This document shows, piece after piece, positions 1-64,000 of a stretch of DNA of 64,000 nt (its first letter is position 1; each line of letters begins with the position of its first letter). Position numbers and translations under genes: made by a program. The notes under the pieces were generated by a model, which did no database searches, had not been told where the DNA came from, and worked only from the letters and a program-made list of their open reading frames with translations. This DNA is from Diplocarpon mali (lineage: Eukaryota; Ascomycota; Leotiomycetes; Helotiales; Drepanopezizaceae): the NCBI GenBank assembly GCA_024741835.1, contig JAENRP010000214.1, forward strand, positions 1 to 64,000, in the 5' to 3' direction.

Positions 1-307
1 ATATTATTTTATATTCTTTACTAATAGTAGTAGGGGCTACTACTTTTATTATTTAGGATATATATAAAGACCTAAGATAGATAGGTCTTATAATATATAT
101 TATATAATCGGCGCAGGATAGAGGGAGGATAAAAGGGCCATCTTCTATATATAAAGATAGCGCAAGTCGCTATAGTATTGAATATACCTTATACTTGGGA
201 CTTGTTCCTAATATTGTGTCTAGGAGAGCCTGCTTATGGTGCTTCCTCCTCTTGTTTTTGGGTCTTCCCTTAGGCCTATTCTTGTGTTGTCTCCCCTCTG
301 TTTTATA
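1..307 (+). mobile_element. Giant Gypsy element copy 0: 3' tail and 3' LTR only
   Basis: Bases 1-62 match the internal tail just upstream of the 3' LTR of the two complete giant elements (around 23731-23786 and 42764-42819). Bases 63-307 match their 245-246-bp LTRs (start TATAAAGACC, end TTTTATA). The rest of this copy lies left of the window. The flank at 308 (ATAG, expected 4-bp TSD) runs directly into minus-strand Copia RNase H sequence, so this copy probably inserted into C1. The partner TSD cannot be seen. Confidence 0.9.
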
Positions 308-311
308 ATAG

Positions 312-1750
312 TTCCTATCTTATCTAATATACTTAATAAAACCTATATCTTTTAAAACTTAAGCGATTTATAATCCTTGCTTGTAATTTGATAATATTAA
401 TATATATTTAGCCTTAGTGCTTGCGATAGCTATTGATTTCTACTTCCTACTTCCTTATAATATAGGTCTACTATATAGTATTACTATACTTCTAGATATA
501 CTTTTCTAACCTTTTATATTTGCCTAATTAGAATCAGTATATACCTTAAGCTTTATACTTATATATTTCATTAGTCTATATCTTACCTTTTATATAATTG
601 TCAATCGAAGGTACCTTTTAAGTCGCTTGATTACATTTTTGTATTAAATTATCAGATCCTTTAAGTTCTAACTAAGTTGCTTAATAATAAAGGCAATATC
701 TGGTCTTATATATACTATAGTATATATAATCGCTCTAATATCCTATTAATACTTCTTTAAATCTCCTTTCTATTTATTTTCATTAGTAGGCTCTAACTTA
801 TTATACTTTCCTTCGATTAGAGTATGCTTTAGCTTAAAGTTAAGAGTATAAGCGGAAAGTCCTATTCGGTCTAAGATCTTCTTAATATACTATTCTTAAT
901 CTAACCAGAGTTCTTAAGTAAAGCGGTTCTTTATAACGCAGATGCTAAGGATTTTATAAATTCCCCTTAGATCCTTAGTATTAAAACGTTTCTAAATTAT
1001 TATAAAGAACTAATTTAATTAAGTAATTATTTTCGCAGCTATAGCAATATTATCGATATATAGTAGTAACTTGATTTTATACTTAATATAAGTAAATAGA
1101 TAAGAGTCAGCTAGGCTTTAAATAAATCCTATTTCTACTAAAGTAGAGCTATATAAGAGGTTTTAATCATAGGCTGATTATTTAAGCCTATAGATACTAT
1201 AGAATATATAAAGAGAGTAGCTAGCGCGTATAGGAATACTGTTAGGTTAAAAGAGAAAAATCCGTTCCTTTATAATCGCTTTAGTAAATGCATTTTTAAT
1301 ATCGTACTATTTATATTTAAGGTTCTTAGCAGCTACTATTACTATAAATATGCGAAAGGTATCTATATAAACTATTAGCGCAAACGTATTAAAGTAGTCT
1401 TCTTTATACTATTAAAAGAAGCCCTTAGCTATAAGCCTTGCTTTATAATATTTTAAGGTTCTATCTGCATATATTTTAATTATAAAGACCCACTTTATTA
1501 ATACTAGGTTTATATCCTTTAGTGTCAATTCCTTTATTTATATACTATTTATAATAAGAGAGCTTATCTCCTCTTAGATTGCCTTACTCTATACTACTCC
1601 ATTCTCTAGATCGTTAATAGCTTTATTATACGTCTTTAGAAGAGAGATTTTCATTATCCCTTTAATAGCTAGGAACGCATTATCTTTGTTAAAGCTCTAT
1701 TGAAGTTTAAGCTCGTAGATCCTATATGCTATTATAGCCTAAATACGCTT
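312..1750 (-). pseudogene. C1 reverse transcriptase and RNase H (RIP-mutated)
   Basis: Minus-strand translation shows Copia RT. The catalytic YVDD box survives as YIDN (about 1050-1062), followed by IAIAAK. Downstream are segments typical of Copia RT/RNase H, such as a 'RPDIAF'-like stretch near 700 and 'VYTDSN' near 530, the first aspartate region of RNase H. The frame carries dozens of TAA/TAG stops at Gln positions, and the second Asp of YVDD is lost to Asn, a G-to-A change typical of RIP. It is truncated at its C-terminus by the giant copy 0 insertion. Exact ends are approximate. It is not functional. Confidence 0.8.
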
Positions 1751-1989
1751 AGACTCGCGTTTATTTAAAGTATTTTCCAGTTCTAGGTCTCTATTCCTCT
1801 TTAAAGATATAGGTTCAGCTATAGGTTCTATAGGCTTATTATCTAAGGAACTACTTTCTAGTAGTAAAGGCTTATTATTACTTATACCTATTTTAAAAAT
1901 ATCCTTTACTTTAAGTACTTTAATTAAAAGGATAATGATATCAAAGTTATTCTATACTTTAGGCAGTTCGCAAATAATAGGAATAGTCT

Positions 1990-3155
1990 ATTCGGCCTTT
2001 AAGCGACTAATAGGTTATCAATTAGCAAGTACGCTTAATATGCCTAAGTTAAGAGAAAGGGGTTATTAGTTTAGCTTAATAGTATTACTATTAAATAGTA
2101 TACCTTACGAATCTCTAAATATATAAAGCTTTAAGGATAGCTCCCTCCTATTTTAAGATTTATTAAACTCAACTACTAAGGATATAATTACTTATCCTAG
2201 ATCTAGCGCATATACTATCTATTACTTTATTATCTATTCAATATACTTAATAAATATATATTCTTTACCTTAGTCTATTAGCTTCTTACTTTTTATACCT
2301 GCAGGCTAGGACTTCGGGCTAATATAGGAGTAGCAGACGCTTTTAAAGATGCAAATATAATCTAAGCTTAATTTCTATTTAAAATATACCTTATATAGCG
2401 ATATTCAAATGCTATTAACTATTAGTCTACTACCTATTCTATTTCGCAAGTATGCATTTACTTTAATTGTAAAGTCTTAGAATTCTAATAGCAGGTTAGC
2501 ATCTTGCAATAAAGTGCAATAGTTAGTCTTTATTTACTAGATACTTCGCTTAGCGATGCTATTTTAATAGGAACCTTTATATATTATAGTTAGTTTATAA
2601 CAAACTCCTTATTTTACCTATTTGTTAAGCTTTACTTTAATCTCTAATATATTATCAGACCTAATAGCTATTAGCTTCAACTGAATCTAGCGTTCCTCTA
2701 TTACTTTCTAAGTTTCTAGCTTTTCTATAAGCTTAGATTTAGTTCTAGCGCAAATAGTCTATATCTGCTAAGTGGAGTTATCTACTATTTAAAAGAACTA
2801 ATTATTTCCTTTAATTAAAGTTATAAATAGTTTAATAGTATTAATAGATATTAGCGCTAGTATTGAATCTTTCTATAGATTAAGCTTAGTTTGCATCCAA
2901 TTTTAAAGTTTTATTAGCTTATAAATTCGGTATATTAAGCAATCCTTTAGTACTTAGATCTTCTGTTTTAAGGTCGAGACCTTATATAAGCCCTTTAATT
3001 TCTCTAGCCTTAAATATGCAAATCTTCTATATATTAGCTAATACCTTAATAAGCTTTTAGCTTCTAATAGCTTTAATAGCCTATTATTAGTTAATGCTTT
3101 ATTATCAGCGGCTAGAAAGGACTAATAATAGCAATTCGAGGTTTTACCGTTTTCC
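1990..3155 (-). pseudogene. C1 integrase (RIP-mutated)
   Basis: The minus-strand frame starts beside the palindrome cluster and reads an H2C2-type zinc region. The motif RRFAYLRLEKLKGLYKVS is followed by a Cys-bearing segment near 2950-3050, matching the 'WHRRFGH...LxxL' start of Copia integrase. The catalytic core follows, with 'RSDN' (third-block Asp-Asn) near 2665 and a later block resembling the 'T.PY.P.QNG..ER' region near 2560. Stops fall at Gln codons throughout. In a working element it would insert cDNA. Domain assignment is good but the boundaries are approximate. Confidence 0.75.
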
Positions 3156-3577
3156 AATTATAAGCCTAGCTTAAGAGTCGATTTCCTAGAAATAGCAAGA
3201 TCTACTTATAATCTTAGCTTAGGATTTATCTTTAATAAATTTGCAAATTTCACTTGCAGTCTTAACCTAAGAGTTATTTCTGCGAATTTCACTTGCAATC
3301 CTAGCTTAAGAGTCGTTATTAGCAAATTTATAAAATCTATTTGCAGTCTTAGCCTAAGAGTTATTTCTATTAAATTCACTTATAATCCTAGCTTAAGAGT
3401 CATTTTTAAAGACACCTTATAATTTACCTATAGTCTTGGCTTAAGAATTATTTTCGCAAATTTCACTTGCGATCCTAGCTTAAAAGTCTATCTATTTTCC
3501 CTATCCTCGCTTAATTATATTAGGGTAAAGAGTATACTTTTCTTAAAGGAATTTACTTATAGGTCTGGCCTAAGAGT
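3156..3577 (-). repeat. Cluster of nine palindromic peptide repeats inside the C1 polyprotein
   Basis: Nine degenerate copies of the ACTCGCAGGCC/GGCCTGCGAGT palindrome start at plus-strand positions 3156, 3204, 3252, 3291, 3339, 3378, 3426, 3465 and 3555. Spacings are 48, 48, 39, 48, 39, 48, 39 and 90 bp, all multiples of three, and the 39+48 alternation makes an 87-bp higher-order unit. On the minus strand each reads in one frame as T-L-K-L-G-L-Q-V or a close variant, separated by short linkers such as KFAEI. The cluster lies between the gag/protease region and integrase. Confidence 0.85.
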
Positions 3578-3599
3578 TAATTTCTATAATATTACCTTT

Positions 3600-4478
3600 A
3601 AGATAATATAAAGTCTATCTTTAATTTTAATTTTAAAGATCACTTTATAATTATTATTTATAAACTATATAAATTAATTATTAAAAACTCTTATATAATT
3701 CAACTCTATATAGATCTTATAGTTAAATAAAAGATTAATACTTAGATTAAGTATAAGGAAAACATTTTGCAAAAAGAAAGAAATACTAGCGATATTTATC
3801 TTTACTATACTTATTAAGTTTATATATAACCTTTTATTACTAACTTTAATAGAGCGCCTTTTTATTTTAATAAGCAGGCCTTTAAATAGGTAAGGTTTAT
3901 CAATTATATATATTATATAACTAGTATTACTATATTAATTAGATTCAAGGATCTTACGAAAATCGGCTTTTAAAATATAAGCATCTTTATTATAATTATT
4001 ATTTAAATTATCAAAAGTAGATTTAGGTTTAAATAACCTACTATTATTATTAAAGGTATTTATTAAAGTTTTAACTAAATAGCCTTTTCCTTTGCCTTTC
4101 CTTAATAGTTATAGCCTTTAATAGGATAAGGGCAGTTTGCTTCTTAACTTCTGCTTTAATTACTTCTTAATATTAAAGCTAGCGATTATATTAATTAATT
4201 GCCTTCTAACTTTATAATTAGTAATATTATAAGCACTATTATAAAAGTAGCATTCCTAATAAGCTTAAAGGCTTATCCTGCGCTCCTTCCTCTTCTTAGG
4301 CTTATTGTTACCTTATAATACGGCATTTGCCGATTTAAAGCGTCCTTTAAGGTCTTGCTTAATAGTTTAAAGGAGGTCGATCTTCTTATAGATCTTAAAG
4401 TTGGATTAGATAAGAAGAGATTATTTTGCAATAGTAAACTTAAGAGAGAGGCTATTAAGTAGGAAACTAAAAAGCTAA
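3600..4478 (-). pseudogene. C1 gag C-terminal part with CCHC knuckle, and protease region
   Basis: On the minus strand a lysine/arginine-rich stretch (KPKKRKERR) precedes CYFYNSAYNITNY at about 4213-4252. This fits a CX2CX4HX4C zinc knuckle whose later Cys and His have become Tyr by TGY-to-TAY and CAC-to-TAC changes. Downstream (lower coordinates) is an Asn-rich linker and then low-similarity sequence where the protease is expected; I cannot place its active-site Asp. The frame continues into the gag N-terminal part across the solo LTR only if that LTR and one flanking repeat are ignored. Confidence 0.6.
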
Positions 4479-4670
4479 TGAGCTTAAGTGAGTCGGCGCA
4501 GTAGGTATAGGAAACTTCTAGAGGTCGATGGTCGATATATTGGTAAGAGTTAGGGAAGGAAGGTTACCCCTTTCTTACCTACAGCTATATACGTGTCAAC
4601 ATCCTACTGACTAAGCAGTAGGGTCACATGATAATACATCGGAGTGATAGCTGTATCACCTATCTCAACA
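4479..4670 (-). mobile_element. Solo LTR of the C1 family inserted in C1 gag
   Basis: This 192-bp unit matches the 5' LTR of C1 (5706-5897, also 192 bp). On the minus strand it runs from TGTTGAGATAGG to CTTAAGCTCA (TG...CA). It is flanked immediately by 8-bp direct repeats AAAGCTAA (4471-4478 and 4671-4678). If the LTR is taken 3 bp longer, the repeat is an ordinary 5-bp TSD. It keeps many more CpA/TpG steps than the 5' LTR, so it appears largely spared by RIP. Confidence 0.85.
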
Positions 4671-4678
4671 AAAGCTAA

Positions 4679-5345
4679 GTTTCTTTAAAAGTCATAGCTA
4701 TTCTAGGATCTACAGCTCTTACTCTCCTCCTCACTTTATATAGTATAGATTAAGTAGAGTCTATATTATATCTATATCCTTACTATCTTTATCTTTTCTA
4801 TACTAAAATGAAATAATCTACTATAGTAGATACTAAGTATTAAAGGCAATTATCTAAGAGTACTTTACCTTTAAAATATCCTATCTTATCTTTGCATTAT
4901 TATAAACTCAAATAAAATCTTAATCTTCGTCGCTTAAACCTCTATTAATCTTAAGCTTGCATTTAGCTAAGGCTAGCTTATACTCCTTTTCCTTTTCCAT
5001 ATTTAAAATCTGCCTTTAGAATTCTCAATTATTATCTACTAAAGCTCTTAAGCTAAGCTTATTTAATATATTTGGCAAATCCTTAGCAATTGTATTAGCT
5101 ATTAAAGTAGAAGTAGATAAATTAGTAGAAGGAGTATAAGAGGCTATTCTTGCGTATTTAATAAGTATCTTTTAAATCGCTATTTTAATACCTTTGCTCT
5201 TAAAGTAAAACTCTAAATCATTAAACTATTATTACCAGTTCTTTTAAAAGAGTTAGAGGTCTTTAAGCCTAGTATTTCGATCAGAATCGGAAGCTATTGC
5301 CGTTTCAAATAGAATTGCGTTTAAAATCAAATAAATTAAATAGTT
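4679..5345 (-). pseudogene. C1 gag N-terminal part (RIP-mutated)
   Basis: The minus-strand frame from about 5345 reads a gag-like, Gln/Lys/Leu-rich helical protein. It includes FETAIASDSDRNTRLKDL and, after a Gln-coded stop, KNW..FNDLEFYFKSKGIKIAI, then a Ser/Thr-rich linker (SYTPSTNLSTSTLIANT) and a charged helix (MEKEKEYKLALAKCKLK). The start codon is not clear. The position, between the LTR/leader and the zinc knuckle, supports gag. It is interrupted by the solo LTR on its C-terminal side. Confidence 0.6.
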
Positions 5346-5407
5346 AAGGGCACTCCTCCTATTGAAAAGTCGAAATGATTAAATAGCAGGTATTATAGAA
5401 GTATTAA

Positions 5408-5595
5408 ATAGGAAGGAAGTCCTCTTATTAAAAAGGGTTTTTAAACTATAATATAAGGAATTACACCTCCTATAAAATATAATAAAGCAAGGAATCATAC
5501 CTCTTATAATACCAAAGGGTTATAGAGCAAGGAATCATACCTCTTATAATACAGGTTAGCTAAATAGGGAATTATACCTCCTATTCGCCGATTGC
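5408..5595 (-). repeat. Tandem repeats of about 40 bp in the C1 leader
   Basis: Four to five imperfect units contain AAGGAATCATACCTCTTATA or close variants (plus strand), near 5408, 5457, 5490, 5528 and 5565. They lie between the 5' LTR and gag of C1, where a packaging or dimerisation signal would be expected. No function can be shown. Confidence 0.7.
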
Positions 5596-5690
5596 TCGCC
5601 TTTTACTATAAGTCTCGTTCAACTTCCTACTAATAGTTATAGCGCAAGTGCTTTCCAAAGGAAGTTAATAATCTATTATCAGTCTATCTA

Positions 5691-5705
5691 GGGCTTATAA
5701 CCTAT
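5691..5705 (-). other. C1 primer-binding site, half-tRNA initiator-Met type
   Basis: Directly after the 5' LTR the minus strand reads ATAGGTTATAAGCCC. GGTTATGAGCCC is complementary to the anticodon stem-loop of initiator tRNA-Met, the primer used by Drosophila copia and yeast Ty5. A single G-to-A change (RIP) explains the difference. C2 has the same sequence in the same place. Confidence 0.6.
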
Positions 5706-5897
5706 TAAGCTTAAGTAAGTCGGTATAGTAGGTAAAGGAGGCTTCTAAAGGTCGATAGTCAATATATTAGTAAGAGTTAAGGAAGGAAGGTTACCCCTTT
5801 CTTCCTTATAGCTATATACGTATCAATATCCTATTGACTAAGCAGTAGGGTCATATGATAATATATCGGAGTAATAGCTGTATCACCCATCTTAACA
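5706..5897 (-). repeat. C1 5' LTR
   Basis: This is a 192-bp LTR, the same length as the solo copy at 4479-4670. On the minus strand it starts TGTTAAGATGGG and ends CTTAAGCTTA (expected TG...CA before RIP). It carries more C-to-T and G-to-A changes than the solo LTR. Confidence 0.85.
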
Positions 5898-7845
5898 GAT
5901 TTACCATTTTGACCCCGACTTATCTACGAAGCTAAAAACTAATGCTTTTGATAGTATTATCGCCAGAGTACTTTCTTAGTAATACTCCGATAAGCAATAG
6001 TACCTAATCGGCTTCTATTCATATATACTCTTTAGCTACGAACTTAATTAAGAAATATATAATAAGGAACTCTTTGCTATTATTAAATCCTATTATAAAT
6101 GGAGACCTAAGCTTATATTACTTAAGGAGCGAGTTAATATTTACTTAAATCACTGCTCCCTTAAGTACTTTATAACTACTAAGGTTCTAACTGCAAAATA
6201 GTACTAATAGATGGAATTTTTATCTGACTTTAATTTTCGAATTATATATACTCTTAGTAAAGACAATCAGAAGGCTAATATTCTTAGCTACTAAGAGTAG
6301 GATATGCCAGTTTATAAATAAGCGAAGCTAAATAGCTAATCCTAGGTTCTAATTCCCCTAGCCTAATTAGACCCTTAAATTAATACCGAATTAGCTAAAA
6401 AATTTCTCGCCGAATCTGCCGAAGGCACCTTAGCCCTAATATTAACTGATACTTCTAATTTAACCCTGAATTAACCTAAGGATTCCTTTAATTTGATTGA
6501 AAAGCTTTATTAAGATAATTGCAAATCCTTTTAAAAGATTTATACCAACCTTCTTAAGAACTACTCTTTAAAAGATAGATTGCTTTACTTTAAGGAGCGT
6601 CTTTGCGTATACTATAATACTCCTTTATATACTTATTTAATTTAGGAAGCTTATAACCAACCTTTAAGCGCGCACCCTAGTAGCTTAAAGACCTATTAGC
6701 TACTTGCTCCTAAGTACTATTAGATTAGGATAAGTTTAGATTATAAAAGATTTATTACAAATTGCAAACCTTATTAATTCTTATATTCGAAGACAACTAA
6801 ATAATAAGGTCTTTTACAGCCCTTTCCTATTCTTAACTATCCTATATAGCACTTATATATAAATTTTAAGGATTTCCCTTTTAATAAGTACAGTTTTAAT
6901 CAAATCCTGGTTTTTATAAACCGACTTAATAAGAGCGCTATTACAATTCCTTATTAAAAGGATATCGACGCTTAAGGAACTACCCGATTGTTTATTTAAT
7001 AGATATATCAATTCGGCTATACTCTAAAGACAATTACCTTAGACTAAGGCCTCTAATTCGTCTCCTTATTTTAAAAAGAGTTCTACTATATTATTAGTAT
7101 TAAGATTAAACTCTCTATAGCATATTATAAGGAGATTAATAGCCAAATAGAGATTATAAATAAGTATATTAATTTAAGGCTATAGCCTTTTATTAATTAC
7201 TATTAAAATAACTAAAGTAAGCTAATTCTATTAATAGATTATACGCAATCGACTCTCCCTTACGCTTTAATTAGTATAACCTTATATTAGCTTAAGTATA
7301 GAGTTGCACTTTAGATAAGTTGGGACTAGATCTTTCTAAAACCTTTTAGCTTATAAGAGAGATTAAACCAAGCAGAGGCTAGGCTAATAGTAAAGAGGAT
7401 GCACTTAGCTTAAGAGGTAGCAAAAGGCAATATAGAATGCGCTTAAGAGAAAATGCAAAAGTCTATAAATCAATACTAAAGGGAAATTGATTAAAAACCT
7501 AAAGATATAGTCTACCTTTTAATAAAAAATCTTAAGAACTACCGCCTTAGTAGGAAACTGGCTAATCAATAGGATAGCCCTTTCGAAGTTCTTAAAAAGG
7601 TAGGCAATTTATATTAGATTAAGCTACCTATAGGTTCTATAATATATAATATCTTTATACTAGAACTACTATTCAAAGATCCGCAGAACCCTTTGCTAAG
7701 TTAGGAATAACCCTAGCCTACTGCAGAAAAGATCGCAAGGTAGGAAGAGTATAAAGTGTCCAAGATACTAGGTGTACGCCTATCTCAAGGGAAACTAGAG
7801 TACTAGGTCAAATGGACTGGTTATAACCCCGATTCAAGTTGGTAT
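5898..7845 (+). pseudogene. G1: Ty3/Gypsy RNase H, integrase and start of chromodomain
   Basis: The plus frame opens mid-protein with HFDPDLSTKLKTN (the start of Gypsy RNase H), then RYLIGFYSYTL and an NYEIYDKELLAI-like block (RNase H, to about 6330). Integrase follows (about 6600-7500), including a 'SIAYYKEINSQTEIINKY'-type core. A chromodomain comes next, with SKILGVRLSQGKLEY and VKWTGYNPDSSWY at about 7760-7845. Gln codons are replaced by TAA/TAG. The upstream RT is separated by C1 and lies outside the window. The chromodomain is cut after SWY by G2 and resumes at 54617. G1 is thus the oldest layer of the nest. Confidence 0.88.
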
Positions 7846-8097
7846 TATTACGGCCGCATTACGTGCACATCACGTGAACGGTTATATCATATATCGAAGT
7901 CAGGTGTACGCTAAGGTAGCGAGGTGGCTGGATCACGTGTACGCTAGTGAAGCACCTGTACTTATTCTAGAGGAGCTTTACTAAAGACTCTCTCTTCTTC
8001 TTTATCTTTTCTTCTCTATTATATAGCATACCTCTTAAGGTAATACAGTTAGCGTTCGATTCTTAACCTATTATACGCTTTAAAGCAAGTTGTAATA
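7846..8097 (+). repeat. G2 5' LTR
   Basis: This 252-bp LTR starts TATTACGGCCGC and ends AGTTGTAATA. Its outer (left) half keeps CACGTG-type words that have become TATATG/TATATA in the 3' LTR. Its inner half is more RIP-changed than the matching part of the 3' LTR. The preceding GGTAT is the TSD. Confidence 0.93.
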
Positions 8098-8244
8098 TAA
8101 GAAAAGATCAACTCAACCTTTGCTAAGAAGCTTAATATCTACCCCCTTTAGAATTATTACTTCGAATTGCTTTAAGCAACTCAATCTCTCGATCTTAATA
8201 CTTCTATTATAAACTGCCTTAAGCAACTCATACGTAGCGCCTAG
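8098..8244 (+). other. G2 5' untranslated leader, first part
   Basis: Non-coding sequence between the G2 5' LTR and the insertion point of giant copy 1. It starts TAAGAAAAGATCAACTC. The primer-binding site should be here but I cannot match it to a tRNA. Bases 8241-8244 (CTAG) are the left TSD of giant copy 1. Confidence 0.7.
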
Positions 8245-8490
8245 TATGGAGACCTGGGACGGATAGGTCTCGTGACATATATCACATGATCGGCGCAGGA
8301 CAGTGGGAGGATAAAAGGGCCATCTTCTATATATAGAGACAGCGCGTGTCGCTATAGTACTAAATATACCCTATACTTAGGACTTGTTCCTAATATCTTA
8401 TTTAAGAGAGCCTGCTTATAGTACTTCCTCCTCTTTATTTTTAGGTCTTCCCTTAGGCCTATTCTTATATTATCTCCCCTTAGTTTTATA
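8245..8490 (+). repeat. 5' LTR of giant copy 1
   Basis: A 246-bp LTR starting TATGGAGACC and ending TTTTATA, probably TG...CA before RIP. Its left end retains CTCGTGACATATATCACATG, which is TA-rich in the 3' LTR. Its right part is more mutated than in the 3' LTR. Confidence 0.93.
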
Positions 8491-8511
8491 TTAGTGACCT
8501 ACGCAGGGACC
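8491..8511 (+). other. Probable primer-binding site of giant copy 1
   Basis: TTAGTGACCTACGCAGGGAC directly follows the LTR (copy 2: TTAGTGACTTATGCAAGGAC at 27563). With one RIP change reversed, TGGTGACCTACGCAGG would pair with a tRNA 3' end ending in CCA. I cannot name the tRNA. Confidence 0.5.
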
Positions 8512-9433
8512 GATTTCTTAAGATTTCCGTCCTTATATAACCTTATCGATCTCTTAGTTTATAAATAAAAGACCGGCCTTTGAAATACGTCTTTAAAACA
8601 CTTATAGCATCTTAATTAACTCTAAAAACCTTATCCTTAATCGCCTAGTTACTTGGAACTATCGATTTTCGTTTAGCAACTATTAATAACCTTAGATTTT
8701 CCCTTTTCGGCTCTGCTTTGAAAACCCCTATTTTCTTCCTTAACTTTGAGATTTTCGGAATTTTCGGCTTCCTAATATAAAAAGTTTGGCGAACCCTATA
8801 ATAGCAATTTTAAATAGTAGTAGTTTCGAGTACTTGAGTAATACTAAGCGCAAACTCTAATTGGAAGTATCTCCTTAGAATCTTTAGAAATCCGAATCTA
8901 ATAATTCAGCCGCCTTAGCTTAATAGAACTTTAAAAACTGCCTTAGAATCGTCTCTAAAGACCCCTTTATTCTAAGGACTAATAGGAATTGGCCTAAAGG
9001 CTAAGAAGAATCTTAAATATAAACCTTATCTTAGAAATTTATTTTAAATTAAGTAAACCTTATTTTATTACAATTAGTTGCAACGCTCTTATTAGCTATT
9101 TAGTACCTACTTAGAATCTCTTAGCAAACTCAGATTAAACTTTTAATAGAATTCGGAATTCTACTCCTAAGCCTAGCTTATAAGTAAGAGGATAAAAAGA
9201 TATCCTTAAATAACTTAAGGCTACTACCTACTTTTTTAATATTAATATTAGAAAATATTAAAAACAATATTAATTTTGAACTTTTCGCTAACCTTTTATT
9301 TAAATCTTTTCAAACTTGTCTTAGTCACTTTAAGATTGACTCGGATTTTAAACGTTCTTTAAGCCCTTTTGAATTTCGAAGTACTCCTCTTAGTAACTAA
9401 TTATATAATATTAAAGCTTCCCCTTTGCCCCTT
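8512..9433 (+). other. Leader of giant copy 1
   Basis: About 0.9 kb without a convincing frame before the gag ATG. It contains one palindromic motif at 9163-9187. The matching leader in copy 2 is 27584-28504 with its motif at 28234. No other signal is recognised. Confidence 0.6.
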
Positions 9434-12058
9434 ATGGATTCTATCAACTTAGACGGTTAGTATAAAACAATAATAGCCGCATTTAAGGCTATTACTAGCC
9501 ACTTTCCCCTCCTTAGTTCCTCTAGTGCTCCTTACTTTATAAGAGCTAATATTACTAATTTCCTTAAGTAATATAAGAAAACTTATTACGATTTTGATAT
9601 TCTATAAGTAGATATGATTTCTTAGCTCCCTTGCTACTATAACTATATAAGTAAAAACATTATCAAATCCCTCTTTAAATAGAAGATATATAATTTATAG
9701 GAACTCCTTATCAAGGCTCTTAAGTCTGAATTCTAAGAATTTGATAGATAGCAGATTTACAATACTTTAGCTTTCTTAAAGGAATTTGTTTTAATCACTT
9801 GAACTCCTAAAGAACTTAAGAACTACTATCGGACTTTTACTTATATATTAAATACCTTAATCAGCTAGAAAATACTTAGCAAAGTTGAATAAGGCCGCCT
9901 TTTCTTACTTGGATTACCTACTGGCCTTTAAAATAAGATTATTAAGCATTTTAGGATTAATAAGCAAGACCTTATAACCTTTACCTTATTTAAAGAATTC
10001 TTAGCCTTTGCTTTAAAATCAGATCTTAGTAAGAGAACTATTGATGCTATAGAATAGGAAAAAGCCCCTACTCCCTCTTATACTAAAGACCTTAAGAGCC
10101 TAGTCTAAGAATACTCGAAATCTTTAGAAGTTATAAAGGAGGTAAAGAAGAACCTAATAGTTATACCTTTTACTTACAGTCCTAACTTAAGAGTAAGATC
10201 CAACCCTAGAATTAAGGAACTTAAGACCTAATTTGCAGAACTCCGAATCTAAAGCTTAGAAATTAGGATTAATAATCTCTTATAGGAAAAATAGCATATT
10301 TTATAATTAAATAATAGGCAAAACTCAGCTATTATAAGCCAACCTAGTAGTTCCTATTACCAAACTCCTGCTTCTTATCATTCGGAACAACCAGCTAATA
10401 TAAGAATGCAATAGCTGGCTAAAGAAGGAGGAATTGATCCTAACTAGCATTCTACTAATATCAATGCTATAGGGTACTAAGGAAATAGCAATAGAAGACG
10501 ATTAACCTGCAACTTTTGCAATAATAAAGAACCTAACTGCGCTTTATATAAGTATTATAACAATTGCCCTCTTTTCCTTCGTTTTATTAATACTAAGGTT
10601 ATATATATTAATAAGTATAGGATGCTTTGCATTAAAGATCCTAGGCTAGAAGCTATCCTTATTAAAAAGTACTAGAATCGCTTATAGTTATAGACTATTC
10701 AAATGATAATATATAGTATGAAATAGGACGAGAATTTAGTTAAACGATAGTATATTATAGAAATAAATGCTAAAATTCCAACTTATATATATATAGGTCT
10801 AACTAGCAACCTACCTAAGGGAGTTCTTAAAGAACCGGCTTTTAACTAAACAGCTACGGAAGTTAAAGGCATCTTTATTTTAGGATAGGTTAATAATAAT
10901 ATTTCAGCTAATATTAATGCTACTTCTATATCTAGGAACCCTCGGAATTCTTAGCGTCCTTCTAAATCTACCACTCCTTTAATACTAATAAAACCAGCCA
11001 AAGTCTAGAAATCAATGCGTATAACTTAGGAATCTTAATATAGAGTCCAAATGCTAAAAGATACCTAATAATCTAGAACTATAGTAGATAAGGATAAAGC
11101 TAATATAATAGACGATTTAATCAGAGATATAATAGACGAAGATGGTTCTAAGCTTAAAGATTAAGAAGTTGAAGTTATTACGCAGACCCTTGACCTTAAG
11201 CAAAAGAGACAGATATTGAATTAAGAAAAATTCGTCGATAAATACGCTAGTTCAATTGCAATAGAGAAAGCTATAGAGAATATTATAGCTTAGCAAATTA
11301 ACCTTATATTTAAAGACCTATTTAGTTTGACTAAACGCTTTAATAAAGTGCTAAGAAAGCATATCCTAGTTGCCTTTAAAGATTTAAATAATAATAAGGA
11401 AATAGAAATTATAATATAAAAGAACTTTAAAAAGCACTTAGCCTTAATCAAATGTCTTTAAATTGCAAAAGACGAAGGAACCTAAAGGTACTATAATATT
11501 ATGGCAATAGCTTTAATATCTTAGAATATTAACTGAAATTGTTTAGCAGTTATAATGAAAAGCCCTATTATTATTTATTTTATAAAAGAATCAGTTAAAG
11601 TAAAGGCTCTAATCGATTGTAATTTAGAAGTTAATGCAATAATTAGAAAAGTGGCGGAAATAGCTTAATTAATAATTGTTAGCAATCGACTCCTTATTTA
11701 TTCGACTATCTTTAGATTGAAATACAATTTTAATAGATAGGTGAAAAATGTAAAGGTTAGAGTTAGAGGAATTATTAATTATACTAACTTTCTAATAATA
11801 GAGAATTCTTCAAACGATATTCTTTTAAGAATATCCTTTATTTTAGAATTTTAACTAATATTTAACTATTTTAAAGATAGTCTTATAAAAGCTAGTCTTT
11901 AAAATATAGATCGATCTTTAAAAGGACAAATGGTTATTGCAAGAGATATAGCCGAATTCTAAAATAAGGTTTTAAGAAACGATTAGCTAGTATAAGGGCT
12001 AGGCTTAATGCTAGTAAAAGGAGGCACCTAGCGAGGAATTATAGCGAAAGAAAGGTGA
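9434..12058 (+). pseudogene. Giant element copy 1 gag-protease (875 codons)
   Basis: The frame starts at ATG 9434 and ends at TGA 12056-12058. A TGA end is notable because RIP-made stops here are TAA/TAG; copy 2 has the same TGA. It opens MDSINLDG, followed by a helical capsid-like region with a Gln-rich end. A Cys-rich nucleocapsid segment CNFCNNKEPNCALYKYYNNC lies at about 10507-10570. A retropepsin-like block, KALIDCNLEVNAI, lies near 11605-11645, where ALIDSG would be usual, so the active-site Asp is present but the following Gly is altered. A palindromic peptide (T-Y-S-P-N-L-R-V) at 10172 lies upstream of the Cys-rich segment. No frameshift is needed over 2.6 kb. Confidence 0.85.
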
Positions 12059-15000
12059 GTTTGCCGATTTTGAATAATAGTGATTTAACTCGCAGTCTTA
12101 GACTAAGAGTCAAATCTGGAATTTTAAAAAATAGTGCAATTAGTATTTTATTAGCTTAATAATTAAGAAAAAAGAAAAATAAGGTAAAGAAGAGAGTTCG
12201 TTTTACAAATTTTAATAATTTACTAATCATTTTAAAAAACCTAAAAACCACTTATAAGCCGGACCTGCGAGTGAAAAATAATAAAATTACTAATAACATT
12301 TCCATTTATACACTTTAAATTAATAACTTAGAAAATCTTTTATTTATTTTTAAAAAGGAAAATTCAGACCGTTTCGCAGGATTTAATAAAAAAGGAAAGA
12401 AGTAGAGAAGCATAGTACTAGCTAATATTCGAACTATATATAAAAGTAAGGCCGATAAAGTACAATTAGTAGATTAAGGAATCTTTAATAGCTTAAAGCC
12501 TAAAGGATTAGATGATTAGTTTAAATAAGATAAGAAGCTTCGACCTTTAAAGCTAAGTAGCAAATTCGATAAGTTTATTATAGGTAGATTTTCTAATAAA
12601 CCTATCGGATATTAGCTAATAAAAGAATGTTTCGATATATTAAAAATTAAAAAAGACTTAATAGAGTAAGAATGCAAACTACTTTATAAAACCTTAATAA
12701 ATCGAAAGGACGCCTTAGCTTTTAATTAGATAGAACTTGGCCAGATTCGAGAAGAGGTTACGCCTTATATTAAGATTAAGATAATACCTTACAAAGCCTA
12801 GTAAGAGAAAACATTCGGTATTCCTAAAGCTCTTTAAAAAAAGGTAATCGAAATATTAAAGGATAAGCTAAAGCAAAGTATTCTCGAGTTCTATAATAGC
12901 CCTTATAAGAACAAATGGTTCCTAGTTGCTAAGAAAGAAAAGGGAACTTATAAACTAATAATAATAGTAGTAGAAATAAACCGAGTAACTGTTAAGGACG
13001 CCAACGTTCCTCTGAATATAGATGAGTTCTTAAATGAATTCGTAGGATTAACCCGCAGCTCTCTTATTAACTTCTTCTTTAAATACAACCAATTTATTCT
13101 TAATATTAAATCAAAAGATATAATAGCAATTCAAACCCCTCTTAGGCTACTTCAGATAATAAGATTACCTTAAGGGGCTATAAATTCGATTGCTTAATTT
13201 ATCCAAGTAATCTATAAGATACTAGTAGATTGTATACCTAATATTGCGCTCTCTTATATAAATAATATAAAAGTAAAAGGATTAAGATCATTTTATAATT
13301 ATAAAGAAGTTCTCTTTAATATATAACGATTTATAATAAAATACATTTAGAACCTAGACTAAGTGCTTATACAATTCGAAAGGGCAGAAGCAATAGTTGG
13401 TCCAAAGTTATAATACTATCTTTTATTAATAGAAATTGTTGGTTTTATTACTAATTCCAATAGCCGAAGTCCTTAAAGGGCTAAAGTACTTAAAATCGAC
13501 GAATAAAAGAGGTATGATAATATGGCAGAAGCTCGCACATTTATTAGCATTATAGTATACTATTGCATATAAATCAAGGATTTTGCTAAAAAGGCAGTAC
13601 CTATTTATTCCTTATTCTAAAAAGGGGCTGAGTTTTAGTAGGAGGAACCTTAAATAGAGGCTATAAAATAACTAAAGCAGGCGTTGCTTAAAGCGCTATA
13701 TCTGATTAAAATAGACTATGGAGCTGATGCTAGGCCAATTATACTAATAGTTGACGCAAGCTTAATTAGATAGGGTGCTATCCTTTAATAAGCTAATAGC
13801 TAGTAGAGAAAATATCTAGCTTGCTTTGAAAGTGGTCTTTAGAATCTAGTAGAGATAAAGTATAATGCTATTAAATAGGAATGCAAAGGAGCCTTAAAAG
13901 TAATAAAAAAGATGAGAAGCGACCTTTATAGCACTTACTTTATCTTTAAAACTAATGCTAAAGTGCTAGTAGAATAATTGAATAAAGCTATAAGTGACCT
14001 ACCTAAAGCCTTGCTAATGAAATAGATTACTTAGATAAGACTAATAGACTTTAAAGTCAAATATATTTTAAGAATAAAAAATACCGCCGCCGATAGCCTT
14101 TTAAAAAGAACTCGTCCTTACCCCTTTGATTTAATTAAAGAAGATAAAATAGATATTAATAAGTAGGTAGAAAACAAAGTTAATTATCTATTAATATATC
14201 GCCTTAAAGGGACTCGACTTGCGGTCCTAGCCTATAAGTCAAATAAGAGAATTTTATTACTTAACTACTTAAGTAATTCTAAAGAAATCGCAAAATTTTT
14301 AATTACGCTTAAATAACTAAAGACAGTTGCTCTTAAGGATTTTTAGAAATTTAAAGCTAAAGCTCTAATTTATCTAATATAAGAAAGACAATTGTTTAAA
14401 AGGAGTAATAACTCATTTCCTATATAGCTCTATTTAAATGATGATAAACTGCAAGCTAAGGCTATTTAAGATATTTATAAGGAGACTGGCTATTAAGGAG
14501 CTAAGTCTACCTACTACCAACTCTTAAGGAAATTCTTTTAAAAGGGTTCTTTTAAGGACTATAAAGCCTTTATGAAAAGTTGTATCCCTTATTAGAAATG
14601 AAAACCTAGTTATAAAGAGAATCCTTTATTCCTAACCTAGCTATTAGGCCTTTTCTATAAAGTCAGTCTTAATATTATATAAGTACTAATAACTGAAAAT
14701 AGGATTATATATTTTATTTTAATAAAGGAAGACCTATTAAGATGGCCTAAAGGACAACCTTTAAGATCTGCTAACTTTAAATCTATTATAAAGTTCCTTT
14801 AGGAAGATATAGTCTATTACTATAGACTTTTTAGCAGACTAACTATTAATAGAGGCTTTGAAAATAAAGGAGTAGTTAAAGCTTTTTTGCGAAAATATAG
14901 TATTAAATGGGTTCAAATCTCAGCGTATAACTCGAAAGCTAATAGAGTGGTAAAGCGAGGATATTGCGATATTTTAAATAGGCTATCTAAAGTTACTTGC

Positions 15001-15795
15001 AAAGGATTTAAGAATTGGATAAAACACTTTTATAAAATACTCTTTGCTTATTGAACGATAATTTATAAACTGACTAGAGTTATACCATTTTTCCTTATTT
15101 ATAGTAGAGAGGCATAGCTCCCTTTTGAATCCTAATAGCCTATTTGGAGATTATTCGATTATAATTAAATTTAGAACTGTTCTGATTTACTAGTAATAAG
15201 ATGCTGATAACTTAAGCTTTAAGATATAAATATAAAGGAAATCATTTTGCGAAAGAAACGATATTAGGAAAAAGCTAAGGAAGTATAGGCTGCTTTTAAA
15301 GTACTTAAAATGCATCCTATTTGAAAAGATAATCTTGTCTTAATTTATAATATTATAAGAAGTATTAATATATTAGCTAATACCAAACTTGACTATTGAT
15401 AGCTTAGTCTATTTAAGGTTAAATCTAAGTAGAAAGAAAAAGGATACTATTCTCTTTAGGAACTTGATAGAGTCGATATTAAAGGAACCTTTGCAGTTAA
15501 TTAACTAAAGCGCTTTTATTAATGCGACTAGACCTTATTCCCTTTAGAAGACGAATTAGAAATTGATATAACCTCTGAATCTTTTATAGGAACTAATAGC
15601 AATATAAGCAACTTTGAACCTTTAGATGAAGACTAAGATTTTTCTAACTTAACTTATAAGCCGGTCTTATAAGTAAAGAATATTAAAATACCCAACTAAT
15701 CGCAACCCTAAGTCATTATTCTTAAAATATCCGAAGAACGCAAATAGGAATATTAAACGATTTCCTAGCCTATTAATTGTCCTACCTTCCTCTAA
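12040..15795 (+). pseudogene. Giant element copy 1 pol: RT, RNase H, integrase (about 1250 codons)
   Basis: The frame overlaps the end of gag in the -1 register and stays in one register to about 15795. RT lies at about 12830-13400 (KNKWFLVAKKEKGTYKLI; YxDD box as YINN near 13255). RNase H starts with KIDYGADARPIILIVDASLI at 13705. The integrase zinc region is near 14480-14610 (GAKSTYYQLLRKFF...SCIPYQ), followed by a core with FENKGVVKAF and a RVIPFFLIYSREAQLPFE end. The order is Ty3/Gypsy. No chromodomain is seen. Palindromic peptides lie at 12088, 12250 and 15652 in frame, and at 14217 in another frame between RNase H and integrase. YxDD is destroyed and many TAA/TAG are present, so it is inactive. 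Confidence 0.87.
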
Positions 15796-16068
15796 TCCTT
15801 ATTTTTATATTTTTAGTAAGGTTGCCTCCTTTATTATTTAAGATATGGATCTTTTAGGATTACTTTAAATTCTTGCCTGCTCTAACTTATTTTATATTCT
15901 TAATATTAGCCTTTAATTATAGCATTCCTATTACTTTCCTTAAATAATAAATAAAAAGTCTAATTTCCTTAATATATATATAGTAAATCTATTGCAGCTT
16001 ATATGCCCTTTTAATTCTTATATCCTATTAAAATCTCTTATTTATACTCCCTATCTTTTATAAGCAAT

Positions 16069-19000
16069 ATGCCTTTAAAGAACTTATAAATGGTTTTATC
16101 TGCTATAATAAGGGATAAATAAGCACTGGTTATAAACTTCTCTTAAGATAGTAGAGCTATTGCATCATTAGAAAGCTTTAAGTCGACCTACGTAGCCTTA
16201 GGAAATATAGAGTATTAAAAACTCCTTTTAGCTTATGCAAATACTATTAATAACCTTTTAACTTAAGTAGCCCTTGGAATTCTTTAATTTAACGACTTCC
16301 TAACTGAAGAATTAAAACTAAAGGGAATCTTTAAAGAGGAGTTCTTAGCTAATATAAATTAATATATGACCTTGGCTAACACTTTTAGAACGGATTAAGA
16401 TAAAAGAGAAGAATCTATTCAATAACTAAATAATTTAGCTACTAATAAAAGAGGACTCCTATTTCATTTGCGCTTCTTAATAAATATTGATTCTAATAAT
16501 AGAAGACAAGTGTTTTTAAAAATTCTTAAGGAAAATACTCTTACTATTAAAGTTATTTAGATTCTTAATTTCTTTATCATTTAAAAAGGAGTAGTAAAAT
16601 TCTAAGGCAATCGAATTTGTAGTCGCAGATTTGTAAGCCTATCTAATGCAGTACTTATAGCAGCTGATAAGGCTATAAAAAGATCAAATTAAGCTATAGA
16701 TATTACCCTACTTAATAGTACTATTATTAATATGCTAGGGCTTTGCACTTCTATTTATAATTTGCTTCTTTTAAAAGAAAACTGGACTTTTATATTAAAG
16801 TTTAAATAAGATTTCTTTAATAATAAAAAAGAGAATTAGTTATTTATAGTTAAGCCTGCCTTGAAATTCGCCTCTTAGCCTAAAGATACGATAAGTGCTG
16901 AACTATATAATTTAACTCGCAGTCCTAGATTAGGAGTTAGAAATGAGAATTTTAAAACTGGACCTAACCTGCCTTTTGCTAAAATGATTTTAGAAACTGC
17001 GGCTAAATAGATTGCTTAAATGCTTAGCATAGCCTCTTTAGAATTTTCGGAATCTTTAAAGGACTCTCCTTTAGCTAAATGACCAATTCTAGCTCGACCT
17101 TTAAGAAGGATAAATCGTTTAATAGCCACTTTAGCTAATTTGCAATTTAAAATTAAAGGATTGCGCGCTCGCTTAGACTCCTTCTTTAATAACTTAAAGG
17201 AGCTAGTTCTTGACTTCTTTATATCTATATGCAACCGCTTTAAAAACGATAATATAAGAGAAGACCTTATTCCTACTACTTTAAAGATAATTGGGAGAGC
17301 CGTTAGATAGATTTAATAGCTTATCTTAGACGAGTTCGCCCTTACGGATATTGTTTAATTCTTTAATAATTATAAAAGTTAAGAACCTAGTCTCTTAGAT
17401 GCTAAGCGAGACTATTTTATCTTATAAGAAAGAGAATATAAGAAGGAATCTATTAATTAGGATATTTGTAATTATAGTAATATGCTTCAATCGGTCATTT
17501 TCAACCTTGAGCTTAAAGAACGATATAATATTCAAGTGTCCTCTGCTATAAAAACTCGCTTTTAATAGTATCTTCTTAGCGTAGGAATCAAAGGGAGAGG
17601 ACTTTGCGACCTTTATATTCGCTCTCTTTCGGTTTACTATAGCCTTAATTATAAAGGATTTGATATTAATAAAACTATTAAATACCTCGAACTTTTATAT
17701 ATAGTAGAAGATATTGATCTTTTTCTAATCTACTTTAATAATTAGTTCTTTATCTTTTTAAGGATACGCAAATCTAACCTATTAATAATAAAGGTATTTT
17801 TAAGTGCTATAAAATTTAAGGCTAATCCTAAAGCCTTAAAAGCGTTAAAGCCGATTAAATAGAACAATTCCTTCTTATTAATATTATTAAATAATAAATA
17901 GCAGGAGGAAATAGAGGAAGAAGGGTCAATTATAATGCCTAAACCCTTTGGATACCGCTTTTTAACCGACAATTTTACTATTAATAATAGTACTTTTATA
18001 AGTATATTCCTCTCTATTATAAGATAAGAAGTAGAGATATATCTTTATTACTTCTGCCTTATGGATAGCGCAACCTCTATACCTTCTTATTTTCTTTATA
18101 ATATAATATTCAATCCTATTTAATAAGTCCTTCAAATGCACTATAGACTCTACCTCTTAGCTATAATAGTAAGAAGTAAAGGAACCTATCAGCTTATAGT
18201 CTACCTTAAACCTCTTTAATTGATTGGCCTTAGTCTTTATAATTAAGTCGTTTTAATAAAGAGAGATGCAAGTGCTGCTAATAAAGAAATTCCGATTTTC
18301 ACTCGCGGTCTTAGCCTGCGAGTCAATTTTATTAGAAAGCAAGTCTTAGATTATTAGATCCTATCGATCGGATAAGGGCTAGCTTTTAAAAGCCTTAATA
18401 AGTAGGTCGGCTCTTAGTCGAATATGAAACTCACTCTATCTGCGAAGAAGATAAGTCGATAGACTTCTTAGGCACTCGGTTCAAAATCTCAACTAACTTG
18501 AATAATTGTAAAATTAAAGCAAAAGGAGATCTTGCGACTTATTACTAATAATAGCAATCTAATTATAATAATAATAAAATAGGGATATCTTTTTAAAATG
18601 CTTTTAGACAATTCTTATAAAACTAGTGGTTTTATAGCCTTTTGTAATAACTATATAGCTATTTGCAATAAGAATACCTTAGAAAATAAAACTCGAATCT
18701 CCGATCTTATCTTTTCAGTCTCTGCTCTAAAGCAACCCTTAGTACCTTAATAGATTAATATAAGTAGAACTACTATACCTTTTAAGGCAGCTTTTCATCT
18801 TGAAAACTATAGTAGCCTTTTTAAAGCTATTATTAGTTAACGCTCTTAAATAGACCTATTGGTTATAATCGAAGTATAGGAGTTGTTTCTTTTTAATAAA
18901 GATGAATTGAAAATACATCTTATAGAATATAATTAGGAACTCTTTAATGCCCTTATTAAGGCTTAGACAAACGTTATAAATACTGAATCGCTTCTTTATA

Positions 19001-19362
19001 AACTCAAGTCTTAAGGATAATGCGATAAAGTAAATGCTATCCGAGAGCCTAATGCACTAATTGATAAAGATATTATTATAAGAAAATTCGGAAAAGAGAC
19101 AAGCTATAATACTAGTATAGTACTAGACCCTAATTTAGGAACCAATCCCCTGTTTTTACCCTTAAGCTTAGAGACGCTAAGACTGACTCGCGAGCCTAAC
19201 CTGCGAGTGAGGTTGGACTCGGCCAGCTTTAGCCTATAAGATGGTTCGGATGAACTTCGGCTACTAAATCTAGGAATACTAATAGAAGATCCTTTAAGAG
19301 AGGTCCCTAAAGCTGAAAAATCATTAAGAAGCAAGAATTAATGCAAAAGAAGAAGACTCTAA
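16069..19362 (+). pseudogene. ORF3 of giant copy 1: unknown 1098-codon protein, paralogue of ORF4
   Basis: I do not recognise this family. The frame begins ATGCCTTTAAAG and ends at TAA 19360-19362 after a basic tail KRRRL; length and frame are identical in copy 2. It starts 273 bp after pol. It is rich in Leu, Ile, Asn and Lys, with many predicted helices and no clear membrane or catalytic motif. Blocks shared with ORF4 include IQKGVVKFQGNR (codon about 195), GRAVRQI..LILDEFALTDIVQFF (about 425), MHYRLYLLA (about 690) and a late DLLVII..ELF block. Palindromic peptides sit at codons 283, 745 and 1040. It could be an accessory, env-position or captured host gene; this is undecided. Confidence 0.75.
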
Positions 19363-19745
19363 AGTGATAATAAAACCGATAATTAAATCAAATGATTTAG
19401 AGAATTGAGTCTACTACCCCCTTTGAAAAATCATTTAAAGAAATTGCGAATTAGAAGTTGAATTTTTTAGGATTATCTACCTTCTATATACCTGCCCCTC
19501 TTTATTCTTAACCTATTATTCTATTTTATATATATTCTTTATTTACTTTGTTCTTTATATAATTTATCCTTTGATTATTTCCTTTATATACAACTTTCTA
19601 ACGCTTACCTTTGAAATATCGTCCTTACCTTTAATAATTATCATTTACCAAAAGTGGGTCCTTATATATATTACATCCTACTTTTGTTCCTACTTCTAGG
19701 CTTATTATACCTACTTTTTCTTTGTATACTAGTACGATTCCAAAC

Positions 19746-19810
19746 TCTATAAATAAGCCTTTCCTTGCACTACGATTTTACTTTTTTTTACTTCTTCTAT
19801 AACCCTACTA
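19746..19810 (+). promoter_or_regulatory. Possible internal core promoter upstream of ORF4
   Basis: In the 626-bp spacer between ORF3 and ORF4, CTCTATAAATAAGCC is followed by a pyrimidine-rich run (TTTTACTTTTTTTTACTTCTTC). The same arrangement is kept in copy 2 at 38820-38875. It looks like a TATA box and pyrimidine-rich initiator region and could give ORF4 its own transcript. This is an inference from base pattern only. Confidence 0.35.
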
Positions 19811-19988
19811 GCATTAATAATACTACTAGTACTATCTTTTTATTATTAATCTTTTCTGATTTAAGCCTCTTATTTCGATAAAATTCTTTTTAAAGATTTA
19901 TTCCTTAGTAAGGAACCTTATTACTTTTATTAAATAATTCATTATAGCCCCCTTTAGTATAGGTAAAAAGGTCATACTTAAGAAGAAT

Positions 19989-22900
19989 ATATTACTTATT
20001 GCCTTAGGTAGCAAGTCTTCGGCAATATCTAGTAATAAACTAATATTAGAAGGTGGATTCTTATAGGATAGGAAGACTCTTCGGTCATTGGAAGATATCG
20101 TAAGCACTTATAGAATATTAGGCGAGATAGAATAGTAGGTATTCCTGAATTCATCTATTAAGGTGCTTAACTATAGAATTTCTACTATTAAGGAAGGATT
20201 CTTAAGTTTCGATAATTTCTTAAATAAGGAACTCTAAGGCAAAGGTATTAATTAAGAGAAGTTTTTACAAAAGTATTAAAGGTATGCTAATTCAGTTGAT
20301 TTGTTTTAAAAGAATTGAAATAAGAAAAATAAGTATATAAAAAGGTTGATGCAATTTACAAATAGCATTTGTAGTATACTTTTCCAGACCTACTTTATAA
20401 CTGATATTACCGCTAATAATGCCCTATAGGAGCTTGGCAAAATTTTTAAGATATACTAACTAGTAGCAAAGGCTATATAGGTATTGAATCATTTCACTAT
20501 TTAAAAAGGTATAAAGAAACTCTAAGGCAATAAGGTAAGAGGTAGAAAATTTATTAGTTTCTCAAGCACTATTATATACGCTACTATTCAGACTATAAAA
20601 GACGATCCCGCGTGGTATAATAGTCTGGCCCTTCCTAACTAGACAATTTTAAATACCCTCGGCTTATAATAGTTATAATATAGTCTACTTATTATAAAAG
20701 AAAAGATGATCTATCTTACTAAGTATACTATAAACTATTTTAATAATAAAACGGAAAGATAGGAATTTATAGTTCCTATTGCTTAGAAAATGCTGCTACC
20801 CCTAGCGGAACTAACTAATAAGGAAAATCTAACTCGTAGGCCCAGCCTATAAGTAGAATTAGCATATGATAGAGAAGTCCCTAAGTATAAGGTACCTATA
20901 ATACTAGAGATATAAACTGCTGACTATTATAACCCTAAATCTTTAGATATAGATATATTTGAATTACCGTCCTTAGAAATGCCTAGAATACCTCGAATAC
21001 TAGTAATAAAGAAGTTGACTTATAAGCCTGGCCTACGGGTTAATACATATGATGATATAGACTTAAAAGAAGATTTACTAAAGGAAGAGAATAGCGCTAT
21101 TACTAATGTGCTGGAAATTTTTAATAATATTAAGAAAGATATCTTTAATATCGTTTAATCCTTTCTTAAAGACTTGCAAAAGTTTATACTCAAATTCTAT
21201 AAGTCGATAATAAAGCGTTTGAGAAAAGAAGGTTAAGGAGAAGTTTTATTAGTATAAGAAGGAATGGCAAGGGCTGTTAAACAAATTATAAAACTGCACT
21301 AAGACGAATTCTCTATAGATAATATTATACAGTTCTTTATCGACTATAAGAAATTGAATAGTAACTACTATATTCTTAAAGAAAAGTTAGAAGATAGTAT
21401 AACTATTATCTCTATAGAATGCTATTAAGTTCCTCTTAATATTAAGATAATACTATAGTATAATAATAGATTTAAGATTATAGTAATACTAGAAATGAAA
21501 ATAAGACTTTCCAAATTTGTAATAGGAATATTTAAGGACTTTAATTTTGATAAATTCTACGCCCTTTATAAACGATAATACGTGCAGTACTATAGGCTGG
21601 CGATAATAGGCCTTAATAACGAAGATATATCGTCTAATATCTATAAACTTTGTACTGCTTTTAACTTAAAGTTATTTTTACTATACCTAAGGAATTATGC
21701 AATTGTGGCTACTAGTAATAGAATAGTAAGCCAGGTTAAGAAAGATATATCATTAGGATTTGCTAAGTTTAAGGTAGCGCCTAAAGCTTTGAAATTATTC
21801 TATAATATCACTTGGACTCCTGCTTAATATAATGCTATATTAACTAATAATAAATTAATATCATTTTAAAGCAAAGGTTTTTTAAATATGCCTAAGCTAT
21901 TTAACTATGCCTTTTTAAGTGCTATACGCATATATGGTCATAGTTCTTGCGCAAAGACTTCATTTTTAACATTAGCATAAGAAGAACTAGAAATATACTA
22001 ATACCACTTCCGAGTCTCTGATAAGAAGCTAGCTCCTCTATCTGCGTTCCTTTATAATATAACTTATAGTTTAATACAATAGACTTTAAGAATGCACTAT
22101 AGATTATATCTAAGCGCTCTACTTACTTATCATAATTCTTTATATAAGCTAGTAACATACCCTAAGCCTGTATAGTTTATTAGGGTTGACTACTATTCGA
22201 AAATCGTTATAATTAAAATTAATATTAATATAAGATTTATAAGATTAACTCCTAGGCCTGGCTCGCGGGTCAGCCCTTTTAATAATAGAACTATTGACTA
22301 CTATATCATTTTAGCAGCTAAACAGTCGACCGGCCAATTTGCTATATAAGAGAAGTCTTACGAATCATTAATCCTTATACTAACTAGACCTAAGAATGCT
22401 TAATGGATTTTAATAAACTTAGTATAAAGCGCTATTTAATAAAAAGAATTAAATATTAAATAAAAGACGTTTTTAAAAGAATACGTTTCTAATAAGACTG
22501 TCCTATTCTTAGTATTTATAAGATAAGGAATATTCGTTAACTTAGATTCGGAACGAGAACCTAGCAAAGGCGGCTTCCTTACGATTAGTAACAATTATAC
22601 TAAAGTTGTTAGGAATAAAGCCCTTAAGAATAGAGTGGACCTAGAGGACTTTTTAATCGAAGCTATTAATATAAAGCGACCTTGGATTGCGAGATAGGGT
22701 ATTATAGGCGAATTATTTGCAAAGTTCTATGCAATACTTAAAATAACGAAAGGTAGTCTATTATTAAAGGCACTTATAAGAAGAAGACTATAGAACGATC
22801 TATTAGTTATAATAATAGTGAAAGACTTATTTGCAAAGGATATTACGCAGTTGATAACTTATTTAAAGAAATATAAGTAAGAACTATTTAAAGATTTTAC

Positions 22901-23417
22901 AAATACTTGGAAAATAATTTAATAGTTAAAGCTATAGCTATATAGAGATAAGTCTTAAGCTAAGACTAAGGGTATAAATGATAGTATTAAGGTTGATAAT
23001 ATAATTAATAAAGTCATTCTTCTTGAGAAATATAGTATTAAGAAACCTTAAGTAAAGACCTTAGAAATGACTCTTAGGCCCGGCCTGCGACTTGATTTGG
23101 AAAAGGGCAAGGATAAGGAACTTATATCCGTCGAATCCCCTGCTGTATCCCCCTTAGTAATAGGTGACTCTTTAAAGGATAATAATAATAATAAAGATAA
23201 TAATAATAATAATGCTATAATATAAGTCTCTTTTTCTATTAGTAGAAGCTATTATATTATACTAGCATCTGTAAGAAGTATAGAAGCTCTTGCTATACTG
23301 AGACCTGCTTTATCAAACACTAATAGCGATGTTATAAGAAGAAGTGGTCGTTTAGCAAAGAGAGTATTATCTAATAATAGTTCTCCTTATCCCTTAAAGA
23401 GAACTAAAGAAGATTAA
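19989..23417 (+). pseudogene. ORF4 of giant copy 1: unknown 1143-codon protein, paralogue of ORF3
   Basis: This is an unrecognised protein. The start codon is ATA here but ATG in copy 2 (39064). The frame is continuous to TAA 23415-23417. Blocks matching ORF3 in order: IQKGIKKLQGNK, ARAVKQIIKLHQDEFSIDNI (about codon 430), YLRNYAIVATSNRI, MHYRLYLSAL (about 702), and NDLLVIIIVKDLFAKDITQL. Near the C-terminus lie an Asn-rich run from an AAT microsatellite (about 23178-23213) and the basic segment RRSGRLAKRV. Palindromic peptides lie at codons 282, 344, 754 and 1028; three of these match ORF3 positions. It probably arose with ORF3 by tandem duplication. No function is proposed. Confidence 0.75.
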
Positions 23418-23786
23418 TATCTAAGTTAGTACTATTTTTAATTGTTTTTGCAATTCTATAGCTTATTTATCTATTTTACTAGTTTCGTTTTCTAACTCCT
23501 AGGCCCGGCCTATAGGTAAAAAGNNNNNNNNNNNNNNNNNNNNNNNNNNNNNNNNNNNNNNNNNNNNNNNNNNNNNNNNNNNNNNNNNNNNNNNNNNAAA
23601 AAAAAACCCCTTCTTTTTTTTCTTTTACCTTTAATAATAATATAGTCCTAGTTTAGGCCTTTTAATATATTAGTTTTCTCGCACTTAGGGTTTGCTAGTA
23701 ATTGATATGCTATTGCCTTGACTTATATTATTTTATATTCTTTGCTAATAGTAATAGGGGCTACTACTTTTATTATTTAAGATATA
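23418..23786 (+). other. 3' tail of giant copy 1 with assembly gap
   Basis: This non-coding tail holds the last palindromic motif (23495), a 74-N gap (23524-23597) followed by runs of A, C and T, and AT-rich sequence up to the LTR. No clear polypurine tract is visible before the 3' LTR. The copy 2 gap falls at the same relative site. Confidence 0.8.
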
Positions 23787-24032
23787 TATAAAGACCTAGG
23801 ACGGATAGGTCTTATAATATATATTATATAATTAGCGTAGGACGGTAGGAGGATAAAAGGGCCATCTTCTATATATAGAGATAGCGCGTATCGCTATAGT
23901 ACTGAATATACCCCATACTTGGGACTTATTCCTAATATCTTATCTAAAAGAGCCCGCTTGTGGTGCTTCCTCCTCTTTGTTTTTGGGTCTTCCCTTAGGC
24001 CTATTCTTGTGTTGTCTCCCCTCAGTTTTATA
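23787..24032 (+). repeat. 3' LTR of giant copy 1
   Basis: A 246-bp LTR starting TATAAAGACC and ending TTTTATA, followed by TSD CTAG (24033-24036). Its outer right part keeps GTGTTGTCTCCCC, which reads ATATTATCTCCCC in the 5' LTR. Confidence 0.93.
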
Positions 24033-24036
24033 CTAG

Positions 24037-26290
24037 ATCTTACTAATCTAGTTTTTAAAGAAAGCTAAGTAATAACCTTTAAATATAAAATCAGCTTATT
24101 TTTTTCAATTAACCTACTCTATTTTACAAATGGAAATTCACCTTCAATTTCAATTCGAAAAAAATTATTTACTATACCTTCGCTTTGCTAGCATAGGCTG
24201 CTGCCTAAAGCAGTATAATAACTTTTCTCTTCCTAACTCTCTCCCTCCTTTATAAATATTCTATACCACTCTTTTTCATCAACCTTATACTTATCGATAA
24301 TATACTTATTAATAACTCTCCTTATACTCTTTAATACTCCCCCTCTTTTGCAAAAGCCTCGATTATAACTCGACTCTTCAAAGACCCCTCCTTACGAATA
24401 AGTCGTTGACCTTCTTTATACTCCCTATTGATCTATACTCGTCGACAACTCTCCTTATACTCTTTAAAGCCCCTTACTCCTTCCTTTGAAATACTTAGGT
24501 ATAAAACTAAAGGACCTATACTTATATATATATATAAAGACTTAGTCAGCCTTAGTAGGTTATACTATACTATTAGAGACTAGGTCAACTTTAATAGAGT
24601 GATAAGCTTTAGATCCTTAGACCTTACTTCCCTAGATTTGCACTATACTTTTAAGCAACTTTATTATAACTCCTAATTGGTAAAGAGATATGATCCTAAA
24701 GTAAAATCTTCTTTCTTAAGATTTATAAACCTATAATACTTTAATATATACTCTACTAAAAGGCTTTAAGAATATATATAGCTTTACTTATACTAATCTT
24801 CCCCCTTTTGAATAGGTTATTATTTAGCATTAGGTCCCTTTAGATTAAACTAAATAATATAGAAAGAGTTAGTACTTAGGACTTCTAATCTTATACTACT
24901 TAAGAGAAGTGAAAGGTTAACTATACCTTTACTAGGCCTTACTACTACTAGTTCTCTAGGCCTTACTACTACCAGTTCTCTAGGCCTTACTGCTACTAGT
25001 TCTAGTTCTATAGGCCTTATTGCCAACCCTAGTCCTAGAGATATTCCCCCTTTAAAGCTTACTTAAGAAGCTACCTCTTTTAGTATAAACTTTACTTTTA
25101 AGCTTAGCCTATAAGTGGATTCTTAAAATACTCTCCTTATATTAATTAAAGTTAAGGAAAAACTAATATCTACCTTTATTATATCGGCCCCTCTTTTCTT
25201 AATTACTTAATAGGCCGAAATCGCAAACCTTATTAGCGCTATTATAGCCGCCGCTCTTTAAAATAATACTATTGCCCCTTCTTCTTTAAGTGCTAGCCCT
25301 TAGAATACTCAGTCCCTTACCGCCGACTTACTGCCTCCCTTAGACTATTACCTCTTAATTATTAGACCTTTAATCTTAGCTGTCGACCCTTATCAAATCA
25401 AGTACCCTTAAACCCATTTTAATAACTACTAAGGCAAAATTACTTATAATACTTAAAAGATAGCTATAAAGGTATTTATTTAAAAGTACTTAAGCAACTT
25501 TACTTTAAAAGAAGACTAGATTATTACCTACTTTAAGTATATAATAAGTAAAGCTTAAAACCTAATCCTATAATATATAAATCCTATCTTTACTAATAAG
25601 TTTATATATACTATTAATATCCTTAAGGTCTTAGATTAGAGGTTCTTTAATTATAATTATATTTAATCTATTAAGCTCAAATATAGCAGGCTAACTATAA
25701 GTTTAATATTATATAATAAGTTCCGATCTAAGTTCGTTACCCTTACTATAGCTAATAAGATCGATTAGTCTTATTAGTTTAATAATATCTATAAAAAGGT
25801 CTCCTTAGCCTTAAAGAACGACCTTTAAATAAAGAAGTATAAAATAAATAATAATTATACTACCTTAGATAAGTTTTTAGCTATTACAGACCGCAAGGCC
25901 TATAATATTAAGTAAGAAGAAGCCTATAACGTTCGATAAGTCGCCTTTGCCGTTGCGTTCTCCCTTTTAAAGGACCGCGTCCTTAGCATATTAAAAAGGG
26001 AGTTATAAAGACCTATAGCTATAGCTACTTCCTTAGCTCCCTATACTTATTCCCTTTTGCTAGCAGCCTATTAAGAAAGGTCTGCCAGCCTAAAGCCGTC
26101 GTCTAATCTCTACTATAACTATAGAGCCTTTAGTCACTATGCGATAGATTGCCTTAAGCTAAAGAAGCAAGGCGAGTTTATAATAGTTAAAGTTAAGATA
26201 GAAAACGACCTATTATTAGAAAACTGCTAAGCTATAATAAAGACTCCTATTATAGCATAGGTTATAATTTATAAAGAGACTTAGATTTTG
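24037..26290 (+). pseudogene. G2 leader (second part) and gag
   Basis: 24037 to about 24900 continues the G2 leader with no clear frame. From about 24900 a plus frame reads a Thr/Ser-rich N-terminus built on a 24-bp tandem repeat (24932-25024, peptide LGLTTTSS), then a palindromic peptide (TFKLSLQV at 25094). A capsid-like helical region follows, with NVRQVAFAVAFSLLKDRVL near 25930. A zinc knuckle YYNYRAFSHYAIDC lies at about 26111-26152, matching CX2CX4HX4C with the first two Cys changed to Tyr. It is interrupted by TAA/TAG. Gag would assemble the virus-like particle. Confidence 0.78.
25094..25117 (+). repeat. Palindromic peptide motif in G2 gag
   Basis: A degenerate member of the ACTCGCAGGCC/GGCCTGCGAGT family, read in the gag frame as TFKLSLQV. 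Confidence 0.65.
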
Positions 26291-27317
26291 ATTCCCGCCT
26301 ATTAATAGGCGGCCGCCAGTTCTTAATTCCTATAGAACTAGCTTAAAATAGATCATTTATTAAAATAGTTACCTATATTAATAGTAGAGCTAATATTTTC
26401 AATATTATTAAGATATCTTTAGTATACTAGCTCTCCTAAAGACTTAAGGTAAAGTTTATTAAACTGCCTAAACCGATTACCCTTATTAGCTATAATAGCC
26501 TTAAGGGAGAAACCATTTGATTTGCTATCTTACTTACCTTTACAATCGATAGGCGACGAATAAACTTCCCTTTCTTAATCATAAGCTTAAGAGCAACTGA
26601 TATTTTAATTAATAGGAAGTTCCTAAAGCACTATAACTTTAAACAATCCTATAGAAAGGGGAAAAACAGTATCTTTTAGCCTAAGGATATGCCTATTGTC
26701 CCTTACTTTAATCGACATATACTAATCGATCTCTTATAGCTAATAAAACCCCTAATGGCCTAGTAAGACATCGATCGCCGAGCAGTTATAATAGACGCTA
26801 AGGACAAAGACCTAAGAATGGCCCAAGCCTAGCTCTTAGTACTAATAAGCAATAACGCCTCAAATCCTACTCCCGGTCCCGGCCTATAAGTAAAAACCGC
26901 AAACTCGAATCCCACTCCTAGTCCCGGCTTGCAAATGGCCTCTTATAAACCTAAGGATAGCAGTTTCTTTAAAGACTTAAAAAGAGATCTAAACTATATA
27001 AAGAAGGCCTTGCTAAGAGTATTAGACCCTTTGCTCCCTCTCTTAGTAAAGAGAAACGCTTCTTTAAAGATAGCTTGCTAGATCAGCTTAATCTTAGCCT
27101 TAGCAATCGGCGCCCTTTACTACTGCTTTATAACTAAGGTAAGATAAGCTATATAAACTTAAGAACTAGCGCTTAAAGAGTTCACATTTATAAGCTCTAT
27201 TTATAATTTAGATTAAGAAATCAATCGCCAAGGAATCAATCGCCAAGAATCGGTTAAGCAAGCTGAAATTAGCTCCCTTAGCCTTAGTTCGGCGCTATAA
27301 GCTAAGTATAAGAGTAA
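26291..27317 (+). pseudogene. G2 protease/linker region upstream of RT
   Basis: The plus frame contains YINSRANIFNIIKISLVYQLS near 26375, which fits the 'DSGA...I' neighbourhood of Gypsy retropepsin with Asp to Asn and Gly to Arg changes. Next are TFTIDRRRINFPFLII, and two palindromic peptides TPGPGLQV and TPSPGLQM at 26869 and 26914, 15 codons apart. A linker then leads towards RT. It ends at TSD GTAA (27314-27317) where giant copy 2 inserted; RT continues at 43069. Confidence 0.65.
26869..26937 (+). repeat. Two palindromic peptide motifs between G2 protease and RT
   Basis: Units start at 26869 and 26914, 45 bp apart and in the same frame (TPGPGLQV and TPSPGLQM). They keep GTCCCGGCC/GTCCCGGCTTG cores. 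Confidence 0.8.
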
Positions 27318-27562
27318 TATAGAGACCTAAGATGGATAGGTCTTATGATATATATCATATGATCGACGTAAAACAGTAGGAGGATAAAAGGGCCATCTTC
27401 TATATATAAAAATAGCGCGTGTTGCCATAGTACTAAATATACCCTATACTTAGGACTTATTCTTAATATCTTATCTAAGAGAGCCTGCTTATAGTACTTC
27501 CTCTTCTTGTTTTTAAGTCTTCCCTTAAGCCTATTCTTATATTATCTCCCTTCTATTTTATA
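27318..27562 (+). repeat. 5' LTR of giant copy 2
   Basis: A 245-bp LTR starting TATAGAGACC and ending TTTTATA. It is followed by TTAGTGACTTATGCAAGGAC, the counterpart of the copy 1 primer-binding site, and then by a leader (27584-28504). Confidence 0.92.
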
Positions 27563-28504
27563 TTAGTGACTTATGCAAGGACCGATTTCTTAAGATTTCC
27601 GTCCTTATATAACCTTATCAATCTCTTAGTTTGTAGATAAGAGACCGGCCTTTGAAATACGTCTTCGAAACACTTATAGCATTTTAATTAACTTTAAAAC
27701 CTTATCCTTAATCGCTTAGTTACTTAAAACTATCGATTTTTATTTAATAACTATTAATAACCTTAGATTTTCCCTTTTTAGCTCTGCTTTAAAAACTCTT
27801 ATTTTCTTCCTTAACTTTGAGATTTTCGGAATTTTCGGCTTCTTAATATAAAAAGTTTGGTAAACCTTATAATAGCAATCTCAAATAGCAGTAGTTTCGA
27901 GTACTTAAGTAATACTAAGCGTAAACTCTAATCGGAAGTGCCTTCTTAGAATCTTTAGAAATCCGAATCCGATAATTTAGCCGCCTCGGCTTGATAGAAC
28001 TTTAAAAATTACCTTAGAATCGTCTTTAGAGACCCCTTTATTCTAAGGACTAATAGGAATTAGCTTAAAGGCTAAGAAGAATCTTAGATATAAATCTTAT
28101 CTTAGAAATTAGTCCTTAATTAGGTAAACCTTATCTTATTATAATTAGTCGCAACGCTCCTATTAGCTATTTAGCACTTACTTAAAATCTTTTAGCAAAC
28201 TCAGATTAAACTTTTAATAGAATCTGGAATTCTACTCTTAGGCCTAGCTTATAAGTAAAAGGATAAAAAGACGTCTTTAAACAACTTAGGACTACTACCT
28301 ACTTTTTCAATATTAATACTAGAAAATACTAAAAGCAATAATAATTTTAAACTTTTCACTAACCCTTTATTTAAATCTTTTTAAACTTATCCTAATCACT
28401 TTAAGATTGACTTAGATTCTAAACGTTCTTTAAGCCCTTTTGAATTTTAAAGTACTCCTCTTAGCAATCAATCTTGTAATATTAAAGCTTCCCTTTTGCT
28501 TCTT

Positions 28505-31129
28505 ATAGATTCTATTAACTTAGACGATTAGTATAAAACGATAATAGCTGTATTTAAGACTATTATTAATCACTTTCTTCTCCTTAGTTCCCTTAGTGCT
28601 CCTTACTTTATAGGCGCTAATATTACTAATTTCCTTAAGTAATATAAGGAAACTTATTACAATTTTGGTATTATATAAAAGGATATAATTTCTTAACTTC
28701 CTTGCTACTATAATTATATAAGTAAGGATATTATTAAATCCCTCCTTGAATAGAAAACTTATAATTTATAAGAAGTCCTTATTAAGGCCCTTAAATCTGA
28801 ATTTCGCGAATTTAATAGATAGTAGATTCGCAATACCCTAGCTTTCTTAAAGGAATTTATTTTAATCACTTATACTCCTAAGGAACTTAAGAACTACTAT
28901 CGGACTTTTACTTATATATTAAATACCTTAATCAGCTAGAAAATACTTAGCGAAGTTGAAAGAGGCCGCCTTTTCTTACTTAGATTACCTACTAGACTTT
29001 GAAATAAGATTATTAAGCATTTTAAGATTAATAAGTAAGACCCTATAACCTTTGCCTTATTTAAGGAATTCGCGGCCTTTGCTTTAAAATCAGATCTTAG
29101 TAAGAGAACTATTAATACTATAAAGTAGGAAAAAGCCCTTACTCCCTTTTATACTAAAGACCTTAAGAGCCTGGTCCAAGAACACTCAAAGGCTCTGGAA
29201 GTCATAAAGGAGGTAAAGAAGAACCTAGTAATCATACCTTTCACTTGCGGTCCTAACCTAGGAGTAAGATCTAACCCTAGAATTAAGGAACTTAAGACCT
29301 AATTTACAAAACTCTAAATCTAAAGCTTAGAAACTAAGATTAATAATCTCTTATAAGAAAAATAGTATATTCCTTAATTTGATAATAAGTAAAACTCGGC
29401 TATTATAAGCTAATATAGTAGTTCCTATTACCAGACTCTTGCTTCTTATCATTTGGAACAACTAGCTAATATAAGAACTTAATAGTTGATTAAAGAAAGA
29501 GAAATTAATCCTAATTAGCACTCTGCCAATATTAATACTATAAGGTACTAAGGGAATAGCAATAGAAGACGATTAACTTATAACTTTTGCAATAATAAAG
29601 AACCTAATTGCGCTTTATATAAGTATTATAACGATTGCCTTCTTTTCTATTATTTTATTAATACTAAGGTTATATATATTAATAAGTATAGGATGCTTTG
29701 TATTAAAGATCCTAGGCTAAAAGCTATCCTTATTAAAAAGCACTAGAATTGCTTATAGTTATAAACTATTTAAATAATAATATATAGTATAAAATAAGAT
29801 AAGAATTTAATCGAATAATAGCGTATTATAGATATAAATGCCAAAATTCCAACTTATATATATATTAGTCCAACTAGCAACCTACTTAAGGGAGTTCTTA
29901 AAGACCTAGCTTCTAATTAAATAGCTATAGAAGTTAAAGGCATCTCTATCTTAAGATAGATTAATAATAATATATCTATTAATATTAATACTACTTCTAT
30001 ATTTAAAAACCCTTGGAATACTCAGCATCCTTTTAAATCTACCACTCCCTTAATACTAATAAAACTAGCTAAAGTCTAGAAATCAATATATATAACTTAA
30101 GAATCTTAATATAGAGTCCAAATGCTAAAAGATACCTAATAATCTAAAACCGCAGTAGATAAGGATAAAGCTAATATAATAGATAAATTGATTAAAGATA
30201 TAATAAATAAAGATGACTTTAAGCTTAAAGATTAAGAAGTTAAAGTTATTATGCAAACCCCTAACCTTAAGCGAAAGAGATAGATATTAAAATAGGAAAA
30301 ATTCGTCGATAAATACGCTAATTCAACCGTAATAGAGAAAGCTATAAAGAATATCATAGCCTAGTAAATTAACCTCACATTTAAAGACCTATTTAGTTTA
30401 ATTAGACGCTTTAACAAAATGCTAAAAAAGCATATCCTAATTGCCTTTAAAGATTTAAATAATAATAAGGAAATGGAAATTATAATATAAAAGAACTTTA
30501 AGAAGCACTTAGCTTTAATTAAATGTCTTTAGATTATAAAAAACGAAGGAACCTAAAGGTACTATAATATTATAGCAATAACTTTAATATCTTAGAATAT
30601 CAATTGAAATTGTTTAATAGTTATAATAAAAAGTCCTATTATTATTTATTTAATAGAAGAATCAGTTAAAGCAAAGGCTTTGATCGATTGTAATTTAGAA
30701 GTTAATATAATAATTAGAAAAGTAGTAGAAATAGCTCAATTGATAATTGTTAGCGATCGACTCCTTATTTATTCGACTATCTTTAGATCGAAATACAATT
30801 TTAATAGATAGGTGAAAAACGTAAAGGTTAGAGTTAGAGAAATCGTTAATTATATTAACTTTCTAATAATAGAGAATTCTTTAAATGATATTCTTTTAAG
30901 AATGCCCTTTATTTTAAAATCTTAGCTAATATTTAACTATCTTAAAGATAGTCTTATAAAAGCTAGTCTTTAGAATACGGATCGATCTTTAAAAGGATAA
31001 ATAGTTATTATAAGAGATATAGCCGAATTTTAGAATAAGGTTTTAAAAAACGATTAGCTAGCATAAGGGCTAGGCTTAATGCTAGTAAGGGAAGGCACTT
31101 AGCGAAGAGTTATAGCAAAAGAAAGGTGA
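28505..31129 (+). pseudogene. Giant element copy 2 gag-protease (875 codons)
   Basis: The frame is exactly the length of copy 1 gag. The start codon is changed to ATA (28505) and the end is the same TGA (31127-31129). The nucleocapsid segment is kept (CNFCNNKEPNCALYKYYND near 29590). The protease block ALIDCNLEVN is near 30680. The palindromic peptide at 29243 reads TCGPNLGV, closer to the unmutated form than in copy 1. Numerous TAA/TAG stops make it non-functional. Confidence 0.84.
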
Positions 31130-34100
31130 GTTTGCCGATTTTAAATAATAGTGATTTGACTCGCAGTCTTAGACTAAGAGTTAAATCTAGGATTTTGAAA
31201 AATAGTATAATCGGCGTTTTATTAGCTTAACAATTAAGAAAAAAGAAAAATAAGGTAGAGAAGAGAGTTTGTTTTATAAATTTCGACAATTTACTAATCA
31301 TTTTAAAAAACCTAAAAACCACTTATAAGCTGGACCTACGAGTGAAAAATAATAAAATTACTAATAACATTTCCATTTACGCACTTTAAATTAATAACTT
31401 AGAAAATCTTTTATTTATTTTTAAAAAGGAAAATTCAGACCGTTTTATAGGATTTAATAAAAAAGGAAAGAAGTAGAAAAGCATAGTACTAGCTAATATT
31501 CGAACTATATATAAAAGTAAGGCTGATAAAGTACAACTGGTAGATTAGGGAATCTCTAATAGCTTAAAGCCTAAAGGACTAAAGGATTGGTTTAAATAAG
31601 ATAAGAAGCTTTAACCTTTAAAGCTAGGTGGCAAATTCGATAAGTTTATTATAAGTAGATTTTCTAATAAACCTATCGGATATTAACTAATAAAAGAACG
31701 TTTCGATATATTGAAAATTGGAAAAGACTTAATAGAGTAAGAATGCAAACTACTTTATAAAACCTTAATAAATTAAAAGGATGCTTTAGCTTTTGATTAA
31801 ACGGAACTTGGCCAGATTCGAAAAGAGGTCACGCCTTATATTAAGATTAAGATAATACCCTATAAAGCTTAGTAAGAGAAAACATTTAGGGTCCTTAAAG
31901 CTCTTTAAGAAAAGGTAATTAAAATATTAAAGGATAGGCTAAAGTAAAGTGTTCTCGAGTTCTATAATAGCCTTTATAAGAACAAATGGTTCTTAATTAT
32001 TAAGAAGGAGAAGGGAACTTACAGACTAATAATAGTAGTAGTAAAGATGAACCAAGTAACTATTAAAGACGCTAATATTCCTTCGAATATAGATAAGTTC
32101 TTAAATGAATTTGCAGGATTAACCTGCAGCTCTCTTATTAACTTCTTTTCTAAATATGACTAATTTATTCTTAATATTAAATTGAGAGATATAATAGTAA
32201 TTCAAACCCCTCTTAGGCTACTTCAAATAATAAGATTACCTTAAAGGGCTATAAATTCGATCGCTCAATTTATCTAAGTAATTTATAAGATACTAGTAGA
32301 TTGTATACCTAATATTATACTCCCTTATATAAACGATATAAAAGTAAAAGGATTAAGATTATTCTATAATTATAAAGAAGTTCTCCTTAGTATATAGCAA
32401 TTTATAATAGAATATATTCAAAACCTAAACTAAGTACTTATATAATTCGAAAGGGCAAGAGCAATAGTCGGTCCAAAGTTATAATACTATCTTCTATTAA
32501 TAGAAATTATTAGTTTCATTACTGATTCCAATGGCCAAAGTCCTTAGAGGGCTAAAGTACTTAAAATCGACAAATAGAAGAGGTATGATAATATAGCAAA
32601 AGCTCGCACATTTATTAGTATTATAGTATACTATCGCATTTAAATTAAGGATTTTGCTAAAAAGGCAGCACCTATTTACTCCTTATTTCGGAAAGGGGCT
32701 GAGTTTCAATAGGAAAAACCCTAAATGGAAGCTATGAAACAACTAAAGCAAGCGTTGCTTAAGGTGCCTTATTTGATCAAAATAGACTATAGAGCCGACG
32801 CTAGGCCAATTATATTAACAATTAACGCAAGCTTAATCAGATAGGGTACTATCCTTTAATAAGCTGATACCTAATAGAAAAGACATCTAGCTCGCTTTGA
32901 AAGTGGTCTTTAGAATCTAGTAAAGATAAAGTATAATACTATTAAATAGGAATGCAAAGGCGCTTTAAAGGCGATGAAAAAGATAAGAAGCAACCTTTAT
33001 AGCACTTACTTCATTTTTAAAACTGATGCTAAAGTGCTAGTAAAACAATTGAATAGAGCTGCAAGCAACTTACTAAGAGCCTTACTAATAAAATAGATTA
33101 CTTAAATAAGATTAATAGACTTTGAAGTCAAATATATTCTAGGAATGAAAAATACTACCGCTAATAGCCTTTTAAAAAGAACTTAGCCCTACCCCTTTAA
33201 TTTAATTAAAGAAGATGAAATAGATATTAATAAGTAGGTAGAAAACAAAGTTGGTTATCTATTAATATATCGCCTTAAAGGGACTCGACTCGCGAGCCTA
33301 GCCTATAAGTCAAATAAAAGAATTTTATTACTTAACTACTTAAGTAACTCTAAAGAAATCGCAAAGTTTTTAATTATACTTAAACAATTAAAGACAGTTG
33401 CTCCTAAGGATTTTTAGAAATTCAAAGCTAAAGCTTTGATTTATCTAATATAAGAAAGACGATTATTTAAAAGGAGCGATAACTCATTCCTTATATAACT
33501 CTACTTAAACGATAAAAAACTAAGGGCTAAGGCTATCTAAGATATTTATAAGGAAACTGGCTATTAAAGAGCTAAGTCTACTTACTACTAATTCTTAAGA
33601 AAATTCTTTTAGAAAGGCTCTTTTAAAAACTGCAAAGCTTTTATAAAGAATTGCGTCCCTTATTAGAAACGAAAACCTAGTCGTAAGGAAAATCCCTTAT
33701 TCCTAACCTAGCTATTAGGCCTTTTTTATAAAGTCAGCCTTAATATTATATAAGTACTAACTATTAAAAATAGGATAATATATTTTATTTTAATAAAGGA
33801 AGACCTATTAGAATGGCTTAAAGGATAACCTTTAAGATCTACTAACTCTAAATCTATTGTAAAGTTCCTTTAAGAAGACGTAGTCTATTACTATAGACTT
33901 TTTAGCAAATTAACTATTAATAGAGGCCTTGAAAACAAAGGAGTAGTTAAAGCTTTCTTATAAAAATATAATATTAAACGGGTTCAAATCTTAGTATATA
34001 ACTCAAAAGCTAATAGAATAGTAAAACGAAGATACTATAATATTCTTAATAGTTTGTCCAAAGTTACTTACAAAGGATTCAAAGATTGGATAAAACGCTT

Positions 34101-34866
34101 TTATAAAATACTCTTTACTTATTAAATGATAATTTATAAACCGACTAGAGTTATACTATTCTTCCTTATCTATAGCAAAGAGGCATAGCTCCCTCTTAAA
34201 TCCTAATAGCCTATTTAGAAATTGTTCGACTATAGTCAAATTCGGAACTGTTCCAATTTGCTTATAATAAGATGCTAACAACTTAAGCTCTAAGATATAA
34301 ATATAAAGGAAATCATTTTATAAAAGAAATAATATTAGGAAAAAGCTAAAGAAGCGTAGGCTGCTTCTAAAGTACTTAAAATATATCCTATTAGAAAAGA
34401 TAATCTTATCCTAATCTATAATATTGTAAAAAGTATTAATATATCTATAGATACTAAACTTAACTATTAATAGCTTAATCTATTTAAGGTTAAGTCTAAG
34501 CAAGAAGAAAAGGGATACTATTCTCTTTAGGAACTTAATAGAATCGATATTAAAGGAACCTTTGCAGCCAATTGACTAAAGCGCTTTTATTAATGCAACT
34601 AGACCTTATTCTCCTTAGAAGATAAATCAGAAATTAATATAACCTCCGAATCTTCTATAAGAACTGATAGTAATATAAGTAATTTTGAACCCTTAGATAA
34701 AGACTAAGATTTTTCTAATTTGACCTATAAGCCGGTTCTATAAGTAAAGAATATTAAAATACCTAACTAATTATAACCTTAAGTTATTATTCCTAAAATA
34801 TCCGAAGAACGCAAGTAGGAATACTAAACGATTTCCTAGCCTATTAATTATCTTACCTTCCTTTAA
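31111..34866 (+). pseudogene. Giant element copy 2 pol: RT, RNase H, integrase
   Basis: It is in the -1 register relative to gag, in one register to about 34866. The RT box is YIND near 32326-32341, less damaged than YINN of copy 1. RNase H begins KIDYRADARPIILT near 32780, with a clear DASL-type block (NASLIRQG). The integrase zinc region is near 33555-33680 (YKAFI..CVPYQ-like), and a C-terminal SREAQLPLKSQQP-like end lies near 34180. Palindromic motifs start at 31159, 31321, near 33288 and near 34724. It is inactive through TAA/TAG stops. It would have been made by -1 frameshifting or a similar mechanism. Confidence 0.85.
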
Positions 34867-35139
34867 TCCTTATTTTTACATTTTTAGCAAAGTCGCCTCC
34901 TTTATTATTTAAGATATAGATCTTTTAAGATCACTTTAAATTCTTACCTACTCTAACTTATTTTGCATTCTTAATATTGGCCTTTAATTATAATATTCCT
35001 ATTACTTTCCTTAAATAATAAATAAAAAGTCCAATTTCCTTAATATATATATAGTAAACCTATTGCAGCTTATATGCCCTTTTAATTCTTATACCCTATT
35101 AAACTCTCTTATTTATACTCCTTATCTTTTATAAGTAAT

Positions 35140-38100
35140 ATGCCTTTAAAGAACTTATAAATGGTTTTATCTACTACAATAGGAGATAAATAAGCACTAG
35201 TTATAAACTTCTCTTAAGATAGTAGAGCTATTACATTATTAAAGAGCTTTAAATCGACCTACGCAGCCTTAAGAGATATAGAGTAATAAAAATTCCTTTT
35301 AGCTTACGCGAATGCTATTAGTAACCTTTTAACCTAAGTAGCCTTTGGAATTCTTTAATTTAATAACTTCTTAATTAAAGAATTAAGACTAAAGGGAATC
35401 TCTAAAGAGGAATTCTTAGCCGACGCAAATTAATATATAACCTTAGCTAACACTTTCAAAATAGACTGAGATAAAAGGAAAGAATCTATTCGATAATTGG
35501 ATAATTTAGCCACTAATAAGAGAGGACTCCTATTTCATTTACGTTTCTTAATAAATATTGATTCTAATAATAGAAGGCGAGTATTATTAAAAATTCTTAA
35601 GGAAAACACTCTTATAGCCAGAGCTATTTAAATTCTCAATTTCTTTATTATTTAAGAAGGAGTAGTAAAATTCCAAGGCAATCGAATTCGCAATCGCAGA
35701 TTTATAGGCCTATTTAATATAGTACTTATAGCAGCTAATAGAGCTATAAAAAGATCAAATTAAGCTATAGATATTACCTTACCTAATAGTACTATTATTA
35801 ATATGCTAAGGCTTTGCGCTTCTGCTTATAGTTTGCTTATTTTAAAAGAAAACTTAACTCCTATATTAGAGTTTAGATAAGATTTCTTTAATAATAAAAA
35901 AGAGAATTGATTATTTGTAATTAAGCCTGCCTTGAAATTCGCCTCTTAGCTTAAAGATATAATAAATATTAAACTATATAATTTGACTCGCGGTCCTAGA
36001 TTAAGAGTTAGAAATGAGAATTTTAAAACTGGACCTAACCTGCCTTTTGCTAAAATGATTTTAGAAACTGCTGCCGAATAGACTGCTTAAACGCTTAGCG
36101 CAGCCTCTTTAGAATTTTCAGAATCTTTAAAGGACTCTCCTTTAGCTAAATAACTAATTTTAGCTTGACCTTTAAAAAGGATAGATCGTTTAATAGCCAC
36201 CTTAGCTAATTTGCAATTTAAAACCAAAGGATTGCGCGCTCGCTTAGACTCCTTCCTTAATAACTTAAAGGAGCTAGTTCTTGACTTCTTTATATTTATA
36301 TATAATTAATTTAGAAACGATAATATAAGGAAAGACCTTATTCCTCTTGCTTTAAAGATAATTAAGAAAGCCGTTAGATAGATTTAATAGCTTATTTTAG
36401 ATAAGTTTACCCCTGCGGATATTATTCAATTCTTTAATAATTATAGAAGTTAAGAACTTAGTCTCTTAAATGCCGAGTAGGACTATTTTATCTTATAAGA
36501 AAGAGAATGCGAAAAGGGATCTATTAATTAAGATATTTGTAATTATAGCAATATGCCTTAATCGGTTATTCTCAACCTTAAACTTAAAGAACAATATAAC
36601 ATTTAAGTATCTTCTATAATAAAAACTCGCTTTTGATAGTATCTTCCTAGCGTAAGAATCGAAGGAAGAAGACTTTACAACCTTTATATTCGCTCTCTTT
36701 TAGTTTACTATAGTCTTAATTATAAAGGATTTAATATTAATAAAATCATTAAATACTTCGAACTTCTTTATATAGTAAAAGATATTAATCTTTTTCTAAT
36801 CTACCTTAATAATCAATTCTTTATCTCTTTAAGGATATGCAAATCTAACCTATTAATAATAGAGGTATCTTTAGGTGCTATAAAATTTAAGGCTGATCCT
36901 AAAGCCTTAAAGGCGTTAGAGTTAATTAAATAGAACAATTCCTTCTTATCGATATTGCTAAATAATAAATAGCAAGAGGAAATAGAGGAAGAAGGGTCAA
37001 TTGTAATGCCTAAACCCTTCGGATGCCGCTTCTTAACCGATAATTTTACTACTAATAATAGTACTCTTATAAGTATATTCCTCTCTATTATAAGATAAAA
37101 AGCAAAGATGTATTTTTATTACTTCTGCCCTATAGATAGCGCAACCTTTATACCTTCTTATTTTCTTTATAATATGATATTTAGTCTCACTTAATAAGTC
37201 CTTCGAATATACTATAGACTCTACCTCTTAATTATAATAGTAAGAAATAGAGGAACCTATTAGCTTATAGCCTACCCTAAACCTCTTTAATTGATTAGCC
37301 TTAATCTTTATAATCGAATCATTTTAATAAAAAGAGATATAAGTGCTATTAATAAAGAAATTCCGATTTTCACTCGCAGTCCTGGCCTGCAAGTCAATTT
37401 TATTAGAAAGCAAGTCTTGGATTATTAGATCTTACCGATCGGATAAGGGCTAGCTTTTAAAAGCCTTAATAGGTAGGTCGGCTCTTAGTCGAATGTAAAA
37501 CTTACTCTATTTATAAAGAAGATAAGTCGATAGACTTCTTAAGCACTTAGTTCAAAATCTCAACTAGCTTGAATAACTGTAAAATTGAAGCGAAAGGAGA
37601 TCTTACGACCTATTACTAATAATAGTAATCCAATTATAGTAATAATAAAATAGGGATACCTTCTTAAAATGCTTTCGGATAATCCTTATAGGATTAGTGG
37701 TTTTATAGCCTTTTATAATAATTATATAACCATTTGCAATAAGAATACCTTAGAAAATGAGATTCGAATCTCCGATCTTATCTTTTCAATCTTTACTTTA
37801 AAGTAACCTCTAATACCTCGATAGATTAATATAAGTAGGACTACTACACCTTTTAAGGCAGCTTTTCATCTTAAGAACTATAGCAGCCTCTTTAAAGCCA
37901 TTATTAGTCGACGCTCTTAGACAGATCCATTAGTTATAATTGAAGTATAAGAGTTGTTTCTTCTTAATAAAGACGAATTGAAAATCCACTTTATAAAATA
38001 TAATTAGAAGCTCTTTAATGCCCTTATTAAGGCCTAGACAAACGTTACAAATACTAAGTCGCTTCTTTATAGACTTAAGTCTTAAGAATAACACAATAAA

Positions 38101-38433
38101 GTAAATGCTTTCTAAGAGCCTAATATACTAATTGATAAAGGCATTATTATAAGAAAATTCGGAAAAGAGATAAACTAAGACGCTAGTATAGTATTAGATC
38201 CTAATTTAAGAACCAATCCCCTATTTTTACCCTTAAGTTCAGAAATGCCAAGACTGACTCGCAAGCCCAGCCTGCGAGTAAGGTTGGACTTAGCTAACTT
38301 AAGCCTATAAGAAGGTTCAGATGAACCTTAGTCACCAAATCTAAGGGTACTAATAGAAGATCCTTTAAAAGAGGTCCTTAAAGCTAAGAAATCGCTAAGA
38401 AATGAGAACTAACGCAAAAGAAGAAGACTCTAA
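35140..38433 (+). pseudogene. ORF3 of giant copy 2: unknown 1098-codon protein
   Basis: The ATG is at 35140 and TAA at 38431-38433, the same length as copy 1 with no net indel. The blocks noted in copy 1 are recognisable (IQEGVVKFQGNR, KKAVRQIQQLILDKF, MHYRLYLL with M changed to I). The basic C-terminus (RKRRRL) is kept. It begins 273 bp after pol. Its homology to ORF4 at 39064 is end to end. Function unknown. It carries many TAA/TAG. Confidence 0.74.
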
Positions 38434-38819
38434 AGTAATAATAGAACTAATAATTAAGTCGACTCGATCTAAAGAATTATAGTCTATTCCTCTCTTTAAA
38501 AACCATTTGGAGAAATTGCAAATTAGATATTGAATTTTTTTAAGATTATCTACTTTCTATATACCTTTACCTCTTTATTCTCTATTCATTATTCTATTTT
38601 ATATATATTCTTTACTCTACTTTGTTCTTTATATAATCTACCCTTTGATTATTTCCTTTATATGTAACTTTCTAATGCTTACCTTTAAAATGTTATCCTT
38701 ACCTTTGAAGAATTATCATTCACTAATTATAGGTCCTTATATACGTTATACCTTACTTTTATTCCTACTTCTAAGCTTATTATACCTACTTTTCCTTTAT
38801 ACACTAGCGCGATTCCAAA

Positions 38820-38875
38820 CTCTATAAATAAGCCTCTCTCCGCACGACGATTTTACTTTTTTTTACTTTCTCTAT
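38820..38875 (+). promoter_or_regulatory. Possible internal core promoter upstream of ORF4, copy 2
   Basis: CTCTATAAATAAGCC followed by TTTTACTTTTTTTTACTTTC, at the same place as in copy 1. The TATAAATA word is untouched in both copies although the flanks are RIP-changed, but it contains no CpA, so this is weak evidence. Confidence 0.33.
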
Positions 38876-39063
38876 AACCCTACTAGACCTATAACACTAG
38901 TACTACTACTATTGTCTTTCTATTATTAATCTTTTCTAGTATAGGCCTCTTATATTATTAATCTTTCCTAAATAATCATCTCTTTATTTAAAGCTACCCT
39001 CCTGCCGACTAATTCATTATAATACTACTAAGCTTAAATAAGAAAGCTATACTTAAGAAGAAT

Positions 39064-42000
39064 ATGTCAATTGTTGCCTTAAGTAGCAAGTCAATGAATA
39101 CTATTAGCAATGAGCTAATATTAGAAGGTGGCTTTTTATAAAAGGGCAAGTTACTAAGATTATTAGAAGATATAGTAAGTACTTATAGAATATTAAGTAA
39201 AATAGAATAATAGGTATTCCTAAACTCATCTATTAAAGTATTGAACTATAGAATCTCTGCGGTTGAAAAAGGATTTTTAGACTTTAATGATTTTCTTAAG
39301 AATAAGCTTAAGATAAAGGGAATCGATTATGAAAAATTCCTATAAGAATATTAAAGGTATGCTAATTTAGTCGATCTATTTTAAAAGAATCGAGATAAGA
39401 AAAATGAGTATATAAAAAGGTTATTATAGTTTATAAGTAGTACTTATAGTATACTTTTTCAAATATACTTTATAACTAACATTACTACTAATAACGCCCT
39501 ATAGGGGCTTGGTAAAATTTTTAAGATATACTAACTAGTAGCAAAGGCTATATAGGTATTAAATCATTTCACTATCCAAAAGGGTATAAAAAAGCTATAA
39601 GGAAACAGTGCGCAAGGTAGAAAATTTATAGGTTTCTTAAATACTATTATCCACTCTGCTATTCAGACTATAAAGGACAGCCCCTCTTAGTATAATAATA
39701 TTGCATTGCTAGACTAAATAGTTTTAGATACCCTTAGTTTATAATAATTATAATATAGTTTACTTATTATAAAAGAAAAGATAATCTATCTAGCTAAGTA
39801 TACTATAAATTACTTTAATAATAAGACGGAAAGATAGGAGTTTATTATACCCGCCGCTTAGAAAATGCTGCCACCCTTAGAAGATTCAACTGATAAGCAA
39901 AATTTGACTCGTAGGCCTAGCCTATAGGTAGAAGTACTATATAAGGAGGATATCCCTAAGCTAGAGGTACCTATAATACCTAGAACTCAAATAGCTGACT
40001 ATCGCAATCACTAATCATCAGACTTAGACGAGTTTAATTCACTATCTTTAAAGATGCCCTAAACACTTAGAATACTAATAGCAAAGAAGTTGACTCGTAA
40101 GCCTAGCCTATAGGTCAGAACATATAACAACATAGACTCTAAAGATAATCTGACAGACAAAGAGAATAACCCTATTACTAATATAATAGAAATTTTTAAT
40201 AATATTAAAAAGGATATAGCCGATATTATGCAAACCTTTTCTAAAGACCTATAAAAATTTATTTTAAAATTCTATAAGTCAATAATAAAGCGTTTGAAAA
40301 AGGAAGGTTAAGGAGAAGTTTTGCTAGTATAAGAAGCGATAGCAAGAGCTATTAAACAAATTATAAAGCTATAATAAGACGAATTTTCTATAAACAACAT
40401 TATGCATTTCTTTATTAAGCATAAGAAATCAAAGGGCGACTATTATATCCTTAAAAAAAAGCCAGAAAATAGTATAATAATCATATCTATAGAGTGCTAT
40501 AAAGTTCCCTTTAATATTAAGATAATACTTTAATATAGCGATAGATTCAAGATTGCAATAATATTAGAGATAAAGATATAACTAAGCAAATTTATAATAA
40601 GGATATTCGATAACTTCAATTTCGAAAAATTTTATACTTTATATAAACGATAATATATATAATATTATAGGCTAATAATAGTATCTTTAACCAATAAGTA
40701 AGTTTCCTCTAATATATACAAATTTTACATTACACCTAACCTAAAGTTGTTTTTACTATACCTAAGGAATTATACAATTATAGCCACTAGCAATAGAATA
40801 GCAAGCCAGGTTAAGAAAGATATATTATTAGGTTTTGCTAAGTTTAAAGTAGAGCTTAAAGCTTTGAAATTATTCTATAATATCGCTTGGACTTCCGCCT
40901 GGTATAATGCTATACTAACTAGTAATAACCTAATATTACTTTATAGCAAAGGTTTTTTAAATATGCCTAAATTATTTAGCTACGCTTTCCTAAGTACTAT
41001 ACGCATATATAGTTATAGTAATTGTAAAAAGAATTCATTTTTAACATTAGTATAAGAGGAGCTAGAAATATACTAATACCATTTCCGGACCTTAGATAAG
41101 AAGCTAAGCCTCCTTTCCGCCTTCCTTTATAATATAACTTATAGCTTAATATAGCAGACCTTAAGGATATACTATAGTCTATATCTTAATGCTCTATTAA
41201 CTTATTATAATTCTTTATATAAGCTAGTAGCGTATCCTAAGCCTATATAGTTTATAAATATTAACTACTATTTGCGAATTATTTCTATTAAGATTAATGC
41301 TAATATAAGATTTATAAGATTGACTCCTAGGCCTAGCTTATAGGTCAATCCACCTAATAATAGAACTATTGACTATTATATAATTCTAGCAGCTAAACAA
41401 TCGACTAGAGAATTTGCTATATAAGAAAAGTCTTATAAGTCATCTATACTTATATCCTATTGCCTTAAGAACTCTTAGTAGATCTTATTGAATCTAATAT
41501 AAAGCGTAGCTTAATAAAAAGAATTAAATACTAAGGATAGAATAATTCTAAAGGAGTATATCTTTAATAAGACTACTCTATTCTTAGTATTTATAAGATA
41601 AGGCACCTTTATTAACCTGGATTCTGATAGAAAACCTAGAAAGGGTGGTTTTCTTACTATTAGTAATAACTATACAGAAGTTGTTAATAATAAATCACTT
41701 AAGAATGGCGCTAACCTAGAAGAATTCATTATCGATTCCATCTATATAAAGAAACTAAGTATAGTAAGATAGAGTATTACTAAAGAAGCCTTAGCCAAGT
41801 TTCGTATAACGCTTAGTATAATAAAAGGTGGTCTACTATTAGACGCTCTTATAGGAAGACGATTATAAAGTGATCTATTAGTAGTAATAACTATAAAGGA
41901 TTTATTTGCAAAAGACGTGTCTTAATTAATAGCATATCTGAAGAAGTATAAATAAGAACTTTTTAAAGATTTTGCTAATACTTAAAAGCTAGTTTAATAA

Positions 42001-42483
42001 CTAGAGCTATAGTTATATAGCAATAAGTCTTAGATAAAGACTAAGGATATAGATAATAATATCAAAGCTAATAATATGATTAATAAGACAATACTCCTTA
42101 AGAAGTATAGCATTAAGAAGCCTTATGTAAAGACACCTAATATAACTCTTAGGCCTAGCTTGCAACTTGATCTATTAAAGGGCAAGGCTAAAGAAGTAGT
42201 ATCTGTAGAATCTCCCGCCTTCCCCTCCTTTATTATTAACAATTCCCTTAAGGATAATGATAATAATAATAATAATAACGCTATTATATAAGTCTTTCTC
42301 CTTATCAGCAGAAGCTATTATACTATATTAGCATCCGCAAGGAGCATAGAAGCTCTTGCCATACTAAGACCTGCCTTGTCGGACACTAATAGCGATACTG
42401 TAAGAAGAAGTAGTCGTTTGGCAAAGAGAGTATTATCTAGTAATAATTCTCCTTATCCTTTAAAGAGAACCAAGGAAAACTGA
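39064..42483 (+). pseudogene. ORF4 of giant copy 2: unknown 1140-codon protein
   Basis: ATG 39064 opens MSIVALSSKSMNTISNELIL; the end is TGA 42481-42483 (copy 1 TAA, three codons longer). It contains the longest stop-free piece of the family (40747-41055; LRNYTIIATSNRIASQVKKD). The C-terminal Asn run from an AAT microsatellite is at about 42253-42282 and the basic RRSSRLAKRV near 42410. Palindromic peptides fall near codons 282, 344, 754 and 1028, as in copy 1. It is paralogous to ORF3. No domain that I can name; no transmembrane or signal peptide pattern is convincing. Confidence 0.75.
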
Positions 42484-42819
42484 CGCCTAAGTTGGTTCTA
42501 TTTTAATTGTATTTTTTTTTATAATTCTATAGCTTGTTTGTTTATTTTACTAATTTCTTTTTCTGACTCCTAGGCCTGGCCTATAGGTGAAAAGCGCATA
42601 TATANNNNNNNNNNNNNNNNNNNNNNNNNNNNNNAAAAACTCTCCTTTTTTTTTCTTTTACCTTTGATAATAATATAGCCCTAGTTTAGGCCTTTTAATA
42701 TATTAGTTTTCTCGCACTTAAGGTTTGCTAATAATTGACATACTATTGCCTTAACTTGTATTATTTTATATTCTTTGCTAATAGTAGTAGGGGCTACTAC
42801 TTTTATTATTTAGGATATA
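42484..42819 (+). other. 3' tail of giant copy 2 with assembly gap
   Basis: Non-coding tail with the last palindromic motif (42566), a 30-N gap (42605-42634) next to A- and T-runs, and the same AT-rich sequence as in copies 0 and 1 up to the LTR. Confidence 0.8.
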
Positions 42820-43064
42820 TATAGAGACTTAAGATAGATAGGTCTTATAATATATATCATATAATCGACGTAGGATAGTAGGAGGATAAAAGGGCCATCT
42901 TCTGTATATAGAGACAGCGCGTGTCGCTATAGTACTAAATATACCCCATACTTAGGACTTATTCCTAATATCTTATCTAGGAGAGCCCGCTTGTAGTGCT
43001 TCCTCCTCTTGTTTTTAAGTCTTCCCTTAGGCCTATTCTTGTGTTGTCTCCCCTCTGTTTTATA
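42820..43064 (+). repeat. 3' LTR of giant copy 2
   Basis: A 245-bp LTR starting TATAGAGACT and ending TTTTATA, followed by TSD GTAA (43065-43068). The right end keeps GTGTTGTCTCCCC, as in the other 3' LTRs. Confidence 0.93.
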
Positions 43065-43068
43065 GTAA

Positions 43069-44744
43069 TAACGAGCTAATAGATTAGAAGCTCCTGCCTT
43101 AGTATATTAAATTCAAGAACGTTTTCAATCGCTAGGCCTTTGATCAATTGCTAGAACCTAGGCTAAGGGTAGATTATAAAATTGAGTTAATAGGCGAGAA
43201 TAACTTAACAATTGAACCCTTCTGCTGCCTTACTAATAAATAGCTCTTAAAGGTCAAGAGCTATATTCTTAAGAACTTGTATAAAGGATTTATCAAAGCT
43301 TCGAGTTCTCCTTAAGCAGCCCTAATCCTCTTTATTAGAAAAGCTAATAGCTCCTTATATCTATATATCGATTACTAGAAACTGAACGCCTTAATAAAGA
43401 AAGACCCCTACCTAATTCCACTTATTAATAAGATAATAGCATATATATCGAAAGCTTATATCTTTATAAAAATCGATATATAATAAGCCTTTTACTATAT
43501 CTGTATATCAGCTGACGCTAAGGACCTAACTACCTTCTATACGCGTTATAGGACCTACAAATATAAGGTTTTGCTATTCGGGCTAACAAATAGGCTTACT
43601 ACCTTTTAAAGGTTTATTAATAATATTCTCTTTAACCACTTTGACGATTTCTATTCTACCTACTTAAATGATATTCTAATCTATTTAAAAAACTCCCTTA
43701 ACTATGAGATTTATATTAAGAAGATCTTAAGAATTCTCTAATACTATAGCCTTTAAGCAGATATTAAGAAAAGCGAGTTCGGGGTTATTAAAACTAAGTT
43801 CCTAAGGTTTATTATTAGAGTTTACAAAATTAAAGTAGACCTTAATAAGGTCTTAGTCATTTAGGAATAGAAATACGCTAAGAATGTATATAGCGTATAG
43901 AGCTTCCTAGGGTTTTGTAACTTCTATTAAAGGTTCATTTAAGGTTATAGTTATATCTGCCGACTTTTAATAGCTCTTATAGGAAACGTTCCTTTTGACT
44001 TTAATAATACTTATAAGGAAGCTTAGGAAGCTTTGCGCTTAAGCCTTTAAATAACCCTAATTTTATACTACTATTACCCTTAGAAGTAGATAAGGCTTAA
44101 GACTAACGCCTCTAATAGCGTAGTTGCTAGCATACTCTCCTAACTCTAAGAAGACGATAACTACTACCTAATCGGGTACTTCTTAAAGATAATAAATAAC
44201 GCTAAGCTAAATTACCCTATTTATAATAAAGAGCTCCTAGCGATTTTTAAATCATTCTACTAGTATAAGGCAGAGCTATTCAAGGCCTAGAAAATAGTAT
44301 ACGTATATATAGATTATAAAGCCCTTAAGTACTTTATAATAACTAAGGACTTAATAGCCTAGTAGGCTCGCTAGGCGGAGTTCTTCGCTGACTTCAACTT
44401 CCTTATTATATATCAAATAGGTATAACGAATACGCTAGCTAATATACTTTTATATTAAGACTAAGAGCTGACCCCTCTTAAGGCTAGGAAATGAGCTTTA
44501 CGCTATTAGCAGCTCTTACCTAACAATAAGCTTTTTATAGAAGTACTTACTACTAAAGGCGATTCTACTCTTAGGCCTAGCCTATAAGTGACTTTAGCGC
44601 AGATCGATTCTACTCCTAGGCCCGGCCTACGAGTAATAACTATGCCAATCGCGCTAATAGAGGTACTTGCCAACCTAATATCTAAAGTCGAGTATAATAT
44701 AGCGAACTACTATATTATCAATAAAGTTATTTAAGCTAATAAGA
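43069..44744 (+). pseudogene. G2 reverse transcriptase and RNase H
   Basis: The plus frame resumes exactly after giant copy 2. RT shows KGFIKASSSP, LYIDYQKLNALIKKDPYLIP, KVLLFGLTN and the YxDD box as YLNDILIY at 43661. A palm/thumb segment follows with FLGFCNFYQRFI near 43905. RNase H begins with RLKTNASNSVVASILSQ near 44090 and YPIYNKELLAI near 44215. Two palindromic peptides (TLRPSLQV, TPRPGLRV at 44567 and 44612) lie just before integrase. The frame is broken by TAA/TAG, and by C3 at 44745-44749 (TSD CCTCC). Confidence 0.9.
44567..44635 (+). repeat. Two palindromic peptide motifs between G2 RNase H and integrase
   Basis: Units start at 44567 and 44612, 45 bp apart and in frame (TLRPSLQV, TPRPGLRV). 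The second, ACTCCTAGGCC C GGCCTACGAGT, retains nearly all of both arms. Confidence 0.85.
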
Positions 44745-44749
44745 CCTCC

Positions 44750-45049
44750 TATAGGTTCTATACCGGTAATCGATATTCACGTGAATATAGTTGAGTACTT
44801 ATTATTAAAAAAGAATCTATTATAATATCTGTCTATCTCTATATAACTGAGATAGTACCTTTATACCTTTGAATGTCCTCCCTCTTATAGTCCCTCCTAG
44901 CCGTATATAGGTATCCTTCCGAGGTCCTCCAGCTGAATAGCCGTCCGAAATATATACAAAACCCCTTATATCGCATATAGTATAGCTGTGTAGGATAACC
45001 CTAAGAACGAGGATAGCTTGCCTCTTACATAGGAATCTGCGTACCAATA
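44750..45049 (-). repeat. C3 3' LTR
   Basis: 300 bp, plus-strand TATAGGTTCTATACC to GTACCAATA. Its outer left end keeps CGATATTCACGTGAATATAG, which reads CAATATTCATATAAATATAG in the other LTR. Confidence 0.92.
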
Positions 45050-45099
45050 CTAGTAGTACTTTCTTTTAAAAAGACCTTTTCAACTCGCATAAGGAAGTA

Positions 45100-45300
45100 C
45101 GCAGAATAGGTATATAAAGGAGGCAGATCGGTAGCAAATAATCAAATAGTAATAAAGAATAAAATAGCAAAGACAAATAGCTTAATAGCAAAGGCAAATA
45201 TAATAGGTAATAAGGATAGTATATATATAAAGTAGAATAGCAAAGATAAAGGTAAATAGCAAAGATAAAATAGCAAAGAGGGAAAGGAAAGGTATCCAAG
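45100..45300. repeat. AATAGCAAAG low-complexity repeats in the C3 3' region
   Basis: The word AATAGCAAAG or a one-base variant recurs at least five times in AT-rich sequence without a gene. The minus-strand open stretch over it is hydrophobic low-complexity translation and is not taken as a gene. Confidence 0.65.
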
Positions 45301-45599
45301 TGATAGAAGCAATCTAAGGTCTTTATTCGAGCCTTATGGTAGTGCAATTATAGTCCGGTTGCGTTCTGGTAGGTTCGAGACTCTTTATTAAAGAGTCATT
45401 TGGAGTTATAATCCACTATAGCTATAAATTATAATAATTTATAAAAGGGAAAAAGAGGGGCCTCTAAGAAGGCATATATATTAAGCTTCCCTCCTCCCTT
45501 GATCTCTTAACTCCAACTCCTACTTCTTATAAGTAGGTCAATTCCCCCTTTTACTTTTAAGTTAATTAACCCTATAGTAGATCTTATCTTATATTATCC

Positions 45600-46560
45600 T
45601 ATTAATACTATTATCATTAGTAAGTGCTCTAATTATTGGCCGACCCCCTTTAATATATACCTCGCTGACTTAGATAGTGCTCGAATGCAATCCCGAGGAC
45701 CTGCCTAAGGCCTTTCGAGTGCTATGCGTATATTATACGCAAGTGATATTAAAAAAGGAGGCTAATAAGAATAATACTAGCTATATATGCGCATTTAATA
45801 CTCTTACTTTTAAGAAGTATGACTATTGCATTACGCAGTAGGTAAAGTATATCTTAGTAAGTGCCCTTTAATATCCTCTTACCCTAATAGCCTCTGATAG
45901 ATATCCGTTCTAAATACTTATTTAGGCTTAAGATAAGTATATTATCCTCTAGGATGCTTAGGTTAGCAGCAATATTAAAGCGATCTAAGAGGCGGCCCGA
46001 ATCCTATTTAAGGAGACTTAGATATAAATCTCTATAGTCCCGAAGACTTAGGATGCCCTTTAGCTAGCCTAGCTAAATAAAGCTTATGCCTTCTACTATA
46101 GTATCGACCTTGCGAATACTTAGCAAGCTATATATACCTTTAAATCTATTTAATATTAATAACTAACTATTCGCAGGATTTATTACGCGCTATTCAAAGC
46201 GGTAATACTGCCCTTAGGCGTCTTAAAACTTAAAGCACTAAGGTGCTCGGCTCCCTCTAGCGTATAAAGGGGCTATCTAGCTTAGCTAAGGGCTATTCTT
46301 AGGCTCCCTTTAACAATATCTACTACTAAAAAGGCAAGGGTAGATAAGTGCCTTTTAAGGGCTTTCTAAAGGGTAAGGATCTAGATCTTAGTAATTTAAA
46401 TAAGCTAAATCTAAAGGAGATCGCAGCCGCTCTTACTTAAGTGCAAGCTTAAAAGGAACAGGCCAACTTGGCCGCTACTTTAGGTAGTAAGGCTTCTAGG
46501 CCTTAAGGGTTTAGGAATCTACGCCTTAAAAATCCTAGTGCTTAGGATAAGTACTTATTA
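45600..46560 (+). pseudogene. Unknown plus-strand frame (about 310 codons) antisense to C3, in its 3' region
   Basis: One plus frame runs from about 45600 to 46560 with only TAA/TAG stops, like the RIP-mutated genes elsewhere. It reads GRPPLIYTSL, NPEDLPKAFRVLCVYYTQVI, TFKKYDYCIT, SDRYPF, ARILFKET and a basic C-terminal half rich in Arg and Lys. The minus strand here gives no comparable frame. It lies between the C3 pol stop and the 3' LTR, in the orientation opposite to C3 transcription. I do not recognise it. It could be an accessory antisense gene of C3, a captured gene, or a gag remnant of another element. A chance frame is possible. Confidence 0.45.
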
Positions 46561-46676
46561 AGGGTAGAATTATTAGTAGATCATTGTCTTTAGCAATATA
46601 ATTATCGCTGCTTTACTATAACCTCCTTTTCTAGTACTACTTAAGTAATAAAAAAAATGCAAGTACGCGCAGGTAA

Positions 46677-46772
46677 GTAAGAAAAGATAAAAAGAAGGTA
46701 TTAATAGTAAGTGTAGGAATATAGTAAGAAAAGATAAAAAAAGAAGGTAGTAATAGCAAGTATAGGAATATA
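46677..46772. repeat. Two tandem 47-49-bp AT-rich units
   Basis: GTAAGAAAAGATAAAAA...GAAGGTA...TAGGAATATA is repeated directly twice (46677-46723 and 46724-46772) between the C3 pol stop and the antisense frame. Confidence 0.75.
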
Positions 46773-46864
46773 TCTTATAGTAAAATAAAAAAAATAAAAA
46801 AATTGCCAATAGCTTATAATTAAAAATATCGGATATTATTAATCTAAGACCTTTTCAAGTCTAG

Positions 46865-49800
46865 TTATGCCCTAATAGGCCTTTGTACCTATCCCTCCTT
46901 CTTAACAGTTATCGAATTAGTATCTACTAGTTGCTAAAGGGCCTAATTTGGATTAGCTTTTATTATAATATTAGTAAGGTTACTAGTACTATCGATCCAA
47001 CGTATCTTTATAAGCTTCCTATTCTTATACGATTATCGAATAGCCATTATATCGATTATCAATCGCTTCTCCTTTATAATGCCTAATTTGATAATATACT
47101 TATATAAGAAGAGGGAATCTGTATATATAATAGTAAGGAGGTAGGGTAGACTCAGCTTAGCTATTACCATATCGATTGTTGTAGCTATAGAAACTAGCAT
47201 ATTAATACCCGCTACTATAGCATATAGTTCAGAGGCTAGTATAGCTCTTATTACTCTCTTATACTTTATTAAGCTATAGTATAGAATATTGCCTTTTAAA
47301 GTAAATTGCGATTCTCCTTCCTCTTTAATAGCTAGTATAATAATATAGCCGATCTATAAGCTTAAATCCTTATTATTAGCAAAAGATCTATTAATAAATG
47401 TAAATAGTTTAGCATTTTGCAAATTAATGGCAAGGTAGGTTAGGCCTCTTTTAAGGTTATTTCGAATCCATTTGAATCGCTTATTTAGATTCTCTATATC
47501 CTAAACTATCGGATCCTAGTGTTAGGCTGTAGCTGATAAATCGAAGGAAGCTTTTAACTAGCAGATTATAGCTAAGTAGGCTCCTCTTGCTCTTTGCTCT
47601 AGGTATTATTACTTATAGCCCTCTTAAGAAGTGTCGACTAATTCCAGCCTTTAGCCTTGGCCCTTTTATTATATATATACTATATTCCCTTCCTAGGAAA
47701 TAATATACCTATTGAAAGCTAGTGATTCGGTGCTCGACAGGTATTATATTAGCTTTATAAGGAATCCTACCCTTTTGATCTCGTCCTCTTCCTTTTTCAA
47801 GAAGTCTACTTCTCTAAGTATTAAAGTATTATCTATTTGTATTCCTATTATACTAAAAAAGGGAAAAGTGCTTAAGGTTAATAATAGACAGAGGTTATAA
47901 GTTAAGTTAGCCATACCGAGATTGCTGCGATAGTACTTATAGTAGGTGCTAAACTAGTGATTTCCTAATTTAGGAATGCTATAGAGCGGCAGCACCACTT
48001 TAAAAACCGTACCTATAGGGAATAGCTTAGCGATATCTCATAAGGGAAATACAAATATATCGCATAGTAGCTTCGAAGCTGCCTAGGTATACGCTTATAT
48101 AATATCCTATAGGCTAAGAATGCCCTTCTTACCCTATTCTTTAAAGTGTTCCTAGATTAATACTAAAAGTGATATTAAAAGGTATTAGCTTGCTTATTAG
48201 ATAATTAAGGATTAAGTGATTATACCTTCCTCCTTTTTACTAGTATCATTCTAGGCTTATATAACTAGGCGTGATTTCTCAAATAGGTAATCTATCTCCT
48301 TCCCCTTTATCTTATTAACTATTCTCGATTTGAAGATCCTCTTACCTTTTATAATAGGGTCATTTTTATTTATTAGTATAAATACCCTCTTATTTATCAG
48401 CCCTTAGTACTCCTTTAAGTGAGATTACTAAAAAGGGCGCCTAAGAGTAGTGATCTTGCCTTCTGCCTATAGCTTCTGCGACAGTTCCTAGTCCCTATTC
48501 TCCTTCTCTATTAGGAATACCTCTAATTTGGCCATATATAGCTTATCATCTACTTTAAAGGATATCTATATCTTAGTATTATAGTTGTTATCAATTATAA
48601 GAAGGCTAGAAATAGGCTTAATAAAGGGAACCTTTACTCTTAGCAATTGCTTACAACTATTAAGTTGCAACTTAGCTAAGTAAGAGGGCTTTACTTCTTT
48701 ATTAATATCAGTTGCATTCTGCTCCCTTTTAATAGTCGTTCGATCCTTAAGTTCAATTCCTTTAGTTTTCTTTAAGTAGTTTTCTTTATTATCGATTTTA
48801 AACAGACGTACGCTTATCGATTTAAAGTACCTTATTCTACTACTGATATTGACTATATAAGTTTCATTCTCTAAGCCTAGGAACTTAAATAAGCCTATTT
48901 ATCCTCTCTTTTCCTAATATACTAATACTAGGTCTTTTAACCTTAAATCGTAAATATAAGTGGTTCTAAGGCTATTCCTTATACTTAAAGTATTGTTGAC
49001 TTTACAAATAGTATAGATCTTTTGCACTTCCTTTATAGCCTTCTTAATTGTTACTACCCTCTATTCTACCGACGGATTTAGTAAATCTAGTTCAATCAGC
49101 CTCAGATATATCCTAAAAACCAGCAAGGTGGGAATCATCCTATTAGACCCTGCTTTATCGTTAACTGCTTTAACAGCCATTTGCAGCCTCTTATCATCGC
49201 TTAATTAGGGGTATTCAGCTATTATTATCTTAAAGGCATATCTTAAAGGGCGATAATACCGCTTAACCTTGCTAATAGAGTAGTGCGCCTCTATAGGAAC
49301 CAGTTTAAGAGTTATTCCTATAGATCTTAAAGAGCTTTTAAACTCTACTAAATTAAAGTTGGTGCTATAGTTGTATACTATAAAATTAAGAGGTCTAATA
49401 TATATATTTAGCCAAGCTAATTTAAGGGCTTAAAATACTATATCGGCCGAATATGCTCCTATTCCCTTTTATAAGAACCTTGCAGCTTTAAATCCTATCG
49501 CTTTATCAACTATATAAAAGGCGTTCCTTCTATTAAACTAAGTAATATTAATATATATAGTATAATTAAAGTCGATATTATCTTATAGCTTAAATCGGAA
49601 TCTATAAGAGGCGTTAGTATAGAGTTAGTAGTATTAGCATATTTCCCTTACTCTTATTATAATGCTAGAGTCTACGTTATAACCGGCCTAGTTTAAAAGG
49701 TATTCAAGGCGCTTTACTAATAAATATCCGAATCTTTTATATAGCCTTCGGATCTCCATTTCTATTAAGTAGCATATATTGATTATACCCTTTAAAGTTA

Positions 49801-51676
49801 TTAAAAGTTGCTCTATTATATTAAGTAGGAGCTATAAGTACCTATATTTTCTAACAATTAAGTGTTTCTCCTTGCTAATAATAAGCAAATTGCGCAAATT
49901 GTTATATTTAGCTCCTATTTTATCGAGTTATTATAAGCAGACTAAAAACGGTATATCTGCCTTTATAATTAAGAACTCTATAGGGCCTGCTAATATTCGA
50001 ACAGTTGTCTTACTAATTGCATTTCGCAAGCCTGCCCTAAAGGTAATTTTATGCTTTTCAGCGCTAAGTAGAGCCAGAACTGCGTCCTATATATTTTGCA
50101 AGGCTTTGAATTGGTTAATTCCTCTTATATTTTTATTTAAAGCGCCTATATCGATTAGGAATCCTTAGAAGAACTGATCCGTCTATTAGGTTATAAAGAC
50201 CTTAGGGTCCGTTTATATCGGTTTATTAACCCTTATTATTAAGAGGTATTTAGCCTTTTGCTTTTTAAGCTAGTTAAGTATAGTTCTCAAGTTATACTCC
50301 TTTTTAAAAGCTAGGAATACTATAGTGAAGTTAATATTATTATCCTTAGGGTTATTAATTGCTTAGTCCTCCTCTTCTAAAGACGTTTCCTATTTATCCT
50401 TATCAGTCCTATTGCCTTTTGAATATGCTCCTTTATCCTCTTAAGCTAAGTATGCCTTATATATTTTATCTATTAGCTTATACCCTTCGGCTCGTCGGCT
50501 TACTATATAGCGAGACTTCTAAGCGGCTCTTTCTTCTTTTAAGTGCTTGCTACTATAGCAGTCCTTTTTCTAGCATATAATATACCTTATATAGCTTGGT
50601 TTTAATTAGAAGGTTATTCCTCTCTTATTACCTTAGGCAAACTTCATCTTTCTATTCGAAAAGTATGCTATAGATTGCCTTTGCTCCTCGGCTAAATAAT
50701 ATCAGGGTCTATTAGTAGCTAAACTAGGGTGCTAGGATCTAGATAGTCCGTCTTAGGCAACTACTCTTACGTAAGCTTATAAGCTATCTAATAGAGCTAG
50801 GAATATCGCTAGTGGCTTAAAAAGTGCTATTTAAAATAGTCGATTCTTAGAAACACCTTATATAAGTCTATCTTTAATAGATCGATCGTTCCTTATACTA
50901 GCATATAGGCCTAATTGCAGGTTTTATAGCTCTTTAGTATAATTCTTAAGTTAGGTCAGGATCGGTTTCCCCCTTTAATAGTCTTCTTATTGGAATAGGT
51001 CAAATGTCAGCCGAAACCACCTCCTTAGGAATCTGCTACTTCTCTCTTCGGTCTTATAATTGGCCTGAATGGCCTCTACTAGGTTGGCAAACTTAAAGTT
51101 CTTATTTTATAGGTACTAATAGTAGTAAGTTGAGGCTAAGTCTTATAGTATAAAAGGAAACGCTTTATACTATATACTCTAGTCTATAGAGGCTCTTTAG
51201 CATAAATCGGCGAATATATAGAGCTTCTTATTAAAGTAATCTTTACCGCTTAAGTATTAAGTTTCCTTAATATATATTTTATTCAAATTTATAAGAGTTT
51301 TAGCCTAATCTAAAGTCAAAGGTTCTATAATATACTAAGATAGTTAAGCGTCGCTCTAGTTTAGGTCTAAGAGCACTTTTAAACCCCTTCTTATAGCAAA
51401 GGGTAGCAATGATCTATCTCTCAATTAGATCAGCGGCATTAGTATCAGATTTAGGATCTTTAAGTATTATATAACTAAGGTTTATCTTAATTGAGGTTAA
51501 TAAGGTATTCTTTTAAGGTTATACTATTCGGTTGTTTATCTTAAAGTATCTGCTTTATATAAGTTGTCTTACAAAGTATTATTATATCTAAGGTATCCTT
51601 ACTAAAGCGAGTCTTAGCGTAGTATCTCTTATTCAGCTATAGTAACCCTTTAAGCAGGTGGCTCACTTATTTGCAT
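46865..51676 (-). pseudogene. C3 gag-pol polyprotein (1604 codons, Copia)
   Basis: The minus frame runs from ATG at 51676 to TAA at 46865-46867; 4812 bp, divisible by three. Gag shows KLYIFADLC, AFPFIL and STYYYQYL blocks and a zinc region CQKKDCYSSKHLKEERA near 50510-50575, the atypical 'CYVC...CWSTKHT' knuckle of one fungal Copia group. Next come a protease-like segment (FFQGFLIDIGAL near 50160), integrase (RRLYKRFGYLLVKRL near 49730, core with VDKAIGFKAARFLQ and VPIEAHYSISKVKRYY), and RT (RIFKSRIVNKIKG, KSRLVIQAQND and IQIDNTLIL at about 47830, for QTDDTLIL). RNase H shows RSFANNKDLS..IGY and LASELYAIVAG near 47240. It is broken only by TAA/TAG-type stops. Confidence 0.88.
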
Positions 51677-52517
51677 AGATTCGGCAAATTCTAAAGTAAA
51701 CCTTATTCTATATCTCAAAGATTAGGCTACAACTAAGTTTAGTACTTCTTAGGTCTATAATTCGAGCTGGTCTTTTAGCTATTCGTTTCCTTCTTAGTAT
51801 ACTATATCGAAAAGTGCCTAGCCGATTGAAACGCCCTTCCCTTATTAAATGTATACTCTATAGTACCAAAGGTCGTCCCTTAGGCGTTATTAAATATCCT
51901 TATCTAGCGATTTAAAGTCACTAATTATCTAATCTTAAAACTCCTCTTAAAAGTCTTTAGCAAGGTATAACCCTCTCCTTTTGCTATCTTATAATATCTT
52001 TTAAAAGTTCTTTATATATTAATCTTTTAATCTAAGGGCCTCTTTACTAAGTTAATCCTCCTAAGGTCTTGTATTCCTTTTAAGGTCCCTTAGTGTCTAG
52101 GGTTGCCTTAGATTAAGCGGTATTAATAGTCTCCCCTTAATTATTTCCTAATATTATCTAAATATTACTCTATACCCTAATAGGGTCTAAAAGAAGTCTG
52201 ATATAGTTGTATTTTGCGTATTATTATACTATTATCTAATTATAATTAGGATACTAATTGCACTCTGGTTTTGCCCTAATTATAATACGTAATAGAACGC
52301 AAGTAGAAGAGGATAGTATCTACCTTTAAAGTAATAACTCTAGCTAGATTCGCATACCTTTCGCCTTTTCCCCTTTAATAGTAATTGATATTACTTTATA
52401 CGTTTAGGTTAGTATTTAAGGTAAGTCGGAAATACAATTAAGTACTCTTTAAATCAAGAAAGAATTCTTCAATTTAATAACCTTGCTATCTATAGTAAAG
52501 GTACTACTATTGATTAG
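51677..52517 (-). other. C3 leader between 5' LTR and gag
   Basis: About 0.84 kb with no convincing frame. The sequence after the LTR (minus strand CTAATCAATAGTAG) does not match the initiator-Met half-tRNA site seen in C1 and C2. The frame may extend a little upstream of the chosen ATG. Confidence 0.5.
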
Positions 52518-52817
52518 TATAGGTTTTATACTAGTAATCAATATTCATATAAATATAGTTGAGTACTTATTATTAAAAAAGAATCTATTATAATATCTAT
52601 CTATCTCTATATAACTGAGATAGTACCTTTATACCTTTAAATGTCCTTCCTCCTATAGTCCCTCCTAGCCGCATATAGGTATCCTTCCGAGGTCCTTCGG
52701 CTGAATAGCCGTCCGAAATATATATGAAACCCCTTATATCGCATATGGTACAGTTGTATAGGATGACCCTAGGAACGAGGATGGCTTGCCTCTTGCATAG
52801 GAATCTGCGTACCAACA
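52518..52817 (-). repeat. C3 5' LTR
   Basis: 300 bp; the minus strand begins TGTTGGTACGCAGATTCC. Its outer right part (ATGGTACAGTTGTATAGGATG...) keeps TpG/CpA steps that are TpA in the other LTR. Confidence 0.92.
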
Positions 52818-52822
52818 CCTCC

Positions 52823-54340
52823 CTTAAGCTATAGAAGTTCCGAGATAAGGCGCAGAACTATAGCCTTAACTATAAACTTAGCTAAGGCAAACTCTTCTTC
52901 TAAGGTAGACTTATTATACTATCCTAACCTTTTAAACTATAAATAGCCCTAATTTATTATATATATAAGTAACCTTACGTTATATATACTAGAATTAGGA
53001 AAACAAGACTTCTAATAAGAAGAAAATACTACTAGAAAAGCCTTAGTAGTGATATTAGCACTTATATTTAAAACTATTATTATTTAAGAATGAAAGCTTA
53101 TTATAATAAGACCCTAGGTTTCCTATAACCTTTGCTAATTCCTAAATAAGTATATTAATACTTAACTATAGATTTTATAAAACTCCCGCTTAACGAACTT
53201 AGCTACGACTTTATACTAGTAATAATAGACCGATTATTAAAGAAGGTAGTATTAATCCTATACTATAAGACAATTGATGCAAAAGGCCTTGCAGAGTTGT
53301 TTTTAATTCACTAGATATGCTATTTCAGTATACCTAACTCAATTCTATTAAATAAAGGTATCTAATTCGTCTTTACCTTTTAAAAAGAGCTCTATTAAAT
53401 ACTAAGTATAAAGGTTAAGCTAACTATAGCTTATAACCTTAATATTAATAGCTAAACTAAGATTATAAATTAGTACTTAAAATAATGCCTTAGACCGTTC
53501 TACTTATACTATTAAGACAATTAAAGTCGTCTCTTGCCTTTGATAAATATTGCCTAATTAACCTTGCCTTATAAATCGCTAAGGCAAATTTTCCTTTTCT
53601 AAGTGCTAAACGGCTATAAAGCTTACTCCTCTTGGAATTTAATTAACCTAAAGCCTTTATAAATAGCAATTAAAAGATTAAATCGTAAAATAGCGCTTTG
53701 CGTAGCTATTAGAGCTTAAAAAGTAGTCTAATTCGCTTAATTATCTCTTTAAGTATAATAGGCTAAAATAAAACGGCTTATAGATCTCTACCGCTAGCTA
53801 GTTAATTAGACTATAGGAGATAATATGCTAATTAGTATTAAAAATTAGAAACTAGATTAGCTAAGCCGAAAGCTCTCTAATAAGTAGTACGGCCTAGTAA
53901 AAGTATTAGAAAAGCTAAGAGAAAGCTAGAAGCTATAATTGCCTAATTCGCTCTATTCAATCTACCTTATTTTCTACTTGCACTTATTGCGTAAATACAT
54001 TCCTAACCCCTTGCTAAGATAAGTCTAGGAACCTCTTGCCCTAATTAAAGTGCTATTAAAATAGAAGGAGTAAGAGATAGAAGAAATAATTAGATCTTGT
54101 ATTTAAGCTAAGAAGCTCGAATATCAGATTAAGTAGAAAGGAGCTAATAAAGACCTTAAATAGTACCTATGCTCTAACGCTATAATAGCGCTATATGCTA
54201 TTTGAGATTTCTATCTAAAAAACCCTTAAGCTAAAGGGCTACTAAGGGCACTATTAAGCTAGCTTAAGTTATATAATAATAGAGTTAACAATTATAAGGA
54301 ACTAAAGGATAATACGCCTATAGATACAACTGCATAAGCG
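52823..54340 (+). pseudogene. G2 integrase and C-terminal region
   Basis: The plus frame resumes after C3. The integrase core has DFIKLPLNELSYDFILVIID near 53170 (first catalytic Asp block), KGIQFVFTFQKELYQILSIK near 53355 (second block, D to N) and INSQTKIINQYLKQCLRPF near 53445 (glutamate block). Later segments, ELPNSLYSIYLIFYLHLL-like near 53950 and a possible chromodomain remnant near 54110-54210 (KKLEYQIKQKGANKD..QYL), end at TAA near 54340. Stops are TAA/TAG. With 43069-44744 it completes G2 pol. Confidence 0.87.
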
Positions 54341-54349
54341 CAGTTTTTC

Positions 54350-54364
54350 AAAAGGGGAGGGTAG
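54350..54364 (+). other. G2 polypurine tract
   Basis: AAAAGGGGAGGGTAG immediately precedes the 3' LTR, where plus-strand priming is expected. Confidence 0.85.
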
Positions 54365-54616
54365 TATTATAGCCGCATTATATGCATATTATATAAATAG
54401 TTATATTATATATCGAAGTTAGGTGCACGCTAAGGTAGCAAGGTAGCTGGATTATATGCACGCTAGTAAAGCACCTGTACTTATTCTAAAGGAGCTCTAC
54501 TAGAGACTCTCTCTTCTTCTTTATCTTTTCTTTTCTATTATATAGCGTACCTCTTAAGGTAATACAGTCAGCGTTCGATTCTCGACCTACTATACGCTCC
54601 AGAGCAAGTCGTAACA
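54365..54616 (+). repeat. G2 3' LTR
   Basis: 252 bp, from TATTATAGCCGC to AAGTCGTAACA, followed by TSD GGTAT (54617-54621). Its outer right half is less mutated than the same part of the 5' LTR (TCTCGACCTACTATACGCTCC versus TCTTAACCTATTATACGCTTT). Confidence 0.93.
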
Positions 54617-54823
54617 GGTATCGCGCCTTAAATTTTGCAGGATCCTTGCATAAGATTTGCGACTTTCATTAGGCCAACCCTATAAAGCTAAGACTACCTT
54701 AAAACCTATAAGCTTGGCTAAAGGCTTAGGAAAGTAGTATAGATGATTATAATCACTTAGAAGATAATAGGCCAGATGCAAAACAGGTTAGTAAATAAAT
54801 CTAAAAATATAAAAAAAAAAAAA
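54617..54823 (+). pseudogene. G1 chromodomain end and C-terminal tail
   Basis: The frame interrupted at 7845 (SSWY) continues after one TSD copy: RALNFAGSLHKICDFH, ANPIKLR and an AWLKA block. This matches the usual chromodomain end of fungal Gypsy elements (..WYPASNFK..PHKLRDFH..NP..P). It ends in an A-rich run at the assembly gap. The 3' LTR of G1 is not seen. Confidence 0.88.
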
Positions 54824-54914
54824 NNNNNNNNNNNNNNNNNNNNNNNNNNNNNNNNNNNNNNNNNNNNNNNNNNNNNNNNNNNNNNNNNNNNNNNNNNNNN
54901 NNNNNNNNNNNNNN
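54824..54914. other. Assembly gap (91 N)
   Basis: Unknown bases. The left edge is a run of A in G1; the right edge is unrelated, GC-richer sequence. Continuity across it is not proven. Confidence 0.95.
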
Positions 54915-55860
54915 TACGCTTAAGGAGATAAGCTCCAACTCCGTTCTAAAGCTAAAGCTCACCTCCTATCTACGCCCTTGCTTAAAACGACCTTGACCTC
55001 CTCTTGCTACTGCTAACGCTGCCCTACTGGCCGCCGCGCCTAATGCTACCCTTATTACTGCAAGCCCCCCTTTCCCTATAAGAGACTCTGCTACTATAGT
55101 AGTCCACTCTACTAATGCAGCAATAGACCTTAAGAGGCTTAGCATAGTTCGGCTGGATTGCTTTAACCTTATTAGCTAAGATTCGATAAGGTTACTACGC
55201 TCTTATTAGAAAGTTAGCAATTGATTCGATATTAATTCAAATTTAACTTATAGCAACTATCGCCTAGACCTCCTTTAGCTAGCTTACTATAGCCTTAGCT
55301 ATAGAGCAGAGCTTTATAAGGCTAGTACGCTCGATTTAAAAGCGGCTAGTTAAAGCCTCTATGCTAGCTATTAGTAGGAGGTTAATAAAGACCTAGGCGC
55401 GCTAGACCGCCTCCTAATGGAGTATCTTACAGTTCCTTGCCGAAACCACCCACGCGTTATTATTATCGCTACTATTATCTTCCTCTTACTACTAGGCAGC
55501 CTCCCCCTGCTACTCCTTAAGGGCCGCGGACAGCACTACGAACTCCTTACTAATATAAGAGGGAAGCTATAGATAAGTATTAGCTCAAATAGAACTTTAG
55601 AATTGATTCGAGGTACTTATAGGAATGCACTCCGCCTTTTGCTCTTAGTACTAGTAGCACTTCTTACTACGCTCCGACTCGAATTCGCACTTATGCGTAA
55701 TATCCCGCATAAGGCGCCGCACGCATTAGCAATAATAAACGCAGTAAGCCATTGCAAGGGCGCCTAATAGTAAAGGGATCGGCACTACGTATATTAGACG
55801 CGATTCGACCTTAGACTAAGGTAAACTTACTTTTAATAGTTAATAGTAGTAGTAGTAATT
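54915..55860 (+). pseudogene. Gag-like frame of an unassigned element (perhaps G4)
   Basis: A plus frame, GC-richer than the rest, reads an Ala/Leu-rich start and then DLKRLSIVRLDCFNLIS, a Tyr/Leu-rich helical part (YSNYRLDLL, LAYYSLSYRAELYKAS) and EVNKDLGALDRLLMEYL. A Gln/Pro/Ser linker follows. After a possible register change comes FCSQYQQHFLLRSDSNSHLC (Gln-coded stops read through), resembling a C2H2 finger (C..C...F.....L..H), then a basic, Gln-rich end. This suits a gag nucleic-acid-binding C-terminus. No pol follows before C2. The assignment to G4, whose 3' LTR lies beyond C2, is inferred from position. Confidence 0.4.
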
Positions 55861-56024
55861 ATTTCTACTACTATGCATTAGCCCTGCGCTATAGTAGTAG
55901 GAGTAGGAGACCTATGCGATTATATATAGTTATTATACTAAGGAAGGAAGATCCTACAGAAGGAAAAACAAATTTGAATATATAACGCGACTTACGCTAA
56001 ACTAAATATAAAATAGTACTATTT
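55861..56024. other. Non-coding stretch before C2
   Basis: TAG/TAGTAG-rich simple sequence (AATAGTAGTAGTAGTAATTA) and AT-rich DNA. Nothing else is recognised. Confidence 0.6.
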
Positions 56025-56224
56025 TGTGGTGCGGTCGGCTGGAGGGCCTTCATTAGGTCGCTTAGGAGGCTCGCTAATATAGATAAAGATGATTGATTAT
56101 ATTATTATTTAGTATATATATAGTAAGGAGACTTCGGAAAGAAAAGGGAGAGTCTATGACTTAGCAGGAGTCATATAAAGGGTCTTTAGAATAAGTGGAG
56201 ACTCCGCCTATTCTATATAATATA
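56025..56224 (-). repeat. C2 3' LTR
   Basis: 200 bp, plus strand TGTGGTGCGGTCGGC to TATATAATATA. The left outer end is unmutated (TGTGG...GCTGGAGGGCC) relative to the other LTR (TATAG...GCTAAAGGGCC). Confidence 0.9.
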
Positions 56225-57679
56225 CCCTTTAATTAGGCGATACTCTTAGAATCGCTTAGCTATATAAATAAAATAAAAGAAAGAATAGCAGTTATAAAGA
56301 AAAGAGGCTCTATCTTATATATTGCCCTTCTAAAGGTCGTTCCTTTTAGAACGAGAAGGGTCGCTATAGGCAATAAGCGCGCTTAGGAATCTTTGCGATT
56401 TTACGCTAATGCTCTATTAGGCTTCCTATAGAGTATTTCCATTGCAGAGGTTCTCCTTCCCTTCTTTTAAAAATAACCCTCCTTTATTATTTAAAATATC
56501 GTCTTTATACTAATAATTTTAAATATAAAAGGAACTCCTGCTTATCGTAGCCCTGGCCGCCCTTATAAAGTAAGACCCTTAGAGTCCTTATACCTTGCGT
56601 TATACTAACTTTGCGCTAGGTTGCTAGCACTCCTGCGGAAGCTAGAACCCTATCCTAGTCCTCCTAGCGCCTGCTAGGTAATAAGCCGCTGCTACTATCC
56701 CTACTGCCGCCGCCGCCCTTGCTACTGCCGCCGCTATTTAAGAGCCCTGCCCTTGCTGCGCGCTATATGCCTAAGCCTATAATAGAGTACAATAACGCGT
56801 GCGTGCGTTGCATCGCATATAAGAGCATTGGCAATTTCGATTGTTAGTGCTTTAATAGTACCTTTAGTGCGCGTTGCATTTGTTATATAGTACTAAGCAA
56901 TAGCTGCTAGTAGGCCAGCAGACCTTTTCTCGCCTCTTAAGAGGCTATTGTATTAGCCTGCGCCCGCGGCGCCTTTAAGGAGGAGGTGGCGCTACTACTA
57001 AATATAGTAAAGGGTACGCTTTAGAGCTTCTATAGTACGTCTTATCAAGTCTTATTAAGTTCTAAGCTGATTTTTAAAAGATAGGAGCGATTGGACCTTA
57101 GTGCTAAGAGGGCCTACTACTCCTATAAGTGGTAGTACTGCTGCTTCCCTTGCTCTTAGCATCCTATTCGCGTTTACCGCCGGCCTATCCTCCGCCGCCC
57201 TATTTCCCCTGCTTACTGCTGCTGCTACTCCTATCCCTGCTGCTGCTGCTGCCGACCCCTTTGTATCTCCCTTCGTCTCCTTAGCCCCTGCTATTGCCGC
57301 TCTTGCCTTTGCCGCCGCCTTTGCCGCACCCCCCGCCTTCGCCCCTGCTGTCGCTAGTATATTCGCCGGCAGGCCTTTAGCCGAGGGAGTACCTCCGGGC
57401 CTCTCTTAAGAGGAGATCTATGCGGAGCTTATAGCTATAGCTTCGCGGCTCTTGGCCTTAGCTAAGAGGATCTAAGGAAGGGTCGCGCCCTATAATAGCG
57501 GCTTAGGAACGTTACCTATTCTTATATTTTTAGAAAAGGAGAAGCTTTTATAATACGCTTTATAAGAGAAAACAAATAAATGTAACTATAAGAGAGTAGG
57601 AGCTCGTAAGTATAAGTCTCCTAATAATAAGTGACTACTTGCTAGCGAGTGCGAGTTATTAAACGATTATTTAAAAGCT
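56225..57679. repeat. C2 3' non-coding region with GC-rich trinucleotide tracts
   Basis: Between the pol stop and the 3' LTR. It holds (GCC/GCT)-type triplet tracts at about 56695-56745 and 57210-57345, and GCGTGCGTGCGTTGCATCGC near 56795. The plus-strand open stretch at 57101-57409 is Ala/Pro low complexity produced by these triplets, not a recognised gene. GC content is clearly above the rest of the window. Confidence 0.7.
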
Positions 57680-60600
57680 CTAGAGGTTTAATAAACGAAT
57701 AAAGCTCTTAAACTTCTGGCGGTCCAGGTTCTTAGTAAGCCTATTTGCGTATATCTCCTTAGTAGGGAGGTAGATTATTTAAAAGCTTCCTTTTTAATAC
57801 TCTTAGCAGATCTATATATTGCTAATTTCGATATATCAAAGGCTTATTTTAATCTTCTCATTCTCTATAACAATTAGCCGAATCGTCTATTAGTTGTTGC
57901 AATATATATTCTATTTAAAGAGGGAGTCTATGCGAATCTCCTTAAAGAGGCGTTTTATAGCTATTATCTCCTTTGCAGTAGAAACTATACTATAGAGTTC
58001 TGCTTTAGTAGAGGAGAGCGTGATAGTCGCTTGGCGATTCGCTTTCTAAATAATCGGTTCTTCAAATAGGAAGAAGATATATCCTTAGGAGGATCTGCAG
58101 GTCTCTCGGTCATCTCTAAAAGAAGCATCTAAAGATGCGACCAGTTGGTATTCCTTAGCCTTAAAGCTATAAGCAATTCTTAAGAAGCGCGTGCTATATA
58201 GGTATTAAAGCGTCTAATCCGCGGCTAAGAGGTATTTAAAGCTTGGATTAGTTAGGAAGAAAGATAGTTAGGAGGCTGCGAATGCAATATCTAGGCGTAT
58301 TATAATTGCTATATAGAAAATAGAGCCTATTTTCTCTTAATACTCCTTTACCTTTTCTAAGGAAGCTTGCCTTAAGTTCTTAACAAACTCCTTCTTTAAT
58401 AGTAGAGTACTAAGCACTCTCCTTATATTAGCTTTAAACTTTTAAGCGATCTTCTTAATATAGGTATTATAAACTAAGGAGATCCTCTTTGCCTTCTTAT
58501 TTTAAATAATCCTTACTCTAAGGAACTAGGAGATATCTCCTATAATAATAAGCTCGTACGCCCTCTTTAGGTCTTCAATTAGACGAGTCGCCTGATCTAG
58601 GTTAAAGGCCTTATATAATACTTGAATATCGTCGATATAAAATACTATAAAGACTATATAATCCTTTATTATGAAAATACAAGGCTCTTCGCTTAGTGGC
58701 TTAAGTTAAAGGCCCTTAAGCGTTCCTGCGAAGTTCCTATACTATAGCGCTAGAGAGTCTTTTAGCTTATAGAGCGCGCGGTCCAGTTCTACTACTATAC
58801 TAGGGCGCTTAAAGCCATCTAGTAGGAAGCACGTGACTAAAGCACTCCTTAGGTCTCTAAGAGCGTTGACGAATGTGTTAACGATATCGAACTACTTTAC
58901 TTCTATATCGAAGTATATAGCAAGCGCTATTAGTACTTTAAAAGACCTTACTGCGAGCGTGGCTGCGTAGGTTGAGAAAATTAAAGCTTTGTCTTAAAGA
59001 TCCCTTTGCATAATTAGCTATAATCGGCACTTTAGAAGCTCACTAAAGCTATTGACCTTATAGGTAAAAACCTATTTCAATAGTATCGGCAGGGGCTTTG
59101 AGTAATCCCTTTGCATAATTCTTTAGCAACTCTGAGATTTTAAATTCCTAATCTCCTAGCGCCCTCCTTCTTTAAATCGTTCGCTAAAAGGGTACTTCTC
59201 TAGGTTTAGCCATCCTTTTAAAGGCTTCGGCAAAGAGCCTTAGTACTATAGGCGGTTAGAAGACTGCACTCTGTCCTTTGCCTAACTATTAACTATAGCT
59301 TTAATAATTGCATAAACTGTCAAATAGTCCTTCCTATCCTCCCTTATCTATTCGTTCGCTTAAAAGGTTGATATAAACTCTTATGCATATAGGGAGTAGG
59401 GTAAATTAATATTACTTTAGAAGAGTATATACTTTAGAGTAGTAGTGTACACTTTTAAAGTCTCCTATTGCTTAACGCTTAAGTGTCTTATCCTCTTTTG
59501 CCTAAGAAGAGGGAGTTTCTCCTTGCGCTTTTCTCTATAGGTCTCTTCCTCTATTTTTATTATTACTAAAGGTTCCTTTAAGAGTCTAGGTGGCTTTGTC
59601 TTTTAAGCCTATAGTCTCTGAGCTAGTATTACAACTTAAGGTATTATATTATTAAGGCCTACTCCTTTTACTAGGTCGCTTTTTATAAGACTGTTAAAGC
59701 TCTTCCTAGATCTTAGCGGTAGTACCTCTAGCCTTCTACCAGAGTTTATTAAGGCCTGCCTTTATAATTGAAGATTCTGTCTTAAAGCCCTTAAGCCATT
59801 TCTATTCTTATATAGAATAGCGGCTAGAGATCTGCCGATCGCCTTATAGAACTTGTCTTTAGAGACTCCCTTAAAGTCGTCTACGGTTCCTTCTTCGATA
59901 GGGCTTCTATAAGGAATCATCACCCTTAAGCTTTAGTCGCTATTTGCCTTCTTAAAGACTGGCGAAGTGGCTTCTAGTTCGCTTGCTTTTACCTTTGAGT
60001 TTTTAAGCAGGTCTTTTAAAGAATTTGGATTTAAGTTAAGACCTTTTATATTATTAATTAAAGGCTATAGAGTAGCGTCGGTCTGCGATATAGGCTCTTT
60101 CTATATAGCGGCTTCTTCTACAGCGATTGCATTCAGCCCTGCGATAAGCTCTGATTCCTTGAAAATGCCTTCGAACTTAGCGTCCTAAGCTCCCTCTCCC
60201 TCTTTAATCAATTAAAGGGTTATCTTAAGTTCTTAGTGCGATATAGGGTTTGCGCGCTTAGCTTCTGGACTATAGAAGAGAGACTTATCGAATTCGATAT
60301 TATAAGTTATTATTACTTACTAAAGCATAGGAACCTAGATTCTATAAATATTAAAGGTAATATATCCAATTAAGTAACCTAAGTGCCCTTATGGTTCAAT
60401 TTTAAAGGTTCGGCAGTCCCTTCCTACCTCCCTCTCCCTAATTAAAGGGTATGCGTAAGCACTATATATATAAATGCAACTCCAGTTAGGCTTTAAGCTT
60501 ACTGTCATCTGCTTAATAAGCAGCGGCTTATAAAATCGAAAATACTATTTAAACCAACTATAGAAAGCCTCGCTTAATAAGATCATCTTCTTCCTAGCAA

Positions 60601-63193
60601 GTAGGGAGATATTGTAAAGGTATATAGTAGCCTTTATAACCTTTGGCCAAAGGCTTGCTAAAAGCTTAGCATAGATCCTTATTTTAATAAAGCGTTTAAT
60701 CAACTCCCTTTCTGCTTGCTCTACGCCTCTATTAAGTTGGTATATATAAGCGGGAGTAAGCTCTAAATCGATTCCTTCCTCTTTTACCTATCTTTAGTAC
60801 TTTATAAGAGAGTCTTCCCTTAGGGAGATTACTAAAGTATTATTATCTTATCTAATTTTGCAAATGGAAAGCCTATATTAGCGTTTTACCTATGCTTTAA
60901 AGGCCTAAAGGACCTTTATAACTATATCTTTGCCCTTCGATCTTAGTAGGAATGTCTAAAGTATACTACTATACTCGTCCTTAATTAAAAGAACCTACGA
61001 GCAACTATTATATAAGTTATTTAAAAAGTTAAAGAGATCTTAGGAGATCTTAAAGAAGGGCCTTAAAGATCGGTTCTTAAAGGTAGTATAAGAAATAACT
61101 TGCTTAGTAGACGCTACTATATATATAAGGCACTCTAGCCTTTATATTCCCTTGATCTTCACTCCCTTAGCGCACTTAACTAGCGCTTAAAGAGCCTTTG
61201 CGCCTAGGTAGCTAGCGCAAAGGTGCTAAGTGTATATATTATTATCCCGCACCTTAATAGGTATATAGCTAGACTAGAACCTATTATAAAGCGTTATCTT
61301 AGCTATAGGGAATGCTATTAAGGCAAAGAAGTCATATTAAAGTATATTTAGAAGATCTAAATAGTTGATAGGCTTATATTTAAAGAAAACGAGATTATAG
61401 CAACGCTCTAACTAAGCTTACTTTATAGAATCTCTAATGCTCCTAAAGCGCAAAGTAAGGTCTACCTTAGAGTATTAAAAACCCTTATTCGTAAGGAGCC
61501 TTTCTAAGATAATATTAGTAGTAAACTCCTTTATAATAGTAATGTTATAAAGCGTTATCCCTATAGGAGAGCCGTTATACTATAAAAGAGAGTCCGCTAT
61601 ATATCTATTACCTCTCCTAATGATTAGGAGTCTTAAGGTACCTGCTTTAATATATTATTATAAGTCGCCAGAAGGCTTAAAGGTGCCTGCGACGAGTAAA
61701 TCCTTTGAATTAACGATATAAGTGGCCGCGCAATTATTAAAGAGTGTACTTAAGGAAAGCGGGTGGCATTTTAGCTTAAAGAGGTAGTAGACGTTAAATG
61801 ATTTTTTAAAAGCATTAAAGGCAAAGGGATCTATTACTATAAAGACTGGTGAGTTCTCCCTTTTGCTGCTTAAACCATCCTCCCTAGAGGCTAAAGCCTT
61901 TCCTTTGAATTTGTTAATTGCTATTACCGCAATATCATTCTCCTTAAGCCATGCTTAAAGACCTTTGAACTAGTCTCTTGCGTTTAAAGCCTTTTGTATT
62001 CGTAGGACCTCCTCTCGCAAGGAGAGAACCTTTATATTTTCCTTACGCCTATCTATAGTATATAACAGTTTCTAATAGTCCTAGGGCTTCTAATAGTGAT
62101 TTTTAGAGCCTTTATAAGGGCACTTGGGCCTGATCTCCCTCTTAGAGCTTATAGAGCGATTTTAGGAGCTACTTGCTAAAGCCTGCGAAGGGGTTTCGGC
62201 ATCTAAGAGAGACTCTTAAGTAGTAAAAACTACTAGCCCTTTATTATCGATCGCTCTATTAGATTCAATGCCTGCTAGGGCGCGGCTTAGCTGCATTAGG
62301 TCGTGCTTATATAGGGTTCCTATCTGCTTATTAGTGATAATTTCCTCCTTTAAGCGAGTCGCCTAACTCAGATTAATCTTTACTATAACTGAGTCTAAAA
62401 AGTTAGTAACTCTTAATCTCCCTTTGATCTTAGGAAGATTGTATTACTTTGCTAGGCGGTACGCCTCCTGCTACTCCTAGATCTACTGCTAAGTATTAGT
62501 TCTTCTAATTTTGCCTTAGTGTAGTATATCGTAGTATTAAAGCCTTATCTAAGACTAAATAGCCTTATCAAAAGGCGCAATATTACGCTTTAAGATAGAT
62601 ACTAGGCCTTAAAGTAAGAGTTACTAATTAATCAAATTAGTATACGGGTTATTAGCAGTAGTTCCACTTATAAGAGTATTTTTATCAGGTATTAAGGAGA
62701 AGAGCTTCTCAGCTTAGATTTGTACTTAAGCTATCGTAGAAGCTAGGAGCGTTCTATTAACAGTCTTAAAGACCTATTCTAAGAGTAGCTTATAGTATTT
62801 GCGTTAGGTCTTCTAAGTTTCCTTACGCAGGTGGTACTCCTTTATTAGGATTTTATATTCATCTTTAATATCCTTATAAGAAGCCTATAAAGGAGGAGCC
62901 TTTAACGGATCTCCTAAGGGAAAGCGGGCGTAAATCTATTCGGATAGAGTCGCCGCATACTCTTTATACGACCTTGCGTATACTATGCAAAGGTTAGCTG
63001 TTTCCAATTCCTTAAGCTCTTATATAAAGGGAGCTTAAGGCTCGGTCTTTATAATTGACTTAAATAGGAGTCTTAGATCGGCAAAAATAGTGATATTATA
63101 AAGCTTAGCAAAGAATATATATTTACTAAACCACTTTACCTAAGAGGTAAAGGTATTAAAGTAAGGCTTAAAGATGCTTAAAGAGTCAGACAT
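57680..63193 (-). pseudogene. C2 gag-pol polyprotein (1838 codons, Copia)
   Basis: The minus frame runs from ATG 63193 (MSDSLSIFKPYFNTF) to TAG 57680-57682 (after SFIRLLNL), 5514 bp in one register. Gag ends in a Cys/His segment (KCPYKGSKNHY near 62125). Protease is suggested by CAATYIVNSKDLLVAGTFKP near 61700. Integrase has SYLGAKALQALVKCAKG, LLIKDEYSS..QTFLL, ICKIR.DNNTLVI and GVEQAERELIKRFIKI, then LWPKVIKATIYLYN. RT has an intact YIDD box at 58628-58639 with LDQATRLIEDLKRAYEL. RNase H ends IIYLPTKEIYANRLTKNLDR near 57740. Gln-position TAA/TAG stops make it inactive, but it looks less heavily mutated than C1. Confidence 0.9.
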
Positions 63194-63386
63194 TTTAAAT
63201 AGAATCTAATAAAAAAGGTTAGGTATATAAATAAGGTTTGCAAATAAGGTTCAATCAGAAAATAGAGATTTATTAATTAAAAATAAAGGTCCTTTAAGTT
63301 ATTATAAGTACTCGAAAAGTCGGTCAGGAGCTCGAAGGGCCCTTTAGCCGGTTGCATATAAAGAGAAAGCATATTAAAGTGCTTAT

Positions 63387-63398
63387 AAGGCTTATAAC
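63387..63398 (-). other. C2 primer-binding site, half-tRNA initiator-Met type
   Basis: Minus strand GTTATAAGCCTT directly after the 5' LTR, as in C1. It is compatible with GTTATGAGCC, complementary to the initiator tRNA-Met anticodon arm, after one G-to-A change. Confidence 0.55.
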
Positions 63399-63598
63399 TA
63401 TAGTACAGTTGGCTAAAGGGCCTTTATTAGGTCGCTTAAGAGGCTCGCTAATATAGATAAAGATAATTAATTATATTATTATCTAATATATATATAGTAA
63501 AGAGACTTCAGAAAGAAAAGGGAGAGTCTATGACTTAACAGGAGTCATATGGAGGGTCTCCAGAATAAGTGGAGACTCCGCCCATTCTGCACGATATA
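63399..63598 (-). repeat. C2 5' LTR
   Basis: 200 bp, plus strand TATAGTACAGTTGGC to CTGCACGATATA. The right outer end is the less mutated part (GGAGGGTCTCCAGAATAAGT versus AAAGGGTCTTTAGAATAAGT in the left copy). Confidence 0.9.
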
Positions 63599-63997
63599 TT
63601 TGCATAATAGCGCGCTAAGTATATTACTATACGAAAATCATTGCGACCTACTAACGCTTATAGGCAAGCGTTCTTAAAGGGGGGAGGTAGTATAATAGCT
63701 GCACCTCCACTTAGTGCAATTACTTAAGAGTATAGCATTTTAAGGTTTCGCAATCTCGATTTAATATAGGGTTATTTCAAATCGACCCTAAAGGTATAAA
63801 AGGATATTCTTATATAATATTATATAAACGGATAAAGAGCCTTAAGCTGCTTATATATATAAGGAAGAAGGGCTCTCCCCTAAGGAGGGTTCTCTAACTT
63901 CTTCGTTTCCTTCGTATTAGACCTATAGAATACGCCTTTTGCACCACTTCTTACTCCCATACTTGATCCCGCACTTCGGCGGTTCTGTGTCGTTACA
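63599..63997 (+). mobile_element. G4: polypurine tract and 3' LTR of a further Gypsy-type element
   Basis: After 80 bp of unassigned sequence, AAAGGGGGGAGGTAG (63676-63690) is a strong polypurine tract. An LTR of about 307 bp follows (63691-63997), starting TATAATAGCTGC and ending GTCGTTACA, i.e. TGTAA...TTACA before RIP. It contains a TATA-like TATATATATAAGGAAGAAGG and a CT-rich part. Its internal region to the left is interrupted by C2; the 5' LTR is not seen. Only three bases follow. Confidence 0.7.
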
Positions 63998-64000
63998 CGA

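What the first reader, a model, noticed from the sequence alone, without database searches (positions are those of the whole stretch)
8245..43064. A 15.8-kb Gypsy element with two extra, mutually paralogous ORFs of about 1100 codons downstream of pol
Two complete copies plus a third 3' end show LTR-gag-pol-ORF3-ORF4-LTR. ORF3 (1098 codons) and ORF4 (1140-1143 codons) share ordered blocks over their full length (GRAVRQI/ARAVKQI with DEF..xI.QFF; MHYRLYL; NDLLVII..LF) and three palindromic peptides at matching codons (283/282, 745/754, 1040/1028). They occupy the env position but show no envelope-like membrane pattern. Ordinary Gypsy elements are 5-8 kb with gag and pol only. I do not recognise the ORF3/ORF4 family; tandem duplication inside the element is the simplest origin.
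Basis: partly seen in the sequence, partly recalled or inferred. Interest (0 to 1): 0.88.

Follow-up and report, generated by a model that had tools for sequence, protein, structure and literature searches.

The report
Gypsy retrotransposon with twin extra genes
An unusually long virus-like jumping gene, present in many copies in what is almost certainly the apple blotch fungus, carries two related extra genes of unknown function; the copies examined here are mutated beyond use, but undamaged versions of both genes are annotated in public data for that fungus.

Summary
Observation confirmed. The window holds two copies (8245-24032, 27318-43064) of a 15.8-kb Ty3/Gypsy element, each flanked by a 4-bp target duplication: LTR, gag-PR, RT-RNase H-integrase, ORF3, ORF4, LTR. 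The frames are not open here (no ORF of 150 codons): in the own genome all 42 scored ORF3 and all 40 scored ORF4 places carry stops. ORF3 and ORF4 relatives without stops are annotated with consecutive tags in Diplocarpon coronariae. The window's residue differences from them fit C-to-T/G-to-A change in 347 of 352 and 368 of 369 cases: RIP damage, and almost certainly that host. ORF3 and ORF4 are paralogues (35% over 1064 columns), show no membrane segment or credible family match, and were under purifying selection. Function is not shown; I infer soluble nuclear accessory proteins. Gypsy elements with extra ORFs are known, so this is a new variant of a known kind.

The parts
8245..8490 (+). 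5' LTR of copy 1
   Evidence: 86.9% to its 3' LTR; edges and CTAG duplication
8491..8510 (+). candidate primer-binding site just inside the 5' LTR; primer tRNA not identified
   Evidence: position; the 16-mer at 8495-8510, with up to 1 mismatch, has 106 forward and 92 reverse matches in the own genome, control 1 and 0; C150:33680 lies at the expected distance from an ORF3 place
9100..11960 (+). ORF1 frame (p mod 3 = 2), bounds approximate: gag-like, then an aspartic-protease-like segment near 11.6 kb (both labels from position and motif, recalled; no database hit)
   Evidence: stop map and translation; no gag or protease family matched
11980..15690 (+). ORF2 frame (p mod 3 = 1), bounds approximate: RT, RNase H, integrase zinc domain
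   Evidence: RT_RNaseH_2 4e-8, RT_RNaseH 1e-6, Integrase_H2C2 9e-5 (below its cut-off) in the window copy; another copy, L059: Integrase_H2C2 2e-13, RT_RNaseH 9e-13, Ty3 RT-RNase H structure 4ol8 E=5e-25
16069..19383 (+). ORF3 of copy 1, 1105 codons, 56 in-frame stops
   Evidence: full-length gapless match to P0005, PZA11_006394
19384..19946 (+). ORF3-ORF4 spacer, T-rich, no coding signal
   Evidence: transversions 6, 10, 8 at codon positions, p=0.61; T 45%
19947..23411 (+). ORF4 of copy 1, 1155 codons aligned, 50 in-frame stops; recombining cassette
   Evidence: match to P0001, PZA11_006393; divergence block
23787..24032 (+). 3' LTR of copy 1
27318..27562 (+). 5' LTR of copy 2
   Evidence: GTAA duplication
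28171..31031 (+). ORF1 region of copy 2 (bounds carried over from copy 1)
   Evidence: pairwise alignment
31051..34761 (+). ORF2 region of copy 2 (bounds carried over from copy 1)
   Evidence: pairwise alignment
35140..38454 (+). ORF3 of copy 2 (coordinates carried over from copy 1)
   Evidence: copy2 row: 63 stops, 1 frameshifting indel
39022..42477 (+). ORF4 of copy 2 (coordinates carried over), a different allele from copy 1
   Evidence: 22.6% differences, 5.8% transversions over 20250-23384
42820..43064 (+). 3' LTR of copy 2
63..307 (+). 3' LTR of a third copy cut by the window start

Best explanation
This is a RIP-damaged, multi-copy family of a 15.8-kb Ty3/Gypsy LTR retrotransposon of Diplocarpon coronariae (apple blotch fungus). 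Besides gag-PR and RT-RNase H-integrase it carries two accessory genes, ORF3 and ORF4, that descend from one ancestral gene by duplication and were both kept by purifying selection while the element was active. ORF4 behaved as an exchangeable module: element lineages with nearly identical gag, pol, ORF3 and LTRs carry distinct or mosaic ORF4 alleles, most simply produced by template switching between co-packaged RNAs. Inferred, not shown: both proteins are soluble and reach the nucleus (basic C-terminal clusters, no membrane segment), where they help the element's cycle (nuclear entry, integration or escape from silencing), perhaps as a pair, with ORF4 diversifying in response to the host or rival elements. 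Shown: anatomy, paralogy, undamaged annotated relatives, selection, ORF4 mosaicism, RIP-type damage. Not shown: expression, localisation, any biochemical role. The confidence given is for the anatomy, paralogy, selection and damage; for the nuclear accessory role alone I would give about 0.35.
For: Ty3/Gypsy. LTRs and duplications. Layout elsewhere: 23 of 42 ORF3 places paired with one of 40 ORF4 places at 559-579 bp. Proteins without stops, with consecutive tags and the same longest-contig length. Differences from the window explained by C-to-T or G-to-A in any context: 347 of 352 (ORF3 with P0005), 368 of 369 (ORF4 with P0001), against 12% of mismatches when the ORF3 pairing is shuffled; P0002-P0004 leave 113-121 codons unexplained. 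Paralogy. Selection, transversion sites at codon positions 1, 2, 3: ORF4 53, 18, 137 (p=4e-24) and ORF3 3, 1, 11 (p=0.004) between the two window copies; pooled, ORF4 85, 54, 218 (30 rows) and ORF3 20, 26, 58 (29 rows); counting only sites where the rarer class is seen twice or more, ORF4 49, 31, 151 and ORF3 7, 7, 18 (p=0.02); spacer flat. ORF4 block: 0-1.8% transversions per 500-bp bin from 8247 to 19746, 3.6-9.6% in the seven bins 19747-23246, then 0.95% and 0.36%. Mosaics: L016 and L022, of 29 copies compared, switch allele near 21.7 kb. No membrane segment: highest 19-residue Kyte-Doolittle mean 0.93-1.26 in five annotated proteins.
Against: No function is demonstrated, and both structure models are unusable (mean pLDDT 29.5 and 31.0). 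The nuclear reading rests on basic clusters only; P0002 lacks the C-terminal cluster of the other ORF4 proteins. P0003 and P0004 lack internal stretches and P0002 differs at its C-terminus, so only P0001 and P0005 are plainly full length. Copies share ancestry, so pooled codon-position counts are not independent; the two-copy test avoids this but has only 15 sites in ORF3. Host identity rests on two element proteins, not on host genes. No gag family matched.
Confidence: 0.85

Rival explanations
1. ORF3 and ORF4 are divergent envelope-like genes, making this an errantivirus-like element; ORF4 allele exchange would be a change of receptor or serotype.
For: Position downstream of pol; ORF4 allele exchange resembles env exchange.
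Against: No membrane-spanning segment in five annotated proteins (highest 19-residue hydropathy 0.93-1.26; N-terminal windows at most 0.41).
Confidence: 0.04
2. ORF3/ORF4 descend from a host gene captured once and then duplicated in the element. This concerns the origin and can be true together with the best explanation.
For: No relative in viral contigs by the patterns tried; accessory ORFs in other elements are often captured (PMC5408684, passages).
Against: No relative outside D. coronariae in the protein searches, which were capped at about 8000 candidates; a single-copy host homologue was not looked for separately.
Confidence: 0.35
3. The two genes come from another mobile element or virus and the Gypsy element only carries them.
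For: Two orphan proteins of about 1100 residues are unusual for an LTR element; no domain match.
Against: Constant spacing in 23 pairs and selection on both genes together with gag and pol fit use by the element. Whether each scored ORF3 or ORF4 place has gag-pol beside it was not tested.
Confidence: 0.06
4. The ORF4 block differs because of gene conversion between genomic copies rather than recombination during replication.
For: Mosaic boundaries inside ORF4 could arise either way.
Against: Different ORF4 alleles sit on a nearly uniform backbone in several copies, which is easiest if exchange preceded amplification.
Confidence: 0.25

Closest known systems
Ty3/Gypsy (Metaviridae) LTR retrotransposons
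   Same: LTRs; RT-RNase H before integrase; RT-RNase H closest among solved structures to Ty3
   Different: 15.8 kb with two extra genes after pol
Fungal Gypsy elements with an additional ORF: BcGypsy1 with brtn in Botrytis cinerea (PMC8365987, passages; Zhao 2011 seen only as a reference entry) and fungal elements drawn with 'add. ORF' of unknown function (PMC2864245, passages)
   Same: Fungal; Botrytis is also in Helotiales (recalled); extra ORF of unknown function
   Different: brtn is called antisense in the title of that reference; the passages show no pair of large paralogous sense ORFs; sequence relation not tested
Bdelloid rotifer LTR elements with varied ORF3 (PMC5408684, passages)
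   Same: Non-envelope ORF3 downstream of pol; modular exchange
   Different: There GDSL, DEDDy or env-like; here no recognisable domain and two paralogues
Long plant Gypsy elements with extra ORFs, such as Ogre, Retand, Athila (PMC6431247, passages; PMC7264820, start of abstract in a listing and one reference entry; PMC11963269, listing only)
   Same: Long Gypsy elements with additional coding regions
   Different: Different kingdom; no sequence relation tested

Membership tests
Ty3/Gypsy LTR retrotransposon | RT and RNase H upstream of integrase | tested here: met
   RNase H, then Integrase_H2C2; RT-RNase H matched to Ty3
Ty3/Gypsy LTR retrotransposon | paired LTRs with target-site duplication | tested here: met
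   both window copies, 4 bp each
Ty3/Gypsy LTR retrotransposon | tRNA primer-binding site | tested here: inconclusive
   candidate after the 5' LTR recurs in the genome; tRNA not identified
Ty3/Gypsy LTR retrotransposon | recognisable gag and protease | tested here: inconclusive
   no family match in the mutated ORF1 frame; protease-like motif by eye only
Chromovirus clade of Ty3/Gypsy | chromodomain at the integrase C-terminus | tested here: inconclusive
   none in the window copy or L059, although the mutated neighbour at 4648-7950 gives a weak one, 1.5e-4, below cut-off
Env-bearing Gypsy (errantivirus-like) | membrane-spanning envelope protein after pol | tested here: not met
RIP-mutated fungal repeat | C-to-T/G-to-A excess, high TpA/ApT | tested here: met
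   TA/AT 1.33-1.68 in sixteen 4-kb bins
LTR elements with additional ORFs | coding region beyond gag-pol kept by selection | tested here: met
Host Diplocarpon coronariae | same element proteins apart from RIP-type change | tested here: met
   host genes not tested

The most novel reading that the evidence does not exclude
ORF3/ORF4 are a new class of retrotransposon protein, a duplicated nuclear pair evolved to counter fungal genome defence (RIP or heterochromatin), with ORF4 as a fast-exchanging recognition module shaped by that conflict.
Probability: 0.12. Interest if true: 0.85.

Novelty: new variant of a known kind. Interest (0 to 1): 0.55.

Why it matters
It adds a large, paired, orphan protein family to what LTR retrotransposons can carry, in a fungus with strong RIP. 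Because undamaged proteins are annotated in public data, the role of accessory genes can be tested directly. Allele exchange at ORF4 is a natural record of recombination between retrotransposon lineages in a fungus and points to the gene under changing selection.

Tried and rejected
Rejected: chance resemblance of ORF3 and ORF4 (E=2e-98); an insertion peculiar to these copies; envelope; known domains (Pfam on window, copies and annotated proteins: best EF-G-binding_N 0.024, below its cut-off, and PerB 0.31 in 1 of 9 ORF4 copies; NCBIfam none at E up to 1; PHROGs one family of unknown function at 0.036; PDB by sequence 0.23 and 0.29 at best).

Led nowhere: AlphaFold on both proteins (five-sequence alignments), so no fold search was made. 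The third protein search returned only its own first sequence and missed P0001-P0004, which shows that the candidate cap hides even close relatives; absence elsewhere is therefore weak evidence. Viral contigs: none. Spacers before ORF3 and ORF4 share only short AT-rich matches.

Literature searches. None of the listings or passages seen describes this element; the two D. coronariae genome papers were read by passages only.

Corrections on re-checking: my notebook gives 139 genome sites for the palindrome (entries); the answer is 278 sites. None of these changes an odds figure.
Full report
What was checked. ARAGORN finds no tRNA gene in the window and no ORF reaches 150 codons. TpA/ApT is 1.33-1.68 in sixteen 4-kb bins, a mark of RIP. 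Self-comparison gives two long copies at 85.5% identity over 15,318 columns and a third LTR at the window start. The edges give elements 8245-24032 and 27318-43064, flanked by CTAG and GTAA, so these are two separate insertions.

Anatomy. A map of stop codons in copy 1 shows stretches of reading frame with few TGA: ORF1, ORF2 in the -1 frame relative to it, ORF3 in the ORF2 frame after a gap, and ORF4. The switch from the ORF1 to the ORF2 frame near 11.9-12.0 kb is seen in both copies. Pfam finds RNase H and, below cut-off, the integrase zinc domain in the window copy, and both above cut-off in another copy, whose RT-RNase H matches the solved Ty3 enzyme (E=5e-25). No gag or protease family was matched; the protease label is mine, from a motif.

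ORF3 and ORF4 elsewhere. Profiles of 10 ORF3 and 9 ORF4 copies, X at stops, returned one and four proteins, all of Diplocarpon coronariae: PZA11_006394 for ORF3; PZA11_006393, PZA11_007950 and two unnamed products for ORF4. PZA11_006393 and 006394 have consecutive tags and the same longest contig length is listed for both. Only P0001 and P0005 are plainly full length; P0003 and P0004 lack internal stretches and P0002 differs at its C-terminus. The window ORF3 aligns to P0005 over 1105 codons without a gap: 753 identical, 347 explained by C-to-T or G-to-A, 5 not. ORF4 with P0001, 1155 codons: 786 identical, 368 explained, 1 not. When the ORF3 pairing is shuffled, 12% of mismatches are explained. 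The window is therefore almost certainly from D. coronariae, and nearly all of the damage in these two genes is of RIP type.

No working copy seen here. Of 623 candidates 42 ORF3 places were scored, with 32-61 in-frame stops each; of 622 candidates 40 ORF4 places, with 31-61. Unscored candidates were not examined. In the alignments of copies, all 29 ORF3 rows and 30 ORF4 rows have stops, some rows being partial. Pairing ORF3 with ORF4 within 3 kb on one strand gave 23 pairs of 42, all at 559-579 bp.

Paralogy and selection. P0005 and P0001 share 35% identity over 1064 columns. Transversions, which RIP does not make, fall mostly on third codon positions between the two copies: gag-PR 6, 4, 17; pol 2, 2, 15; ORF3 3, 1, 11; ORF4 53, 18, 137; the ORF3-ORF4 spacer is flat, 6, 10, 8. 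Pooled over copies the pattern holds for ORF4 at both thresholds and for ORF3 more weakly (p=6e-6 for all sites, 0.02 for sites where the rarer class is seen at least twice). Both accessory genes were used by active elements.

The ORF4 cassette. Between the two copies, transversion divergence is 0-1.8% per 500-bp bin from the 5' LTR to 19746, 3.6-9.6% in the seven bins 19747-23246, and under 1% after that; it begins to rise in the spacer, from about 19.39 kb. Among 29 copies compared with copy 1 over ORF4, six have 0-2 transversions (one of them partial), others form further allele groups, and L016 and L022 change allele near 21.7 kb. For ten elements where I had both genes (C19, C24, C46, C662, C176, C260, C655, C76, C334, C115, paired by the coordinates; some rows partial), ORF3 differs from copy 1 by 0.07-1.02% transversions and ORF4 by 0-4.42%. 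Exchange of ORF4 between lineages follows.

Nature of the proteins. The five annotated proteins have 1071-1157 residues, no membrane segment and long polar stretches; P0005 has an RKRRR cluster near its end, and three of the four ORF4 proteins end in PPKRTKEN. AlphaFold gave no usable model. Nuclear action is an inference from these clusters.

Palindromes. Allowing RIP-type change and up to 3 other mismatches, 34 sites lie in the window against 0.3 expected from ten Markov sequences. A mutated form has 278 sites and a less mutated form 51 in the genome at up to 2 mismatches, none for the reversed control; the two sets overlap. In copy 1 they lie in gag, pol, ORF3, ORF4 and non-coding parts. 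Two sit at matching columns of ORF3 and ORF4; these windows rank 7 and 77 of 948 for purine/pyrimidine identity between the paralogues, conserved but no more than other motifs. They occur also as 45-base tandem units.

Comparison. Extra ORFs in LTR elements are known in rotifers, plants and fungi (PMC5408684, PMC6431247, PMC8365987, PMC2864245, passages; PMC7264820, start of abstract in a listing). A pair of large paralogous sense genes, one of them exchanging as an allele cassette, was not described in what I saw. I file it as a new variant of a known kind.

Noticed in passing
window, 34 sites, e.g. 12250, 18301, 19186, 20832, 21018, 22248, 23070, 44567, 44612: A 23-bp palindrome (core ACTCGTRGGCCNGGCCYACGAGT) is scattered through coding and non-coding parts of the element, of neighbouring repeats and of the genome (278 and 51 sites for two forms); in ORF3/ORF4 it reads in frame as TRGPGPRV, and it also forms 45-bp tandem units. 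Reminiscent of Rickettsia palindromic elements (recalled).
   Followed up: partly
4648-7950 (+): Another mutated Gypsy element: RNase H matches above cut-off; weak Tf2-1-like SH3, chromodomain and integrase zinc matches.
   Followed up: partly
57836-63250 (-): Mutated Copia-type element (RVT_2, 3e-10) between a direct repeat pair at 56034-56214 and 63408-63588.
   Followed up: partly
44750-45050 and 52518-52818: Direct repeat pair 7.8 kb apart, 91.7% identical, perhaps LTRs; three reverse-strand frames between them gave no Pfam match.
   Followed up: partly
3204-3488: 87-bp tandem repeat with several degraded palindromes.
   Followed up: no
15830-15846 versus 23769-23785: 17 identical bases in the pol-ORF3 spacer and just before the 3' LTR, as if an old element end lay between pol and ORF3; AT-rich, so weak.
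   Followed up: no
23524-23597, 42605-42634, 54824-54914: Runs of N; two fall between ORF4 and the 3' LTR of the two copies.
   Followed up: no
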